The position numbers and the translations under genes were made by a program. A DNA stretch of 64,000 nucleotides from Romanomermis culicivorax. Its lineage: Eukaryota > Nematoda > Enoplea > Mermithida > Mermithidae. Every line of letters starts with the position of its first letter. The stretch's first letter is position 1. This document shows positions 1 through 64,000 of the stretch, one piece after another. The notes below the pieces were generated by a model. That model ran no database searches, was not told where the DNA came from, and saw only the letters and a program-made list of their open reading frames with translations. The stretch covers positions 106,226 through 170,225 of the forward strand of contig CAWUHX010000308.1 of NCBI GenBank assembly GCA_963922205.1, written 5' to 3'.

Positions 1-943
1 TTTTTTTACATTTTTTTGCTTTTTGTTGAGAAATTCTAGAATTTTAAGTTTTAAAAGTATAAAATTGATTAAATACGAATTTTGCAAATCCTAGAATTCT
101 GTTTTTACAATCAAAATTCTAATATTTGCAGTGTCATTTTTAAGTCAGAATTTTAAAAATTACAGATTCTAAATTCTCACATTTTTCTCCTTTTGGATTA
201 GAAATTCTAGAATTTAAAATTTAAAAATAATAAAATTGATTAAATTTGAATTTTGTTAAGCTCGGGATTCGATTTTTTAAAAAGAAATTCTAAAATTTGC
301 GGTGTAAAATTCAAATTTTAGTTGGGAATTTTAAAACTATACATTCGAAATTTTCAATTTTTTTTTGCTTTGTGTTGACAAATTCTAGAATTTTAAATTT
401 TAAAAGTATAAAATTAATTAAATAAGAATTTAGCGAATTCTAGAATTCTGTTTTTTAATCAAAATTTCAAAATTTTACAGTGTTAAATTCACATTTTTAA
501 GTTAGAATTTTACACAACATGAATTCTAAATTCTCATTAGAAATTCTAGAATTTATAATTTAAAAGTATAAAATTAATTAAATTTGAATTTGTAAAATCC
601 TAGAATTCCTTTTCTTAAATCAAAATTCTAAAATTTCCAGTGTAAAATTCAGATTTTAAGTTGGAATTCTAAAATAAATCTGAATTTTCACATTTTTGTG
701 TTTTTAAACAGAAATTCTGAAATTCACAGTGTAAACTTTAAAATTCAGATTAGAATTTTGAGCCAATATTCTGAAGAATTTAAAATTTAAAATATATACA
801 AAATTCATTGAATTTGAATTTTTTTTACAAAATTTAAAATGAGAATTTTAATTTTTTGAAATTTTTAAAAAATTTTAAATTTTAAAATTCAAAAAATTTT
901 AAATTTTAAAATTCAAAAAATTTAAAAAAAATTTTTTTTCTAG
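1..943 (+). repeat. Intron upstream of exon 1, degenerate AT-rich tandem repeat
   Basis: No coding sequence is visible. A unit of roughly 165-175 bp recurs about five times. Each has an AAATTCTAGAATTT core, a stretch like AAAGTATAAAATTGATTAAA, and later a segment like CAGTGTAAAATTCA. The end decays into alternating AAATTTT runs before the polypyrimidine acceptor at 934-943. It is presumably the last part of an intron of the diacylglycerol kinase gene, whose 5' exons are outside the window. Confidence 0.7.
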
Positions 944-1100
944 ACACCCTGTAACAAAGACAAAGATTCGAGGCAATTTAAATCGGTGAGCGATTTTTGC
1001 TCCCATTTTTGGGAATCGCGTTCGCACGTTCGCCCGACGTTTTGTAATTTTTGCCAAGAACCCCTATCCGGTATGGTATGGACGGGACTTTGTTGCCAAA
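944..1100 (+). CDS. DGK exon 1: start of first C1 domain
   Basis: Residues 1-52 of the window product. It contains [17 protein letters not shown] followed by [11 protein letters not shown], the first zinc ligands (H-x12-C-x2-C, then C) of a diacylglycerol-kinase C1 finger. The acceptor is TTTTCTAG before 944 and the donor is GTGAGC at 1101. It ends one base into a codon, which is completed by the first two bases of exon 2. The reading frame is open back to the acceptor, so no start codon is expected here. Confidence 0.9.
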
Positions 1101-4100
1101 GTGAGCCAAAATTTGACGTCAGCAAGCCTGGTGTAAAGCTACAGTATACCGTAATTTTGGTCGTTTACACTCTTCAAGTTTGTAAACTACATTACCATAA
1201 ACATTGGTGTAAAGTTACAGTACATCATAATTTTTTACACTTTTCCCAATAACTGTAAATCACGTTATCTTGAACATTGATGTAAAGTTACAGTATACCG
1301 TAATTTTGGTTCATTACACCTTGTGATGTTTGTAAACTACTTTACCATAAACATTAGTGTAAAGTTACAGTATAACGTTTTTTAATTCATCACGATTTTT
1401 CAAGTATGTAAATTACGTTGGGATGGGCATTAGTGTAAAGTTACAGTATACCATAATTTTGGTTCTTTACACTTTTTCATGTTTGTAAATTAGGTTGCCG
1501 TAAACAGTGGTGTAAAGCTACAGTACATCGTAATTATGGTCCTTTACACCTTTTTTTTTCAAGTTTGTAAACTACGTAACCATGAACATTAGTGTAAAGT
1601 TAAAGTATACCATAATTTTGGTTCTTTACACTTTTTCATGTTTGTAAATTAGGTTGCCGTGAACAGTGGTGTAAAGCTACAGTACATCGTAATTATGGTC
1701 CTTTACACCTTTTTTTTAAGTTTGTAAACTACGTAACCATGAACATTAGTGTAAAGTTACAGTATACCATAATTTTGGTTCTTTACACTTTTTCATGTTT
1801 GTAAATTACGTTGCTGTAAACAGTGGTGTAAAGCTACAGTACATCGTAATTTTGGTCCTTTACACCTTTTTTTTCAAGTTTCTAAACTACGTAACCATGA
1901 ACATTAGTGTAAAGTTACAGTATACCATAATTTTGGTTCTTTACACTTTTTCATGTTTGTAAATTACGTTGCCGTAAACAGTGGTGTAAAGCTACAGTAC
2001 ATCGTGATTATGGTCCTTTACACCTTTTTTTCAAGTTTGTAAACTACGTAACCATGAACATTAGTGTAAAGTTACAGTATACCATAATTCTGGTTCTTTA
2101 CACTTTTTCATGTTTGTAAATTACGTTGCCGTAAACAGTGGTGTAAAGCTACAGTACATCGTAATTCTGGTCCTTTACACCTTTTTTTCAAGTTTGTAAA
2201 CTACGTAACCATGAACATTAGTGTAAAGTTACAGTATACCATAATTTTGGTTCTTTACACTTTTTCTTGTTTGTAAATTACGTTGCTGTAAACAGTGGTG
2301 TAAAGCTACAGTACATCGTAATTTTGGTCCTTTACACCTTTTTTCAAGTTTGTAAACTACGTTACCATGAACATTAGTGTAAAGTTACAGTATAGCATAA
2401 TTTCTTTACACTTTCTTCAAAGTTTGTAAATCACGTTATGTTGAACATTGATGTAAAGTTGCAGTGTACTGTAATTTTGGTGCTTTACACTCTTTTAATC
2501 CCGCAGTGCGTTACCATAAGCATTGGTGTAAAGTTACAGTATGCCGTAATTTTGATTCTTTACACTTTTCGGAGTTTGTAAACTATGTTGCTATAAACAT
2601 TACAGTATATTGTAATTGTGGTTCTTTACACTTTTGAAGTATGTAAATTCTGCCATGAAAATTAGTGTAAAGTTGGAGTTTACCGTAAATTTTGTTCTTT
2701 ACACTTTTCAAGTATGTAAATAACGTTGCCGTAAACTTTGGAGTAAAGTTACAGTATACCGCAATTTTGGTGCTTTACACTCTTCCAAGTTTGTAAATTG
2801 AGTTAATATAAACACTAGTGTAAAGTTACAGTAATCGGTTGTTTTTTTGTCCTTTACAGTTTTGCAAGTTTCTGAACAACGTTAACATAAACATTAGTGT
2901 AAAGTTACGGTATACCGTAATTTTGGTCGTTTACACTTTTTTCAATATTGTAAATTACGTTGCCATAAACATTGGTGTAACGTTACAGTATACCGTAACT
3001 TTGATCCTTTACACTTTTTCAGTTTGTAAACCACATTGCCGCGAACATTGGTGTAAAGTTACAGTAAACCGTACTTTCCAATTCTTTACACTTTTTAGTT
3101 TGTAAATTACGATGCCATAAACATTGCGCCCCCGACATGATGTTGAATTTTCCTTGTAAATGGACGACGCGGGAGAGTATGCGACTCGGACGAGTTGACC
3201 TTGACAACGATCAAAATTTCGACGATGTAAACTTGGTGTAAAGCGTAGTGTAAAGTAACTTTTTTTTTCTCGTTGTCGTAGACTCGGCACTATTTACACC
3301 AATGGTTGAAAGGAAATTTGGCCGTCAATTCGAAATGCGTCGTTTGCGACGGCGTTTGCGGTTCTTTACTTCGTTTACAAGATTATAAATGCGTTTGGTG
3401 TAAAGTAACGGTAAGCAGTTTCTAGTGTAAAGTTACAGTAAGCTTCCAGTGTAAAGTTACAGTAGGTAGCGTTTAGTTTAAAATTACAGTAGGAAGCGTT
3501 AAGTGTAAACTTACGGTTGTGAGCTTTCAATTTAAAAGTACAGTATGAAGCTTTTAACTCTGCAAATACAGTAATAAGTTTTTTTGTGTGAAGCTACAAT
3601 AGGCAGCTTTCAGTGTAAAGTTATAGCTTTCAGTGTAAACTTACAAGAAGAAGCGTTCAGTGTAAAGTTGCACTCTGCAGCCTTTGATATAAAATTATTG
3701 TAGGAAGCTTTTCGTGAAAAGGTACAACAAGAAGCTTCCGTGTGAAGTTGCAATAAAAAGCTTTTAGTGTAAAGTTACATTCGAAGCTTTCAGTGTCAAG
3801 CTACAGTAGTAAACATTCAGTGTAAAGTTGGAATTGAAAATATTTAGTGTAAAGTTGCAGTAGTAAACTTTCAGTCTATAATTACAGTAAGAAGCTTTTA
3901 GTGTAAAGTTACAGTAAGAAGCTATCACTCTAAAATCACAGTACTGAACTTTCAGTGTAAAGTTACCGTAAGATGCTTCTAATGTTACAGTAAGAAACGT
4001 TTAGTTTAAAGTAAACGTAAAAAGCTTTTAGTGTAAAGTTACACTTTGAAGTTATCAGTGTAAACTTACAGTAAGAAGTCGCCAATTTAAAGTTACAGCT

Positions 4101-7100
4101 TAAAGCTTTTGGTGATAAGTTACACTAAAAATCTTGTCGTGGAAATTTTCAATAAGAAGCTTCTAGTGTAAAGTTACAGTAGGGTGAAATTAGAATTGCA
4201 AGTCTCAAGTGTAAAGTTACAGTAGAAAGTGCTCTGTGTAAAGTTGTAGCAGGTATCGTTTTGTGTAAATCTACAGTAGGATGGTTTTAGTGTAAAATTA
4301 GAGTTCGAAGCTACTATTGTAAGGCTACAGTAGGTACTTTCAGTGTAGAGCTACATTAGTGTAAAGTTACCGTAAGACGCGTTTAGTGTAAAATTACTGT
4401 AGAAAGGATCTTTTAGTGTAAAGTTGCAGGATGGTGATTTTAGTGTAAAGTTATAATAAGAAGCTTCCGGTGTAGGTGTAAAGTTAGGATGAAATACCGT
4501 ATAAAGTTGAAGTAGGAAACTTTCAGTGTAAAGTCAGAGCAAGCTTCGTATTGTGCAATTACAGCAGTAAATCTTTAGTGTAAAGTTACAGAGAGAAGCT
4601 TTTTATGTAAAGTTACTGTAAGAAGATTTTTGTGTAAGGTTATAATGAGAAGTTTTCAGTGTAAAGTTACAGCGAGAAAATTCAAGTGTAAAGTTATAGC
4701 ATTCAGTGTATAGTTACAGGACGGAGCTTCCGGTGTAAAGTTAGAATGGGAAACTGTATAAACTTGAGTAGGAAACTTTCAGTGTAAACTTACAGTAAGC
4801 TTGCACTGTAAAACAACAGTTTTAAACTTTCAGTGTAAAGTTACAGAGATAAGCTTCTAGTGTAAAGTTACAGTAAGAAGGTTCTAGTGTAATGTTATGA
4901 TAAGAAGCTTTCAGTGTAAAGTTCCAGTTAGGAGATTTTAGCGTTGAGTTATAGCATTTAGTGATAAATTGGGGTAGGAAGTTTTTGGTGTAAAGTTTAT
5001 GCAGGCAGCTTTTGATGTAGAGTTAGATTGAGAAACAGTTTAAATTCGAAGTAAGAAGCGTTCAGTGTAAAGTTGAAGTAAGCTCGTATTATAAAATTAC
5101 AGTAGGAAACTTCCAGTGTAAAATGGGAATGGAAAGCTGTCAGTGTAAAGTTGAAGTAGGAAGCATTTAGTGTAAAGTTACAGTAAGCTTATATTGTAAA
5201 AGTACGCTACAAAATTTTCAGTGTAAAGTTACACCTAGAAGCTTTTGGTGTAAAGTAACAGTTAGGAGCTTTTAGTGTAAACCTTCAGTAAAAAGCATCT
5301 AGTGAGTTTAAAGTCACTGTAAGAAGCTTTTAGTACATGTAGAATTCCAGAGACAACCTTTTGGTGTAAACTTACAGTGAAAAGCATGTGGTGTAAAGTT
5401 GGAGAGAGAAGCGTGAAGTGTAAACTCATAGTTAGAATCTTTTACTGTAAAGCTGCAGTAAGAAGCCTTTAGGCTAAACTTACAGTAAGAATTTTTTGCT
5501 GTAAACTTATAGTAACATGACTTTGGTGTAAAGTTACAATAAACCAGCATTGTAAAATCACAGTAGGAAACTTTCAGTGTATTTTTACAGTAAAAAGCTT
5601 TTAGTGTAAAGTTAATGTGAGAAGGTTTTGGTGTAAAGTTATAGTAAGAAGCCTTTAGTGTAAACTGACAGTAAGAATCCTTTAGTGTAAGGTTGCAGTA
5701 AACCAATGTTGTAAAATCACAGTAGGAAACTTTCAGTGTATTTTTACAGTAAAAAGCTTTTAGTGTAAAGTTAATGTGAGAAGGTTTTGGTGTAAAGTTA
5801 TAGTAAGAAGCCTTTAGTGTAAACTGACAGTAAGAATCCTTTAGTGTAAGGTTGCAGTAAACCAATGTTGTAAAATTACAGTAGGAAACTTTCAGTGTAA
5901 AGTTACAGTAAAAAGCTTTTAGTGTAAAGTTAATGTGAGAAGGTTTTGGTGTAAAGTTACATTAAGAAGCCTTTAGTTTAAACTGACAGTAAGAATTCTT
6001 TAGTGTAAGGTTGCAGTGAACCAATATTGTAAAATTACAGTAGGAAGCTTTCAGTGTAAAGTTACAGTAAAAAGCTTTTAGTGTAAACTTTCTGTGAGAA
6101 GATTTTGGTGTAAAGTTACGGTTGCAAACCTTCAGTGTAAAGTTAACGAAGCCTTCGGTGTAAAGTTACAGTAGACCAAAATTGTAAAACTACAGTAAAA
6201 AATTTTTCAGTGCAAAGTTACAGTAACCAAAATTGTAAACCAACTTTCTACAGATTCACGAATCGTGCAAAAAATTATACGTCAAAAATGATTGTACGTT
6301 AGGACAATGCCCGAATAGTACGCTGAATCCGTACGCCGTCCGACGTTTGAACGCCGACGGCGCGTGCGTTTTGCGCGCGGAATTTTTGACGTCGTCGACG
6401 ACGGAAAACGCCGGCGGAAACGTCGCCGCCGCCGCCGCGACGCCGACGCCCTTATTAATTTTGGTGAATACGCGATCGGGCGACGGACGGCGTGGCGTCG
6501 ACGTTTTGAAAAAATGTAAACGTCTACTAAATCCGTTGCAAGTTTACGATTTGTCGAACGGCGGAGCGGATTTTGGGTGAGTTTTGGGCGATTTTACACT
6601 CAAAAAAGTGTAAAAAATTAAAAAGTTTAAAAAAAATTGCAAAAAAATTTTTTTTGTAAATTTTTGAAAATTTAAAAAAAAAATTTTTTTGTAAATTTTT
6701 GAAAATTTGTACCAAAAATGTTCTGTAAATTTTTTTTAATTTTGTAAAAAAAATTCTCTTAATTTCTGAAAATTTGTACCAAAAAATTTTTTTGTAGTTT
6801 TTTGAAAATTTGTAAAGAAAATTTTTTGTAAAATTTTGATAATTTGTTTAAAAATTTTTTTTTGTAAATGTTTAAAAATTTGTGCTAAAAAGTTTCTCGT
6901 AAATTTTTTTAATTTCGTGAAAAAAATTCTCTTATTTTCTGAAAATTTATACCAAAAAATTTTTTCTGTACTTTTTTGGAAATTTGTAAAGAAAATGTTT
7001 TGTAAATTTCTGAAAATTTGTACCAAAAAATTTTTTGTAAATTTTTTAAATTTTGTAAAAAAATTCTCTTAATTTCTGAAAATTAGTACCAAAAAATTTT

Positions 7101-10100
7101 TCTGTAGTTTTTTGAAAATTTGTAAAGAAAATTTTTTGTAAATTTTTGATAATTTGTTTAAAAATTTTTTTTTGTAAATGTTTGAAAATTTGTACCAAAA
7201 AATTTTTTTGTAGTTTTTTAAAAATTTGTAAAAAAATTTTTTTTTTAATTTTTGAAAATTTAAAGAGAAAATTTTTTGTAAATTTTTGATAATTTGTTTT
7301 AAAAATTTTTTTTTGTAAATGTTTAAAAATTTGTGCTAAAAAGTTTCTCGTAAATTTTTTTAATTTCGTGAAAAAAAATTCTCTTATTTTCTGAAAATTT
7401 ATACCAAAAAATTTTTTCTGTACTTTTTTGGAAATTTGTAAAGAAAATGTTTTGTAAATTTCTGAAAATTTGTACCAAAAAATTTTTTTGTAAATTTTTT
7501 AAATTTTGTAAAAAAATTCTCTTAATTTCTGAAAATTAGTACCAAAAAATTTTTCTGTAGTTTTTTGAAAATTTGTAAAGAAAATTTTTTGTAAATTTTT
7601 GATAATTTGTTTAAAAATTTTTTTTTGTAAATGTTTGAAAATTTGTACCAAAAAATTTTTTTGTAGTTTTTTAAAAATTTGTAAAAAAATTTTTTTTTTA
7701 ATTTTTGAAAATTTAAAGAGAAAATTTTTTGTAAATTTTTGATAATTTGTTTAAAAATTTTTTTTGTAAATGTTTGAAAATTTGTACCAAAAAATTTTTT
7801 TGTAGTTTTTTAAAAATTTGTAAAAAAAATTTTTTTTTTTTAATTTTTGAAAATTTAAAGAGAAAATTTTTTGTAAATTTTTGATAATTTGTTTAAAAAT
7901 TTTTTTTTGTAAATGTTTGAAAATTTGTACCAAAAAATTTTTTTGTAGTTTCTTAAAAATTTGTAAAAAAAAATTTTTTTTTTTAATTTTTGAAAATTTA
8001 AAGAGAAAATTTTTTGTAAATTTTTGATAATTTGTTTAAAAATTTTTTTATGTAAATGTTTGAAAATTTGTACCAAAAAATTTTTTTGTAGTTTTTTAAA
8101 AATTTGTAAAAAAAATTTTTTTTTGTAAATTTTTGAAAATTTAAAGAGAAAATTTTTTGTAAATTTTTGAAAATTTGTACCAAAAAATTTCTCGTAAATT
8201 TTTTTTGATTTTGTAAAAAAAAATTCTCTCAATTTTTCAAAATTTGTACCAAAAAATTTTTTTTGTAAATTTTTTAAAATTAATTAAAAATTTTTTTTTG
8301 TAAATGTTTTAAAATTTGTACTAAAAAATTTCTGGTAAATTTTTTTAATTTCGTAAAAAAATTCTCTTAATTTTTGAAAATTTGTACCAAAAACTTGTTC
8401 GTAAATTTTTTTAAATTTTCAAAATTTTTTTTTTTAAATTCTTTCACGTTTGTAGAACAAATTTTTCTTAAATTTTTTTCAAATTTGTTGAAAAAACTTT
8501 TTTGTAATTTTTGTCATATACTTGTAAAAGAACTTTTTCGAAATATTTCTAAATTTTTTGAAATTTGTAAAAAATTTTGTTTTAAATTTTTCCATATTTT
8601 TTTCGAATTTGTAGAAAAAAACTTTTTTTCAAAGTTGTAAAAAAATTTTTTTGTCAATTCGCATTAAATTTCTTTCAAAAAATTGTTGTACATTTTTTCA
8701 AATTCGTAGAACAAAAATTTTTTGTAAGTCTTTTCAAATTTGTAAAAAAACAACTTTTTTTTATTTTTTTTTTCAAATTTGAAGAAAAAACTTTGCTGTA
8801 AATTTTTTTCAAATTTGTAAAAATATTTTTGTAAAACTTCTCTCAAATTTGTAAAAAAATTCCTGTATATTTTTTCGAATTTGTAAAAAAATAGCAAATT
8901 TTTTCAAAGTTGTAAAAAAAATTTTTTTAACTTGTGTTAAATTTGTGTAAAAAAAAAACATTTTTTTTTAAATTTTTTTCAAATTAAAAAAAAAATTTCT
9001 GTAAAAAAATTGTAAAAAAAGCTTTTTTGTAAATTTTCCAAATTTGAAAAAAGAATTCTATTTGTAGAAAATGCGTTTTTGTAGAAAATTTTCCTGAAAT
9101 TTCTGAAAAAAAATTTCGTAAATTTTCCTCAAATTTGTAATTTTTTTTTAATTAGTGATTTTTTTTATTTTTTTATATTTTTTTATTTTTTTCAAATTTT
9201 TTTTATTTTTTTAAATTTTTTTACAGTTTAAAATTATTTTCGCAATTGCCGACGTTTCGAATTTTGATTTGCGGCGGCGACGGGACCGTGGGTTGGGTGC
9301 TGATGTGTTTGGATCGTTTGAACCTGTTGGCCAAGTGCCAAGTCGGCGTTTTGCCATTGGGCACAGGCAACGATTTGTCCCGGGTTTTGGGTTGGGGCAG
9401 GTCGTTCGAAAAAATCCACAATTTACCATCGATTATTCGTAAAATGGAAAGATCCAGGACGAAACTTTTGGACAGGTGAATTATTTTAATTTTTAATTAA
9501 TTAAATTTTAATTAATTAACTTTTGATTTAATTTTTTTTAATTTCACTTTAATTTTTTTAATTTCAATTTAATTTTTTAATTTCAATTTAATTTTTTTAA
9601 TTTCAGTTTAATTTTTTAAATTTCAATTCAATTTAATTTTTTTAATTTCAATAATTTAATCATTTTGATTTTAATTAAATCATTTTAATTTTAATTAAAT
9701 CATTTTAATTTTAAATTAATTATTAAATTTTTAATTTTTAAATTAATTTATTTCATTATTTTGATCTTACATTTGAATTTCACACAATTTCTGAATTTTA
9801 GAATTAAGTTTCGAACGTTTTGAGTTTTGAACAAGAAAATATTAAAATTTCAGAATTTAAGCTCATTAATTCAAATTTAAAATTTTGATTTGTGCATTAC
9901 AAAATTTAAATTTTCTAAGGCAAAAATGAGAAATTTCATAATTTCAGCTCAAAATTCCAATTTCAAACTTTACATTTAATTCTAATTAAAATTTATAAAA
10001 ATTAAAAATTTAAATTTAACACAATTTTTAGGATTGTAGAATTTTTAAATTCAAGGATTTTAAATTTTATAGAATAAAAATTGGAAATTTTAGAATTTAA

Positions 10101-13100
10101 GGTCAAAGTTCGAATTCAAAATTTCAATTCTGTTTTTTTTCTTCTTTTAATTTTAGTACTTTTCTCTAAAAATTCAAATTTTGAAGGTAAAAAATTTGAA
10201 ATTTTAAAATTGAAGCCCAAAAATCTAATTCCAAATTTAAATTTTGGATTCTAAAATTTTTATGTTCAACAATTTTGAAGCAGAAAAATTTGAAATTTGA
10301 GAATTTAAACTCAAAATTTCTAATTTAAAATTTGAATTTTACATAACTTTTTGTATTTTGGAATTTTTCTCTTCCATGATTTAAATTTTGGAGGAAAAAA
10401 ATTGAAATTTTAGAATTTGAATTCGAAATTCAAATTTCAAATTTGAATTTCTGGATTTCAGAATTAGCCCACAAGAATGTAAATTTTGAAGACGAAAATT
10501 TTAAAATTTTAGAATTCAAGCTCGAAATTCAAGTTTGAATTTTGGGATTCTATAATTTTTCTTCAACAGTTTAATTTTGAATGAAAAAAATTTAAATTTT
10601 AGAATTTAAGGTCTAGATTCAAAAATTTTCAAATTTAGATTTTACACCATTTTTTGGATTCTAGAATCTTTCTCTCGAAGAATTTAAATTTTGAAGAATA
10701 AAAATTTCAAATTTTAGAATTTACACACAATATTCTATAATCTGAAATTTGAATTTTTTCTAAATATTAGAATTTTTCGAAAATTGAAATTTTGAAGAAA
10801 AAAAATTTCACATTTTAGAATTAAAGTCATAAATTCTAATGTCAAATTTGAAATTTTGCATTTTTGAATTTTTCTTTAAAAATTTAAATTATGAAAGAGA
10901 AACTTGGACGTTTAAGAATTTAAGCACGAAATTCAAATTTCAAATTTAAATCTTACTCTATTTTTTGAATTCTAGAATTTTTATTTTCAAGAATTTAAAT
11001 TTTTAAGGAGGAAAATTTGAAATTTCACAATTTAAGTTTAAATTTCAAAATTGAATTTTGCACAATTTTTCGCATTGTAGAATTTTTAAATTCAAGAATT
11101 TAAATTTTGAAAGAGGAAAATTTGAAATTTTAGAATTTAAGCTCAAAATCCAAATTTTAAATTTGAATTTTCTGATTGTAGAATTTTTTTAAGAATGTAA
11201 ATTTTAAACAAGAAAAATTTCAAATTTTAAAATTTAGGCCGAAAATCAGAATTTGAATTTTTTGGATTCTAGAATTTTCTCCAAAAATTTAATTTTAAAT
11301 GCAAAAAAATGAAATTTTAAAATTTAAGCTCAAAATTCTAATTAATTCTAATTTCAGAATTTTTCTCCAAGAATGTAAATTTTGAAGACGCAAAATTCGA
11401 AATTTTAGAATCCTAATGCGAGTTTTGGGATTCTAGAATTTTTTCCTAAAAATTTAATTTTGAAGGAAAAAAATTTGAAATATTACAGTTTAAGCCCAAA
11501 ATTCAATTTTTAATTTTCAATTTTACGTTATTTTTCCATTTTTCAACGATTTAATTTTTGAATGAGAAAAATTTAATTAAAATTTTAAAATATAAGCTTG
11601 AAATATTGATTTGAAATTTTAAAATTGTACACTGCAAATTTTAGAATTTTTTCTATAATTCTGAAAAAAATCCATTTTTCTTATTTATAAAAAAAATTTA
11701 AAATTTTTCAATTTTCAAAAAAAAAATTAAAATTTAGTTTTTGAATTCTAATTTTAAATTTTAAAATTTAGCTTTTAAATTCTGATTTTAAATTTTAAAA
11801 TTTATCATTTTAAATTCAGGTGGAGTATTTTAGCGTATGAAGATCCGAAGTGTCGAATTCGAAATTCTAATTTTGGAAAAAAATCCTCGGCTATAATGGG
11901 TCGTTATCAAGAATCGGTCGCTCATCATATTTCGCAAGTTTTATCATCGCAAGATTATAGCGTAGTTATATCGTCATCGCAGTAAGAAATTTCAAAATTT
12001 AAAAAAACGCAAGAAATTCTAGAATTTTTTACCCAAAATGTGTAAAAATTCATGAATTTTGACCTGAAAATCATGAAATTCTATAATTTTTTCAGGCCAA
12101 AAAATTCGAAAATCCATATAAATTTCTAGAATTTCCAGGTCAAAAAAACGAAAATTCGTAATTTTCGAATAAAATTTTGAACTTAAAGTCATGAAATTCT
12201 AGAATTTCACCTTAAAAAAATGGCCAAAATTTTTGATTTTCGAATTGGATTCCGTGCTTAAACTCATGAATTTCTATAATTTTCAGTTGAAAAAAGCAAA
12301 AATTCATGAATTTCGAATTAGAATTTTGAAGTTTAAGTCATGAAATTCTAGAAATTTTAGCCCCAAAAATATTCATAATTTTCTAATAAATTTTGAACTT
12401 CGAGTCATGAAATTCTTGAATTTTTAGACCAAAAAATGTGAAACTTTATTCGATTAGAATTTTGAACTTGATTCATGAATTTTAGAATTTTCAGCCCTAA
12501 AAACGAAAATTCATTATTTCCGAATAGAATTTTGAGCTTTAGGTTATGAGATCGTAGAATTTTCAACTCAGAAAAGCAAAAATTCGTGATTTTCCAATAA
12601 AATTTCGGGCTTAAAGTCATGAAATTTTAGAATTTTCACCCCAAACAATGTGAAAATTCATGATTTTCGGACTCGAAACTCATGAAATTCTAGAATTTTC
12701 GGCTCTAAAAAGCGAAAATTCATGATTTTCGAATAGAATTCTAAAATTTTAAGTACAAAAATTCACATTTCAGAGTAGGATTTTAAGCTTAAAATTCGAA
12801 ATTCTCATCAAATTTGGATGAGAAATTTTAGAGTTTTAATTTCAAAAAGTATAAAATTTTATCAATTTCGAATTTTAAATTCAAAAATTTTCGTTTTAAA
12901 ATTAGAAATTTGTGCCGAATTTTGAAAATTTTGACATCAATAAAATGGAATTTTCTTCTATTCATAGCCCAGAATTCTATTTTTTTTTAAAAAAATCCAA
13001 AATTCGCGCTGTAAAAATTAAATTTTAAATTGAAATTTTAAATTTTAAAAGTTTAAATTTCATTAAGTGTTAAATTTTAAAAAGTTTTTTTTGTACTTTT

Positions 13101-16100
13101 TCTGACAAAAAAAAAATTTTTTTATAGAATTTTATGCGAAACAGTCAAAAATTTTATAACCGACGTCGGAAATTCGTTGGAAACGTTTCGTCCGACGGCG
13201 AATATCGACGGTGGTTGTTCAACTTCGACGGATTTTAATATTTCTGAACAAGTTAGAAAAATCAGAATTTTTTGAGAATTTTTGTCAAAAAACTTGAATG
13301 ATTTTTTTGTAATTCTAATGAAAATTTGAATTTTGTGCAATTTTTCCTGGAAAAAATTGATGAATTTAATAAAATTCTGCTCAAAATTTGAATTTTTTAG
13401 AATTTTTACCGAAAATTTGAATTTTCTGCAATTTTTCTTGGGAAAATTGATGAATTCTGTGACATTTTGTTCAAAATTTGAATTTTTTAGAATTTTCTCT
13501 GGAAAAATTTAAAAATATGTTGAAATTCTACTGAAAATGTGAATTTTCTGCAATTTTTATCCGGAAAAAATTGATGAATTTTGTGACATTCTGCGCAAAA
13601 TTCGAATTTTTTTAAATTTCATCCGGAAAAATTGAAAAATCGGTTTAAATTGCAATGAAAATTTGAATTTTCTGCAATTTTTTTACGGAAAAAGTTAATG
13701 AATTTTGTGAAATTCTGCTCAAAATTTGAAGTTTTTAGAGTTCAGTTGGTAAAAATTGAAAAATTTGTCGAATTTTAGCTGAAAATTTGTATTTTCTGCC
13801 ATTCTTCTTGGAAAAAATTGACGAATGATGTGAAATTCTGCTCAAAATTTGAATTTTTTAGGATTTTCTGCGGAAAAATTGAAAAATTTGTTACCGAAAA
13901 TTCGAATTTTCTCTAGTTTTTCTTGGAAAAAATGATGAATTTTGTGAAATTCTGCTCAAAATTTGAATTTTTTAGAATTTTCTTGGAAATACTTGAATAA
14001 TTTGTTGAATTTCTACTGGAAATTTGATTCTCACGCAATTTTTCTTGGATAGAATTGATGAATTTTCGTGACATTCTGTTCAAAATTTGAATTTTTTCTC
14101 TGGAAAAATTGAAAAATTTGTTGAAATTCTACTGAAAATTTGAATTTTCTGCAATTTTTAATTGGAAAAAAATTGATGAATTTTGTGACATTCTGCTAAA
14201 AATTTGTTTTGTTTTTAGAATTTTCTCAAGGAAATTTAAAAATTTGTTAAAATTCTACTCAAAATTTAAATTTTCTGCAATTTTTACTTGTGAAAATTTA
14301 TGAATTTTGCGACAATCTGCTCAAAATTTGTTTTTTTTAGAATTTCGCCTGAAAAAATTGAAAGATTTGTTGAAATCTTACTTAAAATTTAAATCTTCGG
14401 CAATTTTTTCTCCAAAAAATTGATGAATTTTGTGAAATTCTGCTCAAAATTTAAATTTTTTAGGATTCGCCCCAAGAAAAATTGAAAAACTTGTTGCATT
14501 TCTATTGAAAATTTGAATTTTCTCCAATTTTACCTTGAAAAAATTGATGAATTTTGTGGAATTCTGCTCAAAATTTGAATTTTCTAGAAATTTCTCCGGG
14601 AAAAATTCGAAATTTTTCTTGAAATTCTCCTGAAAATTTTATTTTTTTTTATTATTCGAGAAAAAGATTGAGCGATTTCAAAAAAATTTTTCCATAAATT
14701 CCATTTTTGATTCTTTTTTGTTTCAGTTTTTGATCGAAATTTTAATTTTTGTTTGATTAATTTTGATTAAATTTTAATTTTTTTTCGTTTTTGCTCGAAA
14801 TTTGATTTTTTTCTATTTTTGGTAGATTTTTTTTCTAATTTTTGGTCGAAAATTCAAAATTTTTAATTTTTGGTCGAAATATTAATTTTTTTTGATTTGT
14901 GGTCGAAATTTCAAATTTTTTTCATTCTTGGTCGAAATTTAAATTGTTTTTTGATCAAAATAAAAAAAATTATGCATTTTTAAAAATTTTTTGATTCAAA
15001 AAAAATTTAAGTTAAAAAATCAATAAATTAATTTAAATTAATTAATCAATTGATTATAGATTTAAAAATTTTGAATTTTCTCTGTTTTTTGTCCCGAAAG
15101 CAGATCGAAATTTCGGATTTCAGAAGAAAAAAATCCAAACTTTGAATAAAATTTCAAAAATTAATATTCTAACTAAAAATTTAGACTTTAGAATTTTGAA
15201 TTAAACTTTGAAATTTTGAAAAGATTTTACAGAAAAAAAAATTTAGTTTTCCAATTTATAATGAAATTTCAAAAAAATTTTTTTTTCAATTTTTATTGAA
15301 AAATTTGAATTTTTTTTTTTTAAAAAATTCGCAAATTTTAAAAATTTTAAAATTTAATTTTTTTCAAATTTTTTAGTGCGAAATTTTACGTTAGAAATAA
15401 ATTTGAGCCGAAATTTCGAATATATTTTCACTAAAAATTTAAAATTTTGAATTTTGACTCAAAATTTGAATTTATGAAATTTTAAAAATTTCGGGTGAAA
15501 AATTCGAATTTTGCAATTTTTCTATTATGAAATTTGTAGATTTTATTATTTTATAAACGTTTAATCTTTAATTTTTAATTTTGAAAAATTGCGAAATTTT
15601 AAAGAATTTTGGAATATTGGAAAAATTTTGGAATTGAAAAAAAAAATTCAAAATTTCGAAAAAAATTTAGAATTTTCAAAAATTTGAATTTTTTTCAAAT
15701 TTTTTAGTGCGAAATTTTACGTCAAAAATTGGACAATTTAGTTTCGACTTTGAAACAAGAATCTTTAGAAGCGAAACGTTATTCGTCGTCCGACGAAGAT
15801 CGTCAAAAAATTTTTCGTCGAACGGACGTCGTCGGCGATTCGAAAGAATTCGTCGAGAATTCATCTAGAATGGGTTCGATTAAAAAAGCTCCCAGAAAAG
15901 TGACGAATTTTAATTTTTTTTTTTAAATTTTGAATTTTTCGTAGAAATTTTAAATTTTTGATTTTTTGTAAAAATTTTTATTTTCGGTCAAAATTTTAAT
16001 TTTTTCCAATTTTTAGTAGAAATTTCAATTTTTTTCATTTTTTGCTCGATAAATCCAATTTTCTATCTTTTAATTTTTCTTGATATTTTTATTAATTTGT

Positions 16101-19100
16101 CGTCGAAAATTTATTTTTTTTTATTTTGATCGAAATTCCAATCATTTTAAATTTTTGATTGAAATTCTAATTTTTTCAACTTTTTGATTGAAATTTTAAT
16201 TTTTCCTTAATTTAATATTTTTGGTCGGAATATTTCCTTATTTTTGGTCTAAATTTCATTTTTTTAAATTTTCGGTAAAAATTTTTTTCTTTAATTTTTG
16301 ATTAAAATTTTCTCTATCTGTGGTCGATATTTTAATTTTTGCTCAGAATTTGAATTTCTTTTCAATTTTTGGCTGAAATTTTAATTCTCTTTTTTTTTAA
16401 TTTTTAGTAGAAGATTTAATTTTTTTTAAATTTTTGGCAGAAATGTTAATTTTTGCATGAATTTTTGTCGAAATTTAATTTTTTTCCTAGTTTTTAGTGG
16501 AATTTCTAATTTTTTCAATGTTTTCTGGAAATTTTAATTATTTTTTAATTTTTGGTCAAAATTTTAAAATTTTTCTATTTTCAGTAGAAATTTCAATTTT
16601 TTTCATTTTTTTGCTGAAAAAATCCAATTCTCTTTCTTTTAATTTTGCCTGATATTTTTCTTAATGTTTCGGCGAAAATTTATTTTTTTTATATTTTGAT
16701 CGAAATTCCAATCATTTGAAATTTTTGATTAAAATTCTTATTTTTTCGAATTTTTGATTCAAATTTTGATTTTTCCTTAATTTAATATTTTTGGTCGAAA
16801 TATTTCCTTATTTTTGGTCTAAATTTCATTTTTTTAAATTTTCGGTAAAAATTTTTTTCTTTAATTTTTGATTAAAATTTTCTCTATCTGTGGTCGATAT
16901 TTTAATTTTTGCTCAGAATTTGAATTTCTTTTCAATTTTTGGCTGAAATTTTAATTCTCTTTTTTTAATTTTTAGTAGAAGATTTAATTTTTTTTAAATT
17001 TTTGGCAGAAATGTTAATTTTTGCATGAATTTTTGTCGAAATTTAATTTTTTCCTTAGTTTTTAGTGGAATTTCTAATTTTTTCAATGTTTTCTGGAAAT
17101 TTTAATTATTTTTTAATTTTTGGTCAAAATTTTAAATTTTTTCTATTTTTGGTCGAAATGTCAATTTTCTTTTTTAAATTTTCGGTAAAAAATTTTTTGC
17201 TCGTTTATTGGTTGAAATTTTGATTAAAAAACCAGAAAAGTGAGTAATTTTAATGTTTAAATTTTTAATTTTTCGTAGAAATTTTAAATTTTTGTTTTTC
17301 TGTAAAAATTTAATTTTTGGTCAAAATTTTAATTTTTTCCCATTTTCAGTAGAAATTTCAATTTTTTTCATTTTTTTGCTGAAAAAATCCAATTCTCTTT
17401 CTTTTAATTTTGCCTGATATTTTTCTTAATGTTTCGGCGAAAATTTATTTTTTTATATTTTGATCGAAATTCCAATCATTTGAAATTTTTGATTAAAATT
17501 CTTATTTTTTCGAATTTTTGATTCAAATTTTGATTTTTCCTTAATTTAATATTTTTGGTCGAAATATTCGCTTATTTTTGGTCGGAATTTAATTTTTTTA
17601 AATTTTCGGTAAAAATTTTTTTTGTTTAATTTTTGATTAAAATTTTCTCTATCTGTGGTCGATATTTTAATTTTTGCTCAAAATTTGAATTTCTTTTCAA
17701 TTTTTGGCTGAAATTTTAATTCTCTTTTTTTAATTTTTAGTAGAAGATTTAATTTTTTTTAAATTTTTGGCAGAAATGTTAATTTTTGCATGAATTTTTG
17801 TCGAAATTTAATTTTTTTCCTAGTTTTTAGTGGAATTTCTAATTTTTTCAATGTTTTCTGGAAATTTTAATTATTTTTTAATTTTTGGTCAAAATTTTAA
17901 AATTTTTCTATTTTCAGTAGAAATTTCAATTTTTTTCATTTTTTTGCTGAAAAAATCCAATTCTCTTTCTTTTAATTTTGCCTGATATTTTTCTTAATGT
18001 TTCGGCGAAAATTTATTTTTTTTATATTTTGATCGAAATTCCAATCATTTGAAATTTTTGATTAAAATTCTTATTTTTTCGAATTTTTGATTCAAATTTT
18101 GATTTTTCCTTAATTTAATATTTTTGGTCGAAATATTCGCTTATTTTTGGTCGGAATTTAATTTTTTTTATTTTTCGTAGAAATTTTATTTTTTTCAACT
18201 TTTGGTAGAAATTTTATATTTTCTTAATTTTTTTTATTTCTGGGTGGAAATTGTAATTTTTCTCTTATTTGATCAAAATTCTAATTTATTTCTAATTTCT
18301 GTCTACTTTTTTTTATTTGTTCACATTTTTGGTAGAAATTTAATTTTAGGTCGAAATTTCAATTTTTTGTTGTGGAATTTTTGACTTTTTTTATTTTTTG
18401 GTCGAAGTTTTTTTTTCTTCTTTTTTTATTTCTAGTAGCAAATTTAATTTTTTCTATTTTTGGTCGAAATTTAATTTTTTTTTTTGATTCTTGTTTTTTT
18501 TTTAATTTTAATTTTTTTTAATTTTTGGTCGAAATTTAATTTTTTTTTTTTTATTCTAGTTTTTTTTTATTTTTTGATGGAAATTTAATTTATTTTTAAT
18601 TTTTGGTCGAAATTTAATTTTTTTTTTGATTCTAGTTTTTTTTTAAATTTTTGATGGAAATTTTTAATTTTTTTCAATTTTTGGTCGAAATTTAAATTTT
18701 TCAAATTTTTACTTCTTTATTAATTTTTGGTCGAAATTTCAATAATTTTTTTTTTATTCTAGGAATTCGTTCAACGCGAACATTTAATGTCCAGGGCTGA
18801 TAGTTTAAAAAAAGCCGTCAAACAAATTATCGATCAAGCTTCGAAAGCTATTGACGAACAAAATGAGCAAACGATGTAAAGTAGAAAAAGTGGAATTTTA
18901 ATTTAATTAATTAATTAATTAATTTAATTAATTAAAGTTGCATTTTTGTTCAAGAATTCAATTTTGTACAATTTTTCGCTATTTGCAGCATCAAAATATG
19001 CAAATTTTCCGCATAAAATGCACATATTTTTAATTTTAATTTCAAATTTAATTTTACTTTTTTTTCTAATTAATTTTATTTTATTTAATCATTCATTTGA

Positions 19101-22100
19101 TTGATTTTAATTCATTAATTTAGCTATTTTTTTTATTTTATTTCAATTTTTTTTTGCATCAAATAAGAATTTTAAAATTTTACTTTTTTTGCATTTTTTC
19201 CTATTTTTTGTTTGTTATTTTTTCTCTTTTTGTGCTTGCTTTTCTTTGTTTCTACTATTTGTTTGTTTTTCTTTTTTCTACTTTTTGTATGCTTATCTTT
19301 TTTTCCTATTTTTTCTTTTTTTCTGCTTGTTTTTTCCACTTTTTGCTCTCATTTTTTTTCTACATTGTGTTTGCTTTTCTTTTTTTTGTTATTTTTTGCC
19401 TGTTTTCCTTTTTTTATACTTTTCGTTTGCTATTTCTATTTCAAATTTTTGTTTGTTTTTCTTTTTTATTTTCGTTTTTGTCTTTTCCTACTTTATCTTT
19501 GTTTTTCCTTTTTTTCTGCTTTTTGCTTTTTTCATGTTTTTTCTACTTTTTGTTTGTTTCTTCTTTTTTCTGCTTATTGTTTGTTTTTCTCTTTTATACA
19601 TTTTGGTTGTTTCTTATTTCTACTTTTTGTTTGTTTTTCTTTCATTTATTGTTTTCTTTGTTTCGTTTTGTGTCCTTAAATTTTTGTTTGTTATTGCTTA
19701 TTTTTAATTTTTGTGTGATCTTCCTTTTTTCTACTTTCTGTTTGTTTTTCTTTTTTTCGATTTTTTGTTTGTTTTTCCTACTTTTTGAGTGTTTTCTCTT
19801 TTTTGTCAATTTTCTGTTTTTTTTACTTTCTGCTTGTTTCTTTTTTCTCTTTTTTGTTTGTTTCTTTTTTCTACCTTTTTCCGTTTTTTCTGCTCTATGT
19901 TTGTTTCTTTTTTTTGCTTTTTGTTTGTTTCTCTTTTCTATTTTTTGTTTGTTTCTGTTCTTTTACTTTTTGTTTGTTTTCTTTTTCTTATACTTTTTGT
20001 ATGTTTTTGTGATTTTTGTTTTTTTCCTACTTTTTGCGTTTTTCCCTTTTCCTTTTTTTGTTTTGTTCGTTTTTTGTACTTTCTGTTTGTTTTTTTCTTT
20101 GCATGAAAATATGTAAATTCATTGAATTTCGCCCAATTTTTCTACACTTTAAAATTAGGTAACTTAGAATTTTTTAATTTAAAAAATTTCCGTTTAAAAA
20201 TTCTATTTTCTAAATTCAAATTTAATTTAAATTTTAGTAGTTTAATTTAATTTCTAAAAAATAGAAAAAACGAAAAGTAGAAAAAGAAAAACAAACAAAA
20301 AATCGAAAAAAATGTGGAAAAATTTAATAAAAATCAAAAATTTAATGTAAATTAAATTTTGAAAATTTTAATTTAATTTTAAAAATTTTAATTTAATTTT
20401 AAAAATTTTAATTTAATTTAAAAATTTTAATTTAACTTTAAAAATTTAAATTTAATTTTAAAAATTTAAATTCAATTTTAAAAATTCAAATTTAATTTTA
20501 AAAATTTTAAATTAATTCTGATAAAATTTAAATTTTTTCAATTTTTTTTCATCAGATCGTCGTCGTCGAACACCAATCGCCGCAATTTTCTGGCCAAATT
20601 ATCGCCGCCCGCAAAATTTAAATTGAGCGCCAGCGCTTCGCCGTTGACGGCGACGTCGACGACGTCCAGCCGCCGTCGACGTCCCGATTTGCCGCCGCCG
20701 TCGTCGTCCAATTCGTCGATCGTAAATTGAAATTTTCGTTTACTTTTTTGTTGTTATTGTTGTTTTTTTCTGGTTTTTTATCTTTATTTTTTTTAAATTT
20801 TTTCTTTGGTTTTAATTTTTTTCTTTGTTTTTCTACTTGTTCGTTTTTCTATTGTTTTTTTATTTTTGTTTTTTTCCTACTTTTTTCTAATTTTCTTTTG
20901 TCTTTATTTTTTTATATATACTTTTTGTTTTATTTTCTGTCTCTTTTTTCTAGTTTTTGTTTGTTCTTGTTATTTCTCTATTTTTTTGTTTTTTTTTCTA
21001 GTTTTCTTTTAGCTAAATTTCTTTATAATTTTTTGTTTGGTTTTTTCTTCTTTTTTTCCGCTTCTTTTCCTCTTTTCTACCTTTTTTTGTTTAATTTTTT
21101 CCTACTTTCTGCTCGCTTTTTCTTATTTTTCGTTTGTTTTTCTTTTCCCACTTTTTCTTTGTTATTCCTTTTTTCTATTTTTGCTTCTCTTTTTTGTTTA
21201 TTTTTTCTAATTTTTTGTGTTTTTCTTTTTTCTCTTTTTTGCCTGTTTTTGTCTACTTTTTGTTTTTTGTCTATTTGTTTGTTTTTTGGACTTTTTAATT
21301 GTTTTTCTCCAGTTTTTGTTTGTTCTTTTTTTGTTTTTTTGCTTCCCTTTTTTCCCCCAATTTTTTGTGTTTTTTCTTTTTTTTTGTTTTTTCTCTTTCT
21401 TGTCGGTTTTCTATTTTTTATTTTTTTGCATCTTTTTGCTTGTTTTTTCCATTTTTTTTGTAGTTTATGTTCGATTTTCTTGTTTTACTTTGTGTTTGCT
21501 TTTTTCTACTTTTCGTTTGTCTCTATTTTTCCTACATTTTGTTTGTTTTTGCTCTGTTTTTAATTTTCTATTGCCTATTTTTTAATTGTTTTTTCTCATA
21601 TACTTTGTTTTTTTAGTTTCGTGTTTCTTTCTTTTTTCATATTTTTTTGTCTTCTAGCTTTACATTTCTACTTTTTTTAGTGTAGAAATTTTTTGTGAAA
21701 AAATTTGGAAAAAAGTTTTTTTTTTGTTTTTTTTTCGAAAATTGAAGAAAAAAAAATTTTTTTTTGTTTTTTTTCGAAAATTAAAGATTTTTTAAATTTT
21801 TGAAAATTTTTGAATTTTTGATTTTTTTGAAGATTTTTGAATTTAAAATTAGGGCGCGTCAATTTCGGACGCTCGAGATTATTCGACGGCCGATTCTGTG
21901 CCCGACGATCCGATCCACACGACGGCCACAACGTCGACGTTTTCGGAACGAAACGCCAGCGGCAGCGACGGTATACTGTAGTTTCGATTGAACAAAAAAA
22001 CAAAATAAAAAAGGAAAAAAAAACAAAAAAGACTTTAAAAAGTAAAGAATGAACAAAAAGAGAAAAAAGAAAACAAACAAAAAAAGGAAAAACACTCCAA

Positions 22101-25100
22101 AGAAACGACGAAGAAAAACAAATAAAAATTGAAGCAAAAGAAAAAAAGCAAAAAAAAATCATAAGCAGAAAAAAACAAAAAAAGAAAAAAAAACAAACAA
22201 ACAAAAAAAAGAAAGAAGAATCAAAAGAAACGACGAAGAAAAACAAATAAAAATAGAAGCAAAAGAAAAAAAAGCAAAAAAAATCATAAGCAGAAAAAAA
22301 CAAAAATAGAAAAAAGCAAACAAACAAAAAAGAAAGAAAAAAAGCAAACAAACAAAAAAAATCATAAGCAGAAAAAAACAAAAAAAACAAAAAAAAGAAA
22401 AAAGAAAACAAACAAAAAAAGAAAAAACAATCAAAAGAATCGACGAAGAAAAACAAATAAAAATAGAAGCAAAGGAAAAAAAAGCAAGAAACAAAAAAGA
22501 ATCATAAGCAGAAAAAAAACGAAAAAACAAATAAAAGAAAAAAGCAAACAAACAAAAAAGAAAGAAACAAGCAAAAAACAAAAAAAATCATAAGCAGAAA
22601 AAAAAACAAAAAAAGAAAAAAGCAAACAAACAAAAAAAGAAAAAACAATCAAGAGAAGCGACGAAGAAAAACAAATAAAAATAGACGCAAAGGAAAAAAA
22701 GCAAGAAACAAAAAAGAATCATAAGCAGAAAAAACGAAAAAACAAAAAAAAGAAAAAAGCAAACAAACAAAAAAGGAAGAAAAAAGCAAAAAACAAAAAA
22801 GGAAGAAAGAAGAATCAAAAGAAACGACGAAGAAAAACAAATAAAAATAGAAGCAAAAAAAAGCAAAAAAAATCATAAGCAGAAAAAAACAAAAAAAGAA
22901 AAAAGCAAACAAACAAAAAAGAATCATAAGCAGAAAAAAACGAAAAAACAAAAAAAAGAAAAAAGCAAACAAACAAAAAAGGAAGAAAGAAGAATCAAAA
23001 GAAACGACGAAGAAAAACAAATAAAAATAGAAGCAAAAAAAAAAGCAAAAAAAATCATAAGCAGAAAAAAACAAAAAAAGAAAAAAGCAAACAAACAAAA
23101 AAGAATCATAAGCAGAAAAAACGAAAAAACAAATAAAAGAAAAAAGCAAACAAACAAAAAAGGAAGAAAAAAGCAAAAAACAAAAAAAAATCATAAGCAG
23201 AAAAAAAACAAAAAAACAAAAAAAAGAAAAAAGAAAATAAACAAAAAAAGAAAAAACAATCAAGAGAAACGACGAAGAAAAACAAATAAAAATAGAAGCA
23301 AAGGAAAAAAAGCAAGAAACAAAAAAGAATCATAAGCAGAAAAAACGAAAAAACAAAAAAAAGAAAAAAGCAAACAAACAAAAAAGGAAGAAAAAAGCAA
23401 AAAACAAAAAAGAATCATAAGCAGAAAAAAACGAAAAAACAAAAAAAAGAAAAAATCAAACAAACAAAAAAGGAAGAAAAAAGCAAGAAACAAAAAAGAA
23501 TCATAAGCAGAAAAAACGAAAAAACAAAAAAAAGAAAAAAGCAAACAAACAAAAAAGGAAGAAAAAAGCAAAAAACAAAAAAAATCATAAGCAGAAAAAA
23601 ACAAAAAAAGAAAAAAGCAAACGAACAAAAAAGGAAGAAAAAAGCAAAAAACAAAAAAGAATCATAAGCAGAAAAAACGAAAAAACAAATAAAAGAAAAA
23701 AGCAAACAAACAAAAAAGGAAGAAAAAAGCAAAAAACAAAAAAAATCATAAGCAGAAAAAACGAAAAAACAAATAAAAGAAAAAAGCAAACAAACAAAAA
23801 AGGAAGAAAAAAGCAAAAAACAAAAAAAAATCATAAGCAGAAAAAAACAAAAAAAGAAAAAAGCAAACGAACAAAAAAGGAAGAAAAAAGCAAAAAACAA
23901 AAAAGAATCATAAGCAGAAAAAACGAAAAAACAAATAAAAGAAAAAAGCAAACAAACAAAAAAGGAAGAAAAAAGCAAAAAACAAAAAAGAATCATAAGC
24001 AGAAAAAACGAAAAAACAAATAAAAGAAAAAAGCAAACAAACAAAAAAGGAAGAAAAAAGCAAAAAACAAAAAAAAAATCATAAGCAGAAAAAAAACAAA
24101 AAAACAAAAAAAGAAAAAAGCAAACAAACAAAAAAGGAAGAAAAAAGCAAAAAACAAAAAAGAATCATAAGCAGAAAAAACGAAAAAACAAATAAAAGAA
24201 AAAAGCAAACAAACAAAAAAAGAAGAAAAAAGCAAAAAACAAAAAAGAATCATAAGCAGAAAAAACGAAAAAACAAATAAAAGAAAAAAGCAAACAAACA
24301 AAAAAGGAAGAAAAAAGCAAAAAACAAAAAAAAATCATAAGCAGAAAAAACGAAAAAACAAATAAAAGAAAAAAGCAAACAAACAAAAAAAGAAGAAAAA
24401 AGCAAAAAACAAAAAAGAATCATAAGCAGAAAAAACGAAAAAACAAATAAAAGAAAAAAGCAAACAAACAAAAAAGGAAGAAAAAAGCAAAAAACAAAAA
24501 AAATCATAAGCAGAAAAAAACAAAAAAAGAAAAAAGCAAACGAACAAAAAAGGAAGAAAAAAGCAAAAAACAAAAAAGAATCATAAGCAGAAAAAACGAA
24601 AAAACAAATAAAAGAAAAAAGCAAACAAACAAAAAAGGAAGAAAAAAGCAAAAAACAAAAAAGAATCATAAGCAGAAAAAACGAAAAAACAAATAAAAGA
24701 AAAAAGCAAACAAACAAAAAAAGAAGAAAAAAGCAAAAAACAAAAAAGAATCATAAGCAGAAAAAACGAAAAAACAAATAAAAGAAAAAAGCAAACAAAC
24801 AAAAAAGGAAGAAAAAAGCAAAAAACAAAAAAAATCATAAGCAGAAAAAAACAAAAAAAGAAAAAAGCAAACGAACAAAAAAGGAAGAAAAAAGCAAAAA
24901 ACAAAAAAGAATCATAAGCAGAAAAAACGAAAAAACAAATAAAAGAAAAAAGCAAACAAACAAAAAAGGAAGAAAAAAGCAAAAAACAAAAAAGAATCAT
25001 AAGCAGAAAAAACGAAAAAACAAATAAAAGAAAAAAGCAAACAAACAAAAAAGGAAGAAAAAAGCAAAAAACAAAAAAAAATCATAAGCAGAAAAAACGA

Positions 25101-28100
25101 AAAAACAAATAAAAGAAAAAAGCAAACAAACAAAAAAGGAAGAAAAAAGCAAAAAACAAAAAAAAATCATAAGCAGAAAAAACGAAAAAACAAAAAAAAG
25201 AAAAAAGCAAACAAACAAAAAAGGAAGAAAAAAGCAAAAAACAAAAAAAAAATCATAAGCAGAAAAAACGAAAAACCAAATAAAAGAAAAAAGCAAACAA
25301 ACAAAAAAGGAAGAAAAAAGCAAAAAACAAAAAAAATCATAAGCAGAAAAAACGAAAAAACAAATAAAAGAAAAAAGCAAACAAACAAAAAAGGAAGAAA
25401 AAAGCAAAAAACAAAAAAAATCATAAGCAGAAAAAAACAAAAAAAGAAAAAAGCAAACGAACAAAAAAGGAAGAAAAAAGCAAAAAACAAAAAAGAATCA
25501 TAAGCAGAAAAAACGAAAAAACAAATAAAAGAAAAAAGCAAACAAACAAAAAAGGAAGAAAAAAGCAAAAAACAAAAAAAAAATCATAAGCAGAAAAAAC
25601 GAAAAACCAAATAAAAGAAAAAAGCAAACAAACAAAAAAGGAAGAAAAAAGCAAAAAACAAAAAAAATCATAAGCAGAAAAAACGAAAAAACAAATAAAA
25701 GAAAAAAGCAAACAAACAAAAAAGGAAGAAAAAAGCAAAAAACAAAAAAAATCATAAGCAGAAAAAAACAAAAAAAGAAAAAAGCAAACGAACAAAAAAG
25801 GAAGAAAAAAGCAAAAAACAAAAAAAATCATAAGCAGAAAAAACGAAAAAACAAATAAAAGAAAAAAGCAAACAAACAAAAAAGGAAGAAAAAAGCAAAA
25901 AACAAAAAAAATCATAAGCAGAAAAAAACAAAAAAAGAAAAAAGCAAACGAACAAAAAAGGAAGAAAAAAGCAAAAAACAAAAAAGAATCATAAGCAGAA
26001 AAAACGAAAAAACAAATAAAAGAAAAAAGCAAACAAACAAAAAAGGAAGAAAAAAGCAAAAAACAAAAAAGAATCATAAGCAGAAAAAACGAAAAAACAA
26101 ATAAAAGAAAAAAGCAAACAAACAAAAAAGGAAGAAAAAAGCAAAAAACAAAAAAGAATCATAAGCAGAAAAAACGAAAAAACAAATAAAAGAAAAAAGC
26201 AAACAAACAAAAAAGGAAGAAAAAAGCAAAAAACAAAAAAAATCATAAGCAGAAAAAAACAAAAAAAGAAAAAAGCAAACGAACAAAAAAGGAAGAAAAA
26301 AGCAAAAAACAAAAAACAAAAAAGAATCATAAGCAGAAAAAACGAAAAAACAAATAAAAGAAAAAAGCAAACAAACAAAAAAGGAAGAAAAAAGCAAAAA
26401 ACAAAAAAAATCATAAGCAGAAAAAACGAAAAAACAAATAAAAGAAAAAAGCAAACAAACAAAAAAGGAAGAAAAAAGCAAAAAACAAAAAAAAAATCAT
26501 AAGCAGAAAAAACGAAAAAACAAATAAAAGAAAAAAGCAAACAAACAAAAAAGGAAGAAAAAAGCAAAAAACAAAAAAAAATCATAAGCAGAAAAAACGA
26601 AAAAACAAAAAAAAGAAAAAAGCAAACAAACAAAAAAGGAAGAAAAAAGCAAAAAACAAAAAAAAAATCATAAGCAGAAAAAACGAAAAACCAAATAAAA
26701 GAAAAAAGCAAACAAACAAAAAAGGAAGAAAAAAGCAAAAAACAAAAAAAATCATAAGCAGAAAAAACGAAAAAACAAATAAAAGAAAAAAGCAAACAAA
26801 CAAAAAAGGAAGAAAAAAGCAAAAAACAAAAAAAATCATAAGCAGAAAAAAACAAAAAAAGAAAAAAGCAAACGAACAAAAAAGGAAGAAAAAAGCAAAA
26901 AACAAAAAAGAATCATAAGCAGAAAAAACGAAAAAACAAATAAAAGAAAAAAGCAAACAAACAAAAAAGGAAGAAAAAAGCAAAAAACAAAAAAGAATCA
27001 TAAGCAGAAAAAACGAAAAAACAAATAAAAGAAAAAAGCAAACAAACAAAAAAGGAAGAAAAAAGCAAAAAACAAAAAAAAATCATAAGCAGAAAAAACG
27101 AAAAAACAAATAAAAGAAAAAAGCAAACAAACAAAAAAGGAAGAAAAAAGCAAAAAACAAAAAAAAATCATAAGCAGAAAAAACGAAAAAACAAAAAAAA
27201 GAAAAAAGCAAACAAACAAAAAAGGAAGAAAAAAGCAAAAAACAAAAAAAAAATCATAAGCAGAAAAAACGAAAAACCAAATAAAAGAAAAAAGCAAACA
27301 AACAAAAAAGGAAGAAAAAAGCAAAAAACAAAAAAAATCATAAGCAGAAAAAACGAAAAAACAAATAAAAGAAAAAAGCAAACAAACAAAAAAGGAAGAA
27401 AAAAGCAAAAAACAAAAAAAATCATAAGCAGAAAAAAACAAAAAAAGAAAAAAGCAAACGAACAAAAAAGGAAGAAAAAAGCAAAAAACAAAAAAGAATC
27501 ATAAGCAGAAAAAACGAAAAAACAAATAAAAGAAAAAAGCAAACAAACAAAAAAGGAAGAAAAAAGCAAAAAACAAAAAAAAAATCATAAGCAGAAAAAA
27601 CGAAAAACCAAATAAAAGAAAAAAGCAAACAAACAAAAAAGGAAGAAAAAAGCAAAAAACAAAAAAAATCATAAGCAGAAAAAAACAAAAAAAGAAAAAA
27701 GCAAACGAACAAAAAAGGAAGAAAAAAGCAAAAAACAAAAAAGAATCATAAGCAGAAAAAACGAAAAAACAAATAAAAGAAAAAAGCAAACAAACAAAAA
27801 AGGAAGAAAAAAGCAAAAAACAAAAAAAAAATCATAAGCAGAAAAAACGAAAAACCAAATAAAAGAAAAAAGCAAACAAACAAAAAAGGAAGAAAAAAGC
27901 AAAAAACAAAAAAAATCATAAGCAGAAAAAAACAAAAAAAGAAAAAAGCAAACGAACAAAAAAGGAAGAAAAAAGCAAAAAACAAAAAAAATCATAAGCA
28001 GAAAAAAACAAAAAAAGAAAAAAGCAAACGAACAAAAAAGGAAGAAAAAAGCAAAAAACAAAAAACAAAAAAGAATCATAAGCAGAAAAAACGAAAAAAC

Positions 28101-31100
28101 AAATAAAAGAAAAAAGCAAACAAACAAAAAAGGAAGAAAAAAGCAAAAAACAAAAAAGAATCATAAGCAGAAAAAACGAAAAAACAAATAAAAGAAAAAA
28201 GCAAACAAACAAAAAAGGAAGAAAAAAGCAAAAAACAAAAAAAATCATAAGCAGAAAAAAACAAAAAAAGAAAAAAGCAAACGAACAAAAAAGGAAGAAA
28301 AAAGCAAAAAACAAAAAACAAAAAAGAATCATAAGCAGAAAAAACGAAAAAACAAATAAAAGAAAAAAGCAAACAAACAAAAAAGGAAGAAAAAAGCAAA
28401 AAACAAAAAAGAATCATAAGCAGAAAAAACGAAAAAACAAATAAAAGAAAAAAGCAAACAAACAAAAAAGGAAGAAAAAAGCAAAAAACAAAAAAAAATC
28501 ATAAGCAGAAAAAAAAAACAAAAAAAGAAAAAAGAAAACAAACAAAAAAGGAAGAAAAAAGCAAAAAACAAAAAAAAATCATAAGCAGAAAAAAACAAAA
28601 AAAGAAAAAACAATCAAGAGAAACGACGAAGAAAAACAAATAAAAATAGAAGCAAAGGAAAAAAGCAAGAAACAAAAAAGAATCATAAACAGAAAAAACG
28701 AAAAAACAAAAAAAAAAGAAAAAAGCAAACAAACAAAAAAGGAAAAAAAAGCAAAAAACAAAAAAGAATCATAAGCAGAAAAAACGAAAAAACAAAAAAA
28801 AGAAAAAAGCCAACAAACAAAAAAGGAAGAAAAAAGCAAAAAACAAAAAAAAAATCATAAGCAGAAAAAACGAAAAAACAAATAAAAGAAAAAAGCAAAC
28901 ATACAAAAAAGGAAGAAAAAAGCAAAAAACAAAAAAGAATCATAAGCAGAAAAAAACAAAAAAACAAAAAAAAGAAAAAAGCAAACAAACAAAAAAGGAA
29001 GAAAAAAGCAAAAAACAAAAAAGAATCATAAGCAGAAAAAACGAAAAAACAAATAAAAGAAAAAAGCAAACAAACAAAAAAAGAAGAAAAAAGCAAAAAA
29101 CAAAAAAAATCATAAGCAGAAAAAACGAAAAAACAAAAAAAAGAAAAAAGCAAACAAACAAAAAAGGAAGAAAAAAGCAAAAAACAAAAAAAAATCATAA
29201 GCAGAAAAAACGAAAAAACAAATAAAAGAAAAAAGCAAACAAACAAAAAAGGAAGAAAAAAGCAAAAAACAAAAAAAAAATCATAAGCAGAAAAAACGAA
29301 AAACCAAATAAAAGAAAAAAGCAAACAAACAAAAAAGGAAGAAAAAAGCAAAAAACAAAAAAAATCATAAGCAGAAAAAAACAAAAAAAGAAAAAAGCAA
29401 ACGAACAAAAAAGGAAGAAAAAAGCAAAAAACAAAAAAGAATCATAAGCAGAAAAAACGAAAAAACAAATAAAAGAAAAAAGCAAACAAACAAAAAAGGA
29501 AGAAAAAAGCAAAAAACAAAAAAGAATCATAAGCAGAAAAAACGAAAAAACAAATAAAAGAAAAAAGCAAACAAACAAAAAAGGAAGAAAAAAGCAAAAA
29601 ACAAAAAAAATCATAAGCAGAAAAAAACAAAAAAAGAAAAAAGCAAACGAACAAAAAAGGAAGAAAAAAGCAAAAAACAAAAAACAAAAAAGAATCATAA
29701 GCAGAAAAAACGAAAAAACAAATAAAAGAAAAAAGCAAACAAACAAAAAAGGAAGAAAAAAGCAAAAAACAAAAAAGAATCATAAGCAGAAAAAACGAAA
29801 AAACAAATAAAAGAAAAAAGCAAACAAACAAAAAAGGAAGAAAAAAGCAAAAAACAAAAAAAAATCATAAGCAGAAAAAAAAAACAAAAAAAGAAAAAAG
29901 AAAACAAACAAAAAAGGAAGAAAAAAGCAAAAAACAAAAAAAAATCATAAGCAGAAAAAAACAAAAAAAGAAAAAACAATCAAGAGAAACGACGAAGAAA
30001 AACAAATAAAAATAGAAGCAAAGGAAAAAAGCAAGAAACAAAAAAGAATCATAAACAGAAAAAACGAAAAAACAAAAAAAAAAGAAAAAAGCAAACAAAC
30101 AAAAAAGGAAAAAAAAGCAAAAAACAAAAAAGAATCATAAGCAGAAAAAACGAAAAAACAAAAAAAAGAAAAAAGCCAACAAACAAAAAAGGAAGAAAAA
30201 AGCAAAAAACAAAAAAAAAATCATAAGCAGAAAAAACGAAAAAACAAATAAAAGAAAAAAGCAAACAAACAAAAAAGGAAGAAAAAAGCAAAAAACAAAA
30301 AAAATCATAAGCAGAAAAAAACAAAAAAAGAAAAAAGCAAACGAACAAAAAAGGAAGAAAAAAGCAAAAAACAAAAAAGAATCATAAGCAGAAAAAACGA
30401 AAAAAACAAATAAAAGAAAAAAGCAAACAAACAAAAAAGGAAGAAAAAAGCAAAAAACAAAAAAAATCATAAGCAGAAAAAACGAAAAAACAAATAAAAG
30501 AAAAAAGCAAACAAACAAAAAAGGAAGAAAAAAGCAAAAAACAAAAAAAATCATAAGCAGAAAAAAACAAAAAAAGAAAAAAGCAAACGAACAAAAAAGG
30601 AAGAAAAAAGCAAAAAACAAAAAAAAAATCATAAGCAGAAAAAAAACAAAAAAACAAAAAAAAAGAAAAAAGCAAACGAACAAAAAAGGAAGAAAAAAGC
30701 AAAAAACAAAAAAGAATCATAAGCAGAAAAAACGAAAAAACAAATAAAAGAAAAAAGCAAACAAACAAAAAAAGAAGAAAAAAGCAAAAAACAAAAAAGA
30801 ATCATAAGCAGAAAAAACGAAAAAACAAATAAAAGAAAAAAGCAAACAAACAAAAAAGGAAGAAAAAAGCAAAAAAAAAAAAAAATCATAAGCAGAAAAA
30901 ACGAAAAAACAAATAAAAGAAAAAAGCAAACAAACAAAAAAGGAAGAAAAAAGCAAAAAACAAAAAAAATCATAAGCAGAAAAAACGAAAAAACAAATAA
31001 AAGAAAAAAGCAAACAAACAAAAAAGGAAGAAAAAAGCAAAAAACAAAAAAAAAATCATAAGCAGAAAAAAAACAAAAAAACAAAAAAAAAGAAAAAAGC

Positions 31101-34100
31101 AAACAAACAAAAAAGGAAGAAAAAAGCAAAAAACAAAAAAGAATCATAAGCAGAAAAAACGAAAAAACAAATAAAAGAAAAAAGCAAACAAACAAAAAAA
31201 GAAGAAAAAAGCAAAAAACAAAAAAGAATCATAAGCAGAAAAAACGAAAAAACAAATAAAAGAAAAAAGCAAACAAACAAAAAAGGAAGAAAAAAGCAAA
31301 AAACAAAAAAAAAATCATAAGCAGAAAAAAAACAAAAAAACAAAAAAAAAGAAAAAAGCAAACAAACAAAAAAGGAAGAAAAAAGCAAAAAACAAAAAAG
31401 AATCATAAGCAGAAAAAACGAAAAAACAAATAAAAGAAAAAAGCAAACAAACAAAAAAGGAAGAAAAAAGCAAAAAACAAAAAAGAATCATAAGCAGAAA
31501 AAACGAAAAAACAAATAAAAGAAAAAAGCAAACAAACAAAAAAGGAAGAAAAAAGCAAAAAACAAAAAAGAATCATAAGCAGAAAAAACGAAAAAACAAA
31601 TAAAAGAAAAAAGCAAACAAACAAAAAAGGAAGAAAAAAGCAAAAAACAAAAAAAAAATCATAAGCAGAAAAAAAAAAACAAAAAAACAAAAAAAAGAAA
31701 AAAGAAAACAAACAAAAAAAGAAAAAACAATCAAGAGAAACGACGAAGAAAAACAAATAAAAATAGAAGCAAAGGAAGAAAAAAGCAAGAAACAAAAAAG
31801 AATCATAAGCAGAAAAAAAACGAAAAAACAAAAAAAAAAGAAAAAAGCAAACGAACAAAAAAGGAAGAAAAAAGCAAAAAACAAAAAAAAAATCATAAGC
31901 AGAAAAAAACGAAAAAACAAAAAAAGATAAAAGAAAAAAGAAAACAAACAAAAAAAAGAAAGAAGAATCAAAAGAAACGACGAAGAAAAACAAATAAAAA
32001 TAGAAGCAAAAGCAAACAAACAAAAAAGAATCATAAGCAGAAAAAAACGAAAAAACAAAAAAAAGAAAAAAGCAAACAAACAAAAAAGGAAGAAAAAAGC
32101 GAAAAACAAAAAAAAATCATAAGCAGAAAAAAATAAAAAAAGAAAAAAGCAAACGAACACAAAAGGAAGAAAAAAGCAAAAAACAAAAAAGAATCATAAG
32201 CAGAAAAAACGAAAAAACAAATAAAAGAAAAAAGCAAACAAACAAAAAAGGAAGAAAAAAGCAAAAAACAAAAAAAATCATAAGCAGAAAAAAAACAAAA
32301 AAACAAAAAAAAGAAAAAAAGAAAACAAACAAAAAAAGAAAAAACAATCAAGAGAAACGACGAAGAAAAACTAATAAAAATAGAAGCAAAGAAAGAAAAA
32401 AGCAAGAAACAAAAAAGAATCATAAGTAGAAAAAAACAAACAAAAACAAACAAAAGAAGAAAAAAGCAAGAAAGAGAAGAAAAAACATTAAAAATCAAGA
32501 AAACATAAAAATGAATGTTAAACAGAAGAAAAATATTCTTTTTAAAAATTTGTAGTACTAAATATTTAAAATTAATTTTTTTTTAATTTTTAAAATTTTT
32601 AATTTTTTTATTTAATCAGCATTCTTAGATACCGGTTCGATTCATAATTTAACGCGTTTGGCTTTAAATTTTGACGAATCTTCGCTCTCGGGTAATTTTT
32701 TTCCTTAGAATTTCGAATTTAAAATTTTTTCAAATTTTTGAAATTTTCATATTTTTTTAATTTTTCTCATTTTCTTGTTTAGAATAGCGAAATTTCAAAT
32801 TCTTAAATTTTTTAAAATTTTCTCGTTTAAAACAGTTGAATTTTGAATTAAATTTTTTTAGAATTAAATTTTTTTAAATTCAAGTTTTAAAATTTTTAAA
32901 TTTTCAAATGAAAAAAAAATTAAATTTGAAATTTTTAAATTTTTTTCGAAGTTCAAATTTTTAAATGTTGAATTATTTAAGTTTTTGTCTTTTTTTGGAA
33001 AAAAATTTAATTTTTCAAATTTTTCATTTTTTCTTGTCAAAAAAATATTTTTAAAATTTTTAAATTTGTAAAATTAAATTTTTTGAAATTCAAATTTTTA
33101 AATTTTTAAATTCCCAAATTAAAAAAAATTAAATTGGAAATTTTCAAATTTTTTTTAAAGTTCAAATTTTTAAATGTTGAATTATTTAAATTTTTGACTT
33201 TTTTTTGGAAAAAAATTTAATTTTTCAAATTGGTAAATCCTTTTTTGCTTCAAGAAGTCAAATTTTTTAAATATTCTAGTTTTTATGTTTAAAAAGAATT
33301 CAAATTTCAATTTTTTCAAAATTTTTCAATTTTTCATTTTTTTCTGTCAAAAAAAATATTTTTAGAATTTTTAAACTTTTGAAATTAAATTTTTTAAAAT
33401 TCAAATTTTAAAATTTTAAAATTTTCAAATTTTTAGCCATTAAGAAGGGCCTACTTTCGGGCGGCTTGACAGGCGGCGGTAGTTTAATAGCCGAAGTTTT
33501 GATGTTAAATTCGAACGTTTTGAATTTCGGAAAATTGACCCCCGATCGGCTCCGTTTTTCGGAAGAAGAACCGCCTTTGTAAGTTTGAAATTTTTTGAAT
33601 TTTGAAATTAAAAATTTTTCAAATTTTAAATTTCTAAAATTTGAAATTTTTAAAATTTTAAAATTTTAAATTTTAAATTCTGAATTTTACGACTCCAAGA
33701 TTTAAAATTCTTCAAATTCGAAATTTTAAAATTCTAGAATTTTCGAAAGACATGAAATACAATTTTAAAATATTTAATTTTTTCAAAAATTGATTTTTTT
33801 TTGTTGTGAAATCTGACGAGTTTTTGAAATTTCTGAATTCAATTTTCTAAAATTTCAATTATGTTTAAATTTCCAAATTACACATTTTATATAAAATACA
33901 ATTTTTAATTATTTTAAAAAATTTAAATTTTGTAAAATTTTCTTTCAATCAATTTTTTGTCAAAATTTGACCAATTTTTGAAATTTTCGACGTTCGTATT
34001 CGCTCAAATTTCAGAATTTTCGATATTTTTGAATTCAATTTTTTTAAAATTTCAATGCATTCTATCTTTCAAAATTTTCTATAAAATAAAATTTTTAATT

Positions 34101-37100
34101 ATTTCAAAAAATTTAAATTTGTAAAATTTTCTGTCAATCAATTATTTGTCAAAATTTTACCTATTTTCGAAATTTTCGACGTCCGAATTCGTTCAAATTT
34201 CAGAATTTTCGATATTTTTGAATTCAATTTTTTTAAATTTCAATGCATTTTAACTTTCAAAATTTTCTATAAAATAAAATTTTTAATTATTTCAAAAAAT
34301 TTAAATTTGTAAAATTTTCTGTCAATCAATTATTTGTCAAAATTTTACCTATTTTCGAAATTTTCGACGTCCGAATTCGTTCAAATTTCAGAATTTTCGA
34401 TATTTTTGAATTCAATTTTTTTAAATTTCAATGCATTTTAACTTTTAAAATTTTCTATGAAATACAACTTTTAATTATCTGAAAAAATTTAAATTATGTA
34501 AAATTTTCTGTAAATCAATTTTTTGTCAAGATTTGACCAATTTTTGAAATTTTTGACGTCCAAATTTATTTAAAATCCAGAATTTTCGATATTTTTGAAT
34601 TCAATTTTCTCAAAATTTCAATGCATTTCAACTTTCAAATTTTTCTATAAAATAAAATTTTTAAATATTTTAAAAAATTTAAATTTTGTAAAATTTTCTG
34701 TAAATCAATTTTTGTCAAAATTTGACCAATTTTTGAAATTTTTGACGTCCAAATTTGTTTAAAATCCAGAATTTTCGATATTTTTGAATTCGATTTTTTA
34801 AAAATTTCAATGCATTTCAACTTTCAAATTTTTCTATGAGATAAAATTCTTGATTATTTTAAAAAATTTAAATTTTGTAAAATTTTCTCTGAATCAATTT
34901 TTTGCCAGAATTTGACCAATTTTTGAAATTTTCGACGTCCGAATTTGTTTAAAATTCAGAATTTTCGATATTTTTGAATTCAATTTTTCAAAATTTCAAT
35001 GCATTTTAACTTTCAAAATTCTCCATAAAGTACAATTTTTATTTTAAAAAATTTAAATCTTATAATTTTTCGAAAATTGGGTCGAAGTTTGACGGATCAT
35101 TGAAATTTGTAACGTCATATATATTTGGTAGAAATTTCAGAATTTTGCGATTTTCTATCCAATTTTTCTGAAATTTCAATGATTTTTGAATATCGAAAAT
35201 TTTAAAATTTTCAAAAATTGATTTTTTTGTTGAAATTTTACGAATTTTCGACATTGCTGACGTCTCAATTCGTACAAATTTTAGAATTTTAATATTTCCG
35301 AATTTAATTTTCTAAAGTTTCGATGCTTTTTAAATTTAGAAATTTGAAATTTTCGACAAAATTTATTTTTAAATATTGAAATTTTGTTTTTTTAACAAAA
35401 TTCGACTAATTTTTTGGCATTTTTGACGTCAGGATTCGTAGAAATGTTAGAATTTTGCGATTTAAGATTCGATTTTCTAACATTTCAATGCTTTCTAAAT
35501 TTAAAATTTTGAAATTTTGAAAACCTCAAATACAATTTTAAAATATTTAAAATTTGCAAAAATTTATTTTTTTTGGTTCAAAATTCGACGAATTTTTGAT
35601 ATTTATGAATTCAGTTTTCTAGAATTCCAATTATTTTCAAATTTTGAAATTTTCCTTAAAATACAATTTTTAATTATTTAAACAAATTTGAATCCTAAAA
35701 TTTTTCGAAAATTGACATTTTGGGTAGAAATTTGACGAATTTTTGATTTTTCTGACGTCAGAATTGGTAGAAATTGTCTATCAAATACACATTTCAATTA
35801 TTTTGAAAAATTTAAATTTCGTTAAATTTTGTTCGGTTGAAAATTTTATGAATTTTCGACATTGCTGACGTCAGAATTCGCTCAACATTTAGAATTTCGT
35901 TTTTCTGGATTCAATTTTTTGAAAATTTTTTTCGATCGAAATTTGACGAATTTTACAAATTTCTGACGTCAGAATTTGTAATTTTACGATTTCAAATTAC
36001 ATTTTTCTCGGAATTTCAGCGTTTATCAAATCTCGAAATTTAAAATTTTCTAACAAAATACGATTTTTGATTATTCTAAAATATTTAAATTTGGTTAAGA
36101 TTTTTCAAAAATTGATTTTTTTGATCGGAATTTGACGAATTTACGGGATTTCGGACGTCCGAATTTTGTTTAAATTTTAGAATTTTCGATGTTTCTGAAT
36201 TTAATTTTCTAAAATTTTAGTGCTTATTAAATTTCTAAATTTTAAAATTTTTCACAAAATATAATTTTTAATTATTTCAAAAAAACTTAATTACGTTAAA
36301 ATCCTTAGAAAATTAATTTTTTTTTATTCGAAATTTGACCGATTTTCGACATTTCTGACGTCAGAATTCGTTTAAATTTCAGAATTCTAATATTTCTGAA
36401 TTCAATTTTCAAAAATTTCAATGCGTTTTAAATTTAAAATTTTGGAATTTGTAAACATTAATTTAAAAAAATTAATTTTCTACTTTTTGGTTTTTTTCTG
36501 GTTTTTGTTTTTTTATGCTTTTTTCCTATTTTTTCTGCTTTTTGGTTGTTTTGTTCTTTATATATACCTTTTGTTTGTTGTTCCTTTTTTCTTTTGTTTG
36601 TTTTTTTGTTTTTTTCTTGTATTGTTTTGTGTACTTTTTGTTTGCTTTCTTTTTTTCTACTTTCTTGTTTTGTTTTTTTCTACTTTTTGTTTGTTTCCTT
36701 TTTTTGTTCTTTTAATTTGCTTTTCTTGTTTTCTAGTTTTTCTTTGCTTTTTCTGCTTTTTGCGTTTTTTTCATTTTCGTGCTTGTCTTTTTTTCTCTTC
36801 GCTTGTTTTTTTTCTATTTTTTTTTGCTTTTTGGTTGTTTTGTTCTTTATATATACGTTTTGTTTGTTGTTCCTTTTTTTCTTTTGTTTGTTTTTTTGTT
36901 TTTTTCTTGTATTGTTTTGTGTACTTTTTGTTTGCTTTCTTTTTTTCTACTTTCTTGTTTTGTTTTTTCTACTTTTTGTTTATTTCCTTTCTTTGTAGTT
37001 TTTGTTTGCTTTTCTTTTTTTGTAGTTTTTGTTTGCTTTTTTTTCTTCTTTTCGTTTTGTTTTTTTTTGTACTGGTTGTTTGTTTTTCTTCTTTTATATA

Positions 37101-40100
37101 CACTTTGTTTTTTCTACTTGTTGCTTTTTTAATTTTTTGTTTTTCTTTTTTTTTGTTTTTTCTACTTGTTGTTTTTTTTTCTTTTTTTTAGTTTTTGTTT
37201 GTTTTTTGATAGCTTTTTTCATAGAAATTAGGTTAAAACCTTTCAAAAATTTGTATTTTTGGTCAAAATAAAAAGTGTAAACTTCGGATTGACAAAAAAA
37301 ATCATTGAAAATACTGTAGTCGTAAGCAGTAGTGAATGACGTCAGCAAGGTAAGTTTAAACGCGACATTTCTTATTGCTGACGTCAAACTATTTATGACG
37401 TCACAAACAAGAGTGTAAACTCAATTTATACAAACGTGGCAGCTGCCCATGGGAAGTGTAAAGTTCATTCGAGTTTCATAAAAAAATGGTTACATTTTTG
37501 TAGTCCTGAGAAATAATGTAAAGTAAAATTTGCACATAAAAGTGACGTAAGCAAGAAAGTGTAAACACATTTTTTTCTTATTGATGACGTCATAAGAACG
37601 TTCGAACTGTCAATGAAAAGTGTAAACTTAAGGCTGAAGTGGTACGCAATCAATAGTGTAAAGTACGTTTTTCAGGTATAAGTGACGTCAGCAAGAAAAT
37701 GTAAACAATATTTTTCTTATTGCTGACGTCAGAATTTGCAAAAATTAATTATACATTTATTTTATTATAAATTAATTTAATTTTTTTGTTTACATTTTTT
37801 CCAATTTCAGGTTGGCCTATTCGGAGAAAAAAGTGATGAACAATTATTTCGGCGTCGGTTTGGACGCCAAAATCGCCTTGGATTTTCATAATAAACGAGA
37901 ATTATGCGCCGATAAAACGAGGTAAGTGTGTTTTAAAGTTGAGCTTGCTGACGTCAAAAATACACTCGCGTTTTTTAGGTTTACACTTTTCTTGCTGACG
38001 TCAATTTTTTTTGGTGAAAAAATGAAGTTTACACTATTGATCAATAGTTCAGAATTTCAGCGGTTTTTGGATAGAATTTAAGTTTACACTTTTCTTGCTC
38101 CGAATTCACTTAATGGTGGAAAATTTAGTTTACACTTTTGCCCACGAATACAAAATCGCCATGATTTTTTTTTTGAACTTTACAATCAGCAGCTCGAATA
38201 TTTAAAAAAAACAATGAAGTTTACACTGATATTTATGAGACATCATAATTTTTTGACGTCGGCAAATGTAATTATGACGTCAAATTTAGTAAAAATCAAA
38301 GTTTACACTTTTCAAACAATAAGTTTACACTGTTGTCGACAGAAAAATTGTGTTTACACTTTTCTGGCTGACGTCACTCATGTGTGAAAAAAATCAATTT
38401 ACACTATAGCTGACGATGTGAAAAGATTCACTTTACACTTTTTCCAGGGCTACATTTTTTTGTAATGTGTCAATCAACTTTACACTTTTCTTCGGTAGTC
38501 AATAATTATTTATGACGTCATAAACAATTTGACGTCAGCAATACGAAAAATTGTGTTTACACTTGTCTTGCTTATAAATGACTTGACGTCAGCAATATGA
38601 AGGGCTGTTTACACTGCTGTTGCTGACGTCACTTATTTTTTCAAATTTTACTTTACACTCTTCAAATTTTAAAGAAAGTTTACACTTTATGCATGACGTC
38701 ATACATTTGCACGACGTCAGCAATTTGAAAAGCTGTTTACACTTCGCTTGTTGACGTCGCACATTTGTGAAAAATCCACTTTACACTGTTGCTAATGGCA
38801 ATGACTTTTTTCTTTAAACCTGAATTTAACACTTTTTATCGGCAATGAAAAAATTAAGTTTACACTTGTATTTATGACGTCATAAATAATTTGACGTCAG
38901 CAATATGAAAATATGTCTGTGCGTCGCTTGCTGACGTCGCATCTATGCGGAAAAATTTACTTTACACTATAGCTCACGATCACAATTATTAAATACACTT
39001 GAGTGAATTTTACACTTTTCGTGGATAATGAGAAAAATTGAGTTTACATTCCTATTGATGACGTCAGAAATTAGAAAAATTATGTTTACACTTCTCTTAT
39101 CTTATACGTGGAGAATTGACTTTACACCATTGCTAATCACCATGATTTTTACATCAAAAATATACTTTACACTTTCGATGGGCTGGTTCAATGATAAAAG
39201 TATTAAGTTTACACTCGTAGTTATGACGTCATAAGTAAGTTGACGTCAGCAATAAGAGAGGCGTGTTCACATTTCGCTTGCTGACGTCACTTTTTGTGTA
39301 AAAATACTTTGCACTATTTCTTTCGAATTTTTTTGTGAACCTCAAGTTTACACTTTTGATTGGCATTACGAGTTTAAAAAAGATGTTTACACTTATATTC
39401 ATGACGTCAGAAATAGGAAACATTGTGTTTACACTCCTCCTGCTGACGTCACCCAAATATGAGAAATTTACTTTACACTTTTGCTAATGGTCATGATTTT
39501 TATATTAAACGTGTAGTTTACGCTTTTTATTAGCAGTTCGGATAATCGAAACAATGTAGTTTACACCCATTTTGATGACGTCATAAATAATTTGACGTCA
39601 AGAGTAGGAAAAATGGAATTTACACTCTTCTTTGTGACGTCAGTTATATGTGACAAATTCACTTTACACTTTTGCTAATAAAGCTTTTCATCGGCAGGTC
39701 GAATGTTCGAAAAAATGAACTTTACACTCCTGTTTATCGGGTGATGAATAATTTGACGTCAGCAATGAAAAAATCAATGTTTACATCTCGTTTGCTGACG
39801 TCACCTCTCCGTGAAAAATTACTTTGCACGTTTTTACGAGCTCAATGGTTTTTTGGGAGGCTCAACTTTACACCTCTGTTTGGCAGGTCGAATGTTTAAA
39901 AAGAACTTTACACTGGTATTTATGACGTCAGGAATAGGAAAACATTGTATTTACACTGCTTTTTCTGACTTCACTTATATGTGAGAGATTCACTTTACAC
40001 CATTACTAATCGCCATAATTTTTATTTTAAACCTATAGTTTACACTTTTGATCAAGAGTTCGAATAGTCGGATAAATATAGTTTACACTAGTGTTGATGA

Positions 40101-43100
40101 TATGACGCGAATCAATTGACGTCAGCAATAGGAAAATTGTGTTTACACTCGTCTTGCTGACGTCATTTATATGTGAGAAATTAACTTTTACACTATTGCT
40201 AATCATGATTATTTTTTTATTAAACCTACACTTTACACTCGCGCAATGTTCGGTAAAAAATTCACTTTACACCCCCGATTGATGACGTCATATTAATTTT
40301 TTTACGTCAGCAACGACTTTACAATTTTCTAATATTTTTTTTCTTTCTCCTAGGAGTCGCAGCAAACTTTTCATGATGTACGGCGTTTTGGCCGGCAAAG
40401 AATTGATGCACAAAACGTTCAAAAATTTGGACCAAAGGATAGCGTTGGAGTGCGACGGCAAATTGATCAATCTACCTCAATTGCAAGGCATCGTCGTTTT
40501 GAATATTCCCAGGTGTGTGTAAAGTAGGCGAAAAAATTCCGATTCCGATTCTCGTGAGTGTAAACCAATCGATTCCGATTCTCTTACTACCTGTCAGTGT
40601 AAAGAAACCCATTCCGATTTTCGTCAAGTTTTAAGTGTAAAGCAGCCCATTCCGATTCCAATTCATGCGACTGTAAACCAATCGATTCGGATTCTTTTTT
40701 TTCGCAACGTAAACTAATCGATTCCGATTCTTTCTATGTTGTAATTGTAAAGCAGATGATTCGGAGTGTAAAGAAACCGATTCCGATTCTTGCGAGTGTA
40801 AAGCAATCCATTCCGATTGTCATCTTTTCCTCAGTGTAAAGAGACCGATTCCGACTCTTTCCTTGTTCTAAGTGTAAAGCTGTTGATTCGGAGTGTAAAC
40901 AAATCGATTTCGATTCTTTCTATGTTGTAAGTCTAAAGCAGATGATTCGGAGTGTAAAGAAACCGATTCCGATTCTTGCGAGTGTAAGGCAAACGATTCC
41001 GATTGTCATCTTTTTCGCAGTGTAAACAAACCGATTCCGATTCTTGTGAGTGTGAAGCAGTCGATTCCGATTCTTTCTCCTCATCGTGAACTAATCGATT
41101 CCGATTCTTTCTATGTTGTAAATGTAAAGTTGATGATCCGAAGTGTAAAGAACCCGATTCCGATTCTTGCGAGTGTAAAGCAATTTGGTTCCGATTGTCA
41201 TCTTTTCCTCAGTGTGAAGAGACCGATTCCGACTCTTTTCTTGTTCTAAGTGTAAAGCTGTTGATTCGGAGTGTAAACAAACCGATTCCGATTCTTCTAT
41301 AGTTCTGGTTGTAAAGAAATCGATTTCGATCCATTTTTTGTTCCAAGTGTAATCTACCTCAATTGCAAGGCATCGTCGTTTTGAATATTCCCAGGTGCGT
41401 CTGTTTGTGTAAAGTAGGCGAAAAAATTCCGATTCCGATTCTTGCGAGTGTAAACCAATCGATTCCGATTGTCATCTTTTTCGCATTGTAAACAAACCGA
41501 TTCCGATTCTTGCGAGTGTAAAGCAATCGATTCCGATTGTCATCTTTTTCGCAGTGTAAACAAACCGATTTTGTTCTTCCCAATGTAAAGAAATCTATTC
41601 AAATTCTTTCCATGTTGCAAGTGTAAAGCAGTTGATTCGAACTGTAAAAAGTACCGATTCCGATTCTTGTACGTGTAAAGCAATCGATTCCGATTTTTGC
41701 ATCTTCCCAGTGTAAAGGAATCGATTCCTATTCTTTCCGTGATGTAAGTGTAAAGCAATCGATTCCGATTCTTCTATACTTCCGATTGTAAAGAAATAGA
41801 TTCCAATTCTTTGTAGTGTAAAAGAACCGATTCCGATTCTTTTGTAGTTTCCCAGTGTAAAGATGTCGATTCCGATTCTTCTATTTTTCCAAGTGTTAGC
41901 AAACTGAATCCGATTCTTTCGAGTGTAAAACGAATCGATTCCGATTCTTTTCGTGTCGTAAGTGTAAAGTGTAAATGAATCGATTCCGATTCTCTCATTT
42001 TGCCAGTGTAAAGAAATCGATTCCGATTCTCCAATGGTTCCAACTGAAACGGAATCGATTCCCTTTCTCCTATCGTTGCAAGTGTAAACAAACCGATTCC
42101 GATTCTTCTATAGCTCCGAGTGTAAAGAAGTCGATTCCGATTCTTTTCGTGTTGTAAGTGTAAAGTGTAAATGAATCGATTCCGATTCTCTCATTTTGCC
42201 AGTGTAAAGAAATCGATTCCGATTCTCCAATGGTTCCAACTGAAACGGAATCGATTCCCTTTCTCCTATCGTTGCAAGTGTAAACAAACCGATTCCGATT
42301 CTTCTATAGCTCCGAGTGTAAAGAAGTCGATTCCGATTCTTTTCGTGTTGTAAGTGTAAAGTGTAAATGAATCGATTCCGATTCTCTCATTTTGCCCGTG
42401 TAAAGAAATCGATTCCGATTCTCCAATAGTTCCAACTGTAACGGAATCGATTCCCATTCTCCTATTGTTGCAAGTATAAACAAACCGATTCCGATTCTTC
42501 TATAGCTCCGAGTGTAAACAATTCGATTCCGATTCTTTTCGTGTTGTAAGTGTAAAGTGTAAATGAATCGATTCCGATTCTCTCATTTTGCCAGTGTAAA
42601 GAAATCGATTCCGATTCTCCAATGGTTCCAACTGAAACGGAATCGATTCCCTTTCTCCTATCGTTGCAAGTGTAAACAAACCGATTCCGATTCTTCTATA
42701 GCTCCGAGTGTAAAGAAGTCGATTCCGATTCTTTTCGTGTTGTAAGTGTAAAGTGTAAATGAATCGATTCCGATTCTCTCATTTTGCCCGTGTAAAGAAA
42801 TCGATTCCGATTCTCCAATAGTTCCAACTGTAACGGAATCGATTCCCATTCTCCTATTGTTGCAAGTATAAACAAACCGATTCCGATTCTTCTATAGCTC
42901 CGAGTGTAAACAATTCGATTCCGATTCTTTCCGTGTTGTAAGTGTAAAGTGTAAATGAATCGATTCCGATTCTCTCATTTTGCCAGTGTAAAGTAGTCGA
43001 TTCCGATTCTTTTTAGTTCCGAGTGTAAAGTAATCGATTCCGATTCCCATATCCATCATTGAAGTGTAAAATAGTCGATTTTGATTCTTCTGTTCTTCCA

Positions 43101-46100
43101 AGTGTAATGTAAACAAGTCGATTTCGATTCTTTTCTAGCTCCGAGTGTAAAGGAATCGATTCCGATTCCCCTATGCATCATTGAAGTGTAAAGTGTTCGA
43201 TTTCGATTCCGATTCCGATTCCAAATTTTACAATATTTTTTCTTTCTTTCGTATAGTTATCAAGGCGGCGCTAATTTTTGGGGCGGTGGTAATAACGGCG
43301 GCCGCCAGGACGAAACGTCGTCGTCGTCGCAGGGACATTTTAGCGCTCGGGACGCAGCGGTTGGCAGCCGGCCAACGACGACGTCCTATTCCCTATTCCA
43401 ATCGCAAGCCGTCGACGACGGCCTTCTGGAAGTGGTTGCGGTTTTCGGCGTTTTACACTGCGCCACGTCGCGTTTAATCAAATTACACAATCATCGAATA
43501 GCTCAGGTGTTTACACTTTTTTTTTAAGAAAAAAATTCTCAATTTTACACTTTTTTATTTTTATAATTTTGTTTACACTTTTTATATTAATTTTCACATT
43601 TTTTGTTTTTTTTGTTTTTCGGAATTTTTAAACATATTTTTTTACACTTTTTCTGTCTGCAATTTTTTGTTTCTTTATTACACTTTCCTTTTTTTTAATT
43701 TTTATGCTTTTTTTACACTTTTTTTGTTTTTCAATTTTTACTTTTTTGCACTTTTTATTTTTATACTTTCTTGTTTCTTACACTTTTTTGTTTTTATGCT
43801 TGTTATGCTTTTTATTTTCACTTTTTATTTTTTATTTTTTTTTCTTTATTTTTATTGCATTTCACTTTTTTTATTTTTTACACTTTCTTAGAATTTTTAC
43901 ACTTTTTTTCCATTTTTTCTATTCTCTTTCTTTTTTTCCGTTTTTCTTTCTTCACTTTTTTAGTATTCTTACTTTTTTTTAATTTTTTTCCCACACTTTT
44001 TTATTTTTCAACATTTTGTTTTTTTTAACACTTTTTTATTGTTTCTCACTGTTTATATTTTTTATTTTTTACATTTTCTATTCTTTTTTCAGTTTTTTCA
44101 TTTTTTCCTAATTTTGTATTTACTTTTATGTGTTTACATTTTTTATTTCGACATTTTTTTAAATTGTTTTTGCTCTTTTTGTTTCCTCATTATTTTCACT
44201 TTTTTTTATTTTTTATACTTTTTTCTGTCTTTTATTGCGTTTTTTACACTTTTTTTCACTTTTTATTTTCTCACCCTTTTTTTCTATTTTTACCCTTTTT
44301 CATATTTTTTCTCGTTTTTTTGTTTTTTTTCCTTTTTTTTAAAACCGATGTTTTACTACTTTTATCGTTTTTCGATTCTTATATTATTATTTTTTAATAT
44401 TTTTGTTTATCTACAATTTTTTCTTTTTTTATTTTCTTGCTGTTTGTGTTCTTTTTTATCTTTTTTTGCTTTTTTTTCTGTCTTTTTGCGATTTGTGTTG
44501 TTTTTTTCTCTTTTTTTGTTTTTTTGGAATCGATTTTATTTTTATACTTTTTTTTTATTTTATATATTAATTTTTGTTTATTTACTGTTTTTTTTTATTT
44601 TTGTGTAGTTCGATTTTTTTTGTTTTTATGTTTTTTATGTTTTCTTTTTTCTGTATTTGCTTTTTATTGTGATTCGTTTCTTTTTTCATCTTCGTTTGTT
44701 GTTTTTTCTTTTAAATTTTCATTCTTTTTCTACGCTTGTTTTCTTTTGTATGTTTATTTCCTTATTTTTTTATGTTTTTTTATTTTTTGTTTGTTTTTTT
44801 ATTATTTTCTGTTGTTTTTTAGCTTTTTCTCTGTTTTCTTTTATTTTATTTTTTCATGTTCTTTTGTTTAAATATGTATTTTTTTTGTTTTTCTTGTTTT
44901 TTATTATTTTTTGTTTTTCCTTTATTTTCAGTTTTTTTGGTTTTTTTTCTTCGTTTTTTGTTATTTTATTTTCCCGTGTTTTATTTGTATTCTTTTTTAA
45001 TATTTAAATCAGTTTGTTCTCATATTTCTTTTCTTTTTGTGTTGTTTCATTTGTTCATGTTCTATTTTGTATTGTTTTTTGTTTTTCCTGTTTTTAGTTT
45101 TTTGTCCATTTGTTGTTTTCTTCATGTTTTATGTTGTTGTTTTTTTTGTTTTATATATGTTGTTTTTAATTTTTCTAGTTTTTATTTGTTTTTTATTGTT
45201 TTATTCTTTATTTTTTCATCATTTTTTTCTGTTTAAATCTATATAGTTTTTTGTTTCTTCTTGGTTTTGTTTTTTTCTCTAGTTTTTTTTTGTATCCATT
45301 TTTGTTTAATTTTTTTTGTATTTCGATTTTTTTTCTTTTTCTTCATGTTTTATTTTGTATTGTTTTTTTTCAAATTTCTTTTTTGTTTTTTTCCTGTTTT
45401 TATGGATTTGTATTTTTTTTGTTTGTTTTTGGTTGTATTATTTTTTGATGTTTTATTTTTTATTCTTATTTGTTTTAATATATATATTATGTTTATGTTT
45501 TTCCTGTTTTGATTTTTTGATATTTTAGTTTTCTTTCCTTTTTTTATTTTTCCATGTTTTATTATGTCTTCATCTTTTTTTTTTGTTTAAATCTATGTTC
45601 GTTTTTGTTTTTCTTGTTTATTTTCTTTTTTTTCTAGTTTTTTCATTTTCTGTTGTTTTTTTCAATCTTTTATTTTGTCTTCTTTTTTTGTTATAATTTA
45701 CGTTGTTTTTCGTTTTTTTCTTTTTTTTTGTTTGTTTTTAGTTTTTTCGTTATTTTTTGTTGTTTTATTTTTTCATGTTTAGTTTTTTCTTATTTCATTT
45801 TGTTTTTTTCTGATTCTATATTTTTGTTTTGTTTCATGTTTCTAATTTTTTCTGTTTTTTATGTTTTTTTTTTGTTTTTTGCTCTTTTTAGTTTTCTATG
45901 TTATGTTTTATTTTTTTTTGTTGAAATCTATATTGTTTTTCCTATTTTTTTTTTGTTTTTTAATTTTTTTCTTCATTTTTTCATTATTTCTTTTTCATCC
46001 TGTTTTTAGCCCTTTTTTCGTCTTTTTTTAGTTTTTTCTTTTTTTTCTTGTTTTATCGTTTTCATCTTTTCTTTTTTTTCACGTTTTACTTTGTGTTGTT

Positions 46101-46295
46101 TTTCTATATTATTTTACTTTTTTTTGTTTTTTACAAAATATTATCATTTTTTAGTGCCAAAAAGTGAAAATTACCATCGCGGGTTCGGAACCATTGCCCG
46201 TCCAAGTGGACGGCGAGGCGTGGCTACAATCGGCCGGTTTTATTCAAATTGTGCACAAGAATAGGGCCAAAGTTTTGGTGTCGGATAAATGCTGA
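944..46295 (+). CDS. Diacylglycerol kinase, type II (delta/eta-like), 17 exons, 5' partial
   Basis: Enzyme that phosphorylates diacylglycerol to phosphatidic acid, ending diacylglycerol signalling. I spliced 17 exons by GT-AG sites and phase: 944-1100, 3099-3226, 3282-3410, 6254-6576, 9227-9475, 11820-11981, 13128-13251, 15708-15899, 18763-18875, 20556-20721, 21853-21970, 32620-32691, 33437-33578, 37811-37921, 40354-40512, 43257-43506, 46155-46295. They total 2736 nt, exactly 912 codons with the stop. Order of domains in these 911 residues: C1 (about 29-75), second C1 (about 100-155), catalytic domain first half with [12 protein letters not shown] and [14 protein letters not shown] (about 190-380), a Ser/Arg-rich linker (about 425-690), then the accessory half with [16 protein letters not shown] and [14 protein letters not shown] (about 700-905). 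The split catalytic domain and linker are typical of the delta/eta/kappa class, whose PH domain should lie upstream of the window. The C-terminal coiled-coil and SAM regions known in delta are absent. C. elegans dgk-4 is, from memory, the likely class counterpart. Confidence 0.93.
1101..3098 (+). repeat. Intron 1: roughly 150-bp minisatellite with GTGTAAAG hairpins and splice-junction-like units
   Basis: Almost the whole intron is a tandem array. Each unit has GTGTAAAGTTACAGTATACC, then an AT stretch, CTTTACAC, a T-run, and GTTTGTAAATTACGTTGCC. GTGTAAAG and CTTTACAC are inverted copies about 25-30 nt apart, so each unit can form a short hairpin. Long units of about 150 bp recur between about 1500 and 2340. 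The AG-preceded segment beginning TTTGTAAATTACG closely matches the first bases of exon 2 at 3099, and the TGGTGTAAAGTTACAGTA segment resembles the exon 3 end at 3396-3413. Confidence 0.85.
3099..3226 (+). CDS. DGK exon 2: end of first C1 domain
   Basis: Residues 52-95. Joined to exon 1 it reads [13 protein letters not shown], then FPCKWTT, supplying C-x2-C-x4-H-x2-C and the final Cys of the first C1 finger, followed by an acidic spacer. The CKWTT tail is characteristic of delta/eta kinases. The acceptor is CTTTTTAG at 3091-3098 and the donor is GTAAAC at 3227. The first 30 bases are nearly identical to units of the preceding intron array, so the boundary was chosen by phase and by the C1 zinc ligands. 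Confidence 0.85.
3282..3410 (+). CDS. DGK exon 3: second C1 domain, first part
   Basis: Residues 96-138, 43 codons in phase 0. It contains [17 protein letters not shown] and [15 protein letters not shown], the first ligands of the second C1 finger, closely like the delta/eta HQW...LRLQD pattern. It follows a 55-bp intron (3227-3281), the only short intron seen in this gene. The donor GTAAGC at 3411 directly follows TGTAAAGTAACG, the sequence that then recurs many times in intron 3. Confidence 0.9.
3411..6253 (+). repeat. Intron 3: roughly 26-bp tandem array built on TGTAAAGTTACAGTAAG
   Basis: About 2.8 kb of short units such as TGTAAAGTTACAGTAAGAAG followed by CTTTTAG or CTTTCAG. Each unit therefore looks like an AG acceptor, 12 bases that would encode C-K-V-T, and a GTAAG donor. 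This is the same sequence as the true exon 3 end and its donor (3399-3415). A longer duplication of about 160 bp recurs at about 5563, 5723 and 5882. No exon is visible before the acceptor CTTTCTACAG at 6244-6253. Confidence 0.85.
6254..6576 (+). CDS. DGK exon 4: end of second C1 and start of catalytic domain
   Basis: Residues 139-246. It starts with [14 protein letters not shown], giving the last ligands of the second C1 finger. After a nematode-specific Ala/Thr-rich insert it enters the catalytic domain with [15 protein letters not shown] and [14 protein letters not shown]. The donor is GTGAGT at 6577, two bases into a codon. Base composition is GC-rich (runs of GCCGCC) against extremely AT-rich introns. 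Confidence 0.93.
6577..9226 (+). repeat. Intron 4: AT-rich TTTGTAAATTTTTGAAAATTTG array
   Basis: Only A/T-dominated tandem sequence is seen, with units such as GAAAATTTGTACCAAAAAAT. A block of about 450 bp is repeated (copies beginning near 6882 and 7333), and a block of about 140 bp is repeated three times between about 7740 and 8160. After 8380 the repeat drifts to CAAATTTGTAAAAAA variants. The poly-Lys/Phe reading frames in it are by-products of composition. Confidence 0.85.
9227..9475 (+). CDS. DGK exon 5: ATP-binding core of catalytic domain
   Basis: Residues 246-329. It contains [16 protein letters not shown], the glycine-rich GGDG nucleotide-binding motif of the family, and [18 protein letters not shown], the most conserved segment of eukaryotic diacylglycerol kinases. 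The end reads SRTKLLDR, with the last codon split. The acceptor is TTTTTTTACAG before 9227. The frame opens at T-TTA-AAA, giving [11 protein letters not shown] on joining to exon 4. Confidence 0.96.
9476..11819 (+). repeat. Intron 5: degenerate AT-rich repeat
   Basis: A diverged array with a period near 110 bp. It alternates TTTGAATTTTGGATTCTAGA, AAGAATTTAAATTTTGAAG and AAATTTGAAATTTTAGAATT. The first 250 bases are TTTAATTTCAATTTAA simple repeat. No exon is visible. Confidence 0.75.
11820..11981 (+). CDS. DGK exon 6: catalytic domain, third segment
   Basis: Residues 329-383. It reads [10 protein letters not shown], then [20 protein letters not shown] and VISS. This matches the delta/eta pattern in which a W-S-x-x-A-Y-E segment is followed by a serine-containing spacer and SVAAHLSKIL-like sequence. 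The acceptor is AAATTCAG and the donor is GTAAGA at 11982. Confidence 0.92.
11982..13127 (+). repeat. Intron 6: AT-rich tandem repeat with TCATGAAATTCTAGAATTTT units
   Basis: Units of roughly 85 bp contain GTCATGAAATTCTAGAATTT, AAAACGAAAATTCATGATTT and TTCGAATAGAATTTTGA. They become irregular after 12740. No coding sequence is seen. Confidence 0.75.
13128..13251 (+). CDS. DGK exon 7: linker start
   Basis: Residues 383-424. It opens with [15 protein letters not shown], matching the LCETVKDF-type segment that ends the first catalytic half in delta/eta kinases, then a variable Ser/Thr stretch ending NISEQ. The donor GTTAGA at 13252 is weak but is the only one that keeps phase with exon 8. Confidence 0.88.
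13252..15707 (+). repeat. Intron 7: roughly 135-bp AT-rich array plus displaced exon 8 acceptor
   Basis: From about 13320 to 14640 a unit of roughly 135 bp alternates GAAATTCTGCTCAAAATTTG and GAAATTCTACTGAAAATTTG with TCTGCAATTTTTCTTGG between. From 14650 on, TTTTTGGTCGAAATTT simple sequence dominates. At 15356-15391 there is a 36-bp copy of the exon 8 acceptor and exon start. Confidence 0.8.
15708..15899 (+). CDS. DGK exon 8: linker, coiled-coil-like
   Basis: Residues 425-488, 64 codons in phase 0. [19 protein letters not shown] matches the conserved helical stretch of the delta/eta linker (LKEKLDSLLKTL-like). It is followed by a charged, Ser-rich tail ending KKAPRK. The donor is GTGACG at 15900. 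The acceptor TTTTTTAG and the first 16 bases are duplicated 331 bp upstream. Confidence 0.9.
15900..18762 (+). repeat. Intron 8: roughly 570-bp segmental tandem array with displaced donor copy
   Basis: A block beginning near TTTCAGTAGAAATTTCAATT and running through TGCCTGATATTTTTCTTAAT recurs at about 16578, 17343 and 17916, with a more diverged copy near 16010. The spacing is about 570 bp, except where an extra 190 bp segment is interposed at about 17150-17340. That segment includes a copy of the exon 8 donor at 17231-17246. The rest is TTTTTGGTCGAAATTTAATT simple repeat. Confidence 0.85.
18763..18875 (+). CDS. DGK exon 9: conserved linker helix
   Basis: Residues 489-526. [20 protein letters not shown] and [10 protein letters not shown] strongly match the second conserved helix of the delta/eta linker (REQLM.RANSLKKAIRQII-like). 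The donor GTAAAG at 18876 is two bases into a codon, completed by exon 10. Confidence 0.94.
18876..20555 (+). repeat. Intron 9: pyrimidine-rich TTTTTGTTTGTTTTTC array
   Basis: Between about 19180 and 20100 the plus strand is a T/C/G array of CTACTTTTTGTTTG type with long open frames rich in Phe, Cys and Leu. These are compositional. Just after it, at about 20255-20320, lies a short A-rich inverted counterpart (AAAAGTAGAAAAAG followed by AAAAACAAACAAAAAA). TTTTAATTTAATTTTAAAAA simple repeat follows. Confidence 0.85.
20556..20721 (+). CDS. DGK exon 10: Ser/Arg/Pro-rich linker
   Basis: Residues 526-581. It encodes [19 protein letters not shown], then a [12 protein letters not shown] stretch and PPPSSSNSS. 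It has low complexity but is GC-rich and in phase with both neighbours, so it is a likely exon. It falls where mammalian delta/eta proteins have a long disordered Ser/Pro/Arg linker. The acceptor is TTTTTCATCAG and the donor is GTAAAT at 20722. Confidence 0.8.
20722..21852 (+). repeat. Intron 10: pyrimidine-rich array
   Basis: Between about 20730 and 21660 this is a continuation of the T/C/G-rich array family of intron 9 (TTTTTTGTTTGTTTTTC, CTACTTTTTG). It is followed by TTTTTTTGTTTTTTTTCGAA and an AT-rich acceptor region. No coding sequence is seen. Confidence 0.85.
21853..21970 (+). CDS. DGK exon 11: Ser/Thr/Asp-rich linker
   Basis: Residues 582-621. The correct frame reads [19 protein letters not shown], then [13 protein letters not shown]. 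Two other frames are also open but do not fit the phases. It is a short GC-rich island between a pyrimidine array and a purine array. The donor is GTATAC at 21971. The function is unknown. It corresponds to the disordered regulatory linker. Confidence 0.75.
21971..32619 (+). repeat. Intron 11: 10.5-kb polypurine satellite, roughly 85-bp unit with higher-order repeats
   Basis: From about 21990 to 32500 the plus strand is almost only A and G with scattered C, built on GAATCATAAGCAGAAAAAAC, AAATAAAAGAAAAAAGCAAA and AAAGGAAGAAAAAAGC. The unit is about 84-85 bp, with a shorter variant of about 77 bp carrying GCAAACGAAC. A rarer variant holds AAACGACGAAGAAAAAC. Blocks repeat exactly at offsets of 331 bp (24250 and 24581), 2001 bp (24912 and 26913; 25167 and 27168) and 1366 bp (28329 and 29695). 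Antisense frames rich in Phe, Leu and Cys are artefacts. Confidence 0.93.
32620..32691 (+). CDS. DGK exon 12: short linker exon
   Basis: Residues 621-645, 72 nt. It reads [20 protein letters not shown] followed by SSLS, starting and ending one base into a codon. The acceptor is TTTAATCAG and the donor is GTAATT at 32692. Flanking sequence is AT-only, so the GC and codon pattern mark it. It lies just before the second catalytic half. Confidence 0.85.
32692..33436 (+). repeat. Intron 12: AT-rich
   Basis: TTTAAATTTTTCAAATTTTT simple sequence with two diverged copies of a roughly 200-bp block (about 32850-33020 and 33060-33230). No gene is visible. Confidence 0.7.
33437..33578 (+). CDS. DGK exon 13: entry to accessory domain
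   Basis: Residues 645-692. It contains [20 protein letters not shown], then [18 protein letters not shown] and [14 protein letters not shown] sequence precedes the accessory catalytic half in delta/eta kinases. The donor GTAAGT at 33579 is two bases into a codon. Confidence 0.9.
33579..37810 (+). repeat. Intron 13: roughly 185-bp AT array, T-rich array, then GTGTAAAC / GACGTCA region
   Basis: About 33700-36420 is a tandem array (about 185 bp in the clearest copies at about 34022, 34209 and 34395) with TTGAAATTTTCGACGTCCGA and CAATGCATTTTAACTTTC. About 36480-37210 is a TTTTTGTTTGTTTTT array with a repeat of about 300 bp (TTCTTTATATATACC-like copies near 36553 and 36843). About 37270-37740 carries AGTGTAAAC and TGACGTCAGCAAGAAA motifs in the opposite orientation to those of intron 14. 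Confidence 0.85.
37811..37921 (+). CDS. DGK exon 14: accessory-domain signature
   Basis: Residues 692-729. It reads [20 protein letters not shown] followed by [11 protein letters not shown], the most recognisable motif of the accessory half (NNYFGIGLDAKISLDF-like). The acceptor is CAATTTCAG and the donor is GTAAGT at 37922. The exon is 111 nt, a multiple of three, and is bracketed by inverted repeats. Confidence 0.97.
37922..40353 (+). repeat. Intron 14: roughly 175-bp array with GTTTACAC and TGACGTCA
   Basis: Units alternate AGTTTACACTTTT, TGCTGACGTCAC, CACTTTACAC and TTGACGTCAGCAATAGGAAA, with a period near 175 bp (marks at about 39399, 39575, 39750, 39922 and 40100). Exact TGACGTCA octamers are very frequent. 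No exon is visible up to the acceptor TTCTTTCTCCTAG. Confidence 0.88.
40354..40512 (+). CDS. DGK exon 15: accessory domain
   Basis: Residues 729-782. It reads [20 protein letters not shown], then [11 protein letters not shown] and [13 protein letters not shown], matching delta/eta sequences closely (LECDG and LQGIAVLNIPSY-like). The donor GTGTGT at 40513 is two bases into a codon. The final 44 bases are duplicated in the following intron. Confidence 0.96.
40513..43256 (+). repeat. Intron 15: ATCGATTCCGATTC / GTGTAAAG array with 196-bp higher-order units
   Basis: The core word GATTCCGATTC, usually as ATCGATTCCGATTC, alternates with AGTGTAAAGAAA at short intervals. From about 41950 to 42950 units of 196 bp are repeated (starts near 41975, 42171, 42367, 42563, 42759). 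A duplicated exon 15 end lies at 41351-41394. The intron ends with a GATTCCGATTCCGATTCC run and the acceptor TTTCGTATAG. Confidence 0.9.
41351..41394 (+). pseudogene. Duplicated 3' end of DGK exon 15 (pseudo-exon)
   Basis: Forty-four bases identical to 40469-40512 (encoding [14 protein letters not shown]), followed by a GTGCGT donor and then GTAAAGTAGGCGAAAAAATT as after the true exon. The copy lies 882 bp downstream, inside intron 15, with no polypyrimidine acceptor immediately before it (the preceding bases are CCAAGTGT). It should not be spliced in, but its donor could compete with the true one. Confidence 0.93.
43257..43506 (+). CDS. DGK exon 16: accessory domain
   Basis: Residues 782-865. 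The join gives [16 protein letters not shown], then a Ser/Gln/Arg-rich insert of roughly 30 residues, then [20 protein letters not shown] and [11 protein letters not shown]. The flanks match delta/eta sequences. The low-complexity insert sits in the variable loop between NFWGG and LEVVAVF. The donor is GTGTTT at 43507. An overlapping plus-frame reading with Arg runs is a shadow. Confidence 0.95.
43507..46154 (+). repeat. Intron 16: T-rich array
   Basis: Nearly pure T-rich sequence. CACTTTTTTATTTTTACAC-like units dominate to about 44300 and then grade into TTTTTTGTTTTTCCTGTTTT. Long Phe-rich frames are compositional. No exon is visible until the acceptor ATCATTTTTTAG. Confidence 0.88.
46155..46295 (+). 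CDS. DGK exon 17: end of accessory domain and stop
   Basis: Residues 866-911 and a TGA stop at 46293-46295. [20 protein letters not shown], then [20 protein letters not shown] match the delta/eta PVQVDGEAW...IVHKNRAQ-like end of the catalytic region. The protein stops seven residues after HKNRAKV, where delta continues for more than 200 residues with helical and SAM regions. A GTGTCG at 46278 could instead be a donor to further exons, but none is recognisable downstream. Confidence 0.93.
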
Positions 46296-48560
46296 AGCAA
46301 CCCCCCCCCCCTCGAGACACCCTGTTGCTGATCAATTATTTATTCTCGAGCTCATTATATTATGGTGTTCTCAGTTTTTTTGGTTTTTTTTCCTCGAAAA
46401 ATGGCGTTTTTCTGATCTGAAAAGCAAGCTTCTCAGCTACAGTATGCCAAAAAGTTTTATTTTTCCTCAAAAAACCATATTTTTGGCGTATTTTTTCTGA
46501 TATTTTGTACTTTTTTGAAAAAGTGTCATTTTTCGGACTTGATAAGCAAGTTAATCAGTTACAGTATGGCCAAAAATTTTGTTTTTCTTCAAAAACCCTG
46601 TTTTTTCGCGGGTTTATTTCCCAGTTTTTTTGGAGAAGTGTCATTTTTCGAAGATGCAAAGCAAGCTCATCAGTTACAGTATGCCAAAAAGTTTCATTTT
46701 TCCTCAAAAACCCTATTTTTGACGGATTTTTTCTGAAATATTGTACTTTTTTCAAAAAGTGTCATTTTTCAGACTTGAAAAGCAAGTTTATCAGTTACAG
46801 TACTGCCAAAAAAAAATTTGTTTTCTCTCCAAAACCCCTGTTTTTTCGCGGGTTTATTTCTCAGTTTTTTTTTGGAAAAATGTCATTTTTCGGAGCTGAA
46901 AAGCAAGCTTGTCAGGTACAGTATGCCGAAAAAATTTATTTCTCTCGGAAAATACTTTTTTCACAACTTTTTTCCTGAAATTTCCTAGTATTTTTAGTAA
47001 AAAAGTGTCATTTTTCGGAGCTGAAAAGCAAGGTTGTCTCTTACAGTATGCCAAAAAAAACTTATTTTTGGCTAAAAATCGTGTTTTTCACGTCCTTTTT
47101 ACAATTTGCCAGTTTTTTTGGAGGTGTCAATTTTCGGAGCTGAAAAGCAAGCTTGTTACTTACAGTATGCAAAAAAATTTCATTTTTGTCTAAAAAATCG
47201 TGTTTTTGGTTATTTTTTCAAGTTTTTAATTTTTTTCTGAAAAGTGACATTTCTTAAAGATGATGAGCAAGTTTGTCAGTTACAGTACGCCGAAAAAGTT
47301 TCATACTTTAAAAAAATCAGGTTATTCTGCGGTTTTTTCTCCAAAACTTCGCAGTTTTTTTTGGAGAAGTGTCTTTTTTTGAAGATGAAGAGCAAGTTTG
47401 TCAGTTACAGTATGTCAAAAAAATGATTTTTGCCTGAAAACCGCATTTTTTGGCGGATTTTTCTCTAGAATTCTCTAGTTTTCTTTGGAAAGTGACATTT
47501 TTCGAAGATAATAAGCAAGTTCGTCAGTTACAGTATGCCACACAAATTGTTTTGCTCCGTAAACAGCGTTTTCCGCGCATTTTTTCAAAAATTTCCTAGT
47601 TCTTTGGAAAAGTGTCATTTTTCGAAGATGGAAAGCAAGTTCATCGGTTACAGTATGCCAGAAAATTTAAATTTTACCCGAAACCCGATTTTTTCATATG
47701 TTTTTTTTCCAAAATTTCCTAGTTTTTTGCGACAAAAATGGCGTTTAACTTAAATGATAAGCAAGTGCGTCAGTCACAATTACAGTATGCCAAAAAAATC
47801 CATTTTTCGTAGAAATGTCGTTTTTTAAAGTTGAAAAGCAAGTTCGTCACTTACAGTATACCAGGAAGTTGAATTTTTTGCAAAATAGTGTTTTCTAGCC
47901 GATTTTAGTGCATTTCTTGGAGAAATGTCGTTTTTCAAAGTTGAAAAGCAAGTTCGTCACTTACAGTATACCAGGAAGTTGAATTTTTTGCAAAATAGTG
48001 TTTTCTAGCCGATTTTAGTGCATTTCTTGGAGAAATGTCGTTTTTCAAAGTTGAAAAGCAAGTTCGTCACTTACAGTATACCAGGAAGTTGAATTTTTTG
48101 CAAAATAGTGTTTTCTAGCCGATTTTAGTGCATTTCTTGGAGAAATGTCGTTTTTCAAAGTTGAAAAGCAAGTTCGTCACTTACAGTATACCAGGAAGTT
48201 AAATTTTTTGCAAAATAATGTTTTCTAGCCGATTTTCGTGCATTTCTTGGAGAAATGTCGTTTTTCAAAGTTGAAAAGCAAGTTCGTCACTTACAGTATA
48301 CCAGGAAGTTAAATTTTTTGCAAAATAATGTTTTCTAGCCGATTTTCGTGCATTTCTTCGAGAAATGTCGTTTTTCAAAGTTGAAAAGCAAGTTCGTCAC
48401 TTACAGTATACCAGGAAGTTAAATTTTTTGCAAAATTGTGTTTTCTAGCCGATTTTAGTGCATTTCTTCGAGAAATGTCGTTTTTCAAAGTTGAAAAGCA
48501 AGTTCGTCACGTACAGTACGCCGAAAAGTTTCATTTTTCTCCAAAAAACGTGGTTTTCAA
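46296..48560 (+). repeat. Roughly 110-bp tandem array after DGK
   Basis: Diverged units contain GAAAAGCAAGTTCGTCAGTT, ACAGTATGCCAAAAAGTTT and TTTTTCTCAAAAACC. From 47831 to about 48510 the units are nearly identical at exactly 110 bp (TTGAAAAGCA at 47831, 47941, 48051, 48161, 48271, 48381 and 48491). There is a run of ten C at 46302-46311 just after the stop codon. No coding sequence is credible. Confidence 0.9.
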
Positions 48561-48842
48561 CCCGAACTTTTTGCCCAATTTCCAAAATTAAAAATTTTTA
48601 TTTGCAATTTCGCCAACGTTTGCTTTTTTATTATCATAATTTTTATGCTAATTTTGACGTCAGCAAGTGATAACCTTACGTAAGAAAAATCATATCAAGA
48701 TTTTTTCATGTTTCCGTTTTGTTTGTCTTTTCTTCATGTTGAATAAAAGGTTTGATGTGCTTTAAAAATTTTTTGCAGAAAATTGCCCCGTTTACTGTAG
48801 CCAAGTTGTCAATTTGTTACAGTAAGCCAATTTTTTTCTATC
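48561..48842 (+). promoter_or_regulatory. Non-repeat stretch with possible DGK polyadenylation signal
   Basis: This unique AT-rich stretch holds AATAAA at 48742-48747, followed by GTTTGATGTG. It could end a long 3' UTR of the diacylglycerol kinase gene, about 2.4 kb past the stop. It is the only canonical signal I noticed in the unique sequence after the stop. Whether it is used is not shown by the sequence. Confidence 0.35.
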
Positions 48843-50370
48843 CCGTCATTTTGATGTTTTAATCGGGAATAGGCATCAGTGCTCCTGACGATCGGGATTT
48901 TAAAGGGACGTATATGTTATAACGTATCGTATGTTAAAAAATATGCTATCTTATAACATGTCATATGTCATAGCATTTCTTTTATTATAACATACACTGT
49001 GTTATAACATATACCACACGTTGTAGCATATCCTGTGTTAAAAAATCAGCTATGTTATAGCATACCATATGTAATGATGTAGGACTATGTTATAACATGT
49101 CAGTGTGTAATAACCTGTCGAATAATGGAAAATTGTATGTTATAACATCAGACTATGTTATAACATACGACGATGTTATAACATAGAGACATGTTATAAG
49201 ATTGGTATATGTTATAACATGTCGAAAATTGAAAAAAATTGTGTATGTTATAATATAACACCACGTTATAACATGTTACTGTGTTATAAGACATCAAAAA
49301 AGAAAAAATGTGTATCTAATAACATGGGACTATGTTATATCGTATGACTATGTTAAAACATGTCAGCATGCTTTAACATGTAAAAATATTGAAAACGAAA
49401 CTTGTATGTTATAACATAGGACCATGTTGTAACATGTCAGTGTGTAATAACATGTCGAAAATGAAAAAAATGTGTATCTAATAACATGAGAGTATCTTAT
49501 AACACATGACCATGTTATAACATGTCAGCATGCTTTAACATGTAAAAATATTGAAAACGAAACTTGTATGTTATAACATAGGACCATGTTGTAACATGTC
49601 AGTGTGTTATAACATATGGAAAATGAAAAAATGTGTATCTAATAACATGGGACTATGTCATATCGTATGACTATGTTAAAACATGTCAGCATGCTTTGAC
49701 ATACAAAAATAATGAAAACGAAACTTGTATGTTATAACATAGGACCATGTTGTAACATGTCAGTGTGTAATAACATGTCGAAAATGAAAAAAATGTGTAT
49801 CTAATAACATGAGAGTATCTTATAACACATGACCATGTTATAACATGTCAGCATGCTTTAACATGTAAAAATATTAAAAACGAAACTTGTATGTTATAAC
49901 ATAGGACCATGTTGTAACATGTCAGTGTGTAATAACATGTCGAAAATGAAAAAAATGTGTATCTATTAACATGGGTGTATCTTACAACACATGACCATGT
50001 TATAACATGTCAGCATGCTTTAACATGTCAAAAAATGGAAAACGAAATTCCTATGTTATAACATAGGACGCTGTTGTAACATGTCAAAAATGGAAAAAAT
50101 TGTGTTGTATGTTATAACATAGCAGCATGTTCTAGCACAGCGTAGCGTAATGTTCTAGCATATGCATTTAATATTTATATGTATTAACATAGGCCAATGT
50201 TATAAGATAATGCTATGAAAAACGCAAAAAAAATTTCTCCTCCCGTCATTTTGATGTTTTAATTTTTACAATATGGTGGAAAATATTTTTCTGTTGTTCC
50301 CGTCATTTTGATGTTTCAATTTTGTATTATAGAGACAAAAAAAGGTATTTCTACTCCCGTCACTTTGATA
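48843..50370. repeat. ATGTTATAACAT palindrome array bordered by CCCGTCATTTTGATGTTT
   Basis: Dozens of copies and near-copies of the 12-bp palindrome ATGTTATAACAT are arranged in a roughly 161-bp unit (GAAAACGAAACTTG marks near 49391, 49552, 49713 and 49875). CCCGTCATTTTGATGTTT occurs once before the array (48843) and two or three times after it (about 50234, 50300, and a variant near 50355), framing it. No gene is visible. Confidence 0.85.
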
Positions 50371-50404
50371 TTTCAATTTCACGCTATATAATATCATGAA
50401 ATCG

Positions 50405-51782
50405 CTATCCATACACTAAAGGGTTGCCGTTATAGGAAACTTTTACTGGAAATTGTCGACTGTCGCTCGTTCCATAATCACGTTGAACTTGACCATTCAC
50501 TGGTCCCGAAGTGTCGTAGATGCGAACTCGCACTTTGGACACAAAGGGTACGGGCTGCTGATTCCAATAGCTCGGGGTATCTCCAGGGTGGTGAACAAGG
50601 AAAACTGGAGCTTGATGCGGACTACCCAGGGATCGATATCCTGTCGGAAGTGGCATCGGGGGATGCGATGGTCCAGGCTGTATGACGTATCGCGTTTGCG
50701 AGTTGGGTGGGGCAAAATTTTGCCCTTGGGTTTGCATCGGGGATTGCGGCTTCAACATGGACAATGCTGCAGGTTGCGGCATATAAGCTAGCGGCTGTTG
50801 TTGCGATGCCAACATCGATGATTGCCCGTTAAATGTCAATGGTTGAGGTTGCGTCATATTTAGCTGCTGGTATTGGTCTGCCGGCTGTTGTCGCCCTGTC
50901 AATGGTTGTGATGCTGGCATCGACAATTGCCCGTTAAATGTCAATGGTTGAGGTTGCGTCATATTTAGCTGCCGGTATTGGTCCGCTGGCTGTTGTCGCC
51001 CGGCTAATGATTGCGATACGGGCACTGACAATTGCCCGTTAAATGCCGATGGTTGAGGTTGCGTCATATTTAGCTGCCGGGATTGGTTCACTGGCTGTTG
51101 TCGCCCTGTCAATGGTTGTGATGCTGGCATGGACAATTGCCCGTTAAATGGGGATGGTTGAGGTTGCGTCATATTTAGCTGCCGGTATTGGTCCACTGGC
51201 TGTTGTCGCCCGGCCAATGGTTGTGATACGGGCATTGACAATTGCCCATTAAATGCCGATGGTTGAGGTTTCGGCATATTCGACTGCCCCTGTTGGCCCA
51301 CTATTGATGGATGTTGCTGCGGAGCAAATGCCTGCGATGCTGGTTGCCCGTTAAATGCTGAAGGTTGAGGTTGCGACATATTTAGCTGCCTGGATTGACC
51401 CATCAGTTCTTGTTGTTGAACCCCTGGTTGCGATACTGGCATCGACAATTGCCCACTAAATGTCGGTCCTTGAGGTTGCGACATATTTAACTGACTGGAT
51501 TGATTCATCGGCTCATGTTGTCCAGCAGATGGTGGCGATACCAGCCTCGACAATTGGCTGCTAAATGCCGACACTTGAGTTTGCGGCTCCATTGATGCAG
51601 GCCTTAGTGTCGTTATTTGCATTACGGGTTGTGGATTCGACACCACTCCTCGCAAAACTTGTTCACCGCTACACACGAAAGCGACTCTCCTACCCGACTG
51701 ATTTCCATATTGCGGTGAATAGTAAAATTGAACTGGTCGCATCGTCGATGGTGAGCATCGTTCATTCGGGCCGCAAGAGCAT
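50405..51782 (-). CDS. Last exon: Cys cluster and Gln/Pro-rich 35-residue repeats
   Basis: It begins after the acceptor TTTTGAAG, completing an Ile codon, then reads [12 protein letters not shown]. About eight copies of a 35-residue unit follow, typified by [20 protein letters not shown] and then [12 protein letters not shown]. The 105-bp DNA period is clear between about 50820 and 51540. A non-repeat end contains [19 protein letters not shown] and stops with NPLVYG. Gln/Pro/Ser composition suggests disorder. Repeat number is likely polymorphic. Confidence 0.85.
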
Positions 51783-54700
51783 CTTCAAAATGAGAAAATA
51801 TTTTGCAAAAATTGCGTCATCATCGTCATCGAATACAAACTTACATGAACAATTCGGCTTCCAAACTTTCGCCGGCCAACAACGGGCTCGTCGTGTAAAT
51901 TTCGTCTTTACAATGCGGAGTATGTAACTGGCAAGGCGGTAAAACCACCGTTCCGCCCGCATTGTTCAAAACTGAAGCTCGAATGGATATTATCAACGTT
52001 CCATCGGATAAGAGGAGCGAATTATTCGGGAAAAGAATGGAATTGTCGGAAAATGACGTGTAACTTTTGCCGGGGGTACGTTCGCCACCCGTCGCCCTTA
52101 GTCCACCATAGCTCGCATGCCCATCGGATGAAAGCGTTATATCCTCAGGAAACAAGTAAATGCCATTGGGACCGGGGATACCTTGAAAAATTTTGCCATC
52201 GGGTGAAATGCCACTGCCATTTGAAAACAGGTATTGAACGCGTTTGACTGTTGGGGGCACTCGGGACGTAATGACCAACGTCCCATCGGGCAACAAAAGT
52301 GAATTATTCGGGAACAAAACTGAATTATCGGCAAAAATTACGTAACCTTGATCGATCGATTTGCCGCCCGAAGCCCTAGGTCCGCCATACATGGGCCTCC
52401 CATCGACCTGGACTCGTATATCATTGCCGAACAAAAAACTGCCATCGGGTTGAGCCGCCCCTCGTAGGACACTCCCATCGGCCATAACCCCCGTCCCATT
52501 CGAAAAAAGATATTGCACTCGTTTGGCGATGAACATCGGGTACGTCGACGGCGCATATTTCGTAACAATCATTATACCATCATCCAATAGAAGGCTATTA
52601 TTGGGCAATAAAATGGATTCATCTTCGAACATTTTATAGCCGTTGGGAGCTCCGTCGATCAGCTTGGCTCCTTTAGCCCGAACGCCGTCGTAAATGGCCG
52701 TCCCTTTAGGCGTCACTTCGATTTGTTCGTCCTCGAATAGAAAATTTCCGTGCGGCGTCCTTTTCAATTGTCGCACACGATTGTGTTGATCGATCATCGT
52801 TCCATTGGAGAAAAGTTCAACGACGCCTTTGACGGCCGGCATTTCGAAAGTTGTGGCGTTGGCGTATTTGGCGACTATTAACGTGCCGTCGGGCAACAAA
52901 TAACTATTGTTCGGGAATAGGAATGAATTGTCGAAAAATTTTTTGGTGTTGTCGCTTAGTCGCGTACCTTCGCTGGAAGCGACACCCAAATAGTGGGCGG
53001 TGCCGTTCTTTTTGACATTGATTTCATATTGCGTAAACACGTAACTTCCGTCAGGCTGTTTGACGCCTTTAATAATTGTGCTATTGGGCAATATCCCACT
53101 GCCATTGGAATAAAGCATTACCAAGCCCGAAAATTTCGGCATATTTGGCTTATAATCCGCTTTCGATGGTATTATAAGATGACCATCGGACGTTAACAAT
53201 GTATCATTCGGATACAAAATTGATTTATCGGGAAAAAGTTTCAAGCCGCCGTCTAAAATTTTCGTCACCTGAATTGTACGCCGCCCGTAATCGGCTCGAC
53301 CATCGGGCGTCAATTTGATTTCGCCGGGAAATAAGACGCTGCCGTCGGCTTGCATCGTGCCGGCTATGATGGTGCCGTCACCCAAAATACTGGTGCCGTT
53401 GGTGTAGTAACGATCAATAGTTCGTATTGTCGGGATGGCAAATGTGCCTATGATTAAGCATAGTCTATGTTACAGTATAGCAGATGGTCAAATATAGTGT
53501 CTTAAGGAAACAGGAATCTGGGTCGCTGGACAATGGTTCAGCATTATGCAATGGTTAAGCATTGGTCTGGTGGCTAATGATTAAGCATAGGCTATGGTTA
53601 AGGATAGGAGAAATTTGGTCCTTGTTAATCATTGCACATCAACCTTGTGCTTAAACATTGTGTATGCTGAAGGATTGCATAATACCTCTATCATTAATAG
53701 TTGCCGACAACCCAACAGCATACTAGATTTCTATTTGCATAACACACAATATTTGATCACAACTCTCTTCTATCCTTAACCATTGCCTATGCTTAATCAT
53801 TACCCATCAACCCTATGCTTAACCATTGCATATGTTAACCATTGCCCGACATAGTGTCGGTCAGGAATGGAATCATTGGTCAGGAATGCTAAGCTTAACC
53901 ATTGCCTATCCTGAACCATTACCTATGCTTAATCATTGGTCATCAACCCTATGCTTAACCATTGCGTATGTTGAACTGTTGCCTGACAACTCTATCATTA
54001 ACAATTGCCGACCAACCATAGGGCTGTTTCGCAATAGTTCAACATATGCAATGGTTAAGCATAGGGTTGATGGGTAATGATTAAGCATAGGCAATGGTTA
54101 AGGATAGCAGAAAACTTGTTGTCGAATATGGCGTCTTAAGCAAACAGGAATCTGGTATGTTGTTGGCTCCTCAGCAATTGTTAAAGATACAACTGTGGGG
54201 CAATGCTTCAACATACACAATGGTTAAGCATAGGGTTGATGACCAATGATTAAGCATGGGCAATGGTTAAGCATAGGAGAAGACTCATGCTCAAATATAG
54301 TGTCTTAAGAAAATAGGAATCGGATATGCTGTTGGCTCCTTGGCAATTGTTAATGATAGAGTTGTCAGGCAATGGTTCAACTTACGCAATGGTTAAGCAT
54401 AGGGTTGATAACTAATGATTAAGCATAGGCAATGGTTAAGCTTAGCATTCCTGAGCAATGATTAAGCATACCTTATGTTTATGCATAGAAAAGACGTATC
54501 ATCCTATATAGAGTCTTAAGGAAACAGCAAGCTGGCACGGAATGGGCTACTGAGCAATGGTTCAGGATATGCAATGGTTAAGCATAGCATTGATCAGCAA
54601 TGATTAAGCATAGGCAATGCTTAAGGATGAGAGAAGAATTTTGCTCAGATACGGTATCTTGAAGAAAACCGGAATGAGCTATTGGGCAATGGTTTAGCAC

Positions 54701-56420
54701 GGGCAATGGTTAAGCATAGGTCTCATGGCCTATGATTAAGCATAGGCAATAGTCAAGGATAGGAGAACAGTCTGCATCAAAAATGGTGTCCCAAGTGGAA
54801 TCTGTGAGCGACGAGCTGCTAAGCTATTGTTGATGATACAGTAGTCCAGCAATGGTTCAGCACAGGAAATGATTACGCATGAACAATGATGAAGCATAGG
54901 CAATGGTTAAGGATAGGAAAAAAGTTGTCATCTTGAGGAAAGAGCAGTCGGTCAATGGTTAAGCAGTATTTGATGAGCAACGATTAAGCACAACATTATA
55001 ACAATGGTCCGAGGTGCAATGGTTAAGCATAGGCGTAGGGTGGAATGTTATAACATATGTATGGAGAGTAATGGTTAAGCATAGGCCTGCGCTACAATAT
55101 TATAACATAGATCTAGAGTACGATATTATATCAGTGCTCTGAAATCCAATGGTTAAGGATAGGCCTAGGGTTCAGTGTTTAGTGTAGTGGTTAAGCATAG
55201 GCTGACTACTGCAATGTTATAACATAGAGATGGAGAGCAAGGGTTGAGGATAGGGCTAGTGCCCAACAGTTAAGCATGAAGTTTGCAAACAATGATTAAG
55301 CATAGCAAGTGTCTGTGTAGACAATGGTTAAGAATAGGCCTGGTAGGCAATGGTGAAGCATAGGCATGTGTTAAATATAGGGTTGGAGTGATTAAGATGC
55401 AATGTTTGGATATGACAAGTGTGGTGTCTAAGGGAAGGTAGTGGTTAAGGGTGAGTTAGGGATAGGTCCAACATGTAGTGGTTAAGCATATACAATGATT
55501 AAAGATAGGGTTAGAGAGCAATGATTAAGCGTACCCAATGTCTAACTATAGGACAATAGTTGTCCTGAAGCATAGTGTTGAAATGATAAGGGGAATCTGG
55601 TGGGTAATGGTCAAGGATAGGACTGGTGGACAATGCTCAAACACAGACTAATGGTTAAGTATAAGGCTGCTGGATTAGGCCTATGCAATGCTTAAGTATG
55701 GGATATGCTTAACCATACTTTCTACACGCTTCCTATTTTTCCACACAAGCGGCCTTCTCACCCATACTGTACAATGTGCCATAACATATCTTGCATACAC
55801 ACCCTGAATGCACTTGTATTACTATATACTGTGCTGCTAACCTGGATTTACAGTTTGACTGTTTGACAAAGTTGATAAAACACCAGATCCAGTTGATGGC
55901 TGCGCGACCCCAGTTTGGGATGCAAGCGACAAATTTGATGCTACTGTAACAGTTGTAGAACTGATAGGTGTCCCTGAAAAGTATGAATCTGAATACAATA
56001 AATATAGTTTTTGTAGTTACAGTTACTGTGCGAGATATTTTGGAAAAGGGAACTGTAGGTATTACTGTAGTACAAACCTGCACTTCTGCGTCCGCTTTTG
56101 TAGAAACTTGATAAAACACCAGATCCAGTTGATGGGTGCGTGGCTGCAGATTTCAATGCAAGGGACGCATTTGATGCTCCTGCAACAGTTGTGGAGCTAA
56201 GATGTTTCCCTAAAAAAATACAAATCCGAATACAGTGACTGTAGTTTTTGTAGTTCCAGTTACAGTAAGAAATATTTTTACTACAAACCTGTATTTCCAG
56301 TTTGAGTTTTGTACAAACTTGATAAAACACCAGGTCCTGTTGATGGCTGCATGGCTCCAGATTTAGATGCGATGGACAACTTTGACACTACAGTAACAGT
56401 TCTAGAACTGAGAGTCGTTC
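50405..56420 (-). CDS. Unrecognised repeat protein (Ser/Thr exons + Gly/Asp/Asn units + Gln/Pro tail), 5' partial
   Basis: I do not recognise the family. On the minus strand I join three 132-nt exons (56289-56420, 56078-56209, 55842-55973), a large exon (51845-53447) and a last exon (50405-51782). Every junction keeps phase and gives about 1124 residues before TAG at 50405-50407. The N-terminal units are Ser/Thr-rich ([17 protein letters not shown]), mucin-like. The middle has five units of about 100 residues with [14 protein letters not shown] and YLFSNGTG signatures and many N-x-S/T sequons. The tail has Gln/Pro-rich 35-residue repeats and a short Cys cluster (CSCGPNERC). This composition suggests a secreted or surface glycoprotein, which is inference. 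No signal peptide is visible because the 5' end is missing. It is convergent with the kinase gene. Confidence 0.75.
51845..53447 (-). CDS. Large exon: five roughly 100-residue Gly/Asp/Asn-rich units
   Basis: About 534 codons. Each unit has a PDGTLII-like strand, then [20 protein letters not shown], VDGRAxYGG (x variable) and a spacer before [15 protein letters not shown]. Five LFPNNS-type cores are seen (the first is diverged: [12 protein letters not shown]). Alternating hydrophobic residues with turn-forming NG, PDG and NNS suggest a beta-rich repeat fold. The donor GTAAGT at 51844-51839 opens a 62-nt intron (51783-51844). The acceptor CTTAATCATAG lies at 53448-53458. The frame stays open upstream without ATG, so this is not the first exon. 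Confidence 0.85.
53448..55841 (-). repeat. Intron with GGTTAAGCATAGGCAATG array
   Basis: Read on the plus strand, the array is built of ATGATTAAGCATAGGCAATG and GGTTAAGCATAGGGTTGATG. Read on the minus strand, it is CTATGCTTAATCATT, almost the same as the acceptor of the large exon. Longer blocks recur about every 300 bp (GTCTTAAGGAAACAGGAATC-like marks near 53500, 54131, 54302 and 54516). After 55000 the array is more diverged and includes ATGTTATAACATA words. No exon is visible. Confidence 0.8.
55842..55973 (-). CDS. Ser/Thr-rich tandem exon, copy 1
   Basis: 132 nt, phase 1 at both ends. It reads [20 protein letters not shown], then [17 protein letters not shown]. The acceptor is CTTTTCAG and the donor is GTTAGC. 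It joins in phase to the large exon after the 2.4-kb repeat intron. Ser and Thr make up about half the residues, as in mucin-type O-glycosylated segments. Confidence 0.72.
56078..56209 (-). CDS. Ser/Thr-rich tandem exon, copy 2
   Basis: 132 nt, same phase and length as copy 1, about 70 percent alike by eye. It reads [20 protein letters not shown], then [16 protein letters not shown]. The acceptor is TTTTTTAG and the donor is GTTTGT. The intron to copy 1 is 104 nt and contains several ACAGTAACTGTAAC-type words. Confidence 0.72.
56289..56420 (-). CDS. Ser/Thr-rich tandem exon, copy 3
   Basis: 132 nt. It reads [20 protein letters not shown], then [15 protein letters not shown]. The acceptor is CTTTTTCAG and the donor is GTTTGT. 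The intron to copy 2 is 79 nt. Being a symmetric phase-1 exon, it can be gained or lost without frameshift. Confidence 0.72.
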
Positions 56421-56522
56421 CTGAAAAAGTACCAATCTGAATACGACAGCTATAGTTTTGGTAGTTACAGTTACAGTAAGAGATATTTTTTTAAAAAGGA
56501 ACTGTATCACTGTTCTACAAAA

Positions 56523-56654
56523 CTGTATTTCCAACTTGATTTCTGTACAAACTTGATAAAACACCAGGTCCTGTTGATGGCTGCATGGCTCCGGATTTAA
56601 ATGCGATAGACACATTTGTTGCTCCTGTAGCAGTTGTCGAACTGAGAAGTGTCC
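56523..56654 (-). pseudogene. Ser/Thr-rich tandem exon, copy 4, damaged donor
   Basis: Homologous to copies 1-3 ([12 protein letters not shown], then [14 protein letters not shown]) with the acceptor CTTTTTCAG. The donor position that is GT in the other copies reads TT here (ACAG followed by TTTTG at 56523-56518). The only nearby GT is one base earlier and would shift the frame. It is therefore probably skipped or a relic. Upstream sequence is replaced by the telomeric array within about 45 bp. Confidence 0.65.
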
Positions 56655-56699
56655 CTGAAAAAGCATGGCTCTGGGTAGAGAAGTCCCTGGAAAGTATAG

Positions 56700-57594
56700 C
56701 CTTAGGCTTAGGCTTAGGCTTGGCCTTAGCCTTAGGCTTGGGCTTAGGCTTAGGCTTTGGCTTTGGCTTAGGCTTAGGCTTAGGCTTAGGCTTAGGCTCA
56801 GGCTTAGGCTTAGGCTCAGGCTTAGGCTTAGGCTTAGGCTTAGGCTTAGGCTTAGGCTTAGGCTTAGGCTTAGGCTTAGGCTTAGGCTTAGGCTTAGGCT
56901 TAGGCTTAGGCTTAGGCTCAGGCTCAGGCTTAGGCTTAGGCTTAGGCTTAGGCTTAGGCTCAGGCTTAGGCTTAGGCTTAGGCTCAGGCTTAGGCTTAGG
57001 CTCAGGCTCAGGCTTAGGCTTAGGCTTAGGCTTAGGCTTAGGCTTAGGCTTAGGCTTAGGCTTAGGCTTAGGCTTAGGCTTAGGCTCAGGCTTAGCCTTA
57101 GGCTTAGGCTTAGGCTTAGGCTTAGGCTTAGGCTTAGGCTTAGGCTTAGGCTTAGGCTTAGGCTTAGGCTTAGGCTTAGGCTTAGGCTTAGGCTTAGGCT
57201 TAGGCTTAGGCTTAGGCTTAGGCTTAGGCTTAGGCTTAGGCTTAGGCTTAGGCTCAGGCTTAGGCTTAGGCTTAGGCTTAGGCTTAGGCTTAGGCTTAGG
57301 CTTAGGCTTAGGCTTAGGCTTAGGCTTAGGCTTAGGCTTAGGCTTAGGCTTAGGCTTAGGCTTAGGCTTAGGCTCAGGCTCAGGCTTAGGCTTAGGCTTA
57401 GGCTTAGGCTTAGGCTTAGGCTCAGGCTCAGGCTTAGGCTTAGGCTTAGGCTTAGGCTTAGGCTTAGGCTTAGGCTCAGGCTTAGGCTTAGGCTCAGGCT
57501 CAGGCTTAGGCTTAGGCTTAGGCTTAGGCTTAGGCTTAGGCTTAGGCTTAGGCTTAGGCTCAGGCTTAGGCTTAGGCTCAGGCTCAGGCTTAGG
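56700..57594 (+). repeat. Interstitial telomeric repeat array, (TTAGGC)n
   Basis: About 895 bp, close to 149 hexamers. Most are perfect TTAGGC, the nematode telomere repeat, with TCAGGC the commonest variant and a few TTGGCC, TTAGCC and TTTGGC near the left end. Both flanks are unique sequence, so it is internal and not a chromosome end in this assembly. On the minus strand it lies in what should be an intron upstream of the damaged Ser/Thr exon copy 4. The Leu-Gly, Leu-Arg and Ser-Leu reading frames across it are artefacts. Confidence 0.97.
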
Positions 57595-57720
57595 ACTCTG
57601 GCTCTAAAAAATGTAACATGCAAAATTGTTCCAAGTTCTATAATGGTTGGAGATGTACTTTCACCCAGCAGTCATTTTAGATCTATGCAAATTTGGTCAA
57701 TTGGGCAAAGGTAGACTAGA
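57595..57720. other. Short unique island beside telomeric array
   Basis: About 125 bp of mixed composition, unlike the repeats around it. A plus-strand frame open from the array reads [20 protein letters not shown] and ends before a possible GTAGAC donor at 57710. I do not recognise it and would not call it an exon without transcript support. Confidence 0.3.
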
Positions 57721-59624
57721 AAAAAAATGCATTTTCCAATCAATAATTTGTCAAAAAATGGAAAATTTATTGATTTTTTCATACAAAAATTGCAAAATTG
57801 TGATTTTAATCTGCGAAGTTTGTCCTTTTTAATCGCAAATTTATGGAGAAAAAATTGATTTTCAATCAATAATTGGTGAAAAAATGTAAAATTTTCAAAT
57901 TTTTTGGTCATATCAAAAGCTTTAAAAAATTGAAAAATTTTACTTTTTTCCATCAAAAAAAAATTTTCCTATGAATAATTAATGAAAAAATAAAGAATCT
58001 AATAATTTTTTTTATTGAAAAATTAGAAATTTGTCATTTTTAGTTTTCCAAAATTGGACAAAAAAATCTTTAAAATTTGCAAATTTTGAGCAATTTAATC
58101 ACAAATTTATATTTAAAAAACTTGATTTTAGATGCAAAAATTGAGCAAAAAAAATTAAAAATCTCGTGTTTTTTAGAGAGAAAAATTAAAAAAAATTTTT
58201 TGCCAATTTTGGCCATCAAAAAAGTTTAAAAATTAAAAAAAACTCTGATTTTTGTAACAAATATTTTTGGAAAAAATCCAATTTTTTGATCAATTGTTGG
58301 TGAAAAAATGAAAAATCAACTGATATTTTTAGACAAAAATCATAAATTAATAATTTTTGGCTTTCAAAAATTGGAAAAAAATCCTAAAAATTTTGAAAAC
58401 ATGAGCTATTTTAATCAATAATTTATAGTCAAAAAATTGATTTTCAATCAATATTTTATGGAAAAAATTTGAAATTTTGTCATCAAAAAGCTTTAAAAAT
58501 TGAAAAATTTTAATTTTTGGCTTAAAAAATTTTTTGGGAAAAAATGGATTTTTTTATCAAATAATTAACGGAAAAATTGAATGTCAAGTTATTTTCTTTT
58601 GGAAAAAAATAAAAATTTTGTGATTTTTGAATTTCAAAAATTCGAAAACGTTTTTTTAAATTTTTAAACTTTTAAAATTTTTAATGACAAATTTATGCCC
58701 AAAAAACTTAATTTTTGGATCAATAATTAAGCAAAAAATCTTGAATCTTCGGATTTTCAGACAGAAAAATTGAAAAAAACTTTGATATTTTGTATCAAAA
58801 TATTTAGGCCAAAAATTGATCTTTCNNNNNNNNNNNNNNNNNNNNNNNNNNNNNNNNNNNNNNNNNNNNNNNNNNNNNNNNNNNNNNNNNNNNNNNNNNN
58901 NNNNNNNNNNNNNNNNNNNNNNNNNAAAATTGACGTTTTTTTGTTTAAAAAAATGAATAAATTTGATTTTTTTGTCTTAAAATGACAAAATTTTGATTTT
59001 TTTTTGTGAAAAAACGCGGAAAAAAATTGTCTTTTCCGCCAAAAAATGGAGAAATTTTGTGGTTTGGTTCTCAAAAAATTAAAATTTTTCAATTTTTCTC
59101 GGGAAAAAAAACGAAAAAATTGACCTTTCTTATGAGGAAATTTAATTCTTTTTTGTCGAAAATGAGGAAATTTTGTTTTTTCCGGATGAAAAAGTTCACT
59201 TTTTTGTCGAAAATTGAAAAATTATATATTTTTGAGGTCAAAAATGGAAGAATTTTGATTTTTCTGATTAAAAAATGCGAAAAAGTTGACTTTTTGGTAA
59301 AAAAAATGAAGAAATTCAATTTTTTTCCGTCTAAAAATAAGTAAGTTCTGGTCAAAAATGGAGAAATTTGTGGTTTTTCTGTCGAAAAATGAGGAAATTT
59401 TCATTTTTCATGAGCAAAAAATTCACTTTTTCTGCCGAAAAATTGAAAAATTTGATATTTTTATCATCAAAGATAATGGAATTTCGATTTTTCGCAGGGA
59501 AAAAACGCGAAAAATTGACTATTTTGGTCAGAAAATGATGAAATTTTGTGGTTTTTCCGTCAAAAATTTGATTGTTTTGCTGTCTAAAAATAAGATATTT
59601 TTTATTTTTTGCTATATTCTCCCA
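57721..59624. repeat. AT-rich degenerate repeat with assembly gap
   Basis: Units resemble TTGATTTTCAATCAATAATT and GAAAAAATTGAAAAATTTT. After the gap they change to TTGACTTTTTGGTCAAAAAT and TGGAGAAATTTTGTGGTTTT. The change of family across the gap suggests two different arrays meet there. No gene is visible. Confidence 0.7.
58826..58925. other. Assembly gap of 100 N
   Basis: Exactly 100 N, the usual placeholder for a gap of unknown size. Contiguity between the minus-strand gene and telomeric array on the left, and the MAP kinase kinase exon on the right, is therefore a scaffolding claim. Missing exons of either gene could lie here. Confidence 0.99.
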
Positions 59625-61087
59625 CTGTAGGTTACTGTATTTTCTTACTGTAACTTTCTAGAGAGGAATTCTACAAAAATGACTTAGTGTAGATTACTGT
59701 ATTTCCCTACTGTAGGTTACTGTATTTTCCTACTGTAATTTTTTCCAGAGAAATTCTACAAAAATGACTTACTGTAGTATACTGTATTTTCTTACTGTAA
59801 CTTTTCCCAGAGAAATTTTACAAAAAGGATTTAGTAAAGTTTACTGCATTTTCTTACTGTGACTTTTTGGAGAGAAATTCTACAAAAATGAGTTGCTGTA
59901 AGTTACTGTTTTTTCTTACTGTAACTTTTTCCAGAGAAATTTTACAAAAATAACTTACTGTAGGTTACTGCATTTCCATACTGTAACTTTTCCGAGATAA
60001 ATTTTACAAAAATAACTTACTGTAGGTTACTGCATTTCCATACTGTAACTTTTCCGAGATAAATTTTACAGAAATGACCTACTGTAGTTTACTGTATTTT
60101 CTTACTGTAACTTTTTCCAGAGAAATTTTACAAAAATGACTTGCTGTAGTTTACTCTATTTTCTTACTGTAACTTTTTCTTGAAGTTTCAAATTTTACAA
60201 AAATGACCTACTTTAGTTTACTGTTTCTTCTTACTGTAACTTTTTCCAAAGAAATGTTATAAAAAAATGACTTGCTTTAGTTTACTGAATTTTCTCACTG
60301 TAACTTTTTCAGGGAAATTTTACAAAAATGACTTGTTGTAGTTTACTGTATTTTTCTTACTGTTACTTTTTCCAGAGAAATTTCACAAAAATGACTTACC
60401 GTAGTTTACTGTATTTTCATACTGATACTTTTTGTTGTAGTTTCAAATTTTTTCAAAAATGACCTACTGTAGGTTGCTGTAATTCCTTACTGTAATTTAT
60501 TCGGGAGAAATTATACCAAAATGATTACTGTAGTTTACTGTATTTTCCTACTCTAGATTACTGTATTTTCTTACTGTAACTTTCTAGAGAGAAATTTTAC
60601 AAAAATGACATACTGTAGATTACTGTATTCTCCTACTGCAGATTACTATATTTTCTTACTGTAACTTTTTAGAGAGAAATTCTACAAAAATGACTTACTG
60701 TTGATTACTGTATTTTCCTACTGTAGGTTACTGTATTTACCTAGTATATATTACTGTATTTTCTTACTGAAACTTTCTAGAGAGAAAATTCACAAAAATG
60801 ACTTACTGTAGGTAACTGTATTTTCTTACTGTAACTTTTTCTCAAAATTTCAAATTTTACAAAAACGACTTACTGTAGGTTACTGTAGTTTCATACTGTA
60901 ACTTTTTCGAGAGGAATCCTTCAAAAATGACTTACTGTAGTTCACGGTAGTTTCCTACTGTAATTTTTTCTGGATAAATTCTACAAAAACGACTTACTGT
61001 AGATTAATGTATTTTCCTACTGTAACTTTTTCTTGAAATTTAAAATTTTACAGAAACGACTTACTGTAGGGTTACTGTAGTTTCATA
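59625..61087 (+). repeat. TACTGTAG / TTTTCCAGAGAAATTTTAC tandem array, left part
   Basis: Units of about 60-120 bp alternate TTACTGTATTTTCTTACTG, TAACTTTTTCCAGAGAAATT and TTACAAAAATGACTTACTG. The array resumes after the inserted element at 62455 and continues to the MAP kinase kinase exon. A 60-bp block is directly duplicated near 59940-60065. Confidence 0.9.
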
Positions 61088-62454
61088 CATAGTTTTTTTT
61101 TTTTAGCATTTTACAAGCCATGGCTTGTTGGACTGACAAAATGGCTTGTAGAATTTTAGTCCAACAAGCCAAAATGGCTTGTCAGAATTTTTTGATTTAT
61201 GTGTTTGATCATATCGGATACAGGAAAGATGCATTTTGGTGCATTTTCGAAGGTCATAATCTCAAAATTTTCCGGCGCTTCGCGCCCGTTATAACTTAAA
61301 TAAGCATTACTGTTTATTTTCTAGCTCAGGCACTGCCTCTAACATGTCTACCTTCACTTATCATTTAATCTTTAATAGTTTATCTTAAACGTATTATCTC
61401 ATGTTTTAATTGGTAATCTTCAATATTTCATCTTGATATTTAATAAAGATTCACATTTTTCCCTTGACACATTTTTTGAGAAAGGGTACGTCAAGTCTGT
61501 AAACTTTTTGAAGCGATTATTCCTTTCTTAACCTAAAATCAATCCAAAAGCTTCATGGAAGTAGTTTTCGGAAATTTCTACTCTTCTTACTCATATCTTT
61601 TTGGCCAAGTTTATGAGAATGTGTGAATAAATTAATGGTTTTAAAATTTTTCAAACATAAAATTCTAGAAATTACGACTTTTTGAACAGAAAATTCGAAT
61701 CTAATATTTCAAATAATTGTTTGGAAAATTGATTTTCCAGCATCGCAGAATGTCAATACCCAAAAAAATATTCCGGCGTTTCAGGCAGGAAAGATTAATA
61801 GCTTTTTTGGGCTCTCACTTGTCATCCTAGAGGACTTAGCCGTCGATTTCTCATGTAATCTCAAAGTCATTATGTTCTTGTATAGTTTGCTGGAAAATTT
61901 ATTCCACAATGCTTGTAGATTAGACTTCGATCAAACTCAAAAATTTCAAATGTTTCCTGAATTTTAATGAATTAATGGCTCTAAAATGTTATTGGATAAT
62001 GTTGAACATACCTGTACTTGGGGGGGGGTTTGGGGGGGGGGACCCCCCCCCCAACTCGGCCAACCCTATACCCAAAATCATTTCCCCCCCCCCAACCCCC
62101 CCCCCCCCCCAGTTGGGAAAAAATTAAAAAAATTTGCCAAAAAGTGTATGTTTTTTGGCCTTTTTTGGGAAAAATTTCGACTTTTTCCTACCCCCCCCCC
62201 CCAAAATTTCGGATTTACCCCCCCCCCCCCAACTGGTCGGAGGTCTTACAGGTATGATGTTGAATGACATTTTTTTTTGATCAATTGCCGTGATGCTCAA
62301 TATATACATTTCTTTAAAAAATAACCTAGCATTGGAATTTATTCACGTATACTGATATTATAAAATTGGCTTGTAAAAATTTGGAATGGCTTGTAAAATT
62401 TTAGGTCAACAAGCCACTTGGCTTGTGACTCGTAGGTCAAAAAAAAAAACCCTG
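61088..62454. mobile_element. hAT-like non-autonomous transposon (1367 bp)
   Basis: It interrupts one unit of the TACTGTAG array. The host octamer GTTTCATA is present on both sides (61080-61087 and 62455-62462), and removing the element with one copy restores a normal array unit. The ends are CATAGTTTTTTTTTT and, in reverse complement, CAGGGTTTTTTTTTT, a short imperfect inverted terminal repeat. Subterminal GGCTTGT / ACAAGCC words recur in both orientations near both ends. The 8-bp duplication and CA...TG ends fit the hAT superfamily. No transposase frame is visible. An inner hairpin GGCGCTTCGCGCC lies at 61274-61286. Confidence 0.82.
62007..62256. mobile_element. Nested 250-bp MITE with G/C homopolymer runs
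   Basis: It lies inside the larger hAT-like element. Perfect 10-bp inverted ends, CATACCTGTA and TACAGGTATG, are flanked by an exact 8-bp duplication ATGTTGAA (61999-62006 and 62257-62264), again hAT-like. The interior has runs of nine or more G on the plus strand near the left end and several runs of ten or more C further in, so each strand has G-quadruplex potential. Reading frames with poly-Pro/Gly are artefacts. Confidence 0.85.
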
Positions 62455-63580
62455 GTTTCATACTGTATTTTTTCGAAAGGAATCTCACAAAAATGGCTTA
62501 CTGTAGTTCACTGTAGTTTCCTACTGTAATTTTTTCTGGAGAAATTCTACAAAAACGACTTACTGTAGATTAATGTATTTTCCTACTGTAACTTTTTCTT
62601 GAAATTTAAAATTTTACAAAAACGACTTACCGTAGGTTACTGTAGTTTCATACTGTATTTTTTCGAGAGGAATCCTACAAGAATGGCTTACTGTAGTTCA
62701 CTGTAGTTTCCTACTGTAATTTTTTCTGGAGAAATTCTACAAAAACGACTTACTGTAGATTAATGTATTTTCCTACTGTAACTTTTTCTTGAAATTTAAA
62801 ATTTTACAAAAACGACTTACCGTAGGTTACTGTAGTTTCATACTGTATTTTTTCGAGAGGAATCCTACAAAAATGGCTTACTGTAGTTCACTGTAGTTTC
62901 CTACTGTAATTTTTTCTGGAGAAATTCTACAAAAACGACTTACTGTAGATCAATGTATTTTCCTACTGTAACTTTTTCTTGAAATTTAAAATTTTACAAA
63001 AACGACTTACTGTAGGTTACTGTAGTTTCATACTGTAACTTTTTCGAGAGGAATCCTTCAAAAATGACTTACTGTAGTTCACGGTAGTTTCCTACTGTAA
63101 TTTTTTCTGGATAAATTCTACAAAAACGACTTACTGTAGATTAATGTATTTTCCTACTGTAACTTTTTCTTGAAATTTAAAATTTTACAAAAACGACTTA
63201 CCGTAGGTTACTGTAGTTTCATACTGTATTTTTTCGAGAGGAATCCTACAAAAATGGCTTACTGTAGTTCACTGTAGTTTCCTACTGTAATTTTTTCTGG
63301 AGAAATTCTACAAAAACGACTTACTGTAGATCAATGTATTTTCCTACTGTAACTTTTTCTTGAAATTTAAAATTTTACAAAAACGACTTACTGTAGGTTA
63401 CTGTAGTTTCATACTGTAACTTTTTCGAGAGGAATCCTTCAAAAATGACTTACTGTAGTTCACGGTAGTTTCCTACTGTAATTTTTTCTGGATAAATTCT
63501 ACAAAAACGACTTACTGTAGATTACTGTATTTTCCTACTGTAGGTTACTGTATTTTCATACTGTAATTTTTTTTTACCAG
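62455..63580 (+). repeat. TACTGTAG tandem array, right part
   Basis: Nearly identical units of about 180 bp containing GAGAGGAATCCTACAAAAAT, GGCTTACTGTAGTTCACTG and TTCTTGAAATTTAAAATTTT recur from the element to about 63520. They are more homogeneous than the left part. The array runs straight into the acceptor of the MAP kinase kinase exon (TTTTTTTTTACCAG). Confidence 0.9.
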
Positions 63581-63817
63581 AGAATCAGGGTCACTTTGAA
63601 CAACGAAGAACAAAAGCGAATGTTGATCGAATTGAACGCCAGTATGCAAAGCGGCCAGTGTCCGCAGATGGTCAAGTTTTTTGGCGCCATGTTCAAAGAA
63701 GGCGACGTTTGGCTTTGCATGGAAGTGATGGACATGTCTTTGGACAAATTTTATAGAAATTGCGTCGATTATAATCTACAAATTTGCGAACCCGTGCTAG
63801 GTTTCATAGCTTATTCT
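63581..63817 (+). CDS. MAP kinase kinase (MKK3/MKK6-like) internal exon, partial gene
   Basis: 79 codons, phase 0 as drawn. It reads RIRVTLNNEEQKRMLIELNA, then CPQMVKFFGAMFKEGDVWLC and MEVMDMSLDKFYRNCVDYN. This spans the helix-C to hinge region of a MAP kinase kinase N-lobe. VK(R)IR after the catalytic Lys, GDVW(I/L)CME and MD-x-SLDKFY are hallmarks of the p38-activating MKK3/MKK6 class (C. elegans sek-1 type), as opposed to the MS-x-S-F-DKFY of MKK4. The donor is GTGAGT at 63818. The exon with the glycine loop and catalytic Lys was not found upstream. It may lie in the N gap or before a very long intron. The rest of the kinase is beyond the window. Confidence 0.92.
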
Positions 63818-64000
63818 GTGAGTTTTCCAGTTTACTGTAGTTTTCTACAATTTTGGTATACTGTAGGGCGTACTGTAACTTTTCATTTCCCTCCCGTACT
63901 TCAAAAATTTACGCAAAAAAATTGAATTTTTGTTGAAAATTTTCAAAAATTTAAGCAAAAAATTTCAACTTTTTTCAGATTTTTCGTCAAATTTGATGAT
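63818..64000 (+). repeat. Intron after MKK exon
   Basis: It starts GTGAGTTTTCCAG and continues with TTTACTGTAGTTTTCTAC and TATACTGTAGGGCGTACTG, the same word family as the array before the exon, then turns AT-rich. No further exon is seen by the window end. Confidence 0.75.

Follow-up and report, generated by a model that had tools for sequence, protein, structure and literature searches.

A diacylglycerol kinase gene and its neighbours

The plus strand of the 64-kb window, that is the whole stretch of DNA that was analysed, carries a gene for diacylglycerol kinase (DGK), modelled with 17 exons and 16 introns and in frame throughout. The domains C1 (PF00130), DAGK_cat (PF00781) and DAGK_acc (PF00609) are found above cut-off, and the identity is also backed by an alignment with eight homologues, the nearest named relatives being delta and eta; in this alignment a 15-residue segment across the junction of exons 1 and 2 matches P0001. 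The features of this gene, and of two others in the window, are as follows.

944..1100, plus strand: first DGK exon within the window (C1 domain), from the in-frame model; donor GTGAGC at 1101
1101..3098, plus strand: intron 1, 1998 bp, with TRF arrays over 99% of its length
3099..3126, plus strand: head of exon 2, encoding CKLRCHKH(C) of the C1 zinc site (TRF, unit copies, homologue alignment)
3236..3281, plus strand: intron 2, 46 bp, containing the 12-mer GTGTAAAGTAAC, which is also present in the exon-3 tail
3398..3410, plus strand: tail of exon 3 (CKVT), first member of the TRF array 3398-6173
3411..6253, plus strand: intron 3, 2843 bp, with an array of a 27-bp unit
10082..11627, plus strand: intron 5, in which exon-6 nt 2-59 may be present as decayed copies (tentative, from the shuffle test)
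15320..15398, plus strand: displaced copy in intron 7 of acceptor 7 and 22 nt of exon 8 (source 15647-15729)
17219..17430, plus strand: displaced copy in intron 8 of the exon-8 tail, donor and intron (source 15875-16096)
41351..41578, plus strand: displaced copy in intron 15 of the exon-15 end, donor and intron (source 40469-40696)
46155..46295, plus strand: last DGK exon, coding up to the stop TGA at 46293-46295 (gene model)
53428..53487, minus strand: putative acceptor of a minus-strand ORF, exon start 53447; array match on the intron side only
63581..63817, plus strand: MKK6-like exon, with an array upstream that lacks an exon-side match

Exon ends repeated within the flanking introns

Copies were sought for the 30 junctions of the 15 long introns, the 46-bp intron 2 being excluded from every copy test; each query comprised 14 exon and 8 intron nt, and the controls were the 14 other long introns and 40 dinucleotide shuffles of the junction's own intron. 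Own-junction copies were found at five of the 30 junctions, in five of the 15 introns: acceptor 1 (A1), donor 3 (D3), A7, D8 and D15 each outscore all 14 other introns and all 40 shuffles, which bears out the claim of an earlier note that in DGK introns 1, 3, 7, 8 and 15 the repeat unit or a displaced copy matches an adjacent junction. The remaining 25 junctions fail, with this query, to beat all other introns and all shuffles. When the exon side only was used (30 nt, or 60 nt for D15, gapped, with 1000 shuffles) the observed score was reached by 0/1000 shuffles for A1 and D15, 1/1000 for D3, 3/1000 for A7 and 15/1000 for D8, the weakest of the five; D8 and A7 cease to stand out once the exon flank is extended to 60 or 90 nt, and the donor-wide permutation result depends heavily on D15. 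Two more donors were left out of the count, D14 as a weak hit with 25/1000 shuffles as good, and D9 (30 nt), which was equalled by only 0.03 of 60 shuffles yet by 3 of the 14 other introns. Interior exon windows compared with their flanking introns rose above all 40 shuffles in 0 of 81 comparisons. A small 18-bp TRF array covers 14 nt of the exon-5 head; A4 is without support in the 22-nt test.

Only in two arrays, those of introns 1 and 3, does the junction lie inside the repeat unit. The satellite unit of intron 1, of ~77 bp, is made up of the acceptor region and the first 28 nt of exon 2; its TRF array (1129-3126) extends 28 bp into exon 2, the head of which closes the array in register, 76 bp from the preceding copy, with 24 intronic copies at 2 to 11 mismatches of 28. 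This head encodes C40, K41, H45, K46 and C48, all invariant across nine aligned sequences. The unit consensus differs from the exon at a synonymous third position (CGA/CGT), the one exception being nearly tied (54% vs 46%), and the differences of single units from the exon are spread evenly over codon positions 1, 2 and 3 (41, 37 and 42). All 24 units have T at a site where exon 2 has A, which points to the amplification of one founder inside the array, and the unit ends in an 8-bp inverted pair, GTGTAAAG...CTTTACAC.

The array of intron 3 is of the donor type, its 27-bp unit consisting of 13 nt of the exon-3 tail and the donor region. Here too the TRF array takes in 13 bp of the exon, and the exon-3 tail stands in register as the end member, with the nearest copy 27 bp on. 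There are 100 intronic sites with at most 8 mismatches of 19, of which 93 were used for the consensus and the decoy scores, seven that were off register or overlapping being dropped; the consensus differs from the exon at synonymous third positions (GTA/GTT and ACG/ACA). Given the invariant residues in the exon-2 head, and C124 in the exon-3 tail, which is invariant in the aligned sequences too, the ends of exons 2 and 3 are the likely source of the copies in these two arrays. With 60 and 90 nt of the exon-3 tail intron 1 scores 21 and intron 3 itself 19, alignments of the intron-1 unit with this tail score 14 to 19, and with 60 nt the copies number 20 in intron 1 versus 26 in intron 3; on these longer flanks intron 1 thus appears to match at least as well as intron 3, and the exon-3 tail may possibly be inside the intron-1 unit as well, WCKVT being present in both.

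Introns 7, 8 and 15 each hold one displaced junction copy. That of intron 8 includes 25 nt of the exon-8 tail (with a 4-nt gap), the donor and ~197 nt of intron in a duplicate of 212-222 bp, and that of intron 15 includes the last 44 nt of exon 15, conserved coding DNA in the homologue alignment, at 44/44 identity, plus the donor and intron, so that divergence differs among copies from none here to the many mismatches of intron 1. Intron 5 is tentatively taken as a sixth, decayed case on sequence similarity: its best score against the exon-6 head is 23, where the maximum of 1000 shuffles is 21 (0/1000 reach 23), and it has 11 copies of exon-6 nt 2-59, against a mean of 1.1 and a maximum of 4 in 20 shuffles. 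This copy density is matched by intron 8 (6.6 vs 6.5 per kb), and the intron 5 junction gave no signal in the test with 14 exon and 8 intron nt. A small 34-bp TRF array covers 13 nt of the exon-6 head.

The inner copies differ in the state of their splice sites. YAG is absent from 23 of the 24 decoy acceptors of intron 1, with AG kept in 14 of 24, and the donor columns of the intron-3 copies are without depletion (G 0.81, T 0.86). By sequence score only, 60 of the 93 decoy donors in intron 3 equal or exceed the weakest real donor and none of the 93 reaches real donor 3, and in intron 8 the inner donor outscores the real one (8.8 vs 2.1); the matrix was made from 16 introns, real sites included, and leave-one-out scoring was applied to real sites only, which slightly favours displaced copies. 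Splicing at inner copies would be expected seldom, and most of the resulting transcripts would be predicted to contain early stops. With ~100 donor copies in one intron, the gene is a natural test case for splice-site choice.

The same relation had been claimed for six or more introns in three genes, and it is for five introns of the DGK gene that this stands, the MKK and minus-strand genes failing on the exon side. The array before the MKK exon, which was said to match its junction, scores 9 with the exon only, under the shuffle mean of 11.5, and 15 with the junction taken as 20+20, a score reached by 8/100 shuffles; as a junction-derived array it was rejected, having no exon-side match. In the minus-strand gene the junction match (19, 0/100 shuffles) lies mostly on the intron side (16 nt), with just a few nt of exon, and the exon alone scores 13, reached by 16/100 shuffles, so that the array of this gene was also rejected on the exon side. 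A further suggestion, that every intron has a different repeat family, proved partly wrong. The 16-mer GTGTAAAGTTACAGTA is common to introns 1 and 3, the units of which are thus not independent births, and AAAGTTACAGTAAGAA is present twice in intron 3, while the array that precedes the MKK exon has nine inverted occurrences of it. The cores GTTACAGTA and GTGTAAA recur in several arrays, one of them before another gene, GTGTAAA/TTTACAC greatly exceeding expectation in introns 1, 3, 13, 14, 15 and 16, and with short cores in common the arrays are not all independent. Occurrence of the same repeats away from these genes, which the earlier note said would count against its view, is partly seen within the window, where another gene is preceded by further copies of a short core from the intron-3 unit; the whole intron-3 unit does not exceed a z of 4 against the MKK array, so that the sharing is of the short core only.

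How the introns may have lengthened

The lengthening of introns is usually ascribed to transposons and drift. Here the most likely explanation is that duplication of segments containing a splice site enlarged introns, at both donors and acceptors, and we give a probability of about 0.77 to the view that the DGK introns owe their growth to ordinary tandem duplication and then unequal exchange, with some events straddling splice sites. The ancestral introns would have been short (~46 to 90 nt, compare the surviving 46-nt intron 2), and in a short intron a duplication 27 to 80 bp long that is neutral for the mRNA would mostly have to straddle a splice junction, which means that the founding copy would carry an exon end. 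The intact exon would retain whichever site lies outermost, the first of the donors or the last of the acceptors, and this would presumably be the one used, with splicing at 1101/3099, 3411, 15708, 15900 and 40513; inner junction copies would become decoys and the array would expand from within, whilst later and longer duplications (~330 to 1340 bp) may now and then have straddled junctions, as in introns 7, 8 and 15.

It could instead be proposed that copying went from array to exon, dispersed repeats having invaded the introns and overwritten, or by chance matched, the exon ends. The cores shared between arrays, including one before another gene, would agree with this, and intron 3, where just 13 exon nt are shared, leaves it most room. 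It would seem unlikely nonetheless, as the head of exon 2 codes for C1 residues that are invariant, exon 15 ends in conserved coding sequence of which there is a perfect copy, unit consensus and exon differ synonymously bar one nearly tied site, and the MKK array has the short core only. Somewhat less probable again is a process specific to junctions, such as breakage at R-loops or where splicing pauses, that makes them hot spots for duplication: both donors and acceptors are affected, at several levels of divergence, and exon interiors are uncopied, but duplications inside exons would be selected away, so that their absence is uninformative. Furthermore, in a neutral simulation of tandem duplication 95 to 100% of introns that start from 46-150 nt acquire, as they grow, a copy of at least 13 nt, which is already more cases than observed, and no junction-targeting process is therefore needed. 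The five (perhaps six) of 15 introns observed are fewer than simulated, and for this shortfall decay in AT-rich arrays or selection against decoys has to be assumed.

Chance likeness between exon ends and arrays, both of them AT-rich, accounts for the MKK case and may account for part of the intron-5 and D8 signals. As an explanation of the whole it is very improbable, given the shuffle and other-intron controls for the five junctions, which refute it for A1 and D15, the register and TRF overlap in introns 1 and 3, and the position of the D8 copy within a much longer duplicate. We would give equally little weight to mobile elements resembling introners, for which the intron-1 unit with its inverted ends could be an inserted copy; the excess of GTGTAAA/TTTACAC in six introns fits such elements, however the copies are arranged head-to-tail, in register, and contain coding DNA of the exon.

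Growth by tandem duplication across splice sites, as the earlier note had envisaged it, most likely took place at donors and acceptors, where many decoys were left, but junctions are unsupported as a general source of satellites, since ten of the 15 long introns are without a secure copy, the repeat unit contains a junction in two arrays only, and the exon-side test is passed by one gene out of three. That junction-seeded tandem duplication is a general route from short to long introns in this lineage, with decaying arrays of introns' own junctions across the genome, is an idea to which we give slightly less than even odds. If true, the repeats would record the growth of each intron and the spliceosome's disregard of dozens of neighbouring decoys, and the neutral model leads to a simple rule that can be checked, namely that junctions should seed short introns. 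As coding DNA of known constraint is trapped inside them, the origin of some intronic arrays is directly readable, and this could give a record of intron growth.

Comparison with known systems

Among the matches listed from the open-licence literature, no title or abstract start describes satellites seeded by junctions as a way for introns to grow; passages of the Tetrahymena work (PMC6564038) concern gene and exon arrays rather than such satellites. Intronic minisatellites of another nematode, C. elegans (CeRep25B and others), have been associated with alternative splicing, the available text of PMC4039745 describing no derivation from flanking junctions. The AGGT model of intron gain by tandem genomic duplication, as summarised in PMC3443670, has in common with our case that splice-site choice keeps the mRNA intact, but there a new intron arises inside an exon, whereas existing DGK introns would have been enlarged: no new intron between duplicated exonic AGGT copies was found in the DGK gene, the units of which are intron plus exon end, with the displaced copies located in introns whose own donor and acceptor are both retained.

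Repeats that span a splice junction do have single precedents, of which human CBS is an example. Its 844ins68, according to the portion of PMC2630376 available, duplicates the intron 7/exon 8 junction to give competing splice sites, a likeness to the DGK gene in that a junction is duplicated, though it is a single 68-bp event with no array. In the same source the 31-bp CBS VNTR, c.1444_1467+7(16-21), has a unit that spans an exon-intron boundary, with 24 exon and 7 intron nt (a split read from the variant name) in 16-21 copies. DGK introns 1 and 3 are alike in this respect, the unit being exon end plus splice site in register with the exon. The VNTR is an isolated, single-gene case that is polymorphic in humans, whereas the DGK gene combines two arrays, of donor and acceptor type and with up to ~100 copies, and three displaced copies.

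The diacylglycerol kinase gene and its surroundings

A diacylglycerol kinase (DGK) gene lies on the plus strand; it has 17 exons within the window and extends further left; its introns and exons are numbered from the first exon in the window.

944-1100, plus strand: first in-window DGK exon
46155-46295, plus strand: last DGK exon, includes the stop

The reading frame is kept across 16 of 16 introns, and the predicted product of 914 aa has two C1 stretches together with DAGK_cat and DAGK_acc. Among the matches listed its closest protein relative is P0001 (49% identity over 98%), with an alignment that is gap-free right around the junctions studied, e.g. LNIPS|YQGG; most named proteins among the best 120 of 2692 matches are DGK delta or eta. 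TRF arrays make up 80% of DGK intron length, as against 3% of the exons. Intron 11 (21971-32619) is 10.6 kb long, A-rich, 99% tandem repeat and almost without T on the plus strand (AT skew ~0.9).

On the minus strand, open frames of 459 aa and 542 aa within 50405-53469 contain repeats at the protein level and, at a guess, possibly encode a repeat-rich surface or secreted protein; the 542-aa frame has borderline Pfam matches and the 459-aa frame has no Pfam match. An interstitial block at 56601-57700 (plus strand) contains 122 copies of TTAGGC, given as the C. elegans telomere repeat in excerpts of PMC12921731, which makes a nematode source likely; the block may be the trace of a former chromosome end or of a fusion. 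Exactly 100 N in an AT-rich stretch (58826-58925) are probably a scaffold gap, and two array blocks upstream of an exon of a separate, MKK6-like gene (63581-63817, plus strand) have several long homopolymer runs of G and C between them (61971-62264).

Junction copies within introns

For each intron we asked whether a copy of its own junction lies inside it, excluding the 30 to 40 intron bases at either end; queries of 14 exon and 8 intron nt from 30 DGK junctions were compared with 14 other introns and 40 shuffles. Five junctions have an own-intron copy, with best matches over the 22 nt at 4 mismatches for acceptor 1 (11 sites at 5 or fewer), 3 for donor 3 (15 sites), 0 for acceptor 7, 6 for donor 8 and 2 for donor 15, and at each of the five the match was equalled in 0/14 other introns and 0/40 shuffles. 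The earlier note had described matches of the tandem unit or of a displaced copy to an adjacent junction, and the kinase introns it named (1, 3, 7, 8 and 15) are exactly those testing positive, whilst the remaining 25 of the 30 junctions were not distinguished from controls with this query and 10 of 15 introns have no secure own-junction copy.

With 45 nt of exon only, donors score higher in their own introns (mean 13.60) than in others (10.15; permutation p 0.00035), donor 15 being the largest contributor, and acceptors are weakly higher (11.67 vs 10.59, p 0.047). With 30 nt of exon only (60 nt for donor 15), the score was reached in 1000 shuffles 0 times for acceptor 1, once for donor 3, 3 times for acceptor 7, 15 times for donor 8 and 0 times for donor 15. 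When windows from exon interiors served as control queries, 0 of 81 scored above all 40 shuffles. With exon flanks of 60 or 90 nt the signal of donor 8 and acceptor 7 is lost, and the exon-3 tail scores 21 in intron 1 (identified via copy counts), above the 19 of intron 3. Intron 5, with a score of 23 reached by 0/1000 shuffles and a copy density equalled in intron 8, is a possible sixth, decayed case.

The unit of intron 1, ~77 bp, joins ~49 nt of the intron end to the 28-nt head of exon 2. Inside the intron it occurs 24 times, each copy differing from that head at 2 to 11 of 28 nt, and the head itself makes the 25th, 76 bp beyond the last intronic one; by TRF this array and that of intron 3 both extend into the adjoining exon. 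At one position T is shared by all 24 units against A in the exon, which probably points to one founder and an array grown from within, and we estimate an ancestral intron of ~79 nt, suggested by one unit plus the unique start. The consensus differs from exon 2 at a synonymous third position (CGA/CGT), with the exception of one nearly tied site where the majority base (54% vs 46%) is residue-changing; given the exon base there, the units encode CKLRCHKH, the same as exon 2. Differences between single units and the exon are even over codon positions 1, 2 and 3 (41, 37, 42), as expected for non-coding copies.

The 27-bp unit of intron 3 comprises the 13-nt tail of exon 3, GTAAG and 9 further nt. 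It recurs at 101 sites including the exon copy (at most 8 mismatches of 19), with 65 of 100 site-to-site steps exactly 27 bp; the donor position reads GT in 68/101 and GTAAG in 22/101. Both consensus differences from exon 3 (GTA/GTT, ACG/ACA) are synonymous third positions and the units encode CKVT, the same as the exon. For introns 7, 8 and 15 the idea of a junction-built satellite unit does not hold, and is replaced by one displaced block each: a single acceptor copy with 22 exon nt ~330 bp upstream in intron 7, a single donor copy with 25 exon nt, part of a duplicate of 212-222 bp, lying 1340 bp downstream in intron 8, and a single copy with 44 exon nt (44/44 identical) 882 bp downstream in intron 15.

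The exon parts of the copies are coding DNA, those of exons 2 and 15 including residues invariant across 9 aligned sequences. Judged from the sequences, copying would have run from exon to array with confidence in introns 1, 7 and 15, with fair confidence in intron 8, and probably in intron 3.

Shared cores and decoy sites

Junction origin had also been proposed for the MKK array and the minus-strand gene's array, and in both the exon side fails. Nor are the arrays all separate families, one per intron: GTGTAAAGTTACAGTA is common to introns 1 and 3, GTGTAAAGTAAC to intron 2 and exon 3, and the decamer AGTTACAGTA or its complement occurs in five stretches, some within genes and some not (introns 1 and 3, 46295-47600, 56250-56480 and 59620-63900). 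AAAGTTACAGTAAGAA is found twice in intron 3 and nine times inverted before the MKK exon, the sharing being confined to this core, as the complete intron-3 unit stayed at or below z 4 when compared with the MKK array. GTGTAAA/TTTACAC is far more frequent than expected in introns 1, 3, 13, 14, 15 and 16. Such shared sequences make some exchange or common origin among the arrays likely.

The many decoy sites that had been anticipated are borne out as intact or high-scoring predicted copies, using a splice-site matrix from 16 introns. In intron 3, 60 of 93 donor copies equal or exceed the weakest of the real donors, 25 reach the median, and none reaches real donor 3. Nine of 24 intron-1 copies equal or exceed the real acceptor; the only YAG decoy among the 24, in the last intronic unit (3023), scores 8.4 vs 3.0 for the real site (3099). 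The displaced donor of intron 8 (17240, GTGAGT) scores 8.8, above the real donor (15900, GTGACG) at 2.1, and the displaced copies in introns 7 (7.6 vs 6.7) and 15 (9.4 vs 10.9) are intact. If reading continued past donor 3, 8 or 15, or entered at the inner copy of acceptor 7, a stop would follow within 9 to 24 nt. Four of the 24 inner acceptors of intron 1 were checked: for three, a stop lies ahead of the real exon; 3023 meets none, and would add 76 nt with a shifted frame.

A proposed route of intron growth across junctions

Tandem duplication across one junction would leave the mRNA unchanged if the complete exon retains the outermost site, and when a short intron and the duplicated piece are similar in length almost all permitted placements would cross a junction. 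In a 79-nt intron the computed share is 98% for a 77-bp piece; for a 27-bp piece it is 72% in a 46-nt and 44% in a 93-nt intron. In simulated growth to 2.5 kb (9 settings of 150 introns each, no decay, assumed length distributions) 95 to 100% of introns gain a copy of at least 13 exon nt. The observed 5 of 15 introns lie below this, so decay or selection is required, and on this simple model junction targeting would not be needed for the observed frequency.

Excerpts of PMC3443670 present tandem genomic duplication as a true mechanism of intron gain. As far as our searches of the open-licence literature show, what is new is junction copies in five introns of one gene, at donors and acceptors and with up to ~100 copies, and also the reading that junction seeding would be unavoidable for short introns. 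The nearest precedents, from excerpts of PMC2630376, are in human CBS: the 31-bp VNTR c.1444_1467+7, and 844ins68, in which an intron 7/exon 8 junction is duplicated.
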